Assembly: GCA_016803235.1 (NCBI GenBank) | Contig: JADCLI010000013.1 | Span: forward strand, 51,866 to 115,865 | DNA from: Pimelobacter simplex | Lineage (GTDB): Bacteria > Actinomycetota > Actinomycetes > Propionibacteriales > Nocardioidaceae | DNA: 64,000 bases | Reading direction: 5' to 3' | Shown here: one piece after another, positions 1 through 64,000 of the stretch | Position numbering within the stretch: the first letter of the stretch is position 1 | How the letters are laid out: each line of letters starts with the position of its first letter | Notes under the pieces: generated by a model | Database searches by the model: none | Told to the model about the DNA's origin: nothing | What the model saw: the letters and a program-made list of their open reading frames with translations, nothing else | Position numbers and translations under genes: made by a program

Positions 1-77
1 ACTCCTCCGTCGACCTGGTGGGCGGCTTCGCCTGCTTCGCGAACCTGCTGCGGGAGTACGTCGCGGTTCCCGCCTGA
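1..77 (+). CDS. C-terminal tail of an unidentified protein (partial)
   Basis: An open frame enters the window from the left and stops at TGA 75-77. The visible 24 residues (reading from base 3) end in LLREYVAVPA. The hydrophobic, helix-like tail is faintly reminiscent of the C-termini of carboxymuconolactone-decarboxylase-like proteins, but it is too short to assign. The 5' end lies outside the window and no function is proposed. Confidence 0.4.
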   Translation, partial: SSVDLVGGFACFANLLREYVAVPA

Positions 78-495
78 ACCAGGCCCTTCGGACACGGCTG
101 CGGGTGCGCATCACACGCTGGTCCTGCCCGCAAGCAGCCCGAGACGACATCGACCGCCCCGCCGCAACGGCCCGGTCGCTCTTGACGCCTGCCCTGGGAC
201 CTTCGATGACGGGTGCGCCGATCGTGCGGCAACGGCGCCCGGTCTCCGCGGGTCGCTCCGGGCTCAGCGACGCCCGCGTCGGGTCGACGACATCGCCCAG
301 CGGGGGACACCGGGACACGGGATTGCGCCTGCGTAGTTCGCGGAGGAGAGGACGCGTCAGCCCATTGCTATCTGACTTAAGTTTAAGTAAGTTTGCGTGT
401 GATGTGACGCAGCCCACTCTGGCCGATCAGTCGGCGCTGCCGTGAGCTGGGACAAGGCAAGCCGGTCGCCACAGACCACTGAGCAAGGAGTCCTC
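78..495. other. intergenic region upstream of the NCS-like lipoprotein
   Basis: This 418-bp stretch holds no convincing gene; the open frame at 104-445 has no codon-usage or domain support. The only structured element seen is the AT-rich palindromic island at about 371-395, described separately, which is probably the promoter/operator of the downstream lipoprotein gene. Confidence 0.5.
375..388 (+). promoter_or_regulatory. inverted repeat ACTTAA-GT-TTAAGT, putative operator
   Basis: The sequence ACTTAAGTTTAAGT is a perfect 6-bp inverted repeat with a 2-bp spacer. It sits in a conspicuously AT-rich island within very GC-rich DNA, about 110 bp upstream of the lipoprotein start. Such islands usually mark a promoter plus repressor site in actinobacteria. 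No cognate regulator is visible to the right; it may be encoded to the left of the window. Confidence 0.45.
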
Positions 496-1038
496 ATGTT
501 CAACAAGTTCCAGATTGCCGCTGCGGGGTTGGTACTCGCTGCGACGCTCAGCGGATGCGGCAGCGACACCGCCGACGAGGACGTGTCCTCTGGTCCCAGT
601 GCTTCGGTGGACACCACTGCGCCGAGTGCACCGGGAACTTCCGCCACCGTCGAGCCGAGCCCGACGGCTGCTCCGGTCCTCGGGAGCCTCGAGCTCGCCC
701 CCGGGACGGGCGTGAAGGACGGACAGAAGATCAAGGTCACGATCGGGGGATACGGACAGCTCACCGGCAAGGCCTCGGTGGTCCTCTGCTCGCCCGCGGT
801 GGTCTCGGACACCTCGAACCCCCAGAAGTACTGCGACATGCGACCGGAGTCGATGGGCATGATCGAGATCAGCGGCGGTGCCGGTTCCGGCTCCTTCACC
901 GTGCGGGTGGGCGAGTCCTTCCAGGCCGAGCTGCCGACCTCGACCTGCGAGCCGGGAGGCAAGTGCCTCGTGCTGGCCACGAGCACGACCCAGGACCCGC
1001 AGTACGCCTCGATCGCCGAGGTCGCGTTCGCGTCGTAG
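496..1038 (+). CDS. lipoprotein with a neocarzinostatin-family Ig-like domain
   Basis: A 180-residue exported lipoprotein. ATG 496 was chosen because AAGGAG lies 5 bp upstream and because the protein then starts with a lysine and hydrophobic segment ending in the lipobox LSGC. A Ser/Thr/Pro-rich linker follows, then a C-terminal beta domain. The domain has the layout of the neocarzinostatin apoprotein family: an opening APGTGVKDG strand, two separated cysteine pairs (the second CEPGGKC), a GSFTVRVGESF strand, and a closing AEVAFAS strand. Known family members bind enediyne chromophores, but most genomic homologues have no assigned ligand. A terminator-like hairpin (1065-1095) separates it from the ABC importer, so it may be made in excess and capture or present a ligand. 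The fold is read from the pattern; the role is inference. Confidence 0.7.
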   Translation: MFNKFQIAAAGLVLAATLSGCGSDTADEDVSSGPSASVDTTAPSAPGTSATVEPSPTAAPVLGSLELAPGTGVKDGQKIKVTIGGYGQLTGKASVVLCSPAVVSDTSNPQKYCDMRPESMGMIEISGGAGSGSFTVRVGESFQAELPTSTCEPGGKCLVLATSTTQDPQYASIAEVAFAS

Positions 1039-1064
1039 GCCCGGGCCGGGAGGGGCCCGGCCGA

Positions 1065-1095
1065 GCTCGGCTCCCGCCCAGGGCGGGAGCCGAGC
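1065..1095 (+). terminator. perfect 15-bp hairpin after the lipoprotein gene
   Basis: GCTCGGCTCCCGCCC (1065-1079) pairs perfectly with 1081-1095 across a one-base centre, so the effective loop is a few bases. No U-tract follows. It lies between the lipoprotein stop and the importer start and probably terminates or attenuates read-through, or protects the 3' end of the lipoprotein mRNA. Confidence 0.6.
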
Positions 1096-1165
1096 CCCGC
1101 CTGCCGCGCGACCGGTTCCGACGTCCGTCCGTCGAGGCGAGAGCCACATCCGAGGAGTGAGTGTT

Positions 1166-4159
1166 GTGACGCTGGGGACCCTGGTGCTGGGCCTGCAGAG
1201 CGGGTTCACCATAGGCCTGCTGGCCGTCGGCCTGGTGCTGATCTACAAGGCGAACCGGTTCATCAACCTGGCCCACGCCCAGCTGGGCGCAGTCTCCGCC
1301 CTGCTGATGGCCAAATGGGTGCTGGACTGGGATTGGAACTGGTGGGCGGCCTTCGCGCTGAGCATCCTGGTCGGCGGGGTGGTCGCTGTCACCATCGAGT
1401 GGTGCCTGATCCGGCCGGTCCGCAAGCGCGGTGGGTCCAGCCTTCCGCTGCTCCTGATGTCGATCGGCGCGTCGCAGCTGCTGCTCGCGCTGTGCTACTT
1501 CCCGGTACTGGGCCCGGACCGGGAGAAGGCAGAGGCCTACCCGCAGCCCTTCGAATCGAAGGTCGACGTCGGAGGCGTCCTTCTCAGCGGGATGGACATC
1601 CTCACCCTCGTCCTGGTCCCGGTGATCGTCGCAGTCCTCGCGACCTTCCTACGGACCTCGTCGATGGGCCGCCAGATCCGTGCTGCGGCCAACAACATCG
1701 ACGCCGCGAGGTTGTGCGGCATCTCGGTCACCCGCGTCAGCCTCGTCACCTGGGGGATCGTCGGCGCCCTGTCGGCGATGGCCGCGGTTCTCGCGGCACC
1801 GAAGCAGGCCAGCTTCGACGTCGCAGCCCTGGGCCCCAACCTGTTGTTGCTCACACTCGGCGCGGCGGCGTTCGGCGCGTTCGTCTCGCTGCCGGCGGCA
1901 CTCGGCGGTGGACTCGTCCTCGGCATCATCGGCCGGGTCGTCGCTGCTGAGACGAGCAACGAGGCCGCATCGCAGGTCGTCACGCTTCTCGTCGTCCTCG
2001 CGGTCCTGGCCATCCGGAACAGGGCGCTGGCTACCGCGTTCGCCACCGGCGGGAGCGCCGCGCCGGAACGACGGCCGGTGCGCATTCCGAGCCAGCTGCA
2101 GTCGTCGCGCCTGGTGCGCTTCGGTCCGTCTTCGGCGAAGCTCGTCCTCCTCGCCGCCGCGGTCGCCCTCCCGTTCCAGCCCTGGTTCAGCAGCAACGGC
2201 GACCGGTTCCTGCTCGTGATCCTGGTCGTCTACGCGTTGGTCGGGATCTCCCTCACCATGCTGCTGGGGCTGGGGGGGCAGGTCAGTCTGGGCCAGTTCG
2301 CGATCGTCGGCTTCACGGCCTTCCTGGCTGCCCGGCTCGTACCGCAGGGCTGGACCCTGCCCGCGCTGCTGCTGATGGCCGCGGTCGTCGGCGCCGCGGT
2401 GATGGCCATCGTCGGTCTCCCCGCACTGACCGCCCGTGGGTTGAGCCTGGCGATCACCACGCTCGGGCTCGCCGTCGTTGGCCCCGAGTGGCTGTTCCAA
2501 CAGGAGTGGTTCTCCGGGACCAGTGGCGGATCCGTCAGCTTCGACGCCGCCCCCCTGACCCGGAGCCTGGGTGGGTCCGACTCGCACCTGACCCTCTACT
2601 TCGTGGCCCTGGTCGTCCTCGTCCTGGCGATAGCGGCGTGCGGTGCGCTGCGCCGCGCCGGCAGCGGGCGGGTGATGATCGCGATCCGCGACAACCAGCG
2701 CGCCGCCAATGCGCTGGGCGTGTTCGCCCCGTCGGTGCGGCTGTCGACGCTCGCGATCTGTGGGGCGATCGCAGGCGTCGCCGGAGTGCTCTACGCCGAC
2801 GCGTTCCGGTACGCCTCGCACGCCCAGTTCGGCGCGAGCATCTCGATCGCCCTCCTGGCCCTCCCGATCATCGGCGGACTGGGCTCGGCCGGAGGGGCGG
2901 TCGGCGCGACCGTCTTCGTCTATGGGGTCGTGCTGTTCCTCGGACCGGTGATCACGCCGCTCTTCGACAGCCTTGGCGTCGGGCTCGGACTTCAGCTGGC
3001 GCTGTCGTCGTTCGGCGTGATCACGATGATCCTCCAGTTCCCCACCGGACTGGCCGGCGGCGTGCAGTCGGCCTGGCAAGCGGTGCTGGACCGCCTGGCC
3101 CGCAACCTGTCCCCGGTCGGCCGGGCAGCGACGTCCTCGGCGAGCCCGACCGACGTCGGCGTGTCCCTGCACGGCGAACCCGTGCGCCGGGGGGACCCGC
3201 GGCCGGCCGTCGACCCGGTGGCCGGTGGCCGTTGGGCCCGACGACTGGCGAAGCTGTCCTCGGCCGGCGGAGTGGAGTCCGCGGATCCGCTGGTGGTCAC
3301 CGACGTCACCTGGAGCGCAGGCGGAGTCTCGATTCTCAACCAGGCCTCCATCCGCGTCGGGCGCGGCGAGATCGTCGGCCTGATCGGGCCGAACGGGGCG
3401 GGCAAGACCAGCCTGATGAACGTCGTCTCCGGCGTCGTGACCGCCGATGCCGGCACCGTCGAAGTGTTCGGTCGTCCGGTGCTGGACCTCCCGGCGGACT
3501 TCCGGGCTCCGTTCGGAGCCGCGCGATCCTTCCAGGACGCGTCCCTGTTCAGCGGTCTCACGGTGCGCGAGACCATCCAGGTCGCGCTGCACCCGAGGTA
3601 CCGGGTGAGCAGTGGCGCGTCGATGATCGGCGCTCCTTGGGCCCGCGCCGCCGAACACGGTTCGCACGATGAAGCAGACCTGGTGATGGCGCACTTCGGC
3701 CTGTCGGCATGGGCGAACACCCTGACCAGCGACCTGTCGACCGGTACCCGCCGGATCTGCGACCTCGCCGCCCAGGTCGCAACTCGTCCGCGATTGTTGA
3801 TGCTGGACGAGCCGACCGGAGGTGTGTCGCAGCGTGACGCGGAGGCCTTCTCCCCGTTGCTGCGCAGCATTCGCGATGAGCTGAACTGCTCGATCCTCAT
3901 CGTCGAGCACGACATGCCGCTGTTGATGTCCTTGTGCGACCGCGTCTACGCCCTGGAGGCGGGGCGCGTGATCGCCGCCGGCACACCTCCCGAGGTCCGC
4001 GAGCACCCGGCGGTGATCGCGAGCTACCTGGGGTCGAACGAGGTGGCGATCAAGCGCTCCGGTACGACGCACGCCGAGGGCCGCGATGCCGGACGCGACC
4101 CTTCTCCGCCGGCTCCGGCGCACGTTGCAGATCGACACGACTTGGAGACATTTCGATGA
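1166..4159 (+). CDS. fused ABC importer: LivH-type permease + LivM-type permease + LivG-type ATPase
   Basis: A 997-residue polypeptide carrying three normally separate subunits of a HAAT/branched-chain-amino-acid-type importer. Residues ~1-290 are a LivH permease with several membrane segments, ~325-640 a LivM permease (the LGLGGQVSLGQFA motif), and ~710-965 an ATPase. The ATPase has Walker A GPNGAGKT near 741, signature-like LSTGTRR near 856, Walker B LLMLDEPTG near 877 and the H-loop region IVEHDM near 911. The signature is LSTGT rather than LSGGQ, as in some LivG proteins. GTG 1166 was chosen because GAGGAG lies 8-9 bp upstream and it begins the first membrane helix. It overlaps the binding-protein gene by ATGA. 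The substrate is unknown; the Liv family also carries amides, urea and aromatic or alicyclic acids. Confidence 0.9.
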   Translation: MTLGTLVLGLQSGFTIGLLAVGLVLIYKANRFINLAHAQLGAVSALLMAKWVLDWDWNWWAAFALSILVGGVVAVTIEWCLIRPVRKRGGSSLPLLLMSIGASQLLLALCYFPVLGPDREKAEAYPQPFESKVDVGGVLLSGMDILTLVLVPVIVAVLATFLRTSSMGRQIRAAANNIDAARLCGISVTRVSLVTWGIVGALSAMAAVLAAPKQASFDVAALGPNLLLLTLGAAAFGAFVSLPAALGGGLVLGIIGRVVAAETSNEAASQVVTLLVVLAVLAIRNRALATAFATGGSAAPERRPVRIPSQLQSSRLVRFGPSSAKLVLLAAAVALPFQPWFSSNGDRFLLVILVVYALVGISLTMLLGLGGQVSLGQFAIVGFTAFLAARLVPQGWTLPALLLMAAVVGAAVMAIVGLPALTARGLSLAITTLGLAVVGPEWLFQQEWFSGTSGGSVSFDAAPLTRSLGGSDSHLTLYFVALVVLVLAIAACGALRRAGSGRVMIAIRDNQRAANALGVFAPSVRLSTLAICGAIAGVAGVLYADAFRYASHAQFGASISIALLALPIIGGLGSAGGAVGATVFVYGVVLFLGPVITPLFDSLGVGLGLQLALSSFGVITMILQFPTGLAGGVQSAWQAVLDRLARNLSPVGRAATSSASPTDVGVSLHGEPVRRGDPRPAVDPVAGGRWARRLAKLSSAGGVESADPLVVTDVTWSAGGVSILNQASIRVGRGEIVGLIGPNGAGKTSLMNVVSGVVTADAGTVEVFGRPVLDLPADFRAPFGAARSFQDASLFSGLTVRETIQVALHPRYRVSSGASMIGAPWARAAEHGSHDEADLVMAHFGLSAWANTLTSDLSTGTRRICDLAAQVATRPRLLMLDEPTGGVSQRDAEAFSPLLRSIRDELNCSILIVEHDMPLLMSLCDRVYALEAGRVIAAGTPPEVREHPAVIASYLGSNEVAIKRSGTTHAEGRDAGRDPSPPAPAHVADRHDLETFR

Positions 4160-5589
4160 CCCCCTTCCAGCAGTTCCGTCTCTGGGCACGTCGGGCCCCG
4201 GTCCTCGAGCGACTGGCTACCGCCGCGGTCGGCATCGTGCTGCTCGGAGTCCTCGCGTGGGCGGTGGTGCCACTCGCGACCACCGGAGCCTCGAGCGAGG
4301 CGCCGGCATCCTCCGGACTGTCGTTCGCAGACCTGGACGGGGGTTCGCAGGCGCCGCCCGCCGTGGCACCGCCGCAGACCGCCCCGAACCCCTGTGCCCC
4401 GCCGCCGGCCGATGCCCAGGGTGTCACCGACGATTCCATCGACGTGGGGGTCGCTCTGGTCGACCTCGGTGGTGCGGCCGGGAACGAGACCTTCGGGCTC
4501 GCCTCGGTTCCCGATCAGAAGGCGGCGTACAGCGCCGTGGCGGCAGACATCAACAAGGCGGGCGGTGCCGCCTGCCGCAAGATCGTGCTGCACTTCTACA
4601 ACGCGAACGCGTCCTCTCCGGACCTGATGCACCAGACCTGCCTGGCGATCCTCCAGGACAAGCCGTTCGCCGTGCTCGACGTCGGTGGATTCCAGTCGCA
4701 GGTCGATTGCGTCACCGATGCCAAGGTTCCGTTCTTCACCGCCCGGCTCAGCCTGGCGGACGCCTCCTCGAAGTACCCGTACCTGTTCGCGCAGCAGGCC
4801 GACGAGGTCTCGCTGCACAACAGCGTGTACGCACTCAAGTCGCTGGGCTACTTCGACGGTGATCCCAAGGTGGGGGTGGTCTATCGGGACTGCCAGGCGG
4901 CCGTGGTCGAGGACTACTTCGGCTGGCTCTCCGACATCGGGATCGCCGAGCGAGAGGTCGTCAAGTACAACTTCGGCTGCCCGAACGGGTTCGCCGCCCC
5001 CGAGGCCCTGCAGCAAGCGGTTCTCAAGCTCAAGAAGGAGGACGTGACGCGCGTCCTCCCCATCGGCATGGCCGCCGACTTCGCCAACCTCACCAAGTCG
5101 GCCCAGGAGCAACAGTTCAAGCCGAAGTACGGGGTCAGCGGCGCCGACGGCATCCTCGATGTGACCTATGGTCTGCTCGGACCGGACTTCGAGAACCTCG
5201 AGGGATCGATCGGGATCTCGGCTACCGCGTTCGGTGAGGAGCGATCCGATGTCGAGCCGGCTACCGGTACCAAGGCGTGCAACGCGCTGATGACCGGCGT
5301 CGGGCTCCCTGCGGTGTACGACCAGAAGGCAGGCTTGGGTGGGCACGCCTGTACCCAGCTCTGGGAGCTGCAGGCAATGCTCAACAACGTCACGGAGGTG
5401 TCCACGACTGCCCTGGCCGAGGGCTTGTCGAAGGCCGGACCTCTGCCGCACTCCTACCCGGCCGGGCCGACGGCCAATACCGATCCGCGGATCACGTTCG
5501 GTGGCCAGTACTGGCGGGCGATGGAGTTCAAGGGCGACTGCGATTGCTGGGACCTGCTCGACGAGACCTTCAAGCCGGGGTTCCCGTGA
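4156..5589 (+). CDS. membrane-anchored periplasmic-binding-protein type 1 (ABC importer substrate receptor)
   Basis: A 477-residue substrate receptor of the HAAT family. ATG 4156 overlaps the upstream stop (ATGA) and has TTGGAG 8 bp upstream. The N-terminus is basic, then a single hydrophobic segment at residues ~21-42, then an Ala/Pro-rich linker to ~90. The bilobed ligand domain follows, starting with TDDSIDVGVALVDLGG. No lipobox cysteine is present, so the receptor appears tethered by an uncleaved helix, unlike the lipid-anchored receptor at 38065. Many cysteines in the domain (for example CPNGFAAPE and CDCWD) suggest disulfides. It belongs to an operon with the fused permease/ATPase and the second ATPase. 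Confidence 0.85.
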   Translation: MTPFQQFRLWARRAPVLERLATAAVGIVLLGVLAWAVVPLATTGASSEAPASSGLSFADLDGGSQAPPAVAPPQTAPNPCAPPPADAQGVTDDSIDVGVALVDLGGAAGNETFGLASVPDQKAAYSAVAADINKAGGAACRKIVLHFYNANASSPDLMHQTCLAILQDKPFAVLDVGGFQSQVDCVTDAKVPFFTARLSLADASSKYPYLFAQQADEVSLHNSVYALKSLGYFDGDPKVGVVYRDCQAAVVEDYFGWLSDIGIAEREVVKYNFGCPNGFAAPEALQQAVLKLKKEDVTRVLPIGMAADFANLTKSAQEQQFKPKYGVSGADGILDVTYGLLGPDFENLEGSIGISATAFGEERSDVEPATGTKACNALMTGVGLPAVYDQKAGLGGHACTQLWELQAMLNNVTEVSTTALAEGLSKAGPLPHSYPAGPTANTDPRITFGGQYWRAMEFKGDCDCWDLLDETFKPGFP

Positions 5590-6308
5590 CCGGCCGGCTC
5601 CTGGAGGTCCGCGACCTCGAGTTCGCCTACGACCGGATGCCGGTGCTGTTCGGGGTCTCGCTGCATGTCGACCCGGGTGAGTCCGTCGCGCTGCTCGGTG
5701 CCAACGGGGCCGGGAAGACCACACTGCTGCGTGCGCTGGCGGGACTGGAGCGGCCCAGCGGCGGGTCGGTGCACTTCGACGGCGCCGACATCACCGGCGT
5801 CGCGGCCGAGCGGCTGGTGAGACGCGGGATCGCGCTGATCACGGGAGGTCGCTCGGTGTTCACCGAGATGACCGTCGCGGAGAACCTGGAGCTCCAGGCG
5901 CGAGCGTTCGCAGGCGACCGTCGTGAGCTCGCCGCACGCAGGGACCAGGTCCTGACGACCTTCCCGCGCCTCGGCGAACGGATGAACCAGCTGGCGGGGA
6001 GCATGTCCGGAGGAGAGCAGCAGCAGCTGGCACTGGCCAAGGCGATCCTGCTCAGGCCGAAGCTGCTCTGCATCGACGAGCTGTCCCTGGGACTGGCGCC
6101 GATCGTGGTCGGCGAGCTCCTGGAGATCGTCGGCCGGATCAGCGCCTCCGGGATCGCGGTCCTGCTCGTCGAGCAGAGCCTCAACATCGCGGCCGATCTG
6201 TGCGCACGCACGGTGTTCCTGGAGAAGGGCGCGGTGAAGTTCGAAGGCAGGACGTCCGACCTGCTGGAACGAGATGACATCGCCAAGGCCGTCTTCCTGG
6301 GGGCCTGA
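5586..6308 (+). CDS. LivF-type ABC transporter ATPase
   Basis: A 240-residue cytoplasmic ATPase, the usual LivF length. GTG 5586 overlaps the preceding TGA by four bases and starts exactly at the beta strand that opens the fold. Walker A is GANGAGKTT at residues 38-46, the signature MSGGEQQQLALAKA starts near 140, and Walker B LLCIDELSLGLAP is near 160. The second glutamate is present (IDEL). It supplies the second nucleotide-binding domain for the importer whose first ATPase is fused to the permeases. LLVEQSLNIA matches the LivF H-loop region. Confidence 0.9.
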   Translation: MTGRLLEVRDLEFAYDRMPVLFGVSLHVDPGESVALLGANGAGKTTLLRALAGLERPSGGSVHFDGADITGVAAERLVRRGIALITGGRSVFTEMTVAENLELQARAFAGDRRELAARRDQVLTTFPRLGERMNQLAGSMSGGEQQQLALAKAILLRPKLLCIDELSLGLAPIVVGELLEIVGRISASGIAVLLVEQSLNIAADLCARTVFLEKGAVKFEGRTSDLLERDDIAKAVFLGA

Positions 6309-6374
6309 GGAGCACGTCACCCAGTACCCGCCGCGAGACCGGAGGGGTCTCGAGGCTGAGATGAGGAGAGCACC

Positions 6375-7238
6375 ATGCACACAACACCGAAGCGCATGTC
6401 CCGGTTGGTCACGGCCCTGGCGCTCAGCTGCGCGGCCGCGCTCGTGGCTGCGACCACGGCAACGCCGGCCGTGGCGACGGCGGCTGCAGCAGGCACGCCC
6501 GTCGCCACTGCCGTGGCCGACCCGACCGTGCCCACCTTGAACGACTGGGACTGCCGTCCCAGCGCCGCTCACCCGACGCCTGTCATCGTCGTGCACGGCA
6601 CCATGGGCGACAGTGTCAGCCTCCTGGAGAACCTCGAGGCCGCGCTGCTCGATGGGGGCTACTGCGTCTTCGCGCTCGACTACGGAAACCGGGGCACCGG
6701 TCCGATCGAGGACTCGGCCGCAGAGCTGTCCACCTACGTGGACCGCGTGCTCGCTGCGACCCACGCCAAGAAGGTGAGCTTCGTCGGGCACAGCCAGGGC
6801 GGCATGATGCCGCGCTACTACCTGAAGTACCTCGGCGGTCAGGACAAGGTGGACGACCTGGTCGGGCTGGCGCCGTCCAACCACGGCACCTATCACTGGC
6901 TGCTGCTCGGCATCGCCGGGATCGTCTGCCCCGCCTGCGCCCAGCAGGGTGCCGGCTCGCCGTTCATCACCGACCTCAACTGGGGCGACGAGACGCCCGG
7001 TGACGTGAGCTACACCAACGTCATCACCCAGTACGACGAGGTCGTGGTCCCGGCCAACTCGGGCTACCTGTCGGGCTTCCCGGACCAGGTGTCCAACCTC
7101 AAGATCCAGTCCTACTGCCCGTTCACCGTCGTCGAGCACATCGGCATCCCCGGCGACCAGACCGCGATCGCCATGGCGCTGGACGCTCTCTCGCACCCGG
7201 GTCCGGCGCAGGCGTGGCGCAGCTACCCCTGCTCCTGA
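6375..7238 (+). CDS. secreted triacylglycerol lipase / alpha-beta hydrolase
   Basis: A 287-residue secreted hydrolase. GAGGAGAG precedes ATG 6375. The N-terminal ~44 residues are a classical signal peptide (KRMS, Ala-rich core, AVATA region). The mature part starts with the oxyanion motif VIVVHGTMGD. The nucleophile is Ser140 in VGHSQGGM, and a C-terminal EHIGIP His is a plausible catalytic histidine. The layout fits the bacterial lipase class 2 family (LipA/EstA type), which hydrolyses fatty esters outside the cell. It is separated by 66 bp from the importer operon and may be co-transcribed, suggesting that the importer takes up a released acid; this link is inference. A hairpin terminator follows at 7254-7288. 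Confidence 0.85.
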   Translation: MHTTPKRMSRLVTALALSCAAALVAATTATPAVATAAAAGTPVATAVADPTVPTLNDWDCRPSAAHPTPVIVVHGTMGDSVSLLENLEAALLDGGYCVFALDYGNRGTGPIEDSAAELSTYVDRVLAATHAKKVSFVGHSQGGMMPRYYLKYLGGQDKVDDLVGLAPSNHGTYHWLLLGIAGIVCPACAQQGAGSPFITDLNWGDETPGDVSYTNVITQYDEVVVPANSGYLSGFPDQVSNLKIQSYCPFTVVEHIGIPGDQTAIAMALDALSHPGPAQAWRSYPCS

Positions 7239-7253
7239 TCTGACTGGTTGAAG

Positions 7254-7288
7254 CAGGCTGGGGTGGGGCGTCGTCCCGCCCCAGCCTG
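7254..7288 (+). terminator. hairpin terminator after the lipase
   Basis: CAGGCTGGGG (7254-7263) pairs perfectly with CCCCAGCCTG (7279-7288), and additional G/C pairs are possible inside the loop. No U-tract follows, which is common for actinobacterial terminators. It closes the importer-lipase transcription unit. Confidence 0.7.
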
Positions 7289-7600
7289 GACCCGGTCATG
7301 GATCAGATTGCGACACGCGCGCGTCGTCCCTGATCGCGGCCCCGGGCCCTGCGACCCGCTGTTGCGCCGGGTCGGCCGGACGGTGCGAAACCTTGGAGGT
7401 CCCACGTGGATGCGCCGCTGGCTCCCCGCGGGCGGACGCCTGGTTGGCGTCAGGGCGGGTCAGGCCCGCCGGCGCTACGTCGGCGGCGGCGGGCAGCCTG
7501 GTCGGCCAGCCCGCGGGCGACCCCGTCCGCACCTTGCATCGTGCGGCCGGGAGCGGCATCTCGACGGCGACCGCACTGCCCGCGAGCCGGACGGGAGGCG
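7289..7600. other. intergenic region, nothing recognised
   Basis: This 312-bp stretch lies between the lipase terminator and the 3' end of the minus-strand sulfotransferase. Open frames through it lack domains or start signals, and no hairpin, repeat or RNA gene was recognised. Confidence 0.4.
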
Positions 7601-8839
7601 TTACACCAGGAACCTCGCCGAGTAGGGCTCGAACCGAGTCCGCAGCTCGTCGATGTCGAGGCCGAGGTCTTCGGCTCGGTAGTCGATGGTCCCGAGGCGG
7701 CCTCGGACGTGCGTCTCCAGGTATCCCGCCATGTTGTCGCAAGCGACGTCGGTCACGACGCCGCCGGCAAGCTGGATCACCGACGCTGCCGTGCCGAGCT
7801 CGTCGGCAATGAAGTCGTCGAACCGGACATCGGTGCAGGTGAGGTCGCGCACCCGGTCGCGGTCGTGGACCAGGGTGGTGAGCATGGCGTCGAGGCGATC
7901 GCTCCAGTACCGGCCGGTCCCGACCGCGTCGACGGGATCGGTGGTCATGCGGCGGCTGTAGGCGACCATGGTGGCCATCGACACGGCGACTCTGGCGGGG
8001 TCGCGGTGGGTGAGCGCGACCGTCGCATCGGGGAACACCCTGGCCAGTGTCGGGAGCTGCTCGAGGTGCTGAGGGCTCTTGAGCAGCCACCGCTTGCCGC
8101 CGTCGAGGAATTGCAGCGCCTGCAGCTGGAGGCGCAGGTGGCGGTAGTGCGGCTCCTGGTCGTGCTCGAGGTAGTAGTCCCGCCAGGCCGGCACGTCCGC
8201 GAGCGTCTCGAAGAGCATCGAGGAGAAGTCGTTGGCGAGCAGCTGGATCTCCTCGTGCACGTGGTCGGTGGTCATCTCGTGCATCAGGGGGAACAGCGGC
8301 AGGTTCTGGTGGAGGAAGTCGATGCCCTGGTCGCACCGCTCCCGACGCGGGTCCGGGCTGGTGCCAGATTCCGACGGGAGCGGGAAGGGCTCCAGGCTCT
8401 CCCAGTAGGGGAGGGTGCGGTACAGGCCGCTCGCGGCCAGGAGGTTGTGCAGGTGGGTGGTGCCGGTGCGGGGGAGGCCGGCGATGATCACCGGCGGCGC
8501 GAGCTCCACCTCGTGGATCTCGGGATGATCGCGCAGCAGCCGCTGGAGCAGTGCCCGGTTCTTGAGCAGCTGCACCAACTGGGTGTGGACGATCACCCGG
8601 CCCCAGTTCGTGGCGCCCGGAATGTCGTTCAGCGCACCGAGAAGCACGTCGAGCCGCTCCCGGTAGTCCTGTGGACCGAAGTCGTCGAGACCGGTCTGGG
8701 CCGTCGCTGCGGCGTGCAAGCTCTCGGAGGTCAACGGGAGATCTGCGGCCATCGACCCCATGAGGCCGTGGACCTCCGCGACCTCGGGTGCGAAGCGAGG
8801 CGAGGAAAGGTCGTCGATTCGGGCAGGTTGCTGTGACAT
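7601..8839 (-). CDS. sulfotransferase family protein (PAPS-dependent)
   Basis: A 412-residue cytoplasmic protein of the actinobacterial sulfotransferase_3-type family. The 5'-phosphosulfate loop is GLPRTGTT at residues 121-128, preceded by the strand PPVIIA. A downstream ALTHRDPARVAVSMATMV segment matches the 3'-phosphate-binding region (RDP...S). Members transfer sulfate from PAPS to hydroxylated acceptors, but the acceptor here is unknown. The gene is divergent from a TetR regulator with a palindrome between them, so the regulator is likely to control it. A homologous sulfotransferase/DUF1214 pairing is common in lipid- and steroid-degrading actinobacteria as far as I recall, which is only a weak hint. 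Confidence 0.8.
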   Translation of the reverse strand: MSQQPARIDDLSSPRFAPEVAEVHGLMGSMAADLPLTSESLHAAATAQTGLDDFGPQDYRERLDVLLGALNDIPGATNWGRVIVHTQLVQLLKNRALLQRLLRDHPEIHEVELAPPVIIAGLPRTGTTHLHNLLAASGLYRTLPYWESLEPFPLPSESGTSPDPRRERCDQGIDFLHQNLPLFPLMHEMTTDHVHEEIQLLANDFSSMLFETLADVPAWRDYYLEHDQEPHYRHLRLQLQALQFLDGGKRWLLKSPQHLEQLPTLARVFPDATVALTHRDPARVAVSMATMVAYSRRMTTDPVDAVGTGRYWSDRLDAMLTTLVHDRDRVRDLTCTDVRFDDFIADELGTAASVIQLAGGVVTDVACDNMAGYLETHVRGRLGTIDYRAEDLGLDIDELRTRFEPYSARFLV

Positions 8840-8845
8840 GGCTCA

Positions 8846-8866
8846 TACGTTACAGTTCATAACGTA
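8846..8866 (+). promoter_or_regulatory. inverted repeat TACGTTA-N7-TAACGTA, TetR operator
   Basis: TACGTTA (8846-8852) and TAACGTA (8860-8866) form a perfect 7-bp inverted repeat with a 7-bp spacer. It lies in the 27-bp gap between the divergent sulfotransferase and TetR genes and abuts the TetR start codon. Binding there would block both promoters, so this is the probable autoregulatory operator of the TetR protein at 8867. Confidence 0.75.
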
Positions 8867-9463
8867 ATGAAAGCAATGGCATCGGCGACCAAGACTGCGG
8901 GACGGCCACGTGATCGCCGGATCGACGAGGCGGTGCTGGCCGCGACCCGTGAACTGCTCCTCGCGGAGGGGTACGCGGGCCTGTCGCTCACCGCCGTCGC
9001 CACCAGGGCGGGCACCACCACACCTGCGATCTATCGGCGTTGGCCGACCAAGATGCACCTGGTGCACGAGGCGGCGTTCCCCGCCGACCTCGCGTCGGGA
9101 GAAAGCGCCACGGGCGACCTGCGAGCCGACATCCAGGCCGTCGTGGGGGGCACTGCGGCGCTCTTCTCGGACCCTGTCGTCCGGGCCGCGCTGCCGGGTC
9201 TCGTCGGCGACCTGCATGGCCATCCCGCGCTCCACCAGGAGTTGATGGAGCGGCTGTGGGCGACCCGGCTCGACCAGCTGCAGGAACGGCTGGACCACGC
9301 GGCCGATTCACGGCTGGTCCGCGCCGACGCACGGGCCGATCACCTGCTCGGCGTCATTGGCGGCAGCGCCCTCCTCGGTGTGCTCACGCCGAACGGGCAA
9401 GAGCTCGACGACGCGTGGGTGGCCGCCATCACGACCCTCGTCCTGGAAGGAATCACTCCATGA
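8867..9463 (+). CDS. TetR family transcriptional regulator
   Basis: A 198-residue repressor. The N-terminal helix-turn-helix GLSLTAVATRAGTTTPAIYRRW is of typical TetR form; the remainder is the variable ligand domain with a TetR_C-like C-terminal region. The start may be ATG 8867 or ATG 8876; neither has a clear Shine-Dalgarno sequence, so translation may be leaderless. The palindrome 8846-8866 directly abuts the start and suggests autorepression. The stop overlaps the DUF1214 gene (ATGA), making a two-gene operon. Confidence 0.85.
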   Translation: MKAMASATKTAGRPRDRRIDEAVLAATRELLLAEGYAGLSLTAVATRAGTTTPAIYRRWPTKMHLVHEAAFPADLASGESATGDLRADIQAVVGGTAALFSDPVVRAALPGLVGDLHGHPALHQELMERLWATRLDQLQERLDHAADSRLVRADARADHLLGVIGGSALLGVLTPNGQELDDAWVAAITTLVLEGITP

Positions 9464-10614
9464 ACCCGAACAACTGGCAGTCCACCGAGGCCTGGCACGA
9501 ACTGCTGGCCGGCCTGGGTGAGCTCGAGAAGACCTTCCTCGAAGGCGACCGAGCCGTCGATGGTGAGTCTGCGGTCGTCGACGGCTACCGAATGCTCACG
9601 ACCACCCTCGGCGTCGGCCTCGACACCTATCTCTACGCCGAGCGGAGCCGACCGGACTTCATCCAGACCGTGACACCCTTCCGCCGGGACCGGCGCTGGG
9701 GCGGCGACAACACCGACGCGTGGTACTCCTACGCGCCGATCGACCCACGACGGTCCTACGTCGTCTCGGGCAACCGCGGCGACAGCGTCTACTTCTCGCT
9801 CACCGTCTACAACGAGCCGTCCCCGGGAGCTTGGTCCGACCGCGTGATCGGTGTGCTCAACGACTCCGACCTCGACTTCGACGCCGACGGCAACTTCCGC
9901 CTGCTGCTGGCGCCGGAGCGGCCCGCGGACGGGGAGGGTCCGTGCATCGTCCTGGCCGACGACGCGGCGGTCGCATTCACGCGCGACTACCAGTCCGACG
10001 CGCTCCGCGGGCGGCCGGTGACCTGGCGCATCGAGGCGGTCGAACCGCCCGAGCCCATCGTCAAGAGCGATGCGGCGACCGCGGCTGCCCTCCGATCGGT
10101 ACTCACCTGGCTGCGCACCATGACGGCCATCGTCCCGACCCGGCTCGGGGAGCGGGTCGAAGCCGACCGCCTGGAGCTCGGCCACAACGTGTCCGAGGTG
10201 GCGAACGCGTTCGCTGAGCCCTACCAGGTGCCGGACTTCAACTTCGGATGGTCGGCCACGGATGCCTGCTACTCCTTCGGCAGCTACGACCTCGCGGCCG
10301 ACGAAGCGCTCGTCGTGACCCATCGGCCGCCACGCTGCCGGTTCTGGAACATCAACATCTGGAACCAGTTCATGGCCGGCCACACCGCAACCGACGGGCG
10401 CACGTCGATCAACATGAGCACCGCGCAACCCAACGCCGACGGCACAGTGACCGTCGTCATCGCGCGCACGCAACTGGACCACCCCAACGCCATCTCGACC
10501 CTCGGCCAGCCTCGCGGGAGCCTTGCCTTCCGATGGTTCCTCGCTGACTCGGTCCCGCAGCGCCCCGTCGTACGCCTGGTCCGTGCGGGTGATGCGCCGT
10601 CTGATCTCGCCTGA
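9460..10614 (+). CDS. DUF1214 domain protein
   Basis: A 384-residue protein of unknown function. ATG 9460 overlaps the TetR stop and has GGAAGG about 9 bp upstream. The C-terminal part (FWNINIWNQFMAGH..., ending WFLADSVPQRPVVRLVR) matches the DUF1214 pattern, which often occurs with DUF1254. The middle segment PRRSYVVSGNRGDSVYFSLTVYNE also fits this family. No signal peptide is seen. Co-transcription with TetR and divergence from a sulfotransferase suggest one regulated function, but no reaction is known. Confidence 0.75.
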   Translation: MNPNNWQSTEAWHELLAGLGELEKTFLEGDRAVDGESAVVDGYRMLTTTLGVGLDTYLYAERSRPDFIQTVTPFRRDRRWGGDNTDAWYSYAPIDPRRSYVVSGNRGDSVYFSLTVYNEPSPGAWSDRVIGVLNDSDLDFDADGNFRLLLAPERPADGEGPCIVLADDAAVAFTRDYQSDALRGRPVTWRIEAVEPPEPIVKSDAATAAALRSVLTWLRTMTAIVPTRLGERVEADRLELGHNVSEVANAFAEPYQVPDFNFGWSATDACYSFGSYDLAADEALVVTHRPPRCRFWNINIWNQFMAGHTATDGRTSINMSTAQPNADGTVTVVIARTQLDHPNAISTLGQPRGSLAFRWFLADSVPQRPVVRLVRAGDAPSDLA

Positions 10615-10808
10615 CGCAGTTGGCAGACGCATGCCCCAAATGCACCACGCCGCCTGGCCTCGGCCACGCAACTCCCCGGATGTCGTTGTCGATGGCGCAA
10701 GATGTCTGCTGAGAGCCGACGACGGGGAGCGGAGAGCAACCGCGTTCGGCTCAACTTCGGCTCAGATGGGCCGCGGCGAGGACAATCTGCGTTTCGGGTC
10801 GACCGGTG
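10615..10808. other. intergenic region left of the tRNA scar
   Basis: This 194-bp stretch follows the DUF1214 gene. No integrase remnant, D-arm or tRNA 5' half was recognised. If the tRNA fragment is an attachment site, this is the terminal non-coding part of the inserted element. Confidence 0.4.
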
Positions 10809-10849
10809 TACGGATCAGAAGGTTTGGGGTTCGAATCCCTACAGGCGCG
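10809..10849 (+). other. 3' half of tRNA-Arg(ACG): probable attachment site (att) of an integrated element
   Basis: From TACGGATCAGA onward the sequence reads as the 3' part of a tRNA-Arg(ACG): anticodon-loop end, 3' anticodon stem TCAGA (10815-10819), variable loop AGGTT, T-arm TGGGG-TTCGAAT-CCCTA (10825-10841), acceptor strand CAGGCGC (10842-10848) and discriminator G. The upstream bases do not supply a D-arm, a 5' anticodon stem or the matching acceptor GCGCCTG, so no functional tRNA is encoded. Site-specific integration into a tRNA leaves exactly such a 3' duplication at the distal end of the element. The native-looking terminator that follows suggests the chromosome continues to the right and the element lies to the left. 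Confidence 0.75.
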
Positions 10850-10867
10850 CGAGCGAGGTCACTCGCG

Positions 10868-10895
10868 AAAGCCCACGTCCCAGGACGTGGGCTTT
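10868..10895 (+). terminator. perfect 13-bp hairpin downstream of the tRNA fragment
   Basis: AAAGCCCACGTCC (10868-10880) pairs perfectly with 10883-10895, with a 2-base centre, followed by CTGAATTTC. The position, 18 bp after the tRNA 3' end, is that of a native tRNA terminator. Confidence 0.75.
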
Positions 10896-10930
10896 CTGAA
10901 TTTCAGTGGGGCCTTCGCGAGTGCGCGAAG

Positions 10931-10966
10931 ACGAAGCGCAGGTCAGCACGCTGACCTGCGCTTCGT
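10931..10966. terminator. perfect 17-bp hairpin between the tRNA scar and ptsH
   Basis: The arms 10931-10947 and 10950-10966 are perfect complements around a 2-base centre. The hairpin lies about 40 bp beyond the ptsH stop on the minus strand and likely terminates the fructose operon, while also blocking read-through from the left. Confidence 0.75.
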
Positions 10967-11007
10967 GTTCTCTGCCGCTGCGGAGGCAGGCCGTCAGCAG
11001 GACACCG

Positions 11008-11274
11008 TCAGGCGTCGAGGTCCTGGGCGACCAGCGCGGCGATGGCCTCGACCGCGGCGTCGTCGTCGCCGGAGACCTCGACGGTGTCACCCTTGGCGGC
11101 GCCGAGGGTCATGATCATCAGGGCCGAGCTCGCCTCGACGGGCTCGTCCCCGGGGATGGCGAGGAAGACGTCGTGGCCGGCCTCGGCCAGCTCGTCGGCC
11201 TTCTCGGCGATGATCGATGCGGGGCGGGTGTGCAGGCCGACGGCGGAGCCGACGACGACGGAGTGCACGGGCAT
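11008..11274 (-). CDS. ptsH: HPr phosphocarrier protein
   Basis: An 88-residue cytoplasmic phosphocarrier that receives phosphate from enzyme I and passes it to PTS EIIA domains. The active histidine is His15 in GLHTRPAS. AGGAGG precedes ATG 11274. The Ser46 region (SSALMIMTLGA) is present. It is the last gene of the minus-strand fruR-fruK-fruA-ptsH unit and terminates before a strong hairpin. The length and motif leave little doubt. Confidence 0.95.
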   Translation of the reverse strand: MPVHSVVVGSAVGLHTRPASIIAEKADELAEAGHDVFLAIPGDEPVEASSALMIMTLGAAKGDTVEVSGDDDAAVEAIAALVAQDLDA

Positions 11275-11303
11275 GGTGGTTCCTCCTGGGTGTGGGTGGA
11301 CGG

Positions 11304-13346
11304 TCAGACGGTCTCGAGCGAGGCGGTCTCGAGGGCGGCGTCGCTCGTGCGAGCAGTGCTCTTCAGCGCGAGGACGGCGATGGCGGCCACGGCTACGCCG
11401 GCGGCGAGGGCGACGCCGAAGCCGAGGATGTTGTCGACGGCGAAGAGCACGAAGATGCCGCCGTGCGGAGCCCGGAGCGAGACGTCGAAGGCCTCGGCCA
11501 GTCCGCCGGTGACGGCGCTGCCGAGCATGACCGAGGGGATCACGCGCAGCGGGTCGGCCGCCGCGAACGGGATCGCGCCCTCGGTGATGAAGGAGGCGCC
11601 CATCAGCCACGCCGCCTTGCCGTTCTCGCGCTCGGCGACGGTGAAGAGGCCGGGACGCACGACCGTGGCGAGGGCGAGCGCGATCGGCGGCACCATCCCG
11701 GCGAGCATGACCGCCGCCATGACCTTGAGCTGGGGCGCGTCGGTGGCGGTGGCAGCGGCAGCGAGTCCGGTCGTGGCGAAGCCGTAGGCGACCTTGTTGA
11801 GCGGACCGCCCATGTCGAAGGCCATCATCAGGCCCAGGATGGCGCCGAGCAGGATCGCCGAGCCGCCCTGCAGCGAGTTGAGGCCGTCGTTGAGATTGGT
11901 CATCAAGCTCCCCAGCGGGCGGGCCAGGAACACGAACATCACCAGGCCGGCGACGAGGGTGGTGGCCAGGGGGATCACCAGCACGGGCATCAGGCCTCGG
12001 GCCCAGGCCGGGACCGGACGGCTGGCGATCCAGTGCGCGATGAGTCCGGCGAGCACGCCGCCGACGATGCCGCCGAGGAAGCCGGCGCCGATCAGCCCGG
12101 CGACCGCGCCCATCACGAACCCGGGGGCGATGCCGGGACGGTCCGCGATGGCGAACGCGATGTAGCCGGCCAGGGCCGGGACCAGGAACCCGAAGGACAA
12201 CGCCCCGAGCTTGAAGAGCAGCGCACCGAGGTACAGGGCGAGTCCGCTGTCGCCGAGCGCGTGCACGCCGTAGTCGGACACGTGCGGCAGGTTCGTGATG
12301 CTGGAGCTCGAGATCACCGCGTCGGCCGTGGACGTCCCGGAGTCGTCGAACGGAAGGGCGACGTCGTACCCACCCAGCAGGAAGCCGATGGCGATCAGCA
12401 GGCCGCCGGCGGCGACGAACGGGATCATGTACGAGACGCCGGTCATCAGCACGCGACGCACCCGGGCTCCCCAGCCCTCCGCGGCCTCGGCCGCGTGCGG
12501 GGCGTCGTGGTGTCCGGAGACCCGCGGAGCGGCCGGGTCGTCGGCGCTGCGCAGGGCTTCGCCGATCAGGTCGTCGGCCGCGTCGACGGCCTTCTTGACC
12601 CCTGAGGTCACGACGGGGAGACCGGCGAAGCGGCCCTTGTCCCTGACCCCGACGTCGGCGGCGAGGATGACCGCCGACGCCGAGGCGATGGTGGCGGCGG
12701 CGAGCGGGGTGGAGCCCGCCGACCCTTGGGTCTCGACGTGGATGTCCACGCCGGCCTTCTCGGCCGCGACCTTGAGGGCCTCGGCCGCGAGGTAGGTGTG
12801 CGCGATGCCGGTCGGGCATGCCGTCACCGCGACCAGGCTGCGTCGTACGGCGGCCGGCGCGGCCACCGGCGCAGCGGCGGGAGCAGGGGGCGCGGGCGGG
12901 GTGAGGGCACCCTCGACGAGCGCGGCCGCCTCGGCCGCGGTGCTGGAGGAACGGAGCGCAGCGGAGAACTCGGGCTTGATCAACGCCTTCGCCAGCTTGG
13001 TCAAGATGGCCAGGTGGTTCGCGTCGCCGCCCTCGGGCACGGCGATCAGGAAGGCGAGGTCGGCGGGCCCGTCCTTGGCGCCGAAGTCGACGCCCGGGGC
13101 GAGGCGCAGCAGGGCCAGGGTCGGTTCGGCCACCGCAGCGGTGCGGCAGTGGGGGATGGCGATGCCGCCCTTGAGCCCGGTCGGCGCCGTCGCCTCCCGG
13201 GCCAGCGCGTCGGCGACGAGCGTGTCGGTGTCCGTCGTCCGGCCGGCCGCGGCGACGAGGTCGGCAAGGGCCCGGATCACGGCTTCCTTGTCGGTGCCGG
13301 GTGCGACGTCGAGCCGCACGAGGTCGGACGTGATGAGCTGGGTCAT
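11304..13346 (-). CDS. fruA: fructose PTS transporter, fused EIIA-EIIB-EIIC
   Basis: A 680-residue membrane transporter that imports fructose as fructose 1-phosphate. The EIIA domain (1-150) carries the phospho-histidine His66 in GIAIPHCRT. A Pro/Ala linker leads to EIIB, with phospho-cysteine Cys177 in VTACPTGIAHT. From ~290 the EIIC domain has many membrane segments and the MSYMIPFVAAGG-type fructose EIIC start (here GVSYMIPFVAAGG). The domain order is that of actinobacterial FruA. The start overlaps the fruK stop by four bases, so the two are co-translated. ptsH follows 29 bp downstream. Confidence 0.95.
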   Translation of the reverse strand: MTQLITSDLVRLDVAPGTDKEAVIRALADLVAAAGRTTDTDTLVADALAREATAPTGLKGGIAIPHCRTAAVAEPTLALLRLAPGVDFGAKDGPADLAFLIAVPEGGDANHLAILTKLAKALIKPEFSAALRSSSTAAEAAALVEGALTPPAPPAPAAAPVAAPAAVRRSLVAVTACPTGIAHTYLAAEALKVAAEKAGVDIHVETQGSAGSTPLAAATIASASAVILAADVGVRDKGRFAGLPVVTSGVKKAVDAADDLIGEALRSADDPAAPRVSGHHDAPHAAEAAEGWGARVRRVLMTGVSYMIPFVAAGGLLIAIGFLLGGYDVALPFDDSGTSTADAVISSSSITNLPHVSDYGVHALGDSGLALYLGALLFKLGALSFGFLVPALAGYIAFAIADRPGIAPGFVMGAVAGLIGAGFLGGIVGGVLAGLIAHWIASRPVPAWARGLMPVLVIPLATTLVAGLVMFVFLARPLGSLMTNLNDGLNSLQGGSAILLGAILGLMMAFDMGGPLNKVAYGFATTGLAAAATATDAPQLKVMAAVMLAGMVPPIALALATVVRPGLFTVAERENGKAAWLMGASFITEGAIPFAAADPLRVIPSVMLGSAVTGGLAEAFDVSLRAPHGGIFVLFAVDNILGFGVALAAGVAVAAIAVLALKSTARTSDAALETASLETV

Positions 13347-14311
13347 CGGAGTGCTCCTTCGGTGGGGTCGAGGGACCGCACGGAGACCAGCTCCGGGTGG
13401 ACCTGTGACGGGGTGGGGATGGTCGTGCCCGGGAGCTCGGCCGCAGCGCTGCCGTAGGCGACGGCGAGCGCAAGTCGTTGCTCGGGGGCCAGCTGTCGCA
13501 GGTCCCCGAGGAGGTAGCCGAAGAGGCTGGAGTCACCGGCGCCCACCGTGCTCACGACGGTGGTCGGCGGTGGGGTGGCGTGCCACGTGCCCGCCTCGGT
13601 CACGAGGACGGCGCCTGCTCCGCCGAGCGTGACGAGCACGGTGTCGACGCCGCGGTCGAGCAGCTCGCGGGCCGCCCGGGCCGCGACGGCGGGATCGTCC
13701 TCGAGGTCGGCCGCCTCGTGGCCGGTGAGGGAGGCGAGCTCCTGTGCGTTCGGCTTGAGCAGGTGTGGTGCCGACCCGGGGGTGAGCCGGTCGACGAGGA
13801 TGCGCAGGGGTTCGTCGCTGGTGTCCACCGCGATCCGCGCCGGGGTCCGGCCGAGGCCGGCGGCCAGGCCGGCGTACCAGTCGTCAGGAGTGCCCGGCGG
13901 CAGGGACCCGGCCAGCACGACCCACTCCGCCCGGGCCGCTGCGGTGAGCAGTGCCTGCTCGAGAGCGGTGAGGAGCTCGTGGCTGGCCGGGCCGGCGGTG
14001 CTGTTGACCTTGGTGGTCGTCCCGTCGGCCTCGCTGATCGTGACGTTGGTGCGGATTGCGCCCGCGGGCCCGACGGCCTGCGCCGGCACGCCGGCAGCGA
14101 CGAGCTCGTGCACGAAGGGGTCGTCGGCGTCCGCCGGGAAGATCGCGAGCGTCGGGCCGCCGGCCGCGGCTGCTGCGCGGGAGATGTTGATGCCCTTGCC
14201 GCCCGCCTGCGCGTCCGCCCGGTCGGCGCGGAGCACGGCACCGCGCTCGAGCCGGCCGGCGAGGGTCACCGTGAGGTCGACGCTCGGATGGGCGGTGAGG
14301 GTGGTGATCAT
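13343..14311 (-). CDS. fruK: 1-phosphofructokinase
   Basis: A 322-residue PfkB-family sugar kinase converting fructose 1-phosphate to fructose 1,6-bisphosphate. The N-terminal substrate motif GGKGINIS is at 37-44 and the C-terminal catalytic motif VGAGDSS at 256-262, with Asp260 as the base. Overlaps of four bases with both fruR upstream and fruA downstream indicate one operon. The context (DeoR regulator, fructose EIIABC) makes 1-phosphofructokinase more likely than tagatose-6-phosphate kinase. Confidence 0.93.
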   Translation of the reverse strand: MITTLTAHPSVDLTVTLAGRLERGAVLRADRADAQAGGKGINISRAAAAAGGPTLAIFPADADDPFVHELVAAGVPAQAVGPAGAIRTNVTISEADGTTTKVNSTAGPASHELLTALEQALLTAAARAEWVVLAGSLPPGTPDDWYAGLAAGLGRTPARIAVDTSDEPLRILVDRLTPGSAPHLLKPNAQELASLTGHEAADLEDDPAVAARAARELLDRGVDTVLVTLGGAGAVLVTEAGTWHATPPPTTVVSTVGAGDSSLFGYLLGDLRQLAPEQRLALAVAYGSAAAELPGTTIPTPSQVHPELVSVRSLDPTEGALR

Positions 14312-15075
14312 GCGACGACCACCTCGGGGCCGGCGGCGGCGAGGCGGGAGCGTTGGCCGGCGTCCGCGCCGCCGTCGGTGACGAGGACGTCGACCTCGTC
14401 GAGCGCGGCGAACCGGACCGTGGCCTCGTGGTCGATCTTGGAGGAGTCGGCCAGTACGACGACGCGCCGGCCGGCGTTGACCATCGCCCGCTTGACGGCC
14501 GCCTCGTCGGGGTCGGGGGTCGAGCAGCCGTGCCCGACGGCGACGGCGTTGGTGCCGAGGAAGGCGACGTCGGCGCGGAACGCGTCGAGGGCCCCGACGG
14601 TGCCGGCGCCGACGGCGGCGTGGGTGGTCGGACGGACGCGGCCGGGCAACAGATGCAGCTCGATGTGGGGAAGTCCGGCGAGGCGGGCTGCGACCGGGAT
14701 GGCGTGCGTGACCACGACCAGGTGGCGGTCGCGGGGGAGGAGTCCGGCCAGCCGGGCGGTGGTGGTGCCCGCGTCCAGCAGGACGGTTCCCCCTGCCGGG
14801 GGGAGCAGGTCGAGCGCGGCCTGCGCGATCGCGTCCTTCTCGTCGACCCGCGCGGTGTCGCGGTCGGCGAGGGCCGCCTCCATCACGGCCAGCGAGTCCG
14901 CAGGGACCGCGCCGCCGTGGACCCGGCGCACGAGGCCGGCTCGCTCGAGCAGGGACAGGTCGCGGCGCACGGTCTCCGTCGTCACCGCGAACTCGCCGGC
15001 CAGGTCGGCGACGGACGCTCGCCCACGGTCCTGCAGGAGCCGGGTCATGGCCTGCTGACGCTCCTCGGCGTACAT
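14308..15075 (-). CDS. fruR: DeoR-family repressor of the fructose operon
   Basis: A 255-residue regulator. ATG 15075 was chosen because AGGAGGTCCCC stands directly before it and the protein then begins MYAEERQQAMTRLL, a standard DeoR start. The N-terminal helix-turn-helix includes TTETVRRDLSLLERAGLVRRVHGGA. The C-terminal sugar-phosphate sensor domain has LDAGTTTARLA and ADSSKID. It leads the fru operon and faces ptsI. The likely effector is fructose 1-phosphate (family knowledge). The AT-rich divergent region with a CGAATCT direct repeat is its probable operator. Confidence 0.88.
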   Translation of the reverse strand: MYAEERQQAMTRLLQDRGRASVADLAGEFAVTTETVRRDLSLLERAGLVRRVHGGAVPADSLAVMEAALADRDTARVDEKDAIAQAALDLLPPAGGTVLLDAGTTTARLAGLLPRDRHLVVVTHAIPVAARLAGLPHIELHLLPGRVRPTTHAAVGAGTVGALDAFRADVAFLGTNAVAVGHGCSTPDPDEAAVKRAMVNAGRRVVVLADSSKIDHEATVRFAALDEVDVLVTDGGADAGQRSRLAAAGPEVVVA

Positions 15076-15159
15076 GGGGACCTCCTTCGCATCGAATCTT
15101 TGTTTCTGTTGTTTTATCCCCGAATCTGTTGACTGTCTAGGGGTCTGTGTGGCTAATTT
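15076..15159. promoter_or_regulatory. divergent fruR/ptsI promoter with direct repeats
   Basis: This 84-bp gap is markedly AT-rich. CGAATCT occurs at 15093-15099 and again at 15121-15127, each followed by a TTG-containing tract. TTGACT at 15129-15134 and TAATTT at 15154-15159 could be -35/-10-like elements but are spaced 19 bp apart and end at the ptsI start, so this pairing is doubtful. The repeats are the best candidate for FruR binding, giving joint control of the fru operon and ptsI. Confidence 0.55.
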
Positions 15160-18540
<3,381 letters not shown>

Positions 18541-18607
18541 GGGCCCCCGGCCCTTCACACTCGCGCGGAGGCCGTGTCAAGGCCGGATCCTAGGGTTCTG
18601 GCTGCCC

Positions 18608-18647
18608 GGGTACGGCGACGATCATCCCCCCGAGACTCGCCGTACCC
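18608..18647 (+). terminator. hairpin between the phosphatase and the methylase gene
   Basis: GGGTACGGCGA (18608-18618) pairs perfectly with TCGCCGTACCC (18637-18647), with an 18-base loop. It lies in the 181-bp gap after the phosphatase and likely ends the gap transcript. Confidence 0.6.
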
Positions 18648-18721
18648 GTGCCCGCCGCGCGGTGTGGGGCCGCGCGGCCCGGGTCCCGCGGTGGGTGATG
18701 GCGGGCACGTAGGGTCGAGCC

Positions 18722-19771
18722 GTGCTCAAGTACCTGGGTTCCAAGCGGACCCTGGTCCCCGTGCTCGGCGCCATCGCCGAGGCGGTGGGGGCCGCGACCG
18801 CGGTCGACCTGTTCACGGGTACGACGCGGGTCGCGCAGGAGCTCAAGCGGCGGGGCCTGGTCGTGACGGCGACCGACCTGGCGACCTACAGCCAGGTGCT
18901 CAGCGACTGCTACATCGCGACCGACGCACGCGACGTCGACCTCCAGGAGCTCGACAACGAGCTCAAGCGGCTCGCGGCGCTGCCGGGGGAGCCGGGCTAC
19001 TTCACCGAGACCTTCTGCGTGAAGTCCCGGTTCTTCCAGCCGAAGAACGGCGAGCGGGTGGACGCGATCCGCAACGCGCTGGAGGCCGACCACCGGGGCA
19101 CCCCGCTCTACCCGATCCTGCTGACCGCCCTGATGCAGGCGGCCGACCGGGTCGACTCGACGACCGGGATGCAGATGGCCTACCTCAAGCAGTGGGCACC
19201 GCGGTCCCACAACGACCTGGCGCTGCGGCGGCCGGAGCTCCTCCCCGGACGGGGTACGACGATCGGGGGCGACGCGATGCGGACGGTCGACGCGCTGCCC
19301 GCGGTCGACCTGATGTACCTCGACCCGCCGTACAACCAGCACCGCTACTTCACGAACTACCACATCTGGGAGACCCTCGTCCGCTGGGACGCACCGGAGC
19401 ACTACGGGGTCGCGTGCAAGCGGATCGACAGCCGCGACCCGGGGACGAGGAGCGTCTTCAACGCGCAGCGCGAGATGCCCGCGGCCCTCGCCGACCTGGT
19501 CGGGCGCGCCCGGGCCGAGGTCGTCGTCGTGTCCTACAACGACGAGTCGTGGATCACCGCCGAGCAGATGATGGACTCGCTGCGCGACGCCGGGCACCAA
19601 GACGTGCGGATGCTCGCCTTCGACAGCAAGCGGTACGTCGGCGCGCAGATCGGCATCCACAGCCCCTCGGGCAAGAAGGTCGGGACCGTGTCGCGGCTGC
19701 GCAACGTGGAGCACGTCTTCGTCGCCGGACCGACGGAGAAGGTCGAGGCCGCCATGGCCGCGGCGCAATAA
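18722..19771 (+). CDS. D12-class DNA adenine methylase
   Basis: A 349-residue predicted N6-adenine methyltransferase. The AdoMet-binding start is KYLGSKRTLVPVL with DLFTGTTRVAQELKRRG (motif I). The catalytic motif IV is DPPYN at residues 201-205 followed by QHRYFTNYHIWETL. No restriction endonuclease is adjacent, so it is an orphan methylase, perhaps a regulatory or housekeeping type. GTG 18722 begins directly at the conserved N-terminus. Its stop overlaps the next gene's ATG (TAATG). The target sequence cannot be inferred. Confidence 0.85.
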   Translation: MLKYLGSKRTLVPVLGAIAEAVGAATAVDLFTGTTRVAQELKRRGLVVTATDLATYSQVLSDCYIATDARDVDLQELDNELKRLAALPGEPGYFTETFCVKSRFFQPKNGERVDAIRNALEADHRGTPLYPILLTALMQAADRVDSTTGMQMAYLKQWAPRSHNDLALRRPELLPGRGTTIGGDAMRTVDALPAVDLMYLDPPYNQHRYFTNYHIWETLVRWDAPEHYGVACKRIDSRDPGTRSVFNAQREMPAALADLVGRARAEVVVVSYNDESWITAEQMMDSLRDAGHQDVRMLAFDSKRYVGAQIGIHSPSGKKVGTVSRLRNVEHVFVAGPTEKVEAAMAAAQ

Positions 19772-20349
19772 TGCGCCCCATGCTCTCGATCCGCCGGCCT
19801 GCCCTCCTCGTCGCGGCGACCCTCCTCGTGCTCACCACCGGCTGCTCCTCGGACGGTGACGGCACGGACGCCGGCGGTGCGAAGGCGACCGCGGCCCCGA
19901 CCACGCCACCGCGGACCGCGCCGGCGCCCACGATCGACGCCGAGCTCAGCGCCGGCCCCCAGGGGAGGGCGATCGAGGCGTGGGCGGCGGCGTACGCGCG
20001 GGCGATCAACGAGGGCGACCACGCCTTCGCAGGTGTGGCCGACGTGCCCGCGGTCCGGGAGTGGATGGAGCGCCATGCCGCGCCCGAGTGGGGCCGCTAC
20101 TTCCCCGGCCCGCTGCCGGTCGCGCAGCTGGGGATGCGCCCGTCCGGTACGACGGAGCGCGAGGTCGAGGCCTGCGTCCTGGTGTCCGGGTGGAGCCAGG
20201 AGTCGCGCACGGTCCGTCGGACCCGCTCCCGCGACGTCGTCGGCATGACCTTCCGGCTGGCCTCCTCCGCCGGCGGGTGGCGGGTCGAGCGGATCACCAG
20301 TGCCACGATCGACTGCAGGGGAGTCGTGCCGCCGGCCAGGAATTGGTGA
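19771..20349 (+). CDS. lipoprotein of unknown function
   Basis: A 192-residue lipoprotein; ATG 19771 or ATG 19780. The signal peptide ends in the lipobox LTTGC, followed by a Thr/Pro/Ala-rich linker and a C-terminal domain beginning IEAWAAAYARAINEGDHAFAGVADVP and ending with ITSATIDC. The helix then beta layout suggests an NTF2-like or DUF6318-type extracytoplasmic domain, but this is weak. It overlaps the methylase stop and is probably co-transcribed, although the functions look unrelated. Confidence 0.7.
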   Translation: MRPMLSIRRPALLVAATLLVLTTGCSSDGDGTDAGGAKATAAPTTPPRTAPAPTIDAELSAGPQGRAIEAWAAAYARAINEGDHAFAGVADVPAVREWMERHAAPEWGRYFPGPLPVAQLGMRPSGTTEREVEACVLVSGWSQESRTVRRTRSRDVVGMTFRLASSAGGWRVERITSATIDCRGVVPPARNW

Positions 20350-20399
20350 GGGCCGCTTTTGAGACGGCTCGGCACAACTTCCCCGGATCGCCGGACACG

Positions 20400-20434
20400 G
20401 GCTGCTCGCGCTGGTTAACCTCCGCCGAGCAGCC
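20400..20434 (+). other. hairpin in the leader of the repeat-protein gene
   Basis: GGCTGCTCG (20400-20408) pairs with CGAGCAGCC (20426-20434) around a 17-base loop. It lies 51 bp after the lipoprotein stop and 47 bp before the start at 20482. It may be the upstream gene's terminator or a 5' UTR structure. No known riboswitch pattern was recognised. Confidence 0.4.
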
Positions 20435-20481
20435 GCATGTCTCCGGGACGTGCGGCGCACACGACTATGGGGAGTCGATTG

Positions 20482-23400
20482 ATGGACGCGCACGCCCGCG
20501 GACCGGTGGTCCGCCTGTTCACGGCGGTGCTGACCACCGCCCTGGCCCTGGTGGGCCTGGTCGCGCTGACCACCGCCACCGCACCCGTCGCGCAGGCCGC
20601 GGCAGGCAGCATCAGCGGCACCGTCACCGCAGCCGGCACGGGCACGCCGCTCGCCGGCATGACCGTCGTCGCCTTCTGCAACGAGGACGGCGACTGGTAC
20701 GGGTGCGAGGAGACGGTGAGCGGCCCGGGCGGCGCGTACAGCTTCGACCTCGAGGACGGGACCTACCACGTCGGCGCCTTCAGCGACGACAACCGCTATG
20801 CCGCCGCCTTCTTCGGCGGCACCGACGAGGTCAACGCAGCAGACCTCGTCCCCCCGGTCGGCGACGTCGACCTCGTGATGACCCCGAACGCCGCGGTCAA
20901 GGGTCGGGTCGGCCGTGGTCTGCTGGGCGCGACGGACGTCCCCGGCGTCGACGTGTGCCTCTACCAGCAGGCCTCCTACCAGGGTCAGACGTGGTGGGAC
21001 TGCGTCGGCTGGGCGACGACCGGTGCCGACGGCACCTACACCGTCTACGCCGCACCCGGTACCTACCGCGCCGGCTTCTCGGTGCCGGACAACCGCCTGC
21101 GCGAGGTCTACTACTCCAACGCGGCCAGCGTGGAGACCGCCACCAACATCGTCGTGACCTCGGCAGGGCGCACGGGCATCGGCGTCACGATGGTCCCCAA
21201 CGCCAAGGTCACCGGCAAGGTGACGATCGAGGGCACCGCCACCGGCATCCCCGACGCCGCGGTGCGGGCCTACGAGCCGGTCGCTGACGGCGGCGCCACG
21301 ACGTGGGACTGGAGCCACGCGGTGACCACGGCCGCCGACGGCGGCTACGAGATCTATCTCGCCCCGGGCAGCTACCGCCTGCAGTTCGACAACGGCTGCA
21401 CCGAGGACGGGCGCTGCAGCACGCAGTACCAGTCGGAGTTCTGGAACGACAAGGCCACCGTCGAGACGGCCAACGACGTCGTGGTCGGCAACAGCGGCAC
21501 GGTCGCGGGCAAGGACGCCGCGCTCGCGCGCAACGCGAAGGTCGTCGGCGTCGTGACCGAGGAGGACGGCGGCGCGCCGATCGTCGGGGCCGAGGTCACG
21601 GCGCTGCAGCAGATCACCGAGGAGTTCGAGGGCGAGTCCTTCACCTACTGGGATCAGGTGGCCTGGGCGACCGCGGACGGGGCCGGGGCCTACGAGCTCC
21701 ACGTCCCGACCGGCAGCTACCGGATCGCCTTCGACGACGGCTGCGACGACGTCTGCGCGGACGTCTACCAGACCGAGTACTGGAACAACGTGGCCGACCT
21801 CGAGGCGGCCACGGCCGTCCCGGTCGTCGCGCCCGCGTCGTACCCGGGGAAGAACGCCACCCTGGCCCGCAACGGCCACATCACCGGAACGGTGAGCGCC
21901 GAGGCCGGCGGGGCGGCACTCGAGGGCATCCAGGTCGTCGCCCTCGACGAGGAGACCTACGAGGTCGGCGGCGAGACCTACACCGACTGGGTCCCGGTCG
22001 GGTTCGCCACGACCGACGCGAACGGCGACTACACGCTGCCCGCACCTCCCGGCACGCACCGGGTCGGCTTCTTCGAGCCCTGCTGGGGCGCGGACTGCCG
22101 CTACCTCACGGAGTTCTACGACGACGCGGCCACGCCAGAGGAGGGCGTCGGCGTCGTGATCCCCGGCCCGGACACCACGACACCGGGCATCGACGCCGCG
22201 CTGGCAGAAGGCCTGCTCATCTCCGGCGAGCTGACCGACAACGCCGACGCACCCGTCGCCGACGCCCTCGTCACGGTGTACGCCGAGGACGGCGGCGAGT
22301 GGACCGAGATCGACGGCACCTGGTCCGAGGAGGACGGCAGCTACGCCGTGCTCGTGGCGGACGGCAGCTACCGCGTCGGCTTCAGCTCCCCGGACGGGGC
22401 CTTCACCGACGAGTACTACGACGACAGCCACACCCTCGCCGACGCCGACACGGTCGTCGTCGCGGGTGCCGACCGGCCGGGTGTCGACGCCACGCTCGGG
22501 CTGTCCCTCCACAACGACGCCGCGCCGTCGATCCCGGACGCGGACCCGAAGGTCGGCGAGACGGTCACGGCCGACCCCGGCACCTGGTCGGCGACGCCGG
22601 ACGCGTTCGCCTACCGCTGGTTCCAGGACGGCACGCCCATCGCGGACGCGACCGGCAAGGACCTGGTCGTCCCCGCCGGCGCGCTCGGCAAGGCACTGAG
22701 CGTCGAGGTCACCGCCACGAAGGCCGGGTACGCCGACGGCGTCGCGACCTCCAACGCGTCGCCCGCCGTCGCGCAGGGTGTGCTCACCAGCACGGCCAAG
22801 CCGAGCGTCTCGGGCGCGGTCACCGTGGGCAGCACGCTCTCCGCCCTTGAGGGCACCTGGTCGGCCACTCCGGACGCCTACACCTACGAGTGGGTCCAGT
22901 CCGGCACGGCGACCCCGATCGGCACCGGCAAGGAGCTGGTCGTCCCGGCCGGCGCCGTGGGCAAGACGCTGACGGTCAAGGTCACCGCGACCAAGGCCGG
23001 GCACAGCAGCGCCACCGCCACGTCCGACCCGACGACGCCGGTCGCGGCCGGCGGTCTTGCCAACACCGCGAAGCCGACCATCACCGGCGACGCCAAGGTC
23101 GGTGCCATGCTCACGGCGAGCGACGGCACGTGGTCGCACGACCCCGACCAGAACGGACTCACCTACCGCTGGTTCCAGGCCGGGAAGCCCGAGCCGATCG
23201 GCACGGCGAAGACGCTGGAGGTCCCGGCCGGCGCGATCGGCAAGGCGCTGACGGTCGAGGTCACGGCCACCGCGTCGGGCTGGGGCACCAGCAGTGCGGT
23301 CTCGGACCCGACCTCCCCCGTCGCGGCCGGGACGTTCACCAACACGGTCGAGCCGACGATCTCGGGTGAGGTGAAGGTCGGCGGCACGGTGCAGGCGAGC

Positions 23401-24705
23401 GACGGCACCTGGATCCCGACGCCGGGCTCGTACAAGTACGAGTGGTTCCAGGCCGGAACGACCGAGCCGATCGGCGCCGGCAAGAGCCTCGTCGTCCCGG
23501 CCTCCGCGCTGGGCAAGGCGCTGACGGTCAAGGTCATCCCGCAGAAGATCGGCTACAACCAGCAGGGCACGGCGACGTCCGACCCGACGGCCGCGGTCGC
23601 CCTCGGCGACCTGGCCAGCGACGAGGCCCCGACCATCACCGGCACGGTCCAGGTCGGCAAGCAGGTGTCGGCCGACCCCGGCACCTGGTCGGCGACGCCG
23701 GACAGCCACACCTATCGCTGGTTCCAGGCCGGCAAGGTCGAGCCGATCGGCACCGGGAAGGACCTCGTGGTCCCGGCCGGTGCCGCAGGCAAGGCGCTCA
23801 CGGTCGAGGTCACCGCGAAGGCGGCGGCGTACCACGACGGGGTCGCCACCTCGGCGCCGTCCGACGACGTCGCGCTCGGCGACCTGGTGAACACCACCGC
23901 TCCGTCCGTCAGCGGCACTCCCCAGGTCGGCAAGACGCTGACGGCGAACCCGGGCACCTGGACGCCGGCCCCGGCGGCGGACGGCTTCACCTACCAGTGG
24001 TTCGAGGGCGGTACGCCGATCCCCGACGCCACCGGCAAGCAGCTCGTCGTCCCGGCGAGCGCCGAGGGCAAGACCGTCACGGTCGAGGTGACCGCCACCC
24101 TGGCGGGCTACGAGCCCAGCTCGGTGGAGTCCGTGGGCACCGGGGCCGTCGTGCCGCCGACCGCGGTGACCGCCACGTCCAAGCCGGGCATCGCCGGCAC
24201 GGTCCAGGTGGGCCAGACGCTCACCGCGCAGGACGGCACCTGGTCGTCGACGCCGGACGGCTTCACCTACCGGTGGTTCCAGGTCGGCTCGAAGGTCCCG
24301 ATCGGCACGGGCAGGACCCTGGTGGTCCCGCCGGGCGTGGTCGGCTGGTCGCTGGTCGTCGAGGTGACCCCGGTCAAGGCCGGCTTCGCCGGTGTCCCGG
24401 CCCTGTCCGCGATGACTGCACCGGTCGCCCTCGGCACGCTGCAGGTGAGCGGCAAGCCGACGCTGAAGGGCACGGCCAAGATCGGCAAGAAGCTCAAGGT
24501 CGTCGTCCCGGCGGCGGCGCCGGCGGGCGCCACGGTGAAGGTCCAGTGGCTCCTCGGGAAGCAGCCGATCCCGGGCGCGACCAAGAAGGGGCTCAAGCTC
24601 GACACCAAGCTGTACCGCGGCACCAAGGTCCGCGCCGTCGTGGTCTGGACGCTGCCCGGCTACGCGCCGGTCACGCTGAGGACCGCGAAGGTGAAGATCG
24701 GCTGA
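20482..24705 (+). CDS. large secreted repeat protein (carboxypeptidase-regulatory-like and Ig-like repeats)
   Basis: A 1407-residue extracellular protein. ATG 20482 has GGGGAG 7 bp upstream; an upstream in-frame ATG lacks one. A signal peptide (residues ~10-40, ending VAQAAAG) precedes six divergent repeats of about 100-115 residues resembling carboxypeptidase-regulatory-like/CnaB beta sandwiches (GSISGTVT..., each ending near an NA or NG boundary such as ALARNA). Seven repeats of about 91-93 residues then follow, each with a TWSATPD...YRWFQ core and a GKxLVVPAGALGKALTVEVTA end. A final Lys-rich degenerate copy ends KVKIG. No LPXTG or membrane anchor is present. Likely a secreted adhesin or stalk; no catalytic motif was seen. 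Confidence 0.85.
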   Translation: MDAHARGPVVRLFTAVLTTALALVGLVALTTATAPVAQAAAGSISGTVTAAGTGTPLAGMTVVAFCNEDGDWYGCEETVSGPGGAYSFDLEDGTYHVGAFSDDNRYAAAFFGGTDEVNAADLVPPVGDVDLVMTPNAAVKGRVGRGLLGATDVPGVDVCLYQQASYQGQTWWDCVGWATTGADGTYTVYAAPGTYRAGFSVPDNRLREVYYSNAASVETATNIVVTSAGRTGIGVTMVPNAKVTGKVTIEGTATGIPDAAVRAYEPVADGGATTWDWSHAVTTAADGGYEIYLAPGSYRLQFDNGCTEDGRCSTQYQSEFWNDKATVETANDVVVGNSGTVAGKDAALARNAKVVGVVTEEDGGAPIVGAEVTALQQITEEFEGESFTYWDQVAWATADGAGAYELHVPTGSYRIAFDDGCDDVCADVYQTEYWNNVADLEAATAVPVVAPASYPGKNATLARNGHITGTVSAEAGGAALEGIQVVALDEETYEVGGETYTDWVPVGFATTDANGDYTLPAPPGTHRVGFFEPCWGADCRYLTEFYDDAATPEEGVGVVIPGPDTTTPGIDAALAEGLLISGELTDNADAPVADALVTVYAEDGGEWTEIDGTWSEEDGSYAVLVADGSYRVGFSSPDGAFTDEYYDDSHTLADADTVVVAGADRPGVDATLGLSLHNDAAPSIPDADPKVGETVTADPGTWSATPDAFAYRWFQDGTPIADATGKDLVVPAGALGKALSVEVTATKAGYADGVATSNASPAVAQGVLTSTAKPSVSGAVTVGSTLSALEGTWSATPDAYTYEWVQSGTATPIGTGKELVVPAGAVGKTLTVKVTATKAGHSSATATSDPTTPVAAGGLANTAKPTITGDAKVGAMLTASDGTWSHDPDQNGLTYRWFQAGKPEPIGTAKTLEVPAGAIGKALTVEVTATASGWGTSSAVSDPTSPVAAGTFTNTVEPTISGEVKVGGTVQASDGTWIPTPGSYKYEWFQAGTTEPIGAGKSLVVPASALGKALTVKVIPQKIGYNQQGTATSDPTAAVALGDLASDEAPTITGTVQVGKQVSADPGTWSATPDSHTYRWFQAGKVEPIGTGKDLVVPAGAAGKALTVEVTAKAAAYHDGVATSAPSDDVALGDLVNTTAPSVSGTPQVGKTLTANPGTWTPAPAADGFTYQWFEGGTPIPDATGKQLVVPASAEGKTVTVEVTATLAGYEPSSVESVGTGAVVPPTAVTATSKPGIAGTVQVGQTLTAQDGTWSSTPDGFTYRWFQVGSKVPIGTGRTLVVPPGVVGWSLVVEVTPVKAGFAGVPALSAMTAPVALGTLQVSGKPTLKGTAKIGKKLKVVVPAAAPAGATVKVQWLLGKQPIPGATKKGLKLDTKLYRGTKVRAVVVWTLPGYAPVTLRTAKVKIG
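22519..24436 (+). repeat. seven tandem ~275-bp repeats encoding Ig-like modules
   Basis: Within the large secreted protein, seven consecutive modules of about 91-93 codons share the protein pattern TWSATPD-YRWFQ-GTGKDLVVPAG-LGKALTVEVTA. Nucleotide similarity is visible (for example the recurring ggcacctggtcggcgacgcc), so recombination between copies and copy-number variation are plausible. Boundaries are approximate. Confidence 0.75.
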
Positions 24706-24729
24706 ACCGGCCCGCACCCGCGCGAGCGG

Positions 24730-25230
24730 TCAGGAGGCGACTCGTCTCCTGGCCGCTTTCGTGGCCAGCGCGGCTCCCCCGCCGACCAGCAGCCCGCCCG
24801 CAACGGCCAGCAGGACGAGCCCGGCGGGCGCTCCGGTCTGCGGGAGCCCGGTCTGACGCGTGGCGGTCGCCTGCACCTCGCGCACGGACGCAAGGTCTGC
24901 CTCCTCGACGACCCCGGCCACCTGGCCGTGCGTGGCCGGCGCGGCCATCCCTGCCGCGGGCGGCAGCTCGGACGGCGGCGCGCCGCTCGTCGGGCACTCG
25001 CTGTCGGCGACGTCGCGTGCCCGTTCGCCCCGTGCCGCCCAGCGGATCGCGACCGAGCCGAGCTGGCCGTCGGAGAAGGGGTAGGGGAAGGTGCCGGTGA
25101 AGCCCTGCCCCAGCAGCGCGTGGTAGTCCACGATGATCGGGTGGGAGTAGACCTCCGCCAGCACCACGACGGGCAGCAGGAGAGGAAGGCCGAGGCGCGG
25201 GCGGGCGCCGGAGCAGGATGCACGGGACAT
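24730..25230 (-). CDS. small LPQTG-anchored surface protein
   Basis: A 166-residue predicted sortase substrate. ATG 25230 gives a short basic/hydrophobic signal sequence (LGLPLLLPVVVLAEVYS). The mature part is acidic and Ala-rich without recognised domains. The C-terminus is a complete cell-wall sorting signal: LPQTG, a hydrophobic stretch of about 20 residues, then KAARRR. Two cysteines are present, one near the N-terminus and one in SECPTSG. It is convergent with the large repeat protein. No sortase gene is in the window. Confidence 0.75.
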   Translation of the reverse strand: MSRASCSGARPRLGLPLLLPVVVLAEVYSHPIIVDYHALLGQGFTGTFPYPFSDGQLGSVAIRWAARGERARDVADSECPTSGAPPSELPPAAGMAAPATHGQVAGVVEEADLASVREVQATATRQTGLPQTGAPAGLVLLAVAGGLLVGGGAALATKAARRRVAS

Positions 25231-25429
25231 GTGGGAACCCCCAGGGACACGGCGCGGGAGCGCGTCGACAACGGTGGCGGGCTGGCCCCGAGACCAGCAG
25301 AGGGAGCACCCGGACCGCGTCCGCACCAAGGTGCGGGACTCGGACCGGGCGCTCCCTCCGCAACTGCGTTACCCGACGTCGTGTCGTTGATTCACTCCGG
25401 CAATGCGGACCTCCCCGCCGGTCCCCGGC
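25231..25429. other. intergenic region with a long imperfect hairpin
   Basis: This gap of about 200 bp lies between two minus-strand genes. Its main feature is the hairpin at 25300-25358, listed separately; otherwise no gene was seen. The promoter for the LPQTG gene should lie at its left end. Confidence 0.5.
25300..25358. terminator. 59-nt imperfect hairpin
   Basis: GAGGGAGC (25300-25307) pairs with GCTCCCTC (25351-25358), and inner arms TCCGCACC/GGTGCGGGA extend the stem around an AA-type apex, with bulges between. It follows the 2-oxoacid oxidoreductase gene on the minus strand and probably terminates it; a leader RNA for the LPQTG gene is an alternative. Confidence 0.5.
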
Positions 25430-28400
25430 TCACACAGCGGGCGGCGTGACGCCGAGCTCGCGCAGCGCGGCGGCGTACTCCTCGACGTTGCGCAGCTTGA
25501 CCGTCTCGTAGCCGCGGACCAGGTCGGGCAGCTCGGCGATCCGCACCGCCCGGTCGTAGGCGGCCGGGTCGGCCAGATCGGCGGCCAGGTCGAGGACCAG
25601 CGCGCGGTAGTGGTCGCGCAGCTCGCGCTCGACCTTGCGCAGGTGGGCGTAGCCGAAGACGTCCGCGCGGGTTCCGCGCAGCGACTTCATCCGGGCCAGG
25701 GCGCGCAGCGAGCCGTGCGACCTGGGGCCGAACGAGATCTTCTTCTTCCGGCCCATCGCCCGCAACACCGGCGGGTGCAGCTTGAAGGCGATCGTGCCGC
25801 CGGGGAAGGCGTCGCCGGTCGAGGCGAGGAAGGCCGGGTCGGTGAGGAGCCGGGCGACCTCGTACTCGTCCTTGTACGCCGTCAGCTTGTACAGGTGGCG
25901 TGCGACGGCCTCGCTGAACCGGGTCTCGCCGGTCGCGGCCCGCTCGGCCGTGGCGACCTGGGCGACGACGGCGACGTAGGAGTCAGCGAGCTTCTCGTCC
26001 TGGTAGGCGACCAGGTCGGTGGCCCGCTGGCTGACCAGGCGCAGCAGCTCGCCCTCGAGCCCGGCGGCCGCGACCGACGCGGGCACGGGGGCCTCGCGGA
26101 CGGGGGCGGGAGCCGCGGCCGCGGCGCCCGCGGCCCGGAAGGCGGCCGGGTCGGTGACGGCCACGCGGCCCCAGCGGAAGGCGGCCACGTTCGCGGCGAC
26201 CGCGGTGCCGTTGATCTCGATGGCCTCCTCGATCGCGGCGGCCGGCAGCCGCAGCGCGCCGGTCTGGTACGCCGCGCCGACGAGCAGGAAGTTCGCGGCG
26301 ACGGTGTTGCCGAAGATCCGGTCCGCGGCCTCGAGCGCGTCGAAGTCGAACAGCTCGAGGCTGGCGGTGCGGACCCGGTCCAGCAGGCCGGCCTCGTCGG
26401 GGTGCTGCACCTTCGGGTCGTGGACCATCGCGCCGGTGGCCGTGCGGCTGGTGGAGACGACCGTGCGGGTCGTCTCCGGGTCGCCGTAGGTCAGGTTGCG
26501 GTCCTCGGCGAGGGTGAGCAGGTCGAAGCCGAGGAAGCAGTCCGCCGAACCCGGGGTGAGGCGGTTGGCCGGCTCGAGGTCACCGGCGGCGAAGCGCAGG
26601 TGACCGGTGACCGGACCGGCCTTCTGGCTGAGGCCGGTCTGGTCGAGCGACTCGACGGCGTACCCCGCACGCAGGGCGGCGGTCGCCAGCACCTGGTTGA
26701 CGGTCACGATGCCGGTGCCGCCGATGCCCGCCATGAAGACGTTCTGCGTCGAGGTGACCGGCTCGTCGGCGGTGCTGGCGGCGACGGTCGGCGGCGTGGG
26801 GTACGACCGCTTGGCCTTCGCGGCCCTGGGCGACTTGCGCTTGCGGCGCGGCGCGGTCTCGACGGTCACGAACGACGGGCAGTCGCCGTCCAGGCAGCTG
26901 TAGTCGGTGTTGCAGGAGGTCTGCTCGATGCGGGTCTTGCGGCCGTACTCCGTGTCGACCGGCTGCACCGACAGGCAATTGCTCTTCACGCCGCAGTCGC
27001 CGCAGCCCTCGCAGACCGCCTCGTTGATGACCACGCGCTGGGTGCGGGCGGGCAGAGCGCCCCGCTTGCGCTGACGGCGGGCGTCGGCGGCGCAGTGCTG
27101 GTCGTAGATCAGCACCGTCACCCCGGGGGTGTCGCGCAGCAGCCGCTGGGCCTCGTCGAGGCGGTCGCGGTCCCAGAGCAGGGTGCCGGCGGCGAGGTCG
27201 CGGCGGCGGTGCCGACCGGGGTCGTCGGCGCAGACGATGATCTTCGCGACGCCCTCGGTGCTCAGCTTGTGCGTCAGCTGCGCGACCGAGAGCGCGCCCT
27301 CGGCGTCCTGGGCGCCGGTCATCGCGACGACCTCGTTGTAGAGCAGCTTGTAGGTGATGTTGACGCCGGCCGCGATGCAGGCCTGCACGGCGAGCTGGGC
27401 GGAGTGGAAGAAGGTGCCGTCGCCGACGTTCTGGAAGATGTGGCCGGCGTCGGTGAACCACGCTTGCCCGATCCACTGGGCGCCCTCGCCGCCCATCTGG
27501 GTGACGCCGGTGACGGTGTCCTCGGGGCGGTCGGAGATGGTGACCATGGCGTGGCAGCCGATGCCGCCGCCGCCCATGGAGCCCTCGGGCAGCACGGTGG
27601 AGCGGTTGTGGGGACAGCCGGAGCAGAAGTACGCCGACCGGTTGACCGGCAGCAGCGGCAGCGAGGTGCGCGGGCGCTGCGGCGGGGCGACGATCAGCCA
27701 GCCCTCCAGCGCGTGGCGCAGCGGAGCGAGCAGGCGGCCCGCGGTGAGCTCGCCGTCGGCGGGGATCAGCCGCTGGCCGGTCGCGTCCAGCTTGCCGAGG
27801 ATCCTCGGCGCGTTCGCGGTGCCGTAGAGCAGGTCGCGGACCTGCATCTCCATGAAGGACGTCTTGTCCTCGACGACGACGATCTCCTCGAGGCCGTCGG
27901 CGAAGCGGCGCACGGCGTCGGGCTCGACCGGGCTCATCATGCCCATCCGCATCACCCGGACGCCGGCCGCGACGAGCGCCTCGTCGGTGACGCCGAGATC
28001 GGTGAGCGCCTGGCGCAGCGAGTCGTAGCAGCTGCCGGAGGCGACCAGGCCGAGGCGGGCGGTCGGGGAGTCGACCTCGACCACGTTGAGGTCGTTGCGG
28101 GCGGCGTACTCGTGGACCAGCGCGGTGCGCGGGCCCACGAGCTCGGCCTCGGCGCCGACGATCATCGCCGGGCGGAGCACGATCGGGCTCTGCGTGTAGG
28201 CGTAGGGGTGGCCGTTCCACTCGATCGTCGGGGTGACCGGGGTGACGGCGACGTCGGCGCTGTCGACCACCCAGGCGCCGTCGGCGACGTCGGCGACGAT
28301 CTTGAGCGCGACGACGCAGCCCGTGGTCCGCGACATCTCGATCGCGTGCAGGCCGAGGGTGACGATCTCGGTCGCGTTGCGCGGGAACAGGACGGGGATG

Positions 28401-28930
28401 CCGAGGGCGGCCAGGGACCGCTCGCTGACGGCCGGCACGGTCGACGACTTCGACGCCGGGTCGTCGCCGACGAGGAGGACGGTGCCGCCGCGGCGGTTGA
28501 CGCCGTACATGTTGGCGTGCCGCAGCGCGTCGGTCGCCCGGTCGACGCCGGGACCCTTGCCGTACCAGAAGCCGGTCACGCCGTCGTACTTGCTGGTCCC
28601 GAGCGGCAGGTCGATCTGGCTGCCCCACACGGCGGTGGCGGCGAGCTCCTCGTTGAGACCCGGGACGAACCGGATGGCGTTCTCGTCGAGCACGTCCTGC
28701 ATGCCCGCGAGCATCCGGTCCAGGCCGCCGAGAGGGCTGCCCTGGTAGCCGGAGACGAAGGACGCGGTGTTGAGCCCGCGGCGACGGTCGAGGGCGCGGT
28801 GCTCGACGAGCAGGCGGGCGATCGCCTGGACCCCGGTGAGCAGCGTCGGCGGGGCGTCGACCCGGAAGCGGTCGTCGAGGTCGTACGGCGCGGCCGGCTC
28901 GCCGGCCGGTCGGTCGAGCAGCTCGGTCAT
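25430..28930 (-). CDS. fused 2-oxoacid (indolepyruvate-type) ferredoxin oxidoreductase
   Basis: A 1166-residue single-chain enzyme that decarboxylates 2-oxoacids to acyl-CoA and reduces ferredoxin. Order: N-terminal pyrimidine-type domain (GLNTASFVSGYQGSPLGGLD), a ThDP-binding region with GGIGCHAM and VGDGTFFHSAQLA near residue 500, a ferredoxin-type cysteine cluster CEGCGDCGVKSNC near 640 with CNTDYSCLDGDC after it, and a C-terminal gamma domain starting GIGGTGIVTVNQVL near 732. The length of about 1150 is usual for this fused family. It overlaps the dehydrogenase upstream by four bases, so it probably oxidises the branched-chain or aromatic 2-oxoacid that the dehydrogenase makes. Substrate preference is inferred. 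Confidence 0.92.
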   Translation of the reverse strand: MTELLDRPAGEPAAPYDLDDRFRVDAPPTLLTGVQAIARLLVEHRALDRRRGLNTASFVSGYQGSPLGGLDRMLAGMQDVLDENAIRFVPGLNEELAATAVWGSQIDLPLGTSKYDGVTGFWYGKGPGVDRATDALRHANMYGVNRRGGTVLLVGDDPASKSSTVPAVSERSLAALGIPVLFPRNATEIVTLGLHAIEMSRTTGCVVALKIVADVADGAWVVDSADVAVTPVTPTIEWNGHPYAYTQSPIVLRPAMIVGAEAELVGPRTALVHEYAARNDLNVVEVDSPTARLGLVASGSCYDSLRQALTDLGVTDEALVAAGVRVMRMGMMSPVEPDAVRRFADGLEEIVVVEDKTSFMEMQVRDLLYGTANAPRILGKLDATGQRLIPADGELTAGRLLAPLRHALEGWLIVAPPQRPRTSLPLLPVNRSAYFCSGCPHNRSTVLPEGSMGGGGIGCHAMVTISDRPEDTVTGVTQMGGEGAQWIGQAWFTDAGHIFQNVGDGTFFHSAQLAVQACIAAGVNITYKLLYNEVVAMTGAQDAEGALSVAQLTHKLSTEGVAKIIVCADDPGRHRRRDLAAGTLLWDRDRLDEAQRLLRDTPGVTVLIYDQHCAADARRQRKRGALPARTQRVVINEAVCEGCGDCGVKSNCLSVQPVDTEYGRKTRIEQTSCNTDYSCLDGDCPSFVTVETAPRRKRKSPRAAKAKRSYPTPPTVAASTADEPVTSTQNVFMAGIGGTGIVTVNQVLATAALRAGYAVESLDQTGLSQKAGPVTGHLRFAAGDLEPANRLTPGSADCFLGFDLLTLAEDRNLTYGDPETTRTVVSTSRTATGAMVHDPKVQHPDEAGLLDRVRTASLELFDFDALEAADRIFGNTVAANFLLVGAAYQTGALRLPAAAIEEAIEINGTAVAANVAAFRWGRVAVTDPAAFRAAGAAAAAPAPVREAPVPASVAAAGLEGELLRLVSQRATDLVAYQDEKLADSYVAVVAQVATAERAATGETRFSEAVARHLYKLTAYKDEYEVARLLTDPAFLASTGDAFPGGTIAFKLHPPVLRAMGRKKKISFGPRSHGSLRALARMKSLRGTRADVFGYAHLRKVERELRDHYRALVLDLAADLADPAAYDRAVRIAELPDLVRGYETVKLRNVEEYAAALRELGVTPPAV

Positions 28931-30033
28931 GCGCGGACCCCCTCGGTGGTGGTGCCGCGGGCGGGCGCCGCGGCGAGTCGTTCGGCGACGATCTGGGCGG
29001 CGACCTCGCTGGGCAGCCGGCCGCTCTCGTCGGAGCGGGTGAGGATCGTGCGCACCGTGGTGGCGATCGCGGCGATGTCGCCGCGGACCTCCTCGGGCGT
29101 GCGGTCCCAGATCTCGCCGCCGACCTGGATCAGGCCGCCGGCATTGGCGACGTAGTCGGGCACCCAGGTGATGCCGCGCTGCTGGAGCAGCGGGGCGACC
29201 GACGAGTCGAGGAGCTGGTTGTTGGCGGCCCCGCAGACGATGGTGGCGCGGATCGCGTCGACCGAGCCCGGCGTCAGCGTCGCACCGAGCGCGCACGGGG
29301 CGTAGACGTCGACCGGGGCGTTGAGCACGGCGTGCCGGACCGTGACGCGGGGGTGCTGCTCGACGACGCGGGCCAGCGCGGCCTCGGACGCGTCGGAGAC
29401 CACGACCTGGGCGCCCTCCTCGAGGAGCAGCGCGACCAGGTGGGTGCCGACCTTGCCGATGCCCTCGACGCCGACCTTCCTGCCACGCAGGCCGTCGGTG
29501 CCCCAGCGGTGCTCGGCGGTCGCCCTCATCGCGCTGAACACGCCGTAGGCGGTGGAGAAGCCGCTGTCCCCCGACCCGCCGTTGTGGCCCACGACGTAGC
29601 GCGTGGCGGTCGCGACCGCGTCGAGGTCCTGCGCCGTCGTGCCGACGTCGGCGGCGGTGAAGTAGCGCCCGGAGAGCGTGTCCACGAAGCGACCGTACGC
29701 CGCCATCAGCTCCGGCGACTTGATCGAGTCGGGGTCGCCGATGATGACGGCCTTGCCGCCACCGAGGGCGATGCCCGCCGCGGCCGCCTTGTGGGTCATG
29801 CCCTGCGAGAGGCGCAGCACGTCGGTGAGCGCCTCGGACTCGGTGGCATAGGGGTAGAACCGGGTGCCGCCGAGCGCCGGGCCGAGCCGGGTGTCGTGGA
29901 TCGCGATGATCGCGCGCAGGCCGGTGGCCTCGTCGCGGCAGAACACGACCTGCTCGTGTCCGGCGGAGCCGAGCTCGTCGGTGCGCTCGAAGACCAGGTC
30001 GACGGGTGCGTCGGGGGCGGCGGTGAGGGTCAT
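28927..30033 (-). CDS. vdh: valine/leucine-type amino acid dehydrogenase
   Basis: A 368-residue NAD-dependent Glu/Leu/Phe/Val dehydrogenase family enzyme that deaminates a branched-chain amino acid to its 2-oxoacid. The substrate lysine is Lys82 in GMTHKAAAAG, the catalytic lysine is Lys94 in GGGKAVI, and the Rossmann motif is GIGKVGTHL near 191-199. The best relatives from memory are Streptomyces valine dehydrogenases, of similar length. ATG 30033 was chosen; GTG 30039 is possible. It overlaps the oxidoreductase gene by four bases and is divergent from an Lrp regulator, giving a catabolic unit amino acid to 2-oxoacid to acyl-CoA. Confidence 0.85.
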   Translation of the reverse strand: MTLTAAPDAPVDLVFERTDELGSAGHEQVVFCRDEATGLRAIIAIHDTRLGPALGGTRFYPYATESEALTDVLRLSQGMTHKAAAAGIALGGGKAVIIGDPDSIKSPELMAAYGRFVDTLSGRYFTAADVGTTAQDLDAVATATRYVVGHNGGSGDSGFSTAYGVFSAMRATAEHRWGTDGLRGRKVGVEGIGKVGTHLVALLLEEGAQVVVSDASEAALARVVEQHPRVTVRHAVLNAPVDVYAPCALGATLTPGSVDAIRATIVCGAANNQLLDSSVAPLLQQRGITWVPDYVANAGGLIQVGGEIWDRTPEEVRGDIAAIATTVRTILTRSDESGRLPSEVAAQIVAERLAAAPARGTTTEGVRA

Positions 30034-30164
30034 GCGCACGAGCCTGAGGGCTCGTGGGCCGGGTCACAAGACTTGTCGCGCAGTTTGGCGTCCATCCGCA
30101 ATCCCCATGACAGGTGTGGCCTCGAGGACGCAACAGGAAGCATGTCGGGGGTAGATTTCGTTGC

Positions 30165-30614
30165 GTGAGCGATGTTGCCGTCCTCGACGCCACCGACCGT
30201 GCGATCCTCGACCTACTCCGCGAGAACGCGCGCCGCCCGCTGCGCGAGATCGCGACCGCCGTCGGCCTCACCGTCGCGCCGGTCCAGCGGCGGATAGTGC
30301 GGCTGGAGAAGCTCGGCGTGATCGAGCGCTACACGGTGAAGATCAACCACGGCCGGATCGCGACCGGCATCGAGGCGATGACCGAGCTGCACTTCGGCGA
30401 CGACCTCGACCTGGCGCAGATCATGGAGTTCGTCGCCCAGGTGCCCGAGGTCGAGGAGGTCCTCACCCTCGCCGGCGACCCGGACGCGCTGGTGCGGATC
30501 CGGGTCGACGGCGTGGAGGACCTGCGCCGGGTGGTCGGCATCCTGCGCTCGGGCCGCGCCGTCGCGAGCACGAAGACGCTGGTCGTGCTCGAGCAGTGGA
30601 CCCGGTTCGGCTGA
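30165..30614 (+). CDS. Lrp/AsnC family transcriptional regulator
   Basis: A 149-residue regulator. GTG 30165 gives the standard N-terminus (VLDATDRAILDLLRENARR). The helix-turn-helix is PLREIATAVGLTVAPVQRRIVRLEKLGVI, followed by a C-terminal RAM-type ligand domain. It is divergent from vdh across 131 bp and so probably controls the amino-acid catabolic unit in response to a branched-chain or aromatic amino acid (inference). It ends immediately beside a convergent SDR gene. Confidence 0.88.
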   Translation: MSDVAVLDATDRAILDLLRENARRPLREIATAVGLTVAPVQRRIVRLEKLGVIERYTVKINHGRIATGIEAMTELHFGDDLDLAQIMEFVAQVPEVEEVLTLAGDPDALVRIRVDGVEDLRRVVGILRSGRAVASTKTLVVLEQWTRFG

Positions 30615-31436
30615 TCAGCCGAGGCTGATCGACGGCGCGGTCCGCTTCCGGATCATCTCGGCGCGGGCGGCGAGGCCGGCGTCGGTGAACTCGGGGTGCG
30701 TGATCACCCAGTACTCGTCGGCGGCGACGGCGTCGAGCACGATCCGGGCGTACTCCTCCCCGGGGATGCCCTCCTCGACGTTCTGCTGTGCGAGGTAGCC
30801 GTGGAAGCCGAGCAGCGCCGGGTCCTCGGTGTCGGGGGCCTGGGCGAAGATCTCGCTGCGGACCGGGCCCGGGGTGACGACGGAGACCCTGACGGCCGAC
30901 TGCGCCATCTGGAGCTCGAGGGCCAGCGACTCGGTGAGGCCGAGGACGGCGAACTTGGTGGCGGTGTACGGCGCCATCATCGGGCTGGGCAGGAAGCCGC
31001 CGACCGACGAGACGTTGACGACGTGGGCCGCGGTGCCCTGGGCGACCAGGCGCGGGACGAAGCTGCGGATGCCGTGGACCACGCCGCGCAGGTTGACGTC
31101 GATCGCAGTGTTCCAGTCGTCCGCGGACAGCGCCCAGGCGTAGCCGATCCGCATGATGCCGGCGTTGTTGACCACCAGCTCGACGCTGCCGAAGCGCTCG
31201 AAGGCCGCATCGGCGAGCCGGTCGACGGCGGCCGCGTCGGTCACGTCGGTGACGACGGTGAGCACCTCCCCGGGCAACTCCTTGGCCAGCACCTCGAGCC
31301 GGGTCTCGTCGATGTCGGCGAGGACGAGGTTCATGCCGAGCGAGGCGGCATGCTGCGCCAGCCCCTTGCCGATGCCGCTGCCGGCGCCGGTGATCACCGC
31401 GGTGCGGCCGGAGAAGACGTCGTGGGCCGTGGTCAT
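30615..31436 (-). CDS. short-chain dehydrogenase/reductase
   Basis: A 273-residue classical SDR. The cofactor motif is TGAGSGIGKGL near residue 16, NNAGI near 90, and the catalytic Tyr-Lys are in PYTATKFAVLG. An acidic residue after the second strand (LADIDE) favours NAD over NADP. The substrate is unknown. It lies 91 bp downstream of the TetR gene on the same strand, so the two may form an operon, with TetR as its regulator. Confidence 0.85.
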   Translation of the reverse strand: MTTAHDVFSGRTAVITGAGSGIGKGLAQHAASLGMNLVLADIDETRLEVLAKELPGEVLTVVTDVTDAAAVDRLADAAFERFGSVELVVNNAGIMRIGYAWALSADDWNTAIDVNLRGVVHGIRSFVPRLVAQGTAAHVVNVSSVGGFLPSPMMAPYTATKFAVLGLTESLALELQMAQSAVRVSVVTPGPVRSEIFAQAPDTEDPALLGFHGYLAQQNVEEGIPGEEYARIVLDAVAADEYWVITHPEFTDAGLAARAEMIRKRTAPSISLG

Positions 31437-31527
31437 GAGAGAACCTCCCTGCTCGTTGGTGGACCCACTGTGGTGAGACCGGTCGGAGAGGTCGCCGCGG
31501 GTCCCGCTGGCCGGGATCCGGGTGCGC

Positions 31528-32121
31528 TCAGGCGGGCCCGAGGGCCGCTCGGGTGTGCCCGATCGCGGCCTCGCGCTGGGCGGTGCCGCCGCCGTTGACG
31601 ATCGTGATCGCGAAGCCGTCCCACATCGCGCGCAACCGGGCCGAGAGACCCTCGGCGTCGGCCGCTTCCGGCAGGCAGGCGCGCAGGACGGTGACCAGGT
31701 CGACGTGCCAGTGGTCGTCGAGCTCGCGCTGGGCAGCGGCCAGCTCGGCGTCGTACGGTGCGCGCGCCCACAGCTCCAGCCACAGCATCCAACGCGGGTC
31801 GCGCTCGTCGACGGGCAGGAAGACGCCGGCGAACTCGAGCACGGTCGCGAGGTCGCCCGTCCCGGCTGCGGCCTGCTCGACGAGGGGCGCCCGCTGCTCG
31901 GCGTAGTGGCTCTCGCTCCAGCGCAGCGTCTCCAGGAGCAGGCCGTTGCGGGTGCCGAAGTAGTAGAGGAGGTGGCCGCCGCTGGTCTCCAGCCGGGCGG
32001 CCAGCGAGGCGATGGTGACCTTGCCGAGGCCCTGCTCGGCGATCATCTCGAGGGTCGTGGCGAGCACCTGCTCGCGGGGCCGGTCCAGGCGCCGGTTCGA
32101 TCGGGTGCGTGCCACGGCCAC
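31528..32121 (-). CDS. TetR family transcriptional regulator (BetI-like)
   Basis: A 197-residue repressor starting with GTG 32121. The helix-turn-helix is GLGKVTIASLAARLETSGGHLLYYFGTRNGLL. The C-terminal region (LWLELWARA...) matches the BetI-type ligand domain. It is divergent from the permease-amine oxidase operon, and two copies of a TTTG-N9-TTCAAA-like palindrome lie between them, making it the best candidate regulator of that operon and of the downstream SDR. Confidence 0.83.
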   Translation of the reverse strand: MAVARTRSNRRLDRPREQVLATTLEMIAEQGLGKVTIASLAARLETSGGHLLYYFGTRNGLLLETLRWSESHYAEQRAPLVEQAAAGTGDLATVLEFAGVFLPVDERDPRWMLWLELWARAPYDAELAAAQRELDDHWHVDLVTVLRACLPEAADAEGLSARLRAMWDGFAITIVNGGGTAQREAAIGHTRAALGPA

Positions 32122-32404
32122 ACCCTAGGCCGTGTCTCCCATTTCCTGGTGGCGCCCGGGGCGCCCAGCACGCACGCTGGCGGCGTTGCCGACGCTCGAC
32201 GTGCGCCCAGCATGCCTTCGCGCCGGCGCCTTGCCATCGCACGCACTGGACGACCCGGCCATCCACCGAGAAATGGGAGCCACGGCCTGGACAAATCTGG
32301 CAGGGGTCTTGACGCGGGGCCGTGTCGTGCGTCACTTTGAATGTCGTTCAAATGTTTGTACGACGTTCAAAATGCGTCGAGAGGCACAGCCGAGGAGTCC
32401 GGGA
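32122..32404. promoter_or_regulatory. divergent regulatory region, TetR / permease operon
   Basis: A 283-bp non-coding gap. It contains the two 17-bp palindromic elements at 32336-32371, described separately, and a GAGGAG Shine-Dalgarno before ATG 32405. The remaining part toward the TetR gene shows no convincing feature. Confidence 0.55.
32336..32371 (+). promoter_or_regulatory. tandem 17-bp operators TTTG-N7-GTTCAAA
   Basis: TTTGAATGTCGTTCAAA (32336-32352) and TTTGTACGACGTTCAAA (32355-32371) are near-identical 17-mers separated by 2 bp. The first is a perfect TTTGAA/TTCAAA inverted repeat with a 5-bp spacer. They lie 34 bp or more upstream of the permease start, where a repressor would cover the promoter. 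The divergent TetR protein at 31528 is the natural candidate. Confidence 0.75.
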
Positions 32405-35174
<2,770 letters not shown>

Positions 35175-35181
35175 GCCGATC

Positions 35182-35997
35182 TCAGAGCCGGGCGACCCGC
35201 GCCAGCAGCCGCCGCTCCTCGTCCGCGCTCAGCGGCACGGCGAGCGCACGCAGCCACTCGGTCAGCTCACCGGGCACCAGCGCCCGGTGCTCGGTGGGCT
35301 CGCCCGGTCGTCGTACGGTCAGCGTCGTCGCCGTGACCGTGACGTGCCGGCCCTCCTCGTGGCGGGTGAGCATCAGGCCGTGACGGAAGTGCGAGGCCGG
35401 GAAGGTGCTCGTGTAGTGGTGCCCCATCACGACGTCGACGGGCAGCACCGCCAGCTCCTCGACCGTGTGGGCGTGCTCCCAGCCGGCCTCGCGCAGCCGT
35501 TGCAGCCCCCATCCGTCGGCCATCCGCACCACTCGGTAGGGCCAGCCGTTCTGGTCGCTCGCCGCACCGTCGGCCAGCACGGCCGGCTTGACCAGGCTCA
35601 TCCCGAACCCCGGGTCGCAGAGCAGCCGCTCGCCATCGAGGCGCACCTCGACCGTCATGTGGGTGCGGCCCTGCACGTCGCCCTTCGCGGGATCGCCGAC
35701 CCGCCCGAGGCGCCTCTCGACGTCGTACCCGAGCTGGTCGAGGGCGGCCGCGAACACCGTGGAGTGCTCGAAGCAGTAGCCCCCGCGGCCGCGCCCGACG
35801 AACTTCTCGTCGAGGGCGTCGAGCGCGACGCCGGGGTGCTGGTCGAGCAGCACGTCGACGTTGTCGAAGGTGAACGTCCGTACGTGCGCCTCGTGCAGCG
35901 CGTCGAGCGCGGCCCGCGACGGAGTCGCTGCCGGCAGGCCGAGGCGTTCGAGGTAGCCGGCCAGGTCGAGCCGGTCGGTCTGCCAGGGGTCGGTCAC
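35182..35997 (-). CDS. nat: arylamine N-acetyltransferase
   Basis: A 271-residue acetyl-CoA-dependent enzyme. The catalytic triad is complete: Cys75 in RGGYCFEH, His113 in RTHMTVEV and Asp128 in CDPGFG. Its length matches mycobacterial NATs, which in those species are linked to steroid/HIP-side metabolism and use propionyl-CoA as well (family knowledge). It overlaps the SnoaL-like gene upstream by four bases and is convergent with the amine oxidase. Confidence 0.92.
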   Translation of the reverse strand: MTDPWQTDRLDLAGYLERLGLPAATPSRAALDALHEAHVRTFTFDNVDVLLDQHPGVALDALDEKFVGRGRGGYCFEHSTVFAAALDQLGYDVERRLGRVGDPAKGDVQGRTHMTVEVRLDGERLLCDPGFGMSLVKPAVLADGAASDQNGWPYRVVRMADGWGLQRLREAGWEHAHTVEELAVLPVDVVMGHHYTSTFPASHFRHGLMLTRHEEGRHVTVTATTLTVRRPGEPTEHRALVPGELTEWLRALAVPLSADEERRLLARVARL

Positions 35998-36467
35998 ACC
36001 TCGAGGGTACGGACCTTCCGCACGGTGCCGGTCGTGATCACGTCGACCGTCAGCTCCCGCCGCGCGACCAGCCAGCGACCGTCGACGCGCGCGTAGGCGT
36101 CGTCGTAGTGCAGGTACCAGGTCAGGTCCCGCGCCTCGCCCGTGTCAGCGGTGCTGACGTGGTGGGCCTGGCACGCGACCCGACCGGTCGCCCGGTCGGG
36201 GCGGTTCGGCTCGGCGTCCGCGATCCGTCCGACGACCGCGTGGAAGGTCGCGGCGAAGCCGGTCAGCCGACCGAGGGCCTCGACGATCGCGTCCCGGCCG
36301 CGCACCTCGTCGCAGGCAGCGAGGTCGCGCGGCGGGTCGGGCAGCAGCAGCGTGGCGTCAGGTGTGAAGAGCTCGCCGACGGCGTCGAACGCACGCTGGT
36401 CGACGAGCAGGGCGTAGCGGTGGACGAGGTCGTCCAGCGCGAGCCGGTCCTCGGGCGTCAGGGTCAC
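35994..36467 (-). CDS. SnoaL/NTF2-like protein
   Basis: A 157-residue small alpha+beta-barrel protein starting with GTG 36467. The pattern LDDLVHRYALLVDQRAFDAVGELFTPDATLLLP and the C-terminal YDDAYARVDGRWLVARREL are typical of the SnoaL-like_4 group, which includes hydratases, isomerases and non-enzymatic members. The four-base overlap with nat suggests co-translation. No reaction can be assigned. Confidence 0.8.
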   Translation of the reverse strand: MTLTPEDRLALDDLVHRYALLVDQRAFDAVGELFTPDATLLLPDPPRDLAACDEVRGRDAIVEALGRLTGFAATFHAVVGRIADAEPNRPDRATGRVACQAHHVSTADTGEARDLTWYLHYDDAYARVDGRWLVARRELTVDVITTGTVRKVRTLEV

Positions 36468-36513
36468 GGGGGCGAGCCTCGCGGTGTCCGTGGACGGCGG
36501 CAAGTCGCTCGAC

Positions 36514-37824
36514 TCACCCAGTGGGACCGGCTCCGAGGGTCCGGCCGGGGCGCCCGAACAGGTACCCCTGGGCCCGGTCGCAGCCGACGTCGCGGAGGAA
36601 CCGGCGCTGCTCCTCGGTCTCCACGCCCTCGGCGACGACCGACAGGTCGAGCTCGTGGGCGCCGCCCACGAGCCACTCCACGACCCGCGCCACCCGCACG
36701 TCGTGCGGGACCCGGCTGACGATCGACAGGTCCAGCTTGATGCCGGTGAGCGGCAGGTCGAGCAGCCGCTGGAGCGTCGAGTGGCCGTTGCCGAAGTCGT
36801 CGGCGTCGATCCGCAGGCCCGCGTCACGCAGCTGCTGCAGCTCCGGGCGCAGGGCGTCGATCGGGGTCGGTGCCCCGCTCTCGGTGAGCTCGATGGTCAC
36901 GGCCGCCGCGGGCACGCCGTGCTCGGCGACCTCGTCGATGATCCGCCGTGCGAACCCGGCCCGGGAGATCTCGAGGGCCGAGGCGTTGATCGAGACGCCG
37001 AACGCGGGTGCGCCGGCGGTGCCGGTGGTCGCGTCGAGGACCGAGCGCAGAGCGGCGAGCGACTGGCGCACCACGTGGCGGCCGGTCGGCAGGATCAGTC
37101 CGGTCGCCTCCAGCAGGGGGAGGAAGGCCGACGGCGGGATTGGCCCGTGCTCCGGGTGCTCCCAGCGCAGCAGCGCCTCGGCGCCGCAGCGCCGGCCGGT
37201 GCGCAGGTCGACGACGGGCTGGAACCAGGGCACCAGCTCGCCGTCGTCGAGGGCGGCGCGGACCCGCTCGGGACGCAGCAGTCGTGAGGGCTCGAACGCC
37301 TCGGCGAGGCCGGCTCGGTGGTCCGTACGCCGCAGCTCGATGTGCGCCACGGCCTGGTCGGCGAGCATCCGCAGCCACTCGACGGCCTTGTCGGGCAGCT
37401 CGCGCGCGATGCTGTCGAAGACGCAGAGGGTGCCGATGGGCAGACCGTCGCGGCCCACGAGGGGCACGCCGGCGTACGCCAGCACGCCGTGCTCGGCAGC
37501 GGTCCGGAAGCGCGGGTCGAGTCGCGAGTCGGCCACCACGAGGGGCCGCTGCTGCGCGACGACCTGCTCGCAGAAGGTGAACCCGCGCGGTACCTGCGCG
37601 CGGGGGATGCCGAAGCGCGCCTTGAACCAGACCCTGTCGTCGTCGACGAGGGCGACCGCGGCCATCGGCGTGCCGCACATCGTCGCCGCGAGGAGGGCCA
37701 GGTCGTCGTACAGGTCCTCGGGCTCGCTGTCGAGGAGCTCGTAGGAGTGCAGCGACTCGATTCGGTCCGCCTCGTGGGCGTGGGTGGCGGCGTGGAGCGG
37801 CCGGGTGGCGGAGCTGGTCCCCAT
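36514..37824 (-). CDS. GAF-EAL protein, probable c-di-GMP phosphodiesterase
   Basis: A cytoplasmic two-domain protein of 436 residues from ATG 37824 (longer starts up to 37899 are possible). The N-terminal GAF sensor spans ~20-170 and the EAL domain ~190-430. The EAL catalytic set looks present: AEALLRW, SINASA, ELTES, DADDFGNGHST, GIKLDLS and VAEGVETEEQ, followed by GYLFGRP. The loop-6 motif is DDFGNGHS instead of the usual DDFGTGYS. There is no GGDEF domain. It is a monocistronic gene between the SnoaL gene and the regulon, so its connection to neighbours is unclear. Confidence 0.85.
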   Translation of the reverse strand: MGTSSATRPLHAATHAHEADRIESLHSYELLDSEPEDLYDDLALLAATMCGTPMAAVALVDDDRVWFKARFGIPRAQVPRGFTFCEQVVAQQRPLVVADSRLDPRFRTAAEHGVLAYAGVPLVGRDGLPIGTLCVFDSIARELPDKAVEWLRMLADQAVAHIELRRTDHRAGLAEAFEPSRLLRPERVRAALDDGELVPWFQPVVDLRTGRRCGAEALLRWEHPEHGPIPPSAFLPLLEATGLILPTGRHVVRQSLAALRSVLDATTGTAGAPAFGVSINASALEISRAGFARRIIDEVAEHGVPAAAVTIELTESGAPTPIDALRPELQQLRDAGLRIDADDFGNGHSTLQRLLDLPLTGIKLDLSIVSRVPHDVRVARVVEWLVGGAHELDLSVVAEGVETEEQRRFLRDVGCDRAQGYLFGRPGRTLGAGPTG

Positions 37825-37931
37825 GATGCGTTCCAGGTGGGTGCGACGACGTCGACCGCGCTGGCTCGACGATCGCGTGACTCCCATCCTGTCGGCCATC
37901 GGCCGGCAGATCTGAGCGTTCCGCCGTTTGC

Positions 37932-37947
37932 CCTAGCGTTTGCTTGG
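37932..37947 (+). promoter_or_regulatory. KstR2-like operator 1 (CCTAGC-GTTT-GCTTGG)
   Basis: One of eight 16-bp elements of the form CCTAGC-N4-GCTTGG. It lies 118 bp upstream of the ABC importer's binding-protein gene (start 38065) in an otherwise gene-free stretch. The continuation TTTGTGACCTACTATGAC is AT-richer and may hold the promoter. It places the importer in the same regulon as the genes at 44-58 kb. Confidence 0.75.
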
Positions 37948-38064
37948 TTTGTGACCTACTATGACGATTCGAAATACCCCGGAAGGTCATAACGAGAGGC
38001 TCGGCTCCTCGTGTCGAACTGGCGGGCCCCCGGGCCTGCCCACGCTCATCAGAAGGAATCTGGG

Positions 38065-39261
38065 ATGAAGACACGTCTGTTCAAGGTGGTCGGCGGTCTC
38101 GCCGGTCTCGCCCTCGTCGCCGCGGGCTGCGCCGGCGAGGACTCCGGCAGCGGCGGCAAGGACGGCGAGTACCGCGTCCTGGTGCTCGGCGGCATCTCGG
38201 CCGAGGGTCCCCTCGCCGACAACGCGAACACCTCGGTCCTGTCCGCGAAGGCGGGCGTCGAGCTCGTCAACGCCAGCGGTGGCATCGACGGCCGTACGGT
38301 CAAGCTCGAGGTCCTCGACGACCAGGCCGACCCGACCGTGGCCGTCACCAAGCTGCGCGAGGCGATCGCCAAGGGCAAGCCGGACCTGGTCCTCAACTCG
38401 GGCCCGTCGACCGTCGCCGACGCGACCCTGCCGATCCTCAAGCAGAACAACATCCTGTCCTTCAACATCGGCCCGACGGCGACCTCCGCGGACCCGAAGG
38501 CGAACCCGCTGAACTTCGACCTCTCGGCCAGCGCGCAGAACCAGCTCGACGCGTTCCCGCCGTACTTCGAGGAGAAGGGCTACGCCAAGGTCGGCATCCT
38601 GCACGGCTCCAGCTCCTACGGCGAGGTCTACGGCGCGGCCGCCGAGAAGACCTTCGACGGCGCCGGTGTCGACGTCGTCGCGAACGAGGAGTACGACGTC
38701 GCCGCGCTCGACATGACCGCGCAGCTCGAGGCGATCCGCTCGAAGAACCCCGACGTGCTCGTCCTCGACGCGTACGGAGCACCGCTCGGCTACGTCCTCA
38801 AGGGCATCGAGAAGCTCGGCTGGGACGTCCCGATCATCGGCAACACCTCGGTCGCCGCGACCAGCCTGATCTCGACCGAGCCGCCGTCGGGCGTCCTCGG
38901 CACGCCGGCCACCAAGAACCTGGTGATGCAGGTCTACACCAGCACGGCCGCCGAGACGTCCGCGCCCGAGGTCGCCGACCTCGTCGCCCGGATGAAGGAG
39001 ATCGACGACATCCCCTCGACCCTGATCGTGGCCTACAACAACGACGCGCTCGCGCTCGTCCAGGCCGCCGCCGACGAGGCCGACTCGACCGACCCGAAGA
39101 AGCTCGCCGAGGCGCTCCTCGACACCGGAGTGCAGCAGGAGGCCGTCACGGCCGTCCTCGGCACCTACCGCTTCTCGGCCGACTCGCACGCCGCGAACCC
39201 GGGTCCGGAGGAGTTCGCCTTCATCGCCCCCGGCCCGCTCCAGGACGGCCAGTTCCACTGA
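38065..39261 (+). CDS. ABC importer substrate-binding lipoprotein (HAAT/LivK type)
   Basis: A 398-residue receptor lipoprotein. ATG 38065 follows AGAAGGA, and the signal peptide ends in the lipobox VAAGC. The mature part is a type-1 periplasmic-binding fold starting YRVLVLGGISAEGPLADNA and containing INASGGIDGRTVKLEVLDDQ-like family features. It is the first gene of the importer operon and lies behind KstR2-like operator 1. A hairpin after it (39269-39303) should favour excess receptor. The ligand is unknown; operon control points to an acid degraded by the neighbouring pathway. Confidence 0.88.
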   Translation: MKTRLFKVVGGLAGLALVAAGCAGEDSGSGGKDGEYRVLVLGGISAEGPLADNANTSVLSAKAGVELVNASGGIDGRTVKLEVLDDQADPTVAVTKLREAIAKGKPDLVLNSGPSTVADATLPILKQNNILSFNIGPTATSADPKANPLNFDLSASAQNQLDAFPPYFEEKGYAKVGILHGSSSYGEVYGAAAEKTFDGAGVDVVANEEYDVAALDMTAQLEAIRSKNPDVLVLDAYGAPLGYVLKGIEKLGWDVPIIGNTSVAATSLISTEPPSGVLGTPATKNLVMQVYTSTAAETSAPEVADLVARMKEIDDIPSTLIVAYNNDALALVQAAADEADSTDPKKLAEALLDTGVQQEAVTAVLGTYRFSADSHAANPGPEEFAFIAPGPLQDGQFH

Positions 39262-39268
39262 CGCGCTG

Positions 39269-39303
39269 ACGCCGGCGGGCTGGGGTGACCCGCCCGCCGG
39301 CGT
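39269..39303 (+). terminator. attenuator hairpin after the binding-protein gene
   Basis: ACGCCGGCGGGC (39269-39280) pairs perfectly with GCCCGCCGGCGT (39292-39303), with an 11-base loop. Its location between receptor and permease genes suits partial termination, which raises receptor over transporter levels. Confidence 0.65.
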
Positions 39304-39337
39304 TCGCCGTCCGTCCGCTCGACCCGAGGGAATCACC

Positions 39338-40195
39338 GTGACTCTGATCTGGGGTGGCCTGTCCCTGGGGGCGATCTATGCGATCGTCGCCATCGGCTAC
39401 AACATCGTCTTCATCTCCTCGAAGACCTTCAACTTCGCCCACGCGCAGCTGACCATGGTCGGCGCGTTCGTGGCCTACACCGGCCTCGTGACCTGGGACC
39501 TGCCCGTCCTGGTCGTGGTCCTGATGGCGGCCGCGGCCGTCGCGGTGATCGCCGCCATCGAGGAGCGGATCGCGATCCGCCCGGTCGGCGACATGCACAA
39601 CATCCTGGTCACCACGCTGGGTGCGTCGATCCTGCTCGACGGCATCGCCCAGCTGACCTGGGGCACGCAGCCCCTGACCGTCCCGTTCTTCGCGGGTGAC
39701 GAGGCATTCACGCTGCTCGGCGGCCGGGCGTACCCGGTCGAGCTGTTCCTCATCGCCATGGCGGTGCTGATCGTCGTCGCGCTCGGCATCTACAGCCGCC
39801 GGTCGCTGACCGGTCTCGCCCTGCTCGGCATGGCCGAGGACCGCGAGGCCGCGCTCCTGCGTGGCGTGAACGTGCGTCGGATGGCGTTCATGGCCTTCGT
39901 CGCGGCGGGCGCGCTCGCCGGCTTCGTCGGCATGTTCGTCGGCTCCAAGACGTTCGCGGTGTCGACGCTCGGCGCCGCGCTCGCGCTCAAGGGCTTCGTG
40001 GTGCTGGCCATCGGCGGCTTCGGCTCGATGCCGGGGACCCTCGTCGGCGGCACCCTGGTCGGGCTGGCGGAGGCCTATGCCTCGCGCTACCTGGGTGGTG
40101 AGTACGCCAACCTCGCGGTCTTCCTGATCCTCATCACGATCCTCATGGTGCGTCCCGCCGGGCTCTTCGTCCGCACGAAGGAAAGGGTGGTCTGA
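39338..40195 (+). CDS. LivH-type ABC permease
   Basis: A 285-residue inner-membrane permease with about eight hydrophobic segments. GTG 39338 starts at the first helix (TLIWGGLSLGAIYAIVAIGYN). GLALLGMAEDREAALLRGVN is the coupling-loop region (EAA-type) of LivH. The second permease (fused to an ATPase) follows at 40198, so together they make the membrane channel. Confidence 0.9.
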   Translation: MTLIWGGLSLGAIYAIVAIGYNIVFISSKTFNFAHAQLTMVGAFVAYTGLVTWDLPVLVVVLMAAAAVAVIAAIEERIAIRPVGDMHNILVTTLGASILLDGIAQLTWGTQPLTVPFFAGDEAFTLLGGRAYPVELFLIAMAVLIVVALGIYSRRSLTGLALLGMAEDREAALLRGVNVRRMAFMAFVAAGALAGFVGMFVGSKTFAVSTLGAALALKGFVVLAIGGFGSMPGTLVGGTLVGLAEAYASRYLGGEYANLAVFLILITILMVRPAGLFVRTKERVV

Positions 40196-40197
40196 CG

Positions 40198-42060
40198 ATG
40201 CAGCTCGCACGCCGTCTTGCCGGCGGTCCGCTCTGGATCGTCCCGCTGGCGCTGGGGATCCTGCTGATCCTGGTGCCGTACTTCAACCTGGAGTACTCCA
40301 TCGTCCGCCAGCTCCAGCTGGCGATGATCCTCTCGCTGCTCGTCAGCGGTCTCAACCTGAGCCTCGGCTTCGCCGGGGAGCTGGCGCTGGGCCAGGTGGC
40401 GATGTACGCCGCCGGCGCCTACACCGCCGGCCTGCTGTCCAAGAACGGGCACACCGACATCCTGCTGCAGCTGGCCGCGGCCGGCCTCGCCGCGCTCCTG
40501 GTCGGCGTCCTCACCGGCATCCCCGGCCTGCGCCTGGGCAGCTGGTCGCTGGCGATGACGTCCTTCTTCCTCGTGCTGCTGCTGCCCGACGTGATCGCGA
40601 TCTTCAAGGAGGACACCGGCGGTCGCAACGGCCTCACCGGCATCCTCTCGCCGACGATGTTCGGCCGGATGCTCACGCCCGAGGACTACTTCATGGTCAT
40701 CGCGGTGGTGACCGTCGCCTGGTTCGCGGTGATGCGCAACATCGCCGTCTCCCGGCACGGCACCGCATTGCGGGTGCTCAAGCAGAGCCCCGTGCTGGCC
40801 GCGTCCATGGGCATCAACGTGTTCCGGATGAAGCTGATGGCCTACGCCCTCGGCGCCGTCCCGGCCGGTCTCGCCGGCGCGCTGTTCGCCAGCCTGGACC
40901 TCTACATCTCGCCCGAGGCCTTCGGCTTCACCGTCGCCACCACGATCCTGGCGGCGTCGGTGCTCGGCGGATCGGCCAGCGTGTACGGCGCCGTGTTCGG
41001 CGCGTTCGTCCTGCAGTTCGGCCTCAACCAGTCGACCGACTTCCAGAAGTACTCGCTCGTCGTCACCGGCGCCTTCCTCATCATCGGCGGCGTGCTGCTG
41101 ACCGGCGGCCTCTCCGGCCTGGCCCGGGCGCTGTGGCGCAAGCTCGCTGCGGGGCAGCCGGCAGCGGCCCCGGCGGACCGGTCCGACCCGGACGCCTCGG
41201 CGGGCGACGAGGTGCCCGCCGTGCCCGGCAAGGTGCTCAAGGTCGAGGGCGTCGCCAAGGCGTTCGGCGGCAACCAGGCCCTCAAGGGCGTCGACCTCAC
41301 GGCGACCCCCGGCCGGGTGACCGCGCTGATCGGACCCAACGGATCGGGCAAGACCACCCTGCTCAACATGATCTGCGGCTTCTACCGCACCGACGCGGGT
41401 GTCATCGCCCTCGACGAGCGGCAGCTGCAGCGGATGGGTCCGGACCAGGTCGCCCGCACCGGCGTCGCGCGCACCTTCCAGACGCCCAACATCCCGGAGG
41501 GGATCACGGTCCGCGAGGCCGTGATGGCGGGCCGGTACGCCGGTCACCGGGCCACCGTCCTCGAGGCCGTGCTCCGGCTGCCGCGCTACCGCAAGGTGCG
41601 CAAGGGCGACCTCGCCGAGGCCGACCGCGTGCTCGACCTGGTCGGCATCCGCCACCTCGAGGACGCCGAGGCGACCGCGCTCCCGCTGGGCCAGCGTCGT
41701 CTGCTCGAGGTCGCGCGCTGCCTGATCGGCAACCCGGGCGTGCTGCTCCTCGACGAGACCGCCTCGGGGCTGGACGAGGACGAGGTCGAGCGCCTCGCCG
41801 AGGTCATCCGCCGAGTGCGCGACGCGGGCGGCACCGTCGTCCTGGTCGAGCACAACTTCCAGCTGGTGCTCTCGCTGGCCGACGAGATCGTCGCGCTCGC
41901 CCACGGCGAGCTGATGGCCAAGGGCACTCCCGAGGAGATCCAGAACAACGAGCGGGTGATGAGCGAGTACCTCGGCATCGACCCCGACGCACCGGCGTCC
42001 CCGCACGTGGTGCTGGCCGACGTACTCACCGACGGAGCACAGGACGGAGTGGGCCGATGA
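40198..42060 (+). CDS. fused LivM-type permease and LivG-type ATPase
   Basis: A 620-residue fusion. Residues ~1-315 form the LivM permease (LNLSLGFAGELALGQVAMYAAGAYTAG), ~320-345 an Ala/Pro/Asp-rich linker, and ~345-600 the ATPase. The latter has Walker A GPNGSGKTT near 380, signature-like LPLGQRRLLEVAR, Walker B VLLLDETASGLDEDE and LVEHNF. The LSGGQ signature is replaced by LPLGQRR, as in part of the LivG family. GAAAGGG precedes ATG 40198. Its stop overlaps the LivF gene by ATGA. Confidence 0.9.
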   Translation: MQLARRLAGGPLWIVPLALGILLILVPYFNLEYSIVRQLQLAMILSLLVSGLNLSLGFAGELALGQVAMYAAGAYTAGLLSKNGHTDILLQLAAAGLAALLVGVLTGIPGLRLGSWSLAMTSFFLVLLLPDVIAIFKEDTGGRNGLTGILSPTMFGRMLTPEDYFMVIAVVTVAWFAVMRNIAVSRHGTALRVLKQSPVLAASMGINVFRMKLMAYALGAVPAGLAGALFASLDLYISPEAFGFTVATTILAASVLGGSASVYGAVFGAFVLQFGLNQSTDFQKYSLVVTGAFLIIGGVLLTGGLSGLARALWRKLAAGQPAAAPADRSDPDASAGDEVPAVPGKVLKVEGVAKAFGGNQALKGVDLTATPGRVTALIGPNGSGKTTLLNMICGFYRTDAGVIALDERQLQRMGPDQVARTGVARTFQTPNIPEGITVREAVMAGRYAGHRATVLEAVLRLPRYRKVRKGDLAEADRVLDLVGIRHLEDAEATALPLGQRRLLEVARCLIGNPGVLLLDETASGLDEDEVERLAEVIRRVRDAGGTVVLVEHNFQLVLSLADEIVALAHGELMAKGTPEEIQNNERVMSEYLGIDPDAPASPHVVLADVLTDGAQDGVGR

Positions 42061-42812
42061 GCACCGACAGCCCCGGGAACGCCGCTGACGAGCTGCTGCT
42101 CGAGGTCCGCGGTCTCGGCACCGGGTACGGCGACCTGCGGGTCGTGTGGGACGTGTCGTTCGACGTCCGGGCCGGGGAGATCACCGTCCTGCTCGGTCGC
42201 AACGGCGCCGGCAAGACCACCACGATCCGGGCCATCAGCGGCCTCAACAAGATCGTGGCCGGCGAGGTCCGCTATCGCGGCGAGTCGCTCGCCAAGGTGC
42301 CCGCTCACCAGCGGGTCCGGCAGGGAATCGCCTACGTGCAGGAGGGCAAGCGCGTCTTCCATTCGCAGACGATCGAGCAGAACCTCCTCCTCGGCGGCTA
42401 CACCCGCAAGCTGAAGCGGGCCGAGCTGCGCACCGAGGTCGAGCGGATCTACGAGCTCTTCCCGATCCTCGCGGAGAAGCGGGCGCTGCCCGCCTCCAGC
42501 ATGTCCGGCGGTCAGCAGCAGATGCTCGCCATCGGCCAGGCGCTGATGGCCCAGCCGCGGCTGCTCATGCTCGACGAGCCGTCCGGCGGGCTCGCCCCGG
42601 TCATCGTCAACGAGGTGATGGAGCGGGTCCACCAGCTCAAGGAGACCGGCATCGGCATCCTCCTGGTGGAGCAGGCCGTCGAGGCGTCCTTCGCCATCGC
42701 CGACCACGTCACCGTCCTCGACATGGGCCGCACGATGCTGTCCTCGCCCGCCAGCGAGGTCAGCGACATGACGCTCCTGCAGGACGCGTACTTCGGCAAG
42801 ACCGCCGGCTGA
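42057..42812 (+). CDS. LivF-type ABC ATPase
   Basis: A 251-residue ATPase whose ATG 42057 overlaps the previous stop. Walker A GRNGAGKTT, signature MSGGQQQMLAIGQAL, Walker B LLMLDEPSGGLAP and LLVEQAVEASF are all intact. It completes the importer: receptor, LivH, LivM-LivG and LivF. The strong bidirectional hairpin 42824-42886 follows. Confidence 0.92.
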   Translation: MSTDSPGNAADELLLEVRGLGTGYGDLRVVWDVSFDVRAGEITVLLGRNGAGKTTTIRAISGLNKIVAGEVRYRGESLAKVPAHQRVRQGIAYVQEGKRVFHSQTIEQNLLLGGYTRKLKRAELRTEVERIYELFPILAEKRALPASSMSGGQQQMLAIGQALMAQPRLLMLDEPSGGLAPVIVNEVMERVHQLKETGIGILLVEQAVEASFAIADHVTVLDMGRTMLSSPASEVSDMTLLQDAYFGKTAG

Positions 42813-42823
42813 TCGGGTCGCTA

Positions 42824-42886
42824 CGTCGCACCTGACGAATGGGTCGCCCCATGGGCGAGAGCACGACCCATTCGTCAGGTGCGACG
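42824..42886. terminator. perfect 23-bp hairpin between the convergent LivF and IclR genes
   Basis: The arms 42824-42846 and 42864-42886 are exact complements over 23 bp, with a 17-base loop and a short T-rich CTCTTTC tail. It is placed where both strands need termination, so it acts as a bidirectional terminator. An exact stem this long is unusual but explained by the convergent position. Confidence 0.85.
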
Positions 42887-42891
42887 CTCTT

Positions 42892-43665
42892 TCAGGCCAG
42901 GCGGAGGACGGCGCCGCGCTTGGACGGGACCCAGTCCGGGTAGAGCGTGCGGCTCGTGGTCCGGGCCGCGGCGAGCAGCAGCGGCCCGACCACGGGCAGC
43001 GGCAGGTGGCCCCGGCGGACCACCGAGATCGCGGCCAGCGGACGGGGCCCGCGCGGGCCCGGGATCACGGTCGCCATCGAGCTGATGCCGGTGCCGGGCA
43101 GGCCGTCGAGGATCGCGATGCCCTTGCGCCGTCGTACGGCGGCCAGCTCGTGGTGCACCGACTCGAGCCCGCCCGGGGTCCGGTCGAGGTGGCCGACGAG
43201 GGCGTCGACGTGCTCGGGGGCGAGCGCCGCCAGCATCGCCAGTCCGCTCACCGAGTCGGTGGCGATGATCCGGCCGCCCACGCGGGAGGGGATGGTCGTG
43301 GCGCGCGCGCCGCCGACCTTGTCGAGGTAGTGCACGATCGGCCCGTCGAGGACCGAGAGGTGGACGACGGCGTCGGTGGCGAGCTGCAGCTCGTTGAGCG
43401 CGACGGACGCCGCGGCGCGCAGGTCGAGGTGCTCGCCCTCGCCGCTGGTGGCGGCCAGTCGGCGGCCCGGCGTGTAGCCGCGGCGGTCGTGGTGGACCCA
43501 GCCGAGGTCGCGCAGGGTGGTCAGCAGCCGGAACACGGTGGTGCGGGGCAGCTCGGTGATCTCGGCGATGTCGTCGAGCCCGAGGGGCCCCGGCGCGTCG
43601 TCGAACGCGTCGAGGATCATCGTCGCGCGCTCGAGCACGCCCAGCCGCGTCGCCGTCTCGGTCAT
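42892..43665 (-). CDS. IclR family transcriptional regulator
   Basis: A 257-residue regulator. N-terminal winged helix: LDDIAEITELPRTTVFRLLTTLRDLGWV. The C-terminal effector domain has the GlyMetAla-type pocket region (VHYLDKVGG...ATDSVSGLAMLAAL). It lies in front of PadR on the minus strand (a 19-bp gap), so they may be co-transcribed. It may regulate the importer or the AMP-ligase operon; no cognate site was identified. Confidence 0.85.
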   Translation of the reverse strand: MTETATRLGVLERATMILDAFDDAPGPLGLDDIAEITELPRTTVFRLLTTLRDLGWVHHDRRGYTPGRRLAATSGEGEHLDLRAAASVALNELQLATDAVVHLSVLDGPIVHYLDKVGGARATTIPSRVGGRIIATDSVSGLAMLAALAPEHVDALVGHLDRTPGGLESVHHELAAVRRRKGIAILDGLPGTGISSMATVIPGPRGPRPLAAISVVRRGHLPLPVVGPLLLAAARTTSRTLYPDWVPSKRGAVLRLA

Positions 43666-43684
43666 CGCCGTCCCCTTCCTGGTC

Positions 43685-44338
43685 CTAGCCGCGGTGCTGT
43701 CGCAGCTCTGCGGTCGTACGCCGCGCCTCGGCCGCGGACGACGTGCTCCAGGTGCGCGACGCGTCGTCGAGCTCGGCGAGCATCAGCTCGGCGCGGTCGC
43801 GCTCGTCGGCGTAGTAGCGCTCCGACCAGCGCAGCACCAGCTCCGGGAACGCCCACCCGGGCTCGGCGCTCGCGCCCTCGCGGTCGGCCTCGGCCCGCAC
43901 CCGCATCCGCTCGGACTGGTCGCGGTGCTCGGCGAGGACGGTGCGCAGCCGGTCGGGGTCGGAGATGTGGCCCAGCCACAGGCGCAGCATCACGCCGTGC
44001 TTGAGGACCACGGGGTCGACGTGGTCGCCGGCGGCCCAGTCGCGCAGTGCGGCCTGGCCGGCGTCGGTGATCCGGTACATCCGCTTGCCGCGGACGTCGT
44101 CGCGGTTCTCGATCCGCGAGCTCGCGAGGCCGAGCTTCTCCAGCCGACGCAGCTCGCCGTAGATCTGGGAGAACGACGGCGACCAGTAGAAGAACTTGAG
44201 GCTCCAGTCGGCCCAGCGCTTGAGGTCGTAGCCGGACAGCTCCTCGCCGAACGAGAGCAGGCCGAGCACAGCCCAACCGGTCGGGGGGAGTGAGGGCGTG
44301 GCGTCGTCCGACGGCACGTCGGGTCCCTTGGTCGGCAC
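43685..44338 (-). CDS. PadR family transcriptional regulator
   Basis: A 217-residue regulator with the PadR winged helix (GWAVLGLLSFGEELSGYDLKRWADWSLKFFYWSPSFSQIYGELRRLEKLGL) and a C-terminal helical domain of the VirS/PadR_C2 type. It faces the AMP-ligase operon, with a perfect 17-bp palindrome between, so it is the likely regulator of both. Many PadR proteins respond to phenolic or other aromatic acids (family knowledge). Confidence 0.85.
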   Translation of the reverse strand: MPTKGPDVPSDDATPSLPPTGWAVLGLLSFGEELSGYDLKRWADWSLKFFYWSPSFSQIYGELRRLEKLGLASSRIENRDDVRGKRMYRITDAGQAALRDWAAGDHVDPVVLKHGVMLRLWLGHISDPDRLRTVLAEHRDQSERMRVRAEADREGASAEPGWAFPELVLRWSERYYADERDRAELMLAELDDASRTWSTSSAAEARRTTAELRQHRG

Positions 44339-44372
44339 GGTCTCATCCTAGCGTTCAGGTAGCGGATCGAAC

Positions 44373-44389
44373 TATACCTAATAGGTATA
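44373..44389 (+). promoter_or_regulatory. perfect 17-bp palindrome TATACCTA-A-TAGGTATA
   Basis: The two 8-bp arms are exact complements around a single A. It lies 35 bp from the PadR start and 48 bp from the ligase start, overlapping a TATACT-like -10. The best candidate binder is the adjacent PadR protein. The KstR2-like element at 44398-44413 lies immediately next to it, so the promoter may integrate two signals. Confidence 0.75.
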
Positions 44390-44397
44390 CTCGCGTC

Positions 44398-44413
44398 CCG
44401 GGCGAGCGCTTGG
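44398..44413 (+). promoter_or_regulatory. KstR2-like operator 2 (CCGGGC-GAGC-GCTTGG, degenerate)
   Basis: The right half GCTTGG is exact and the left half keeps CCNNGC. It is the weakest member of the set, 24 bp upstream of the AMP-ligase start, adjacent to the PadR-type palindrome. It should be treated as tentative. Confidence 0.5.
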
Positions 44414-44436
44414 TTGGCCAAGGAGTGATATCCCGC

Positions 44437-45948
44437 GTGACCTACCAACGAGTCACCGGCAGGGTGGGACACGTGCCTGCGACCCTCGCCGAGCTCTGGC
44501 TCGACCGCGCCCGCACGCATCCCGACGACCCGGCCGTCGACGACGGTCGCGGCCGGCTGACCTGGGGCGAGCTGCTGCCGCGTGTCCGTGCCGTCGGGGC
44601 GGCGCTCGAGGAGGCAGGTGTGGGGCCGGGGGACGTGGTCGTGCTGCAGGCCACGAACACCGTCGAGTGGGTGCTCGTCGCCGGCGGGGTCCACCTGCTC
44701 GGCGCGACCCTCGCGCCCCTCGGTGCGGAGGAGCCCGTCGTCGCCCGTCGCGAGTACGCCGGCAGGGTCGGTGCCCGGGTCGTCGTCGCCGAGGTTCCCG
44801 TGGAGAGGGAGCTGGCACTCGCCGAGGTCTGTGGTCGTGCCGCGGCCGGCCCCGTGGCCGGCCCCGTGGCCGGCCCCGTGGCCGGACCGGCGGGACCCGC
44901 GGTGCTGCTCGCGACCTCGGGGACGGCCGGCCACCGCAGCACCGTGGCGATGGACCACGACGTCCTGGTGCGGCTGTACGCCGACGTGGCGGTCATGCTC
45001 GACGTCACCCGGAGCGACCGGCTGCTCGGCGTGGTGCCGCTGGCGCACTCGTTCGGCTTCAACGGCCTGCTGGTGCTGGCCCTGCTGACGGGGGCGTCGC
45101 TCAGGTTGGTCCCGCACCGGGACCGCGACGCACTCGCCGGACTGGTGCGCGACTCCGGGGCGACGATCGTCGCCGGCCCACCGACGTTGCTGCACGACCT
45201 CGCGGCCGGCGTTCCCGACGGGGCGGGGCTCGGGCCGCAGGTGCGGCTGTTCATGACCGGCGCGACAGAGGTGCGTCCCGACGTGCTGCTGCCGATGGCC
45301 GCCCGGGTCGGGATCCCGCGGGTGTCCTCGGGATACGGGCTCACGCAGACGTGCGGCACGGTCGCGATCTGCCCCGACATCGGCCGGCTCGCGGCCGACG
45401 GGCACGCGCGGATGACCCTCGTCCCCGGCGTGGAGGTGCTCGTCGTCGACGCCGCCGGCACCCCGGTCGCCCCCGGGGCCCGGGGTCGGGTGCTGACCCG
45501 CGGCTACCAGGTCGCGGTCCCCACCGACGCCGAGGGCTGGCTCGCCACCGGAGACGAGGGGCACGTCCATCCCGACGGCACGCTCTGCGTCACCGGGCGG
45601 GTCGATGACCAGCTGGTCGTGTCCGGGTTCAACGTCGACCCCGCGCGCGTCGAGCAGGCGCTGATCCGCTCGCGGTACGTCGACCAGGTGGCGGTCGTGG
45701 GCGTACCCGACCCACGGCGGGGGCACCGACTGGTGGCCGTCGCCGTACCGTGCGACGGCGCCGATGCCGATGGGCGGAACGACGCCGAGGTGCTGGCGCA
45801 GGCCCGGGCTGTACTGGCCGGGTACGAGGTGCCCGACACCGTGGTCTGGATGGACGCACTGCCGCACACGACCACGGGGAAGCTCTCCCGCGCTGCCGTG
45901 CGCGGGCTGCTGGCGGCGCGCCTGGAGGAGCACGACCAGGAGGACTGA
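44437..45948 (+). CDS. AMP-dependent acyl-CoA synthetase-like protein with a degenerate phosphate loop
   Basis: A 503-residue adenylate-forming protein. GTG 44437 has AAGGAG about 11 bp upstream; GTG 44473 is an alternative. Core motifs A5 (YGLTQTCG), A7 (TGDEGHVH), A8 (GRVDDQLVVSGFNVDPARVE) and A10 with Lys in TTGKLSRA are present. The A3 phosphate loop reads TSGTAGHRST (160-169) instead of TSGTTGxPKG and lacks the usual lysine. A VAGP repeat (138-151) from three exact 12-bp DNA copies precedes it. It is co-transcribed with an SDR. It may be a CoA ligase with an altered loop or a non-ligating homologue. Confidence 0.8.
   Translation: MTYQRVTGRVGHVPATLAELWLDRARTHPDDPAVDDGRGRLTWGELLPRVRAVGAALEEAGVGPGDVVVLQATNTVEWVLVAGGVHLLGATLAPLGAEEPVVARREYAGRVGARVVVAEVPVERELALAEVCGRAAAGPVAGPVAGPVAGPAGPAVLLATSGTAGHRSTVAMDHDVLVRLYADVAVMLDVTRSDRLLGVVPLAHSFGFNGLLVLALLTGASLRLVPHRDRDALAGLVRDSGATIVAGPPTLLHDLAAGVPDGAGLGPQVRLFMTGATEVRPDVLLPMAARVGIPRVSSGYGLTQTCGTVAICPDIGRLAADGHARMTLVPGVEVLVVDAAGTPVAPGARGRVLTRGYQVAVPTDAEGWLATGDEGHVHPDGTLCVTGRVDDQLVVSGFNVDPARVEQALIRSRYVDQVAVVGVPDPRRGHRLVAVAVPCDGADADGRNDAEVLAQARAVLAGYEVPDTVVWMDALPHTTTGKLSRAAVRGLLAARLEEHDQED
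44850..44885 (+). repeat. three exact 12-bp tandem repeats in the AMP-ligase gene
   Basis: The unit CCCCGTGGCCGG occurs three times in direct succession, encoding the repeated VAGP just before the degenerate A3 loop. Exact identity suggests recent expansion by slippage, and length variation between strains is likely. Confidence 0.85.
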
Positions 45949-46805
45949 TGAGCGCAGTGGTGGACCGGTTCGGTGGCGGCGTGGCCCTGGTGACGGGCGC
46001 GGGATCCGGCTTGGGGGCGGCGATGGCCGGCCACCTCGCAGCCCGAGGGGTGCACGTCGTGGTGACCGACGTCGACGGCGCTCGGGCCGCGGGCGTCGCG
46101 ACCGCGTGCGTGTCGGCCGGCGGCAGCGCCGAGGCCCACGTCCTCGATGTCGCCGACGGCCACCGGGTCGACGCATTCTTCGCGTCGGTCTGGGCCGAGC
46201 ACGGGGAGGTCGACCTGGTGGTCGCCAACGCCGGCATCGAGTCCGGCGACCGGGTGGCGGACACGACGCCGGAGCAGTGGCGCAGGGTCTTCGCGGTCAA
46301 CACCGACGGCGCCTTCCACTGCGCGCGGTCCTCCGTCCAGCGGATGACCGGCCAGGAGCGGCCCGGCGTGCTGGCGCTCGTCGCCTCCGTGGGCTCGGTG
46401 ACCACGTTGCCGTACCAGTCGGCCTACATCGCCAGCAAGCAGGCCGTGCTCGGCCTGGCGCAGTGTCTCGACCTCGAGCTGCGCGCGGCGGAGGCGTCCG
46501 TGCAGGTCTCGGCCCTGCTGCCGAGCTGGGTGCGGACCCGGATCTTCGACGACGTGCGCCGTGGTGCCGAGCCGGTCGACGCTCTGGCCCGCACCACCTT
46601 CGCCCGCATGGCGACGTCGATCCAGGAGCAGGGCATGGATCCCGAGGAGGCGGCCTCGCTGCTGCTCGAGGCGGTTGCCCGCGGTGACTTCTGGTGCTTC
46701 ACCGACCCCGAGCGCGCGGCGCAGCTCTTCGAGGAGCGGGCCCGGACGCTGCGCGAGCTGCGCCCGCCCGAACGCTCGGGGTGGCTGGGCAGCGCTACTG
46801 CGTGA
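45948..46805 (+). CDS. short-chain dehydrogenase/reductase
   Basis: A 285-residue SDR whose ATG overlaps the ligase stop (TGATG), with AGGAGG just upstream. The cofactor motif is TGAGSGLGAAM, VVANAGIESGD follows, and the catalytic pair is in SAYIASKQAVLGL. VVTDVDG favours NAD. A long C-terminal tail (after ~245) is unusual. Its 3' end overlaps the convergent SDR gene by 11 bp. It probably oxidises or reduces a hydroxyacyl or cyclic intermediate made from the ligase product. Confidence 0.85.
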   Translation: MSAVVDRFGGGVALVTGAGSGLGAAMAGHLAARGVHVVVTDVDGARAAGVATACVSAGGSAEAHVLDVADGHRVDAFFASVWAEHGEVDLVVANAGIESGDRVADTTPEQWRRVFAVNTDGAFHCARSSVQRMTGQERPGVLALVASVGSVTTLPYQSAYIASKQAVLGLAQCLDLELRAAEASVQVSALLPSWVRTRIFDDVRRGAEPVDALARTTFARMATSIQEQGMDPEEAASLLLEAVARGDFWCFTDPERAAQLFEERARTLRELRPPERSGWLGSATA

Positions 46806-47526
46806 TCGTCCAGCCGCCGTCGACGGGCAGGAAGACGCCGTTGACGTACGACGCCAGCGGCGAGAGCAGGAACAGGATGGGCCAGGCCATCTCCTCGGGT
46901 CGGCCCATCCGCTTCAGCGGCACCCGACCCAGGATGTGGTGGCCCATCTCGGACTCGGCGAACCCGGCCAGGCGCGGGGTGTCGGTCATGCCGGGACCGA
47001 TGCCGTTGGCCCGGATGAGCGCGGCCTTGTGTGCCGCGAGGTGGCGGACGTAGCCCATGACGGCGGCCTTGGAGGCGGAGTACCAGTCGCTCTCGGTGCC
47101 GACCTTGTTGCCCGCGACCGAGGCTGTGACCACCATGGCGGCACCGGCCGGCGTACCGGCGTCGAGCCAGTCCTGGGTCAGGCCGCGGACGCTGCCGACG
47201 CTGATCCGCACGGCCTCCTCGAAGTCGAGGGGGACCTGCGAGGAGGGGCCGGCGTTGTTGACGAGGTAGCGCGGGACGCCGCCGAGCGCTTGCTCGGTGA
47301 CGGCGAGGGCAGCGGCGCGGGCCGAGGCGTCGGCGACGTCGCAGACCGCGGTGTGGATGCCCCTGCCGGCCAGCTCCTCGAGGCCGTCGGGGCGCAGGTC
47401 CCAGCCGCTGACCCGCAGGCCGGCGTCGAGGGCGCACAGGGCGACGGCGCGGCCGATGCCGCTTCCGGCGCCGGTGACGACGAGGGCGTCGCCCGGGGTG
47501 AAGCCGAGGTTGATCGTGGTGTCCAT
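46795..47526 (-). CDS. short-chain dehydrogenase/reductase
   Basis: A 243-residue SDR. TGAGSGIGRAV is the cofactor motif, NNAGPSS the second motif, and the catalytic Tyr/Lys are in DWYSASKAAVMGY. A typical C-terminus GVFLPVDGGWTITQ is present. It is the last gene of a minus-strand operon (thioesterase, SDR, SDR) behind KstR2-like operator 3. The substrate is not predictable, but the context suggests a CoA-ester or ring intermediate. Confidence 0.85.
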   Translation of the reverse strand: MDTTINLGFTPGDALVVTGAGSGIGRAVALCALDAGLRVSGWDLRPDGLEELAGRGIHTAVCDVADASARAAALAVTEQALGGVPRYLVNNAGPSSQVPLDFEEAVRISVGSVRGLTQDWLDAGTPAGAAMVVTASVAGNKVGTESDWYSASKAAVMGYVRHLAAHKAALIRANGIGPGMTDTPRLAGFAESEMGHHILGRVPLKRMGRPEEMAWPILFLLSPLASYVNGVFLPVDGGWTITQ

Positions 47527-47537
47527 CTGTCTGCTCC

Positions 47538-48281
47538 TCAGACCCCGTAGCCGCCGTCGATGTCGAGCTTCTGGCCCGTGACGAACCCGGCCCGCTCGCT
47601 CGCGAGGAAGGCCACGGCCTCGGCGATGTCGACCGCCGTGCCGAACCGGCGGAGGGGGATGTTGTTCCGCGCCACGTCGAGGGCGCGCTCGTCGAGGTCG
47701 CCGCTGGAGATCAGCCGCTCGGCCATCCCGTCGGTGAGCATGCCGGGGCCGACACAGTTGACCCGGACGCCGTACCTGCCCTCCTCGGCGGCCAGGCCGC
47801 GGGCGAGCGCCTCGACCGCGGCCTTCGGCGTGGAGGAGAGGCCGTCGCGGACCGGGTAGCGGACCGTCGCCGCCGTGGTGACCGCGGTCAACGTGCCCTG
47901 GGTCGCGCGCAGCGACGGCAGCACGGCATGGGCGAGGTTGAAGAAGGCGACGACGTCCTGGTCGACCTGGGACGCGAACTGCTCGGGCGTGACCCTGGAC
48001 AGGTGGACCATCGGCACGTGCGGGCCGGCCGCGTGCACGACGGTGCGGACCTGGCCGTGCTCCGCCTCGAGCTCGCGGACAGCGCCGGCGACGGAGGCGG
48101 CGTCGCTGAGCTCGCACTGCCGGGTGCCGCGGACGCCGGCGCCGAGCTCGGTGACGAGCGCGTCGGGCGCCGTACGACGGTGCAGCAGCAGGAGCTGTGC
48201 CCCGTCCGCCGCCAGGCGCCGGCAGATCGCCGCGCCGAGGCCGCCGGTCGCGCCGGTGACGAGGGTGGTTCCGTAGGTCAT
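47538..48281 (-). CDS. SDR-fold protein lacking the catalytic tyrosine
   Basis: A 247-residue SDR family protein with an intact nucleotide motif TGATGGLGAAI and a C-terminal GQKLDIDGGYGV. At the active site the YxxxK motif is SSTPK, so the tyrosine position is Ser149 while Lys153 is kept; a Ser/Thr-rich TTAAT segment stands where the catalytic serine is expected. It may have lost oxidoreductase activity or use altered chemistry. It overlaps the thioesterase gene by four bases and belongs to the operon controlled by operator 3. Confidence 0.8.
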   Translation of the reverse strand: MTYGTTLVTGATGGLGAAICRRLAADGAQLLLLHRRTAPDALVTELGAGVRGTRQCELSDAASVAGAVRELEAEHGQVRTVVHAAGPHVPMVHLSRVTPEQFASQVDQDVVAFFNLAHAVLPSLRATQGTLTAVTTAATVRYPVRDGLSSTPKAAVEALARGLAAEEGRYGVRVNCVGPGMLTDGMAERLISSGDLDERALDVARNNIPLRRFGTAVDIAEAVAFLASERAGFVTGQKLDIDGGYGV

Positions 48282-48760
48282 GCGGTTGCCTCCGTGGGGG
48301 TCAGCCGGGCGCCCTGCGCCCAGGCGTCGAGGTGCTGGCGCAGCAGTGGCGGGAGCTCGACCGAGTCGATGTCGGGAGAGACGGCGACGATCCGGATCCG
48401 CGCGCGGGCGACGACCTTGTCGTCACTGGTGCGGACCATCCGGTGCAGCATCTCGAACGAGCGCCGACCGACCGTCCCGAGGCGCAGCTCGATGCGGATC
48501 TCGTCGAACAGACCGACCGCCTCGACGTAGTCGCACGCCGTGTGCGCGGTGACCGTCCAGAAGCCGTGGCGCTGCTTGAGCTCGTCCTGGCGCAGGTCGT
48601 TGAGCCAGAACCACTCGCTCTGCATCCGCTCCATCCACGGGAACCACGCCCCGTAGTAGAGGATCCCGGCCGGATCGGTGTCGGCGTAGCTCAGTCGGAA
48701 GGTCGTCGAGTGGAGCGCCGGGCCCGGCCCGCCGTCCGCGACGCGTGCGTCGGTCGCCAT
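48278..48760 (-). CDS. 4-hydroxybenzoyl-CoA-thioesterase-type (hotdog) acyl-CoA thioesterase
   Basis: A 160-residue single-hotdog enzyme. The 4HBT motif YADTDPAGILYYGAWFPWMER contains the catalytic-type aspartate (Asp29). The length and C-terminal beta sheet fit YbgC/4HBT thioesterases that release free acids from CoA esters. It heads the thioesterase-SDR-SDR operon, with operator 3 only 8 bp upstream of its start. Confidence 0.85.
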   Translation of the reverse strand: MATDARVADGGPGPALHSTTFRLSYADTDPAGILYYGAWFPWMERMQSEWFWLNDLRQDELKQRHGFWTVTAHTACDYVEAVGLFDEIRIELRLGTVGRRSFEMLHRMVRTSDDKVVARARIRIVAVSPDIDSVELPPLLRQHLDAWAQGARLTPTEATA

Positions 48761-48768
48761 GGAGACAA

Positions 48769-48784
48769 CCTAGCACTTGCTTGG
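48769..48784 (-). promoter_or_regulatory. KstR2-like operator 3 (CCTAGC-ACTT-GCTTGG)
   Basis: An exact CCTAGC-N4-GCTTGG element, 8 bp upstream of the thioesterase ATG on the minus strand. Occupation should directly block transcription of the operon thioesterase-SDR-SDR. Confidence 0.8.
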
Positions 48785-48826
48785 TTCTCCGAACAGGCCC
48801 GTTCGGCCGCAGGCGCCGGGAAATGC

Positions 48827-48875
48827 AGATCGGCGGGGAACGGGCGAACCAGGTCCGTCCGTTCCCCGCCGATCT
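48827..48875 (-). terminator. perfect 17-bp hairpin after fadD3
   Basis: The arms 48827-48843 and 48859-48875 are exact complements with a 15-base loop. It lies 14 bp beyond the minus-strand stop of the FadD3-like gene and should terminate it before the thioesterase promoter. Confidence 0.8.
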
Positions 48876-48888
48876 CTGGTCGGTGGGC

Positions 48889-50469
48889 TCAGCCCTGCCG
48901 CAGGTCGGTCTTCAGCACCTTGCCGCTGGCGTTGCGCGGCAGTGCCTGCTCGAGCACCACGTCACGCGGGACCTTGAAGTTGGCCAGTCGTTCGCGCACC
49001 CAGGCGATCAGCTCCTCGGGCGTGGCCGACGTGCCGGGGCGAAGGACGACGTGGGCCGCGCCGACCGCGCCCATGCGGTCGTCGGGGACGCCGATGACGG
49101 CGCTCTCCATGACGGCGGGGTGGGTGGCGAGGACGTTCTCGACCTCGGCGGGGTAGACGTTGAACCCGCCGGTGATGAACATGTCCTTGATCCGGTCGGT
49201 GATCTTCAGGCAGCCGTGCTCGTCGAGGCGCCCGATGTCGCCGGTGTGGAACCAGCCGTCGGCGTCGATCGCAGCGGCCGTGGCCTCGGGGTCCTCGAAG
49301 TAGCCGAGCATCACGTTCGCGCCGCGCAGCCAGACCTCTCCGTCGCTGCCGACCTCGACGTCGGTGCCGTCGCTGCCGACGACCCTGACCTCGATGCCCG
49401 GGACACCGGGGCCGGTGGTCTCGGCGATGTGGCGCGGGTCCTCGTTGCGGCGCGAGACCGTGGCGACGACGCACTCGGTGAGCCCGTAGGCCTGGGCCAC
49501 GGTGTCGAAGCCGAGGACGTCGAGCATCTGCTCGAAGAGGGTCTCCGGCACGGAGGTGGCGCCGGCGATGGCGAAGCGCAGCGAGGATAGGTCGAACTCG
49601 GCGCGACGGTCGTGGTTGATCAGCGTGATGAAGATCGTCGGCGCCCCGGGCAGGACGGTGATCCGCTCGTCCTGCACGAGCTGCATGAGCGCGACCGGGT
49701 CGAAGGTGAGCACCGGGTAGATCGTCGTACCGGCGGTGAGCGAGGTGACCACGCCGGCCTTGTAGCCGAAGCCGTGGAAGAACGGGTTGACGATCGCGTA
49801 GCGGTCCTGCGGGGACAGCGAGGCGCCGTCGGCCCACACCTCGGCCACGCCGATGGTCTGGGCGTGCGTGCTCATCACACCCTTGGGGATGCCGGTGGTG
49901 CCGGAGGTGTAGAGGATGTCGCAGACGGTGTCGGGGGTGACCTCGGCGGCGAGCTTCTCGACCTCCTCGACAGCCACCTGCTCGCCGAGGGCGAGGAACT
50001 CGGCCCACGGGAGCGTGCCCGCCCGGCCGGCGGAGTTGACGTCGACGAGGGTGCGCAGGTGCGGCAGGCCGGGTACGACGGGCCCCGGCTCCTCGCCCCC
50101 GGCCTCCGTCAGCATCGTGGAGTAGTCGGTGGTGAGGAAGCCGTCGCACAGGACCAGGACGGCCGCGCGCGAGCGCTGCAGCACCACCTGTGCCTCGTGT
50201 CCGCGGTAGCGCGTGTTGAGCGGGACGACGGACGCGCCGATGTACTGCGCGCCGAGCAGTGCCACGATGAACTCGACCCGGTTCGGCGCCCAGATCGCGA
50301 CCCGGTCGCCGGGATCCACGCCGAGGGCACGGTAGGACCGGGCCACGGCGACCGCGAGGTCCCGCAGGCCCTCGTAGGTGACGGTGGTGCCACCGTCGAC
50401 GACGGCGGGGTGGCTGCCGTGGGTCGCGGCCCCTTGGGCCAGGAGGGCGGGAATGGTCCGTGCTGCCAT
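48889..50469 (-). CDS. fadD3: FadD3-like acyl-CoA ligase (HIP-CoA ligase type)
   Basis: A 526-residue class-I adenylate-forming ligase. The A3 loop is a full TSGTTGIPKG (188-197), then YGLTE, TGDIGRLDEHG, DRIKDMFITGGFNVYPAEVE, and the catalytic C-terminal Lys in PRNASGKVLK. From memory its sequence resembles mycobacterial FadD3 strongly (for example NPFFHGFGYKAG and DLSSLRFAIAGA stretches), which activates HIP, the steroid C/D-ring propanoate. It faces the KstR2-like gene with one operator between, as expected if both are regulated together. Orthology is inferred, not tested. Confidence 0.8.
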   Translation of the reverse strand: MAARTIPALLAQGAATHGSHPAVVDGGTTVTYEGLRDLAVAVARSYRALGVDPGDRVAIWAPNRVEFIVALLGAQYIGASVVPLNTRYRGHEAQVVLQRSRAAVLVLCDGFLTTDYSTMLTEAGGEEPGPVVPGLPHLRTLVDVNSAGRAGTLPWAEFLALGEQVAVEEVEKLAAEVTPDTVCDILYTSGTTGIPKGVMSTHAQTIGVAEVWADGASLSPQDRYAIVNPFFHGFGYKAGVVTSLTAGTTIYPVLTFDPVALMQLVQDERITVLPGAPTIFITLINHDRRAEFDLSSLRFAIAGATSVPETLFEQMLDVLGFDTVAQAYGLTECVVATVSRRNEDPRHIAETTGPGVPGIEVRVVGSDGTDVEVGSDGEVWLRGANVMLGYFEDPEATAAAIDADGWFHTGDIGRLDEHGCLKITDRIKDMFITGGFNVYPAEVENVLATHPAVMESAVIGVPDDRMGAVGAAHVVLRPGTSATPEELIAWVRERLANFKVPRDVVLEQALPRNASGKVLKTDLRQG

Positions 50470-50487
50470 CAGGCGAGACTCCTCGTG

Positions 50488-50504
50488 AACAAGTGCTTGT
50501 TAGG
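50488..50504. promoter_or_regulatory. KstR2-like operator 4 (AACAAGTGCTTGTT core)
   Basis: The top strand carries AACAAGTGCTTGTT at 50488-50501, an exact match to AnCAAGnnCTTGnT, the KstR2 consensus I recall. In the minus orientation it reads CCTAAC-AAGC-ACTTGT, fitting the local family. It lies 19 bp from the fadD3 start and 70 bp from the regulator start, serving both divergent genes. Confidence 0.85.
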
Positions 50505-50573
50505 TACTGTAGTCCTGCCCGTCCCGGCCGGCCTGTGTGTCCGGCGAGAGGGACCGTGGGAAAGGATCAGGTC

Positions 50574-51206
50574 ATGGCGAGCAGCAACAACGAGGCTACG
50601 GCCCGCGGCGGTCGACGTCGCAGCAACGGCGCGGGGTCGTCCCGGCGTGCCCAGCTCCTGTCGATCGCGGCGGAGATGTTCGCGACGCGCGGCTACTCGC
50701 AGACGACGGTCCGCGACATCGCGGACGAGGCGGGCATCCTGTCCGGCAGCCTCTACCACCACTTCGACTCGAAGGAGGCCATGCTCACGGAGATCCTCCG
50801 GGACTTCATGGGCAACCTGCTGAGCGAGATCCGCGACATCGCCGAGGCCGGTCAGACCCCGCGCGAGGCGCTCGACGGGCTGATCTACAACTCCTTCGAG
50901 ACCATCCACAAGGTCCCGTTCGCGGTCGCGCTCTACCAGAACGAGTCCGCGCTGCTGGCCACGACGCCGGAGTTCGCCTTCGTCCACAAGGCCAGCCTCG
51001 ACGTCGAGAAGGTGTGGCTCGGTGTGCTCAAGCAGGGGCAGGCCGAGGAGGACTTCCGTGCCGACCTCGACCCGGGCATCACCTACCGCTTCATCCGCGA
51101 CGCCATCTGGTCCACCGTGCGTTGGTACAACCCGCGCGGCCGGCTGCAGCACCGCACCGTGGCCGACCAGTACCTCGAGATGCTGCACGGCGGCCTGCTC
51201 GCCTGA
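50574..51206 (+). CDS. kstR2: KstR2-like TetR repressor
   Basis: A 210-residue TetR protein. ATG 50574 follows AAAGGA. The helix-turn-helix lies around residues 43-62 (SQTTVRDIADEAGILSGSLY), followed by HHFDSKEAM. The sequence RDIADEAGILSGSLYHHF and the closing YRFIRDAIWSTVRWY match the M. tuberculosis KstR2 as I recall it. KstR2 represses HIP catabolic genes and is released by HIP-CoA (established for mycobacteria). The adjacent operator is a perfect consensus match and seven related sites occur nearby, so this is the probable regulator of the whole set. Confidence 0.82.
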   Translation: MASSNNEATARGGRRRSNGAGSSRRAQLLSIAAEMFATRGYSQTTVRDIADEAGILSGSLYHHFDSKEAMLTEILRDFMGNLLSEIRDIAEAGQTPREALDGLIYNSFETIHKVPFAVALYQNESALLATTPEFAFVHKASLDVEKVWLGVLKQGQAEEDFRADLDPGITYRFIRDAIWSTVRWYNPRGRLQHRTVADQYLEMLHGGLLA

Positions 51207-51209
51207 GCG

Positions 51210-51227
51210 GGCCGCGGTCGCGCGGCC
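51210..51227. terminator. short hairpin between convergent kstR2 and ipdB
   Basis: GGCCGCG and CGCGGCC pair around GTCG, between the two convergent stops. An outer GAGCG/CGCTC can extend it. It is a plausible bidirectional terminator. Confidence 0.5.
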
Positions 51228-51241
51228 GGGGCGCGACGCGC

Positions 51242-52033
51242 TCAGCGCCGTACCTCCTTGTCGCGCAGGCCCTTCGGGTCGAGGACCGTGCGGATCAGGT
51301 CGAGCTCCTCGGTCGTGGGCAGCCGCGTGGTGGCGGCGGTGCTGGTGTCGATCGCGAACCCGGTGTTCTCGGTGACCTCCTCCGCGGTCACGCCCGGGTG
51401 CAGCGAGCGCACCTTGAGCCTGCCCTCGGTGTCGTAGTCGAGGACGGCGAGGTCGGTGACCACGACACCGAGGTCGTGGAAGCGCAGCGCGCTGCCCTCG
51501 TGGGCGCGGGCGCGGTCGTTGCCGACGCCGGAGACGACGTCGACGGCCTCGACGAGGACCCGGGCGCTGTGCTTGCCGATCCAGTAGTCGGTGCGGTGGT
51601 TGACCGTGTTGCCCGGCGCGCCGCGCACGCCGATCAGCTGCCGGGTGGGCTTGCGCCAGTCGCCGATCGAGGAGATGTTCTGGTTGCCGTAGCGGTCGAC
51701 CTGGCTGGCGCCCATCATGCTGTGCCGGCGGCCGGTCGCGAGGATCTCGAAGACCCGGCGGAACGGCGCCCAGGACTCGATCGTCCCGCCGGCGGAGGCG
51801 TTGCGGCCCAGCGGCGGCGGTTCGCTCATCAAGAAGCAGTCGCCGTCGGTGAGGACCAGGTCGGGCTCGAAGGTGAGCTTCGCGAGCCGCGCGCTGATCG
51901 TCGGCACGATGCCGACCGCGTGGGCCAGGATCTCGCCGGAGCCGCGCCAGGCGTCCGCGCACGCGACGACGCAGACCTCGGCGCGGGTGATGTCGGTGCC
52001 GACGGTGGTGCCGGTGTCGGTGGTCCCGCTCAT
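51242..52033 (-). CDS. ipdB: IpdB-like subunit (CoA-transferase family, steroid ring-opening hydrolase type)
   Basis: A 263-residue CoA-transferase-family I beta-type subunit. Features match the M. tuberculosis IpdB as recalled: TRAEVCVVACADAW, ARLAKLTFEPDLVLTDG, RRHSMMGASQVDRYGNQNISSIG and KGLRDKEVRR. IpdAB opens the last steroid ring (COCHEA-CoA) in HIP catabolism. The start overlaps the ipdA stop by four bases, so the two subunits are made together. A generic CoA-transferase role is the alternative. Confidence 0.8.
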   Translation of the reverse strand: MSGTTDTGTTVGTDITRAEVCVVACADAWRGSGEILAHAVGIVPTISARLAKLTFEPDLVLTDGDCFLMSEPPPLGRNASAGGTIESWAPFRRVFEILATGRRHSMMGASQVDRYGNQNISSIGDWRKPTRQLIGVRGAPGNTVNHRTDYWIGKHSARVLVEAVDVVSGVGNDRARAHEGSALRFHDLGVVVTDLAVLDYDTEGRLKVRSLHPGVTAEEVTENTGFAIDTSTAATTRLPTTEELDLIRTVLDPKGLRDKEVRR

Positions 52034-52848
52034 CGGGTGCCCTCCTCCAGGTAGGTCTTCTCGAACGCGGCCCAGGCCTCGGGGTCGCGGGCGGCCTCGG
52101 CGTACGCGCGCTGGGCGGCCTCGTCACGGCCGTAGTCCGGCTCGCAGCTGGTGAACCCGGCGCCGCCGGGGGCCTCGACGACGCCCGAGACGAACATCCT
52201 GCTGACCAGCAGGGTCTGCGGCGCGGCGGTCGCGGTCAGCTCCTCGGTGGGCACGACCTGCTCGACGCTCATGATGGTGCGGTCGGCGGCCATCGCGTAC
52301 AGGTCGTCGAAGTACGGGTCCGGGCCGAGGTACTGCCCGTTGCCGGCCGGGTCGGCGCGGTTGAGGTGGATCAGCGCGAGGTCCATCCGGACGCCGGGAA
52401 CGGCGACGTAGACCTCGTCGTCGTACGGTGACGCGACGGTCCTGAGCTCCGGGTTCATCGTGAGCACGTCGGAGGCGAGCCCGGCCCGGGTCGGCAGGAA
52501 GCTGAGCCGGCTGGCACCGGCGCGCAGGGCGGCGACGAACATGCCCTCGTCGTACTCGGTCGTCTCGACGGTGCCGGCCTCCCGCGCGGCCCGGAAGTGC
52601 GGGTCGAGCGGGATGCTGTCGAGCGAGACGAAGCCGTAGACGAGCCGCTTCACCTTGCCCGCGGCGCAGAGCAGGCCCACGTCGGGGCCGCCGAACGTGA
52701 CGACGGTCAGGTCGGTCGCGTCGCTGCGCAGCAGCTCGCGGACCAGCGCCATCGGCTTGCGCCGCGACCCCCAGCCTCCGATGCCGATGGTCATGCCCGA
52801 CCGGACATGGCTCGCCACGTCGGCCAGCTGCATGGTCTTGTCCGCCAT
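52030..52848 (-). CDS. ipdA: IpdA-like subunit (CoA-transferase family, steroid ring-opening hydrolase type)
   Basis: A 272-residue alpha-type subunit. ATG 52848 has GGAGGAG just upstream. GIGGWGSRRKPMALVRELLRSD (from ~23), VTFGGPDVGLLCAAGKVKR and GPDPYFDDLYAMAADR match the recalled mycobacterial IpdA closely. It is translationally coupled to ipdB and sits 12 bp downstream of operator 5, so it is directly KstR2-type controlled. The reaction is C-C hydrolysis of the remaining ring CoA-ester if orthology holds. Confidence 0.82.
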   Translation of the reverse strand: MADKTMQLADVASHVRSGMTIGIGGWGSRRKPMALVRELLRSDATDLTVVTFGGPDVGLLCAAGKVKRLVYGFVSLDSIPLDPHFRAAREAGTVETTEYDEGMFVAALRAGASRLSFLPTRAGLASDVLTMNPELRTVASPYDDEVYVAVPGVRMDLALIHLNRADPAGNGQYLGPDPYFDDLYAMAADRTIMSVEQVVPTEELTATAAPQTLLVSRMFVSGVVEAPGGAGFTSCEPDYGRDEAAQRAYAEAARDPEAWAAFEKTYLEEGTR

Positions 52849-52860
52849 CGCTCCTCCATA

Positions 52861-52876
52861 CCTAGCGCTTGCTTGG
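52861..52876 (-). promoter_or_regulatory. KstR2-like operator 5 (CCTAGC-GCTT-GCTTGG)
   Basis: An exact CCTAGC-N4-GCTTGG element lying 12 bp upstream of the ipdA start on the minus strand. Operator 6 lies 83 bp further, giving each arm of the divergent promoter its own site. Confidence 0.8.
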
Positions 52877-52959
52877 GTTCGACTGTACCCGGCACCTCGC
52901 GGCAGTGCCACTGGAGGGGACTGCCCTTGCGGCCGGGGCGCTCCGGTGATTGCATCACA

Positions 52960-52975
52960 ACAAGCAAACGCTTGG
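52960..52975 (+). promoter_or_regulatory. KstR2-like operator 6 (ACAAGC-AAAC-GCTTGG)
   Basis: The right half GCTTGG is exact and the left half ACAAGC replaces CCTAGC. It lies 15 bp upstream of the SDR start at 52991, so it controls the rightward operon SDR-aldo/keto reductase. Confidence 0.75.
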
Positions 52976-52990
52976 TAGAGAGGTGGACCG

Positions 52991-53713
52991 GTGACCGGAC
53001 ACGTGGTGGTGACGGGCGGGGCGAGCGGGATCGGCGCGGCGGTCGTCGACCGGCTCTGCGAGCGTGGACATGCCGTGACCGTGTGGGACCTGGCGCAGCC
53101 GGCGCGGGAGGACGTGGGCCACGGTGAGCTCGACGTCACCGACGCGGATGCGGTGGCCGCCGCGCTGCGAGAGGCGGAGCAGGAGCGCGGCGTGGTGCGC
53201 CACCTGGTCACCAGTCACGGCATCCGCGGCGCCTTCGTGCCGGCGCTCGAGCTGGAACCGGCCGGCGTACTGCGGATGCTCGACGTCCACGTCGTCGGCA
53301 CCCTGCTGGCGGCGACGGCGCTCACCCGCCGCCTGGTGGAGCTCGACGACACCCGCGGCGCGTCGGTGGTGACGCTGTCGTCGACGACCGCGTACCGGGG
53401 CTGGGTCAACCAGTCCGACTACGGCGTCGCGAAGGCCGCGGTCCGTCAGCTCACCGAGAATCTGGCGATCGAGTGGGCGGGGCTGGGCATCCGGGTCAAC
53501 GCCGTCGCACCGGGGCACACCCTGACCCCGATGGTGCAGGACATGATCGACGACGGGTACGACGTCGGGCCGGTCGAGACGCGCACGCCGCTGGGTCGCC
53601 TCTGCGCGCCCCGCGAGATGGCTGCCGAGATCGTGCACCTGCTGCTCGACGCTTCGTTCACGACAGGGGTGTGCGTGCCCGTCGACGGCGGCTGGACGGC
53701 GGTCGGCAAGTGA
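52991..53713 (+). CDS. short-chain dehydrogenase/reductase
   Basis: A 240-residue SDR starting with GTG 52991 after AGAGAGG. The cofactor motif is TGGASGIGAAV, the second strand WDLAQ favours NAD, and the catalytic pair is in DYGVAKAAVRQL. VDGGWTAVGK ends the protein. It heads an operon with the aldo/keto reductase, behind operator 6 and facing ipdA. An IpdF-like role (hydroxyacyl-CoA oxidation) is possible but not shown. Confidence 0.85.
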   Translation: MTGHVVVTGGASGIGAAVVDRLCERGHAVTVWDLAQPAREDVGHGELDVTDADAVAAALREAEQERGVVRHLVTSHGIRGAFVPALELEPAGVLRMLDVHVVGTLLAATALTRRLVELDDTRGASVVTLSSTTAYRGWVNQSDYGVAKAAVRQLTENLAIEWAGLGIRVNAVAPGHTLTPMVQDMIDDGYDVGPVETRTPLGRLCAPREMAAEIVHLLLDASFTTGVCVPVDGGWTAVGK

Positions 53714-54597
53714 CGCTTCCGAAACGACGGCTCGGCGACCTGGAGGTCTCGGCGATCGGCTTCGGCGCGATGACCCTGACCCAGACGCCCGAGAGCGACG
53801 TCGAGCGCGGCACCCGGGCGGTGCACGCGGCGCTCGACGCGGGCGTCACCCTCTTCGACACCGCCGACGTCTACGGTCCGACCGGCTTCGACACCGTCGG
53901 CCGGTACGGCGTCAACGAGCGGGCGCTGATGGCGGCACTCCGGTCGTGGGGCGGTCCGCTCGACGACGTCGTCGTCGCCACCAAGGGCGGGCACACCCGC
54001 GACGGACTGACCTGGTGGATCGACGGGGGCCGCGACCACCTGCGCGCCGCGGCCCTCGCCTCCCGGGAACGGCTCGGCCTCGACGTCATCCCGCTCTACC
54101 AGCACCACCGCCCCGACCCGCGCCGTCCCTACCGCGAGTCGATGGAGGCGCTGCGCGGCCTTGTCGACGACGGCATCGTCGCCCGGGTCGGGCTCTCGAA
54201 CGTCGACGGCGACCAGGTCCGGCTGGCCCTCGAGGTCATCGGGGACGCTCTGGTGTCCGTGCAGAACGAGTACTCACCGCTGGTGCGGGACAGCGAACCG
54301 GTCATCGACCTGTGCGCCGACCTCGGCCTCGCCTTCCTGTCCTGGGGACCGTTCGGCGGCATGCGCGAGGCCAAGTCCCTCGGCTCTTCGTTCGCGCCCT
54401 TCGCCGAGGTCGCCGAGGCGCGCCGGGTCAGCCCGCAGCGGGTCGCGCTCGCGTGGCAGCTCGCGCGCTCGCCGTGGGTCGTGCCGATCCCGGGAGCGAG
54501 CCGTCCCGAGTCGGTCCTCTACTCCGTGCAGGCGGCGACGCTCGCGCTCACCGAGGACGAGCTCGCCCATCTGGCGGAGGGGCGGGCTCAGCCGTGA
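53710..54597 (+). CDS. aldo/keto reductase
   Basis: A 295-residue TIM-barrel NADPH-dependent oxidoreductase. GTG 53710 overlaps the SDR stop. The sequence GDLEVSAIGFGAMTLTQ, FDTADVYGPTGFDTVG, the catalytic lysine region VVATKGGH, and the C-terminal cofactor site VPIPGASRPESV are diagnostic. It is translationally coupled to the SDR, pointing to a shared carbonyl/alcohol step. Its 3' end overlaps the convergent VOC gene by 10 bp. Confidence 0.87.
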   Translation: MTLPKRRLGDLEVSAIGFGAMTLTQTPESDVERGTRAVHAALDAGVTLFDTADVYGPTGFDTVGRYGVNERALMAALRSWGGPLDDVVVATKGGHTRDGLTWWIDGGRDHLRAAALASRERLGLDVIPLYQHHRPDPRRPYRESMEALRGLVDDGIVARVGLSNVDGDQVRLALEVIGDALVSVQNEYSPLVRDSEPVIDLCADLGLAFLSWGPFGGMREAKSLGSSFAPFAEVAEARRVSPQRVALAWQLARSPWVVPIPGASRPESVLYSVQAATLALTEDELAHLAEGRAQP

Positions 54598-55031
54598 GCC
54601 GGTGGCTCGACCAGCTCCACGCGTACCCGGTCCGGGTCGAGCACGTAGACCACGCGGTAGCCGGCCATCGGCTCGCTCGCAACGATCGGGGCCGAGAGCA
54701 CGGTGGTCCCCGCGGCGCGCAGCCGGTCCAGTGTGCCGTCGAGGTCGGCCACGGTGATCGCGACGTGCGCGGCACCCACGTTGCCGTTGTCAGGGTCGAG
54801 CACGACGTCCGACCCGCCGTCGTACTGCAGCAGCTCGACGACGGTCGTGCCTTCCTGGGCGCGGACGAACGCCTGCCGCACGACGACGCCCGGGTAGCCG
54901 GTCACCGCGTCGATCCGTGGACCGCTGCGCTCGTAGGGACCGAGGCGCTCGCCGCGCAGCAGGTCCTCGTAGAACGCGAGGGAGCGCGCCATGTCGCTGA
55001 CCGTGATGCCCACGTGATGGATGGTCGTCAT
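54588..55031 (-). CDS. VOC-superfamily (glyoxalase/epimerase-like) protein
   Basis: A 147-residue protein with two beta-alpha-beta-beta-beta modules. HHVGITVSDMARSLAFYEDLLRGERL starts the first and AAHVAITVADLDGTLDRLRAAGTTVL the second; YVLDPDRVRVELVE is the closing strand with a metal-type Glu. Members include methylmalonyl-CoA epimerase, dioxygenases and isomerases. Operator 7 lies 8 bp upstream of its start. A role in CoA-ester epimerisation fits the cluster but is inference. Confidence 0.82.
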   Translation of the reverse strand: MTTIHHVGITVSDMARSLAFYEDLLRGERLGPYERSGPRIDAVTGYPGVVVRQAFVRAQEGTTVVELLQYDGGSDVVLDPDNGNVGAAHVAITVADLDGTLDRLRAAGTTVLSAPIVASEPMAGYRVVYVLDPDRVRVELVEPPAHG

Positions 55032-55039
55032 GAACGAAA

Positions 55040-55055
55040 CCTAGCAAGCGCTTGG
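55040..55055. promoter_or_regulatory. KstR2-like operator 7 (CCTAGC-AAGC-GCTTGG)
   Basis: An exact element that also contains AGCAAGCGCTTGGT, a match to AnCAAGnnCTTGnT. It is central in the 45-bp gap between the divergent VOC and SDR genes, so it should control both directions. Confidence 0.85.
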
Positions 55056-55082
55056 TTCATGTGAAACCCTGAGGAGATGAAC

Positions 55083-55841
55083 ATGCCGGACACCGCACCC
55101 CGCCCGCTCGTCGACCTGACCGATCGGGTCGTCGTGATCACCGGCGCCAGCCGTGGGCTCGGCGCCGCCCACGCCCGCACCCTCGCGCGGGCGGGTGCCA
55201 TCGTCGTGGTGACGGACGTCGCCGCACTCGCGGAGGGCGCGGCTGAGGTGGCCGCCGGGCTCGGCGAGCAGCACGCGTCCGCCGCCCTGGACGTGACCTC
55301 GCCCGAGGCCTGGGCCGAAGTCGCCGAGCTGGTCGTCGACCGGTACGGCCGCGTCGACGGGCTGGTCAACAACGCGGGCCGCTGCGAGTACGCGCACTTC
55401 CTCGAGACGCCGCCGGAGATGTTCGAGGGTCACTTCCAGGTCAACGTGATGGGCGCGGTGCACGGCATGCAGGCGCTCGCCCCTCACATGCGGCCGGGCA
55501 GTGCCATCGTCAACATCGCATCCGTCGCCGGCCTCGCAGCCTGGCCGGGGAGCAGCGCCTACGGCGCCTCGAAGTTCGCGCTGCGCGGCGTGAGCCGGGC
55601 CGCGGCGATCGACCTCGGCGGCGAGCGTGGCATCCGGGTCAACTGCGTCCTGCCCGGCGCCGCCGACACGGCGATGCTGTCGGACGCCTCGCGCCAGGGC
55701 GGGGGCGTCGTCGCGACCCTGCCGGTCCCGCGGGCCGCGCAGCCGCACGAGGTCAGCGCGATGGTGACCTTCCTGCTCAGCGACGCCGCGAGCTACTGCA
55801 CCGGCCAGGACTTCGTGGTCGACGGCGGGATGAAGGCCTGA
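55083..55841 (+). CDS. short-chain dehydrogenase/reductase
   Basis: A 252-residue SDR. ATG 55083 was preferred over 55077 because GAGGAG abuts the latter and lies 6 bp before the former. The cofactor motif is TGASRGLGAAH, VTDVAAL favours NAD, and the catalytic pair is in SAYGASKFALRGV. The C-terminus VVDGGMKA is classical. It heads an operon of SDR, gamma-carbonic-anhydrase-like and PaaI genes behind operator 7. Confidence 0.86.
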   Translation: MPDTAPRPLVDLTDRVVVITGASRGLGAAHARTLARAGAIVVVTDVAALAEGAAEVAAGLGEQHASAALDVTSPEAWAEVAELVVDRYGRVDGLVNNAGRCEYAHFLETPPEMFEGHFQVNVMGAVHGMQALAPHMRPGSAIVNIASVAGLAAWPGSSAYGASKFALRGVSRAAAIDLGGERGIRVNCVLPGAADTAMLSDASRQGGGVVATLPVPRAAQPHEVSAMVTFLLSDAASYCTGQDFVVDGGMKA

Positions 55842-55843
55842 CC

Positions 55844-56464
55844 ATGCCGTTCTACGAGATCGACGGCGTCGTCCCGGTCTGCGACCCGACGTCCTACGTG
55901 CACCCGTCGGCCGACGTGATCGGCGACGTCATCATCGGCCCCGGCTGCTACATCGGTCCGTCGGCGAGCCTGCGCGGCGACTTCGGGCGGATCCGGATCG
56001 AGGCCGGCTCCAATGTCCAGGACTCCTGCACCGTGCACGTCTATCCCGGCGCGGACTGCGTGCTCGGTGAGGGCAGCCACGTCGGCCACGGCGCGGTCCT
56101 GCACGGCTGCGTGCTCGAGCCGCGAGTGCTCGTCGGGATGAACGCAGTGGTCATGGACGGCGCGCGGATCGGCGCGGACTCCCTCGTCGGCGCCGGCAGC
56201 GTCATCCGCGCCGGCTTCGTCGCGCCACCGCGGTCGCTGGTGATCGGCAGCCCGGCGAAGGTCGTGCGCGAGCTCGACGAGGACCAGCTCGCCTGGAAGT
56301 CCAACGGCCCCGGCGTCTACCGCCAACTGGCCGAGCGCTCGCTCGCCACGATGCGTCCGGTGGCCCCGCTGGCCGCCGAGGAGGCCGACCGGCCCCGGGT
56401 GAGCACCGACGCCTCGGTGAGCCGACCGCTGCACGAGCTGCGGGCGGAGCGGGAGTCGCGGTGA
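55844..56464 (+). CDS. gamma-carbonic-anhydrase-like / PaaY-type hexapeptide protein
   Basis: A 206-residue left-handed beta-helix protein. Hexapeptide repeats run from ~20 to ~140 (DVIIGPGCYIGPSASLRGDFG...). Metal-type histidines are visible in TVHVYPG and in HVGHGAVLHGC. Relatives include PaaY and CaiE, which accompany CoA-ester catabolism; PaaY acts as a thioesterase for dead-end products. The extended C-terminus (after ~170) is unusual. It lies 2 bp after the SDR stop. Confidence 0.82.
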   Translation: MPFYEIDGVVPVCDPTSYVHPSADVIGDVIIGPGCYIGPSASLRGDFGRIRIEAGSNVQDSCTVHVYPGADCVLGEGSHVGHGAVLHGCVLEPRVLVGMNAVVMDGARIGADSLVGAGSVIRAGFVAPPRSLVIGSPAKVVRELDEDQLAWKSNGPGVYRQLAERSLATMRPVAPLAAEEADRPRVSTDASVSRPLHELRAERESR

Positions 56465-57018
56465 ACGCCCGCCGGGACCTGGCGGAGGCCGTGCGTGAGC
56501 TCGCCTCCGTCATGGCCGTCACCGACGTCGCCGACCGGGACATGGCACAGGCGGCCGCATCGGTGCGCGAGCTGGCCAAGCGGCTGCAGGAGCGGCAGCT
56601 GGCCGACGTGCCGCGGACGCCGTACGACGAGGCGGTCGGTGCCACCCGCTACGGCTGGCACCTGGACAACCCCGCCCTGCCCGGCCTGGGCATGGTCTTC
56701 GAGGACGGCAGGGTCGCCGCGACGATCCCCGACGGACTGGGGAAGGCGTACGCCGGTCCGCCGGGCAAGCTCCACGGCGGTGTCGGCGCGCTCCTGCTCG
56801 ACGTGCTGCTGTCGAGCCTGGTCCAGCACCACGGCGTCCGTGCCGTGACCGCGGCGCTCGCCGTCGACTACCGGGCGGCCACCGCGCTCGACGCACCGCT
56901 GCGCCTCACCGGCGAGATCGTCGGTCGCACCGGGCGGAAGGTCGAGACGGTCGGTGCGCTGTGGTGCGGTGGGATCGCGACCGTCGAGGCGCGAGGGTTG
57001 TTCGTGCAGGTCGGTTGA
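56461..57018 (+). CDS. PaaI-type hotdog thioesterase
   Basis: A 185-residue protein. GTG 56461 overlaps the previous stop by four bases. The C-terminal hotdog contains GKLHGGVGALLLDVLLSSLV, the PaaI motif with the catalytic-type Asp, and ALAVDYRAAT. A helical N-terminal region of ~55 residues is extra. Pairing with the PaaY-like protein and a MaoC-type hydratase suggests housekeeping of CoA intermediates. Confidence 0.85.
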   Translation: MNARRDLAEAVRELASVMAVTDVADRDMAQAAASVRELAKRLQERQLADVPRTPYDEAVGATRYGWHLDNPALPGLGMVFEDGRVAATIPDGLGKAYAGPPGKLHGGVGALLLDVLLSSLVQHHGVRAVTAALAVDYRAATALDAPLRLTGEIVGRTGRKVETVGALWCGGIATVEARGLFVQVG

Positions 57019-57036
57019 GGCTGAGCCTCGGACACG

Positions 57037-57912
57037 TCACAGCTCGCCGGCGTCGCGCTTGTTCGACTCCGCCATGGCGGCAGCGTCGAGGCCGGCGAGC
57101 GAGTCGACGGTCACCTCGGCGTTGTGCGAGTGCGCGGCGTGGTGGAGACCGAAGACCGAGTCCATGCCGGCGCGCTGGCCCATCAGGTCCTCCGCCTGGT
57201 TGATCGCCTTCTTGGTGAGCGCGAGGCCGAGGCGGGGCATGGCGGCGATCCGGCGCGCCATCTCGTCGACCGCGGCGTCCAGATCGGGACGGGGCACGAC
57301 GTGGTTGACCATGCCGAGCTCGTGGGCGCGGCGGGCGTCGAAGCGCCCGCCGGTGTAGAGGAACTCCTTGGCGGCGCGGGGGTTCATCACCCACGGGTGG
57401 GCGAAGTACTCCACGCCGGGGATGCCCATCTTGACGACCGGGTCCTGGAAGAAGGCGTCGTCCGAGGCGATGATGAAGTCGCAGACCCAGGCGAGCATCA
57501 GGCCGCCGGCGACGCAGGCGCCCTGGACCTTCGCGATGACCGGCTTGGGGATCTCGCGCCAGCGGCGGCACATGCCGAGGTAGACCTCGGACTCGCGGGC
57601 GAAGCGGGCGTCGACGCCCTGGGCGCCGACGTGGTCCCACCAGATGACGGCCTTGCGCTCGAAGGACTCGTGGATGTCGCGGCCCGGGGTGCCGATGTCG
57701 TGGCCGCCGCAGAAGTGCTTGCCGTTGCCGCCGAGCACGATCACCTTCACGGCGTCGTCGTCGACGGCGTCGGTGAAGGCCCGGTCGAGGGCGTAGGTGA
57801 CCTTCGAGTTCTGGGCGTTGGCGTACTCCGGCCGGTTGAGCGTCACATAGGCGATGCCGTCGCGGACGTCATACGTCACCACCGGCTCGGTGGTCGTGGT
57901 CTCGTCGCTCAT
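57037..57912 (-). CDS. enoyl-CoA hydratase/isomerase-fold protein without the catalytic glutamates
   Basis: A 291-residue crotonase-superfamily protein, longer than the usual ~260. The oxyanion motif GKHFCGGHDIG (64-74) and GACVAGG (131-137) are intact. Aligned by eye to rat mitochondrial enoyl-CoA hydratase, the two catalytic Glu positions (144 and 164) correspond to Met139 and Val159, so simple hydration is unlikely. Conserved EVYLGMCRRWREIPKP and GIPGVEYFAHPWV are typical of an actinobacterial subgroup with no known reaction, as I recall it. Operator 8 is shared with the divergent MaoC gene. Confidence 0.85.
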   Translation of the reverse strand: MSDETTTTEPVVTYDVRDGIAYVTLNRPEYANAQNSKVTYALDRAFTDAVDDDAVKVIVLGGNGKHFCGGHDIGTPGRDIHESFERKAVIWWDHVGAQGVDARFARESEVYLGMCRRWREIPKPVIAKVQGACVAGGLMLAWVCDFIIASDDAFFQDPVVKMGIPGVEYFAHPWVMNPRAAKEFLYTGGRFDARRAHELGMVNHVVPRPDLDAAVDEMARRIAAMPRLGLALTKKAINQAEDLMGQRAGMDSVFGLHHAAHSHNAEVTVDSLAGLDAAAMAESNKRDAGEL

Positions 57913-57938
57913 GAGTGCTCCCGGGGTCGTCGTACAAA

Positions 57939-57954
57939 CCTAGCGTTTGCTTGG
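57939..57954. promoter_or_regulatory. KstR2-like operator 8 (CCTAGC-GTTT-GCTTGG)
   Basis: An exact element in the 54-bp gap between the divergent enoyl-CoA-hydratase-fold and MaoC genes, 26 bp and 12 bp from the respective starts. It should control both. Confidence 0.85.
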
Positions 57955-57966
57955 TATCGTAGCAGG

Positions 57967-58779
57967 ATGACGACGCAACCCGACCTCGATGTGACCGACA
58001 CCGCTGACTGGGCCGGCCGGCCCCTCGGGGAGCGCGAGGTCAGCTGGGACGAGCGCGACGCGATCCTGTTCGCGCTCGCGGTCGGTGCCCCCGCAGACCG
58101 GCTCGACCTGGTCTTCGAGCGCGACCTGCAGGTGCTGCCGACCTTCGCGCTGACCCTCGCCCAGTGGGCGCCCGACGTGCTCGGGTCGGCCGGTGCCTTC
58201 GACGTCGGTACGGCGCTGCACGGCTCGCAACGGCTCGAGGTGCTCGCCCCGATGCCGGCGAGCGGCAGCACGCTGATGCAGGCGCGGGTGGGCAATGTGT
58301 GGGACAAGGGCGCCGCCGCGGTCTTCGAGGTCGTCGTCGAGTGCGAGTACGTCCGCGCCACCTGGTCGATCTTCGCGCCCGGGCGGGGCGGCTTCGGTGG
58401 CGAGCGCGGTCCGGGTCGCGCCGCGGGCCCCGAGGGTGAGCCGGTCGCGACCGTCGGTCTCGACGTGGCGGCGAACGCCGCCGCGCTCTACCGGCTCTCC
58501 GGCGACCGCCACCACATCCACATCGACCCGGTCGCCGCCGAGCGGATCGGCCAGTCGCGGCCGATCCTGCACGGCCTCGCGACCCTCTCGGCCGCCGTCC
58601 TCGCGGCCGCCGAGGCGCAGGGAGTCTCTCCGGCCGACCTGACCCTGCTCGAGGGCCGGTTCAGCAGCACCGTCTTCCCGGGCGAGCACCTGAGCGTCCC
58701 GGTCTGGGCCGACGGCTCGTTCCGCGTCGACACCGAGCGCGGTACGGCGATCGACGGCGCGCGCGCCCTCTTCGCGTGA
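57967..58779 (+). CDS. MaoC-type double-hotdog enoyl-CoA hydratase
   Basis: A 270-residue (R)-hydratase-like protein. The C-terminal hotdog contains the hydratase-2 type segment YRLSGDRHHIHIDPVAAERIG, with the conserved Asp and His but HH instead of the usual NP (GDxNPLH). The N-terminal hotdog is degenerate. The length fits ChsH/MaoC-like double-hotdog dehydratases. ATG 57967 was chosen; the ribosome-binding site is weak. It overlaps the MFS gene by four bases (GTGA). Confidence 0.84.
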   Translation: MTTQPDLDVTDTADWAGRPLGEREVSWDERDAILFALAVGAPADRLDLVFERDLQVLPTFALTLAQWAPDVLGSAGAFDVGTALHGSQRLEVLAPMPASGSTLMQARVGNVWDKGAAAVFEVVVECEYVRATWSIFAPGRGGFGGERGPGRAAGPEGEPVATVGLDVAANAAALYRLSGDRHHIHIDPVAAERIGQSRPILHGLATLSAAVLAAAEAQGVSPADLTLLEGRFSSTVFPGEHLSVPVWADGSFRVDTERGTAIDGARALFA

Positions 58780-60155
58780 CGACCGGGGCGGCGCCGGCGG
58801 CACCGTCGACGGTCCGGCTCGGGCCGGTCGTCGCGGTGCTCGCGGCCGCCGGCCTGGTCGGCATCCTGTCGCAGGCGCTGCTCATCCCACTGCTGGGCGA
58901 CCTGCCCGCCCGGCTCGACGTCAGCGGCGAGGCGGCGTCGTGGGCGATGACCATCTGCCTGGTCGCAGCAGCCGTGGCGACACCGGTCAGCGGTCGCCTC
59001 GCCGACATCGTCGGTCGCAAGCGGGTCCTGGTGTGCTGCCTGGTCGCGACCACCGTCGGCAGCGTGCTGTGCGCGAGCGGCGGGCACTACCCGCTGCTGC
59101 TCGCCGGCCGCGCGTTGCAGGGTGCGTCGAGCGCGGTCATCCCGCTCGGCATCAGCGCCCTGGCGGAGATCGCCGTCGGCATCGGGCTGCAGCGCGGCGC
59201 CGCGCTGATCAGCGCCACCATGGGCATCGGTACGGCGGGCGGCGTCGCGTTCTCCGGCCTGATCGCCGCCGTCGCCGACTGGACCGTGGTGTTCTGGGTG
59301 GCCGCCGGGCTCGGCGTCCTCGTCACCGCGGCCGTCCTGCTCGTGCTGCCGTCGCCCGCCGCGACCGCCCCCGGGCCTCGAGCATCCTTCGACGGCATCG
59401 GCTGCGTGCTGCTCGCCGTCGGCCTCGCCGCCGTCCTGCTCGCCGTCACCAACGGTGGTCGGTGGGGCTGGGCCGGTGCGCCGACGCTCGGGTGCGCCGT
59501 CGGTGGCCTGGTCGTGCTCGTCGCCTGGTGGCGCTGGGAGCGGCGTACGACGGAGCCGCTCGTCGACCTCGACTCGGCACTCGAGCCGCGGATGGCGCTG
59601 GTCCAGACCGCCTCGGTGCTCGCCGGCGTCGCGATGTTCACCCACGTGCTGGTGCTGCCGGTCCTGCTGCAGCACCCGGTCGACGGCGCCGCCGCGACGG
59701 TCCTGGTCGCCGGACTCTGCCTGGTCCCGGCGGGTGTGGCGATGATGCTCGCGGCCCCGCTCGGCTCCTGGCTGGTCGAGCGCCGCGGTGCCCGGTGGGC
59801 GCTCGCCGCGGGCCTGGTCTGCAGCAGCGCCGGGTACGCCGCCTCCGCGGCCACCGCCCGCTGGCCCGCCGCCGTGGTCGTCGCCTCGGTCGCGATCGGG
59901 ATCGGCATCGGCCTGTCCTTCGCGACCCTGCCCTTCCTCGTCGTCGGGCTCACCGCGCCCGAGGCGGTCGGCGCGGCCAACGGCCTCAACACCCTGATGC
60001 GGATGATCGGTGCCTCGGTGTCGAGCGCCGTCGTCGGTGCGCTGCTCGCGGTGCACGCCGGCACGGCCGCCGGCTACGCCCTGGCCTACGGCTGGGGCGC
60101 GGTCGCGGCGGCGGTCGGCGCGCTGCTCGCCGTACGACTGCCCAAGGGGCTGTAG
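58776..60155 (+). CDS. MFS transporter (DHA2-like drug/metabolite exporter)
   Basis: A 459-residue membrane protein with about 14 hydrophobic segments. The loop motif A region is GRLADIVGRKRVL. GTG 58776 overlaps the MaoC stop, so it is probably expressed from operator 8. The substrate is unknown; export of an acid or amine intermediate is conceivable. Its convergent neighbour is a PLP decarboxylase. Confidence 0.85.
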   Translation: MTTGAAPAAPSTVRLGPVVAVLAAAGLVGILSQALLIPLLGDLPARLDVSGEAASWAMTICLVAAAVATPVSGRLADIVGRKRVLVCCLVATTVGSVLCASGGHYPLLLAGRALQGASSAVIPLGISALAEIAVGIGLQRGAALISATMGIGTAGGVAFSGLIAAVADWTVVFWVAAGLGVLVTAAVLLVLPSPAATAPGPRASFDGIGCVLLAVGLAAVLLAVTNGGRWGWAGAPTLGCAVGGLVVLVAWWRWERRTTEPLVDLDSALEPRMALVQTASVLAGVAMFTHVLVLPVLLQHPVDGAAATVLVAGLCLVPAGVAMMLAAPLGSWLVERRGARWALAAGLVCSSAGYAASAATARWPAAVVVASVAIGIGIGLSFATLPFLVVGLTAPEAVGAANGLNTLMRMIGASVSSAVVGALLAVHAGTAAGYALAYGWGAVAAAVGALLAVRLPKGL

Positions 60156-60163
60156 CCCGGCGG

Positions 60164-61516
60164 TCAGGCCGTCGTGGTCGTGAGGATGTCGATGACCGCC
60201 GCCGGGTCGGTCGCCGGGTTCACGAACGCCAGCCGCAGCACGGTCTCGCCGCGCCAGGACGTCGGTACGCAGAGGATCCGGCCGGCGCGGGAGAGCTCGT
60301 CGGACCACGCGTAGTAGTCGTCCCGGGTCCAGCCGGGGCGGTCGAACAGGAGCACCGACAGGTCCGGCTCCATCAGCAGGCGCAGGGTCGGGCTCTGCTC
60401 GATCGCGTCGGCGACCGCGCGGGTGGTGGCGAGCGTCCGCTCGACCGCCGCGGCGTACCGGTCGGTGCCGTGCACGGCCAGGCTGAACCAGAACGGCAGC
60501 CCGCGCACCCGCCGCGACAGGTGCACGGCGAGGTCGGTGGGGTTCCACGCCTCGCGGTCGATCCGGTCGAGGTACGACGCGTGCTGGCTGTGCGCCGCGC
60601 GGGCCAGGTCGGGGTCGCGATAGAGCAGCGCACAGCAGTCGTAGGGCGCGAACAGCCACTTGTGCGGGTCGACGATGAAGCTGTCCGCGCGCTCGATTCC
60701 GTGGAACCGGGGGCGGGCGGAGGGGGCGGCGAGTCCCGCGCCGCCGTACGCGCCGTCGACGTGGAGCCAGATGCCGTGCTCCTCGCAGACGTCGGCGACG
60801 TCGGCGAGGTCGTCGATGATGCCGGCGTTGGTGGTGCCGGCGGAGGCGACGACCGCGAAGACCCCGGGCTCGTCGGCGATGGCGGCGCGCAGCGCGGCGC
60901 CGGTGAGCTGGCCGCGGTCGCCCTCGGGGACCTCGACGACCTCGACGTCCATCACCCGCGCGTCGGCGAGGATCGAGGAGTGGGCGCCCGACGTGCAGGC
61001 GATCTTCCAGCCGCCCTCGGGGCGGGAGCCGCGGCGGGTGAGCGCGGTGTGCCGCGCGGTGACCAGGGCGGACAGGTTGCCGGAGGTGCCGCCGGAGACG
61101 AAGCAGCCGCCGGCGTCCGCGGGCCACCCGAGCAGCGACACCAGCCAGGCCAGCGCCTCGTTCTCGGCGAAGATCGCGCCGGCGCCGGCCTCCCAGGTGC
61201 CGCCGAAGATGTTGAAGCTCGACACCACGGCGTCGAAGGCGAGCGCGGCGCGGGTCGGCGCGGCCGCGATGTAGGCCAGGTTGAGCGGGTCGTCCTGCGC
61301 GCGGGTGGCGGGGGCGATGACGTCCTGGAAGACGGAGAAGGCCGCGTCGACGCCGATCCCCGCGGGGGTGATCGTGGTCCCGGCGTCGGCGCGCAGCGCC
61401 GAGATCGGGCGCGCGGTGGTCTTCGGGTCGGACGGGCTGGAGATCCGGGCGGACGCGATCTTCACGGCGGCTTCGGTGACGTGACGCTCGTCGCCCCAGA
61501 TGTGGGTGGCCTGCAT
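60164..61516 (-). CDS. PLP-dependent group II amino acid decarboxylase
   Basis: A 450-residue fold-type I enzyme. The Schiff-base lysine is Lys286 in FIVDPHKWLFAP, with HVDGAYGG (PLP aspartate) before it and SGGTSGNLSA near 145. The layout fits aromatic-L-amino-acid / L-2,4-diaminobutyrate-type decarboxylases. Divergent AsnC and TetR regulators suggest amino-acid-responsive control. Convergence with the MFS gene could mean the amine product is exported, but they are on different strands. The substrate is uncertain. Confidence 0.87.
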   Translation of the reverse strand: MQATHIWGDERHVTEAAVKIASARISSPSDPKTTARPISALRADAGTTITPAGIGVDAAFSVFQDVIAPATRAQDDPLNLAYIAAAPTRAALAFDAVVSSFNIFGGTWEAGAGAIFAENEALAWLVSLLGWPADAGGCFVSGGTSGNLSALVTARHTALTRRGSRPEGGWKIACTSGAHSSILADARVMDVEVVEVPEGDRGQLTGAALRAAIADEPGVFAVVASAGTTNAGIIDDLADVADVCEEHGIWLHVDGAYGGAGLAAPSARPRFHGIERADSFIVDPHKWLFAPYDCCALLYRDPDLARAAHSQHASYLDRIDREAWNPTDLAVHLSRRVRGLPFWFSLAVHGTDRYAAAVERTLATTRAVADAIEQSPTLRLLMEPDLSVLLFDRPGWTRDDYYAWSDELSRAGRILCVPTSWRGETVLRLAFVNPATDPAAVIDILTTTTA

Positions 61517-61635
61517 GGGCCGAGCAGATCAGGTCCGCGTCGGGACCCACAACCTGACCACCACGAGGTGGTCAGGGTGCACAGATCTGCCCGACATGCT
61601 GCCTTTGAGATAGACAGAATGGCTAGATTGGGCGG
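61517..61635. promoter_or_regulatory. divergent decarboxylase/AsnC promoter with a 10-bp inverted repeat
   Basis: CCTGACCACC (61553-61562) and GGTGGTCAGG (61567-61576) are exact complements with a 4-bp spacer. The rest of the gap is AT-rich toward the AsnC start (TTTGAGATAGACAGAATGGCTAG). Such a palindrome between a target gene and its AsnC/Lrp regulator is a typical binding site, though it could also form an RNA hairpin. Confidence 0.65.
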
Positions 61636-62151
61636 ATGCTGACCCTGGATCAGGTCGACCTCGCGCTGCTCACCGCGCTCACCGAGCACCCACGCGCCGG
61701 CGACCTCGAGCTGTCGCGCCTGACGAAGGTCGCCCGCGCCACCGTGCAGAGCCGGTTGCGCCGGTTGACCGAGGCCGGCGTGATCGCCGACTGGGACCCG
61801 ACCCTCGATGTCGCCGCCGCCGGCTTCGAGGTGCAGGCCTACGTCACTCTCGAGATCGCGCAGGGTGCCCTCGACGAGGTCGCCCGCGACCTCGAGCAGA
61901 TCCCGCAGGTGCTCGAGGCGTACGTCACCACCGGGTCCTTCGACGTGCTGTGCCGGGTCGCGACCCGCTCCCACCCCGAGCTGCAGGCCACGCTGGTGCG
62001 GATCGACCAGGCCGCCGCGGTCGTGCGGTCGACCAGCGTGATGGTGCTGTCGGTGCTCGTGCCGCCGCGGGTGCTCCCGCTGCTGGCCAGTGCGGAGCCC
62101 GTGCCGAGCCGGCGCGCGCCGGCGTACCGGTCCGGCGGAGGTGACGCATGA
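61636..62151 (+). CDS. Lrp/AsnC family transcriptional regulator
   Basis: A 171-residue regulator starting LTLDQVDLALLTALTEHPR. The helix-turn-helix is LELSRLTKVARATVQSRLRRLTEAGVI; a RAM-type ligand domain follows with TTGSFDVLCRV. It is divergent from the PLP decarboxylase and overlaps the following TetR gene by four bases. It probably senses the decarboxylase's amino acid substrate. Confidence 0.87.
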   Translation: MLTLDQVDLALLTALTEHPRAGDLELSRLTKVARATVQSRLRRLTEAGVIADWDPTLDVAAAGFEVQAYVTLEIAQGALDEVARDLEQIPQVLEAYVTTGSFDVLCRVATRSHPELQATLVRIDQAAAVVRSTSVMVLSVLVPPRVLPLLASAEPVPSRRAPAYRSGGGDA

Positions 62152-62741
62152 CGCGGATCGCGGCCGAGGACCGGCGCCAGCAGCTGGTGGACGCGGCGAT
62201 CCGGGTGATGGCCCGCGACGGTGTGTCCCGGGCGACGACCCGCTCCATCGTCGGCGAGGCCGGCATGGCGCTCGCCGCCTTCCACTACTGCTTCCGCTCC
62301 AAGGCCGAGCTGCTCGAGCGTGTCGCCGGGGAGATCCTGGCCCGCACGCTCAGCCCGGCGCTGGAGATCCTGACCGGCGAGGGGACGGTGGAGGAGCGGG
62401 TGCGCTCCGGCATGGCGTCGTACTGGAGGCACGTCGTCGAGCACCCCGACGAGCACCGGCTCACCTACGAGATCACCCAGTACGCCGGCCGCACCGACGG
62501 ACTGGAGGCACTGGCCCGGCACCAGTACCGCGGGTACGTCGACGCGCACCGCAGCCTGCTCGAGGCGTTGATCGCGCACGACGGGCTCGCCCTGGCGCGG
62601 CCGGTCGAGGACGTCGCCCGCTACCTCGCGGCGGTCGTCGACGGGATCACCCTGCTCTACCTCAACGAGGGCGACGCGGCCGCGGCCGAGGCCGCGCTCG
62701 GTGTGGCCGTCGACCACGTGCTCGGGCTGCTGGGCCGCTGA
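62148..62741 (+). CDS. TetR family transcriptional regulator
   Basis: A 197-residue repressor whose ATG overlaps the AsnC stop. The helix-turn-helix is VSRATTRSIVGEAGMALAAFHYCF, a BetI-like pattern, with a TetR_C ligand domain (YAGRTDGLEALARHQ). Co-expression with an AsnC regulator is uncommon. The target is unknown; the divergent decarboxylase is the nearest candidate. Confidence 0.85.
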   Translation: MTRIAAEDRRQQLVDAAIRVMARDGVSRATTRSIVGEAGMALAAFHYCFRSKAELLERVAGEILARTLSPALEILTGEGTVEERVRSGMASYWRHVVEHPDEHRLTYEITQYAGRTDGLEALARHQYRGYVDAHRSLLEALIAHDGLALARPVEDVARYLAAVVDGITLLYLNEGDAAAAEAALGVAVDHVLGLLGR

Positions 62742-62752
62742 GCACGGTCGGG

Positions 62753-62980
62753 TCAGTCGTCCTCGGCGTCGTCGGCGTCGTCGGGGTCGTCGGCGTCGTC
62801 GGCGTCGTCGGGGTCGTCGTCGGCGACCACCTCGCCCTCGAGCAGGTGCTCGACCATCCCCTGCGCCTGCCCGGGCGTCGGCGGCGCGTCGAAGTCCTCG
62901 GTCGCCGGCACCAGCTCGTAGAGCTCGGCCAGGCCCACCTCGTCGCCCGGGCGCGTGTCATCGGCCCTCTGGTCCCCCAT
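62753..62980 (-). CDS. small acidic protein with an Asp-rich repetitive tail
   Basis: A 75-residue predicted protein. It starts MGDQRADDTRPGDE, has a central GQAQGMVEHLLEGEVVADDD segment and ends in (DD A/P)-type repeats encoded by GTCGTCGGC-like units. The upstream TAGGCT on the minus strand is a possible -10 very close to the ATG, consistent with leaderless expression. No domain was recognised; low complexity makes the reading-frame call moderate. Confidence 0.5.
   Translation of the reverse strand: MGDQRADDTRPGDEVGLAELYELVPATEDFDAPPTPGQAQGMVEHLLEGEVVADDDPDDADDADDPDDADDAEDD
62757..62822. repeat. GTC-rich tandem repeat (9-bp unit) encoding the Asp tail
   Basis: Repeated GTCGTCGGC/GGG units occur over about 65 bp with near-perfect periodicity. 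On the minus strand they encode GAC-rich Asp-Asp-Ala/Pro motifs. Copy number may vary by slippage. Boundaries are approximate. Confidence 0.75.
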
Positions 62981-63199
62981 GCCCCGAGCCTAGTGTCCTG
63001 TCCGGCTGATGCGCGGCCATGTTCGGCGGCCCGGCACGCGCCCCGCGGCGTTGCCGACGCGACAACCCGGTAAGGCGGAACTTTTTTCTCGGGAACCTGC
63101 TGACAACACCGCAGTCGCTCTGGCATGCTACTCACGCCGCCGCAGGTGACCCGAGACGCCTGCGGCGGCTTCCATTTCTCCTCGCGCTGCGATCCGGGC
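62981..63199. other. intergenic region with terminator
   Basis: A 219-bp stretch between two minus-strand genes. Besides the hairpin at 63136-63169 it holds an AACTTTTTTCTC T-tract at about 63079 and no convincing gene. Confidence 0.5.
63136..63169. terminator. 11-bp hairpin terminator
   Basis: GCCGCCGCAGG (63136-63146) and CCTGCGGCGGC (63159-63169) pair perfectly with a 12-base loop. On the plus strand it is followed by TTCCATTTCTCC, a U-rich tail. On the minus strand it lies about 30 bp beyond the stop of the membrane-anchored protein gene, which it could terminate. Confidence 0.7.
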
Positions 63200-63982
63200 T
63201 CAGGACTTGAACAGCAGCGCGGTCTTGAAGTCGGTGTTCATGTCGTTGACCAGCGAGGTCAGCTTCTTCTCCGGCACCTTCACCCTCGACGTGCCGACGG
63301 TGACGGCGACGATGTTGCCGTAGACGCCGGAGTTCCACTGGCCCTGGACGAACGAGGGGTACAGGCTGCCGTCGGGCAGCTCGAGGTCGGTGTCCTTCAT
63401 CGCCCCCTGGGCCGCCTTGGCGTGCCGCTCGGTGTCGAAGACGAGGAACAGGTGGGTCAATCGCACCTTGCCGCCGAGGGCGGTGAAGACCCACTGGGCG
63501 GCGTGCTCGCAGCGCTGGTCGGTCAGCGTCGAGCCCTTCTCGACCGGCGCGCAGGTCGGGTGGTCCGTGGAGCTGACCAGGGTCGCGTGGTGCTCGACGT
63601 CGCCGAGCTTGAAGTCCCAGTCGCCCGGGAAGTCGGCCACCTTCACGTCGGTGTGGATGTCGTCGTCGGTGTCGTCGGACGGGGTGTACGGCGTCGACGG
63701 GCCCGAGTCGGGTGTGGCGGGGCTGCCCTCGGTCGTCGCCCCGGAGGTCGTCTCCGAGGTCGGCTCGGAGGAGGGTGCCGTGGTGGTCCGGCTCCGGTCC
63801 GGCCCGTCGGCCGCCCGGTCGTCGTCGGCACCGCCGGCGACGAGGAAGGCGCCGACCGCGACCCCGGCGAGCAGCACGATGGCGAGCAGGACGCCGCCGA
63901 CCACCAACGCGACCCGCGCGCCCCTGCCCTGCTGCGGCGGGGGACCGAAGGGCGGGTACGGCGGCGGCGTCCTGCTCGCCAT
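63200..63982 (-). CDS. membrane-anchored extracytoplasmic protein of unknown function
   Basis: A 260-residue protein from ATG 63982 (an earlier start outside the window cannot be excluded; no Shine-Dalgarno is visible in the last 18 bases). A Pro-rich cytoplasmic N-terminus is followed by one transmembrane helix (VALVVGGVLLAIVLLAGVAVGAFLVAGG, ~22-50), a Ser/Thr/Asp-rich linker to ~110 and a C-terminal domain with two cysteines (HPTCAPVEK and DQRCEHAAQW). The domain is not recognised; it resembles uncharacterised actinobacterial exported domains. Confidence 0.8.
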   Translation of the reverse strand: MASRTPPPYPPFGPPPQQGRGARVALVVGGVLLAIVLLAGVAVGAFLVAGGADDDRAADGPDRSRTTTAPSSEPTSETTSGATTEGSPATPDSGPSTPYTPSDDTDDDIHTDVKVADFPGDWDFKLGDVEHHATLVSSTDHPTCAPVEKGSTLTDQRCEHAAQWVFTALGGKVRLTHLFLVFDTERHAKAAQGAMKDTDLELPDGSLYPSFVQGQWNSGVYGNIVAVTVGTSRVKVPEKKLTSLVNDMNTDFKTALLFKS

Positions 63983-64000
63983 CGTGCTGCTCGCCGGGGT

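Follow-up and report, generated by a model that had tools for sequence, protein, structure and literature searches.

Eight copies of a 16-bp element lie in a 64,000-nucleotide stretch of the Pimelobacter simplex genome (the window), and the question they raise is which repressor they serve and how far its control extends. KstR2 is the repressor that holds the genes for the last two steroid rings off until they are needed, and an earlier note on this DNA had assigned the elements to a KstR2-type regulon. The best explanation, which we consider very probable, is that all eight serve as operators for the KstR2-family repressor whose gene lies at 50574-51206 (Table 1). This reading builds on computed features, namely the sites, how well they agree with the published operator, their conservation, the gene content and the closest KstR2 relative in the genome.

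All eight elements are present where the earlier note had put them, and all are intergenic, as it said. Seven had been placed within 120 bp of a start; since the distances to the nearest predicted start are 8, 8, 12, 15, 19, 23, 26 and 107 bp, the correct count is eight of eight. CCTAGC-N4-GCTTGG is matched perfectly by five elements (37932, 48769, 52861, 55040 and 57939), with two mismatches by those at 52960 and 44398, and with three by the minus-strand element at 50489. Exact AnCAAGnnCTTGnT matches occur in just two places in the window, as had been claimed: 50488-50501, where AACAAGTGCTTGTT lies in the promoter of the TetR gene at 50574 itself, and 55043-55056. The proposed comparison with KstR2 motifs bears the assignment out. 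A symmetric matrix built solely from the seven distinct mycobacterial and rhodococcal KstR2 sites that Kendall 2010 lists in its Table 3 (PMC3068626), applied to the window and to fetched stretches of this genome and its relatives, ranks the eight places highest in the window, with scores from 11.9 to 30.0 and the lowest at 37932 (11.9) and 44398 (13.9). The runner-up, inside a gene, scores 3.7, no other intergenic place exceeds -3.4, and all eight top places are intergenic though only about 10% of the window is so by gene calls. Twenty random first-order sequences of 64 kb, in which intergenic base composition was not matched, gave maxima of 1.2 to 8.5.

Table 1. Predicted operators and genes of the cluster, with coordinates in the window and supporting evidence (plain numbers are published-site matrix scores; L numbers denote related loci).
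Feature	Position	Strand	Evidence or remark
Predicted Liv-side operator, lowest matrix score	37932..37947	+	exact 16-mer; 11.9; 117 bp upstream of Liv-type operon
Liv-type ABC importer: binding protein, permease, fused permease-ATPase, ATPase	38065..42812	+	Pfam, NCBIfam
Weak operator-like site	44398..44413	+	13.9; 23 bp upstream of second acyl-CoA ligase
Operon: AMP-binding ligase and SDR	44437..46805	+	Pfam, NCBIfam
Operon: 4HBT thioesterase and two SDR genes	46795..48760	-	Pfam, NCBIfam
Predicted operator 8 bp upstream of thioesterase gene	48769..48784	+	24.1; kept in L034, L035
FadD3-family acyl-CoA ligase gene	48889..50469	-	NCBIfam NF005801 (FadD3 family)
Predicted operator between kstR2 and FadD3-family gene	50489..50504	-	23.6; same-place site in L034-L037
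kstR2-type TetR repressor gene, 210 aa	50574..51206	+	PDB matches, recognition helix
ipdB-type gene (beta subunit)	51242..52033	-	6co6_B 7.9e-85
ipdA-type gene (alpha subunit, predicted ring-opening hydrolase)	52030..52848	-	6co6_A 3.2e-96, 6con_A 3.7e-95
Predicted operator 12 bp upstream of ipdA	52861..52876	+	25.1
Predicted operator 15 bp upstream of SDR gene 52991-53713	52960..52975	+	20.0; kept in L034
Short-chain dehydrogenase gene, first of operon with aldo/keto reductase	52991..53713	+	Pfam adh_short_C2
Aldo/keto reductase gene	53710..54597	+	Pfam Aldo_ket_red; start from gene call
Glyoxalase/VOC-family gene	54588..55031	-	Pfam Glyoxalase
Predicted operator between VOC gene and SDR 55083	55040..55055	+	30.0, window's best
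Operon: SDR, PaaY-like hexapeptide protein, 4HBT-type thioesterase	55083..57018	+	Pfam; PaaY-like below cut-off
Enoyl-CoA hydratase gene (PRK08290 type)	57037..57912	-	NF006140, 441 bits vs cut-off 280
Predicted operator between enoyl-CoA hydratase and MaoC genes	57939..57954	+	26.8
Operon: MaoC-type hydratase and MFS transporter	57991..60155	+	Pfam

The TetR gene beside one of the sites is indeed KstR2-like: the best PDB matches of the 50574 protein are the KstR2 entries 4w1u (8.5e-54) and 4w97 (1.7e-53), followed by 2ibd (4.1e-52) and then by a next chain at 1e-22. Its recognition helix, AGILSGSLYHHF, is identical to the mycobacterial and rhodococcal KstR2 rows, and a search of the genome gave no protein closer to KstR2. 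KstR, the first steroid repressor, was rejected as its identity (24.6 bits against a family cut-off of 280); a KstR-like gene sits on contig C12 with 265 bits against the same cut-off. Two further KstR2-like TetR genes lie on C29 (35%) and C42 (40%), and one of these paralogues might share the eight sites or be their chief occupant, in which case the window TetR gene would control only part of the cluster. We think this unlikely, although it and the best explanation partly overlap. The C29 protein is KstR2-like (5.1e-38) with a nearly identical helix, VLSGSLYHHF, and its gene is preceded by an exact AnCAAGnnCTTGnT site; another site on C29 scores 33.6, the highest matrix value observed in this genome. 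The C42 protein is likewise KstR2-like (4.9e-41), and on a long branch it joins the tree group of the 50574 protein, which has moderate support (95/75). However, it carries AEIQSGSLYHYF in place of AGILSGSLYHHF, the gap before its gene holds no matrix site of at least 8 (a 9.1 site lies 1.5 kb away), and where relatives have sites in corresponding positions, a window-type or canonical KstR2 frequently adjoins.

The regulon type proposed earlier is supported by the matrix scores, by the TetR protein's kinship and recognition helix, and by the adjoining ipdAB and FadD3-family genes, but its confinement to about 20 kb is not. Further high-scoring sites were found on C9, C11 (two), C13, C29 (two) and C82, making 15 sites on six contigs within the stretches examined. 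Nor is the operator specific to the lineage, as had been suggested, since sites published for M. smegmatis and R. jostii have CCTAGC halves too. In the available text of PMC3068626, the MSMEG_6009/6010 and ro04595/04596 sites have the exact 16-mer pattern, and the published table marks EMSA as 'not done' for both. In the window and fetched stretches, fadD3, ipdAB and other HIP genes have predicted operators close to their starts. Both ipdAB subunits of the window have their best match in PDB entries 6co6 and 6con, which we take to be the IpdAB hydrolase, and they group with copies from Amycolatopsis, Nocardioides and Microbacterium loci at 65-75% identity. The IpdA-type protein keeps Glu101 at a residue that differs between 6co6 and 6coj, and the IpdB-type protein has Thr, not Glu, aligned to the transferase glutamate of 1poi_B (a weak, gapped alignment); the lack of that glutamate in the beta subunit is given as an IpdAB criterion in the accessible part of PMC5380842. 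The window ipdAB is predicted to encode the ring-opening hydrolase of the HIP pathway, which deals with the last two steroid rings; its putative substrate is COCHEA-CoA. The genome also has a canonical ipdAB on C11, whose genes are 61% and 55% identical to those of the window. C11 also holds two predicted operators and the remaining HIP genes (echA20, ipdC, ipdF, fadE30-33 and fadA6 types), the genes being assigned by Pfam class and by comparison with the N. pocheonensis cluster L044 (50-83% identical), with names from homology and order. Neither kstR2 nor fadD3 is present in the 28 kb of C11 that was read. The window's FadD3-family ligase scores 647 bits, slightly below the cut-off of 657, and the FadD3 match that ranks next by score in the genome has 38% identity, shorter and partial ones reaching 49%.

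The regulon of Mycobacterium and Rhodococcus, as far as it is set out in the available text of PMC3068626, is alike in its TetR repressor, HIP genes, CCTAGC halves and AnCAAGnnCTTGnT-type operators in divergent intergenic regions near starts. It has three operators and 15 genes, whereas here there are 15 sites on six contigs, kstR2 and fadD3 are separated from the other HIP genes, and a second ipdAB and a Liv-type importer are included. The arrangement has already been published for Nocardioides simplex VKM Ac-2033D, whose cluster C (KR76_25015-25200; PMC7807495, PMC7593942) spans kstR2 (KR76_25115), fadD3 (25120) and a second ipdAB (25105 and 25110). As here, the ipdA, ipdB, kstR2 and fadD3 tags are consecutive and lie apart from cluster A with other HIP genes, KstR2 sites are predicted, and an ABC transporter gene lies within the cluster; compared by locus tags and annotation rather than gene by gene, the published descriptions reveal no difference. 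With a matching cluster described in a related soil bacterium, ours is a well-supported but ordinary case. On phytosterol, only 10 of 29 N. simplex operons with predicted KstR2 sites are reported to be up (PMC7807495), which counts against the best explanation, as does the small number of cluster C genes that respond to cholesterol. The strongest phytosterol induction in cluster C, 59-fold, is that of the ABC transporter gene KR76_25195, to which the Liv-type importer is probably orthologous, judging by position and annotation.

The cluster could instead serve another hydrindane or cyclic acid rather than sterol HIP, with the repressor sensing its CoA ester, a reading that we regard as improbable. 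It would fit with the canonical ipdAB already on C11, with Liv importer, aldo/keto reductase, VOC, PaaY-like and thioesterase genes that are not among the mycobacterial regulon genes in the accessible text of PMC3068626, and with the mere two cluster C genes reported up on cholesterol in N. simplex (nine on lithocholate). Yet phytosterol induces 14 cluster C genes there, fadD3 is missing from the C11 stretch, and the window-type ipdA is the only match at 1e-30 in four of nine related genomes (in one of these it contains an internal stop), while ipdC has one match at 1e-60 in each of the same nine. Where the window type is the sole match, it therefore probably serves the ordinary pathway. Degradation of something unrelated to HIP is weakened by these same genomes.

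Conservation further supports the KstR2 operators. Orthologous genes in relatives retain upstream sites. Of the 126 matrix matches of at least 12 in 80 related loci, 124 lie outside called genes (the outside share of sequence is 0.225), two of the 124 being in L057, where no gene flanked them. Mycobacterium and Rhodococcus loci are included among the 80 and are not independent of the matrix because they may hold sites like those used to build it. The ACCTAGCGCTTGCTTGG of the ipdA operator recurs upstream of ipdA in L034 and also in L042, where gene calling gave no ipdA; livK in L041 has upstream sites scoring 17.9 and 17.5, and the counterpart of site 44398 in L034 scores 9.5. Relatives 70-79% identical to the enoyl-CoA hydratase adjoin FadE genes in L036, L043 and L048. 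Stray weak matches outside the regulon were seen at L026:10348 (9.1, intergenic) and L029:1606 (8.4, in a gene). In the relatives' sites the CAAGNNCTTG core has outer arms of the form ACCWA[C/G]; sites were selected on the core alone, since a matrix including the flanks would bias the half-site count. Of 118 genomes of the genus, uncorrected for kinship, 68 encode a KstR2-like protein, and 62 of these have the exact operator (six lack it), whereas none of the 50 others has it; the backward control gives 25 of 68 and 11 of 50. This co-occurrence indicates that predicted regulon and regulator go together, as distinct from binding. In this genome, seven exact 16-mers occur in 5.36 Mb, five of them in the window, where 0.08 would be expected if they were evenly spread. 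ACCWAGCN4GCTTGG has 7+3 exact strand matches against 0+0 in the backward control, and 15+12 against 7+11 with one mismatch. Four further places within one mismatch of it were rejected on their matrix scores: C41:629 (1.0), C61:2530 (2.4), C79:1584 (-4.7) and C26:36917, an exact 16-mer (-0.3). Weight is put only on exact and near-exact forms because loose patterns run at or below control level: with up to three mismatches the 16-mer was counted 67 times in the window against 59.5 expected, with up to two it occurs 162+175 times in the genome against 622+625 for the backward control, and AnCAAGnnCTTGnT with one mismatch occurs 111 times per strand against 115 for its backward control. Those loose counts are what would favour chance palindromes in the promoters of a GC-rich genome, a notion in practice refuted because the published-site matrix picks the eight places, with conservation and the genus-wide counts also speaking against it.

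From these features we infer binding, repression, HIP-CoA as inducer and control of C11. KstR2 is reported to be released by HIP-CoA (PMC7807495, PMC6593523). When steroid-derived HIP is lacking, the repressor would most likely sit on the eight sites, either as a single dimer or as an overlapping pair of them, and block the adjoining promoters, its own among them. The neighbouring FadD3-family ligase would make a HIP-CoA-type thioester which, once accumulated, would bind the repressor and release the operons together, namely those for the enzymes of the last two rings (ipdAB, fadD3, hydratases and dehydrogenases) and the Liv-type importer. The same repressor most likely governs the C11 HIP genes (echA20-ipdA-ipdB-ipdC, fadE30-33 and fadA6 types).

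At the level of sequence, there is support for the KstR2 operator holding across relatives in Nocardioides, Amycolatopsis and Microbacterium, and a fuller form of it, the core with its arms, has been obtained. More tentatively, and with the odds against it, a single KstR2, parted together with fadD3 from an ancestral cluster, may rule two distant loci, whose two different ipdAB sets and Liv importer would allow the uptake and use of HIP-like steroid fragments from other microbes, beyond the organism's own sterol breakdown. An importer under likely KstR2 control is indicated, which would make steroid-fragment uptake testable.

All eight 16-bp elements on which the earlier note built a KstR2-type regulon are present where it placed them, five as exact copies of CCTAGC-N4-GCTTGG, two with 2 mismatches and one with 3. 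The nearest predicted start lies 8-107 bp from each, with gene calls and starts taken from our own codon-usage script. Exact copies number 7 genome-wide, 5 of them within the window. Looser counting revealed no enrichment, either in the window (67 against 59.5 expected) or across the genome, where the count fell below that of a backward control using the reversed pattern. Since such counting is uninformative, the elements were scored with a strand-symmetric matrix built solely from published sites (nine KstR2 motif instances, seven distinct, among those in PMC3068626, Kendall 2010). This matrix ranks the eight elements as the top places in the window, at 11.9 to 30.0, and every one of them is intergenic. 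The runner-up reaches 3.7 and sits inside a gene, the best remaining intergenic place scores -3.4, and 20 random first-order sequences of window length reached a maximum of 8.5.

Candidate KstR2-type sites and associated features in the window and on other contigs of the genome
Location	Position	Feature	Matrix score	Context
Window	36514-37824	gene resembling EAL-type c-di-GMP phosphodiesterases		divergent from Liv importer
Window	37932	element
Window	44373-44389	17-bp perfect palindrome		immediately upstream of 44398
Window	44398	element		weak site
Window	48769	element		CTAG for CAAG in one half
Window	48889-50469	ligase
Window	50489	element
Window	50574-51206	KstR2-like TetR gene
Window	52861	element		CTAG for CAAG in one half
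Window	52960	element
Window	55040	element
Window	57939	element		CTAG for CAAG in one half
C29		two KstR2-type sites	33.6 and 11.6
C11		two KstR2-type sites	27.7 and 23.2
C9	L031 9356	KstR2-type site	26.8	between luciferase-like monooxygenase gene and 263-aa gene without Pfam match at 1e-8
C13		KstR2-type site	26.3	upstream of SDR and thiolase
C82	L032 9155	KstR2-type site	16.5	~88 bp upstream of methylmalonyl-CoA mutase gene

The proposal of a lineage-specific operator does not hold, as the sites of MSMEG_6009/6010 (M. smegmatis) and ro04595/04596 (R. jostii) also carry the exact 16-mer pattern. The CCTAGC half seen in the window is the KstR2 operator's outer arm, ACCWAG, and the CTAG halves found in the 14-bp core at three window sites are a local preference rather than a new operator. 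PMC7593942 describes the mycobacterial and N. simplex KstR2 motifs as very similar. Among 80 loci from relatives, gathered through the ligase, 60 contain a matrix site of at least 12, and 124 of 126 such sites lie outside called genes (outside share 0.225; L057, where the sites had no called gene beside them, accounts for two of the 124). Selected on the core alone, CAAGNNCTTG falls outside genes in 68 of 72 cases in these loci, and its arms tend to ACCWA[C/G] (A 62, C 94, C 83, A/T 111, A 126 and C/G 106 of 136). Of 118 genus genomes, with kinship uncorrected, 68 have a KstR2-like protein (E at most 1e-35), and 62 of these contain exact ACCWAGCN4GCTTGG, against 0 of the 50 that lack the protein; for the backward control the counts are 25 and 11. 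One genus genome, G036, carries many ACCWAGC-N4-GCTTGG copies in two clusters, each within ~550 bp (C1:2221213-2221764 and C1:2623692-2624245); these are unlike single operators and look like a repeat array. The window palindrome, TATACCTAATAGGTATA, is imperfect in its counterpart in the relative locus L034, and is possibly the operator of a different regulator, e.g., a nearby IclR gene.

The TetR protein (210 aa) was rightly called KstR2-like: its best matches are solved KstR2 structures (4w1u, 8.5e-54; 4w97, 1.7e-53), followed by 2ibd (4.1e-52), with the chain after that at only 1e-22. Helix AGILSGSLYHHF is identical to the Mycobacterium, Rhodococcus and Prescottella rows, and segment TTVRDIADEAGILSGSLYHHF is one residue off them. 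In a 41-row tree it groups, with moderate support (95/75), with Nocardioides, Amycolatopsis and Microbacterium proteins (L034-L041), separate from the canonical KstR2 groups; a paralogue on C42 joins this group on a long branch. The genome's two further KstR2-like genes are this one (40%) and one on C29 (35%). The latter (stretch L025) lies near acyl-CoA dehydrogenase, thiolase, SDR and hydratase-like genes, with KstR2-type sites at 8826 and 13063, one of which has the top matrix score seen in this genome.

The ligase fits the FadD3 family at 647 bits, slightly below the cut-off of 657. The window ipdA and ipdB products match chains of 6co6 and 6con (7e-82 to 3e-96), which we take to be IpdAB structures, and IpdA retains Glu101, the residue changed to Ala in 6coj. 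The transferase residue has no Glu aligned with it in IpdB, the absence of this Glu being a criterion set out in PMC5380842. Neighbours include SDRs, an aldo/keto reductase, a VOC protein, a PaaY-like protein, thioesterases, an enoyl-CoA hydratase, a MaoC hydratase, an MFS transporter and a Liv-type importer. The EAL-like gene and this importer have an operator-bearing intergenic region in common. In N. simplex VKM Ac-2033D, according to sections of PMC7807495, KR76_25105, 25110, 25115 and 25120 are ipdA, ipdB, kstR2 and fadD3 and fall within the tag range of cluster C (KR76_25015-25200), with the remaining HIP genes in a separate cluster A. The window is likely the counterpart of cluster C, in another genome or the same species. 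The same sections report 14 phytosterol-induced genes in cluster C, and the strongest induction overall, 59-fold, for an ABC transporter gene in its range, KR76_25195. However, of the 29 operons for which KstR2 sites were predicted only 10 rose on phytosterol (PMC7807495), and, in the corresponding part of PMC7593942, cholesterol raised just 2 cluster C genes and lithocholate 9.

The candidate regulon also reaches past the ~20 kb of the earlier note: nine more genome stretches were chosen via pattern searches and scored with the matrix, and high-scoring sites lie on C29, C11, C9, C13 and C82. The C82 site would fit disposal of steroid-derived propionyl-CoA. C11 carries gene types echA20-ipdA-ipdB-ipdC, and fadE30-ipdF-fadA6 divergent from fadE31-32-33, 50-83% identical to the N. 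pocheonensis cluster L044. The two ipdAB copies may represent redundancy or division of labour. In an ipdA search at 1e-30 over nine related genomes (that of L040 left out), the window type is the sole match in four, one bearing an internal stop, stands alongside another ipdA in three, and is absent from two, one with a further 36% match. Each of the nine has a single ipdC match at 1e-60. Taken together, these results indicate that ipdA of the window type is probably able to function in the ordinary HIP pathway. Both kstR2 and fadD3 lie within the HIP operons of L044 and the Mycobacterium locus L072, whereas the C11 set is without them in the 28 kb covered. Since the second-best FadD3 match in the genome by score is just 38% identical (up to 49% over shorter partial matches elsewhere), the window most likely provides the regulator and the first enzyme for the C11 genes.
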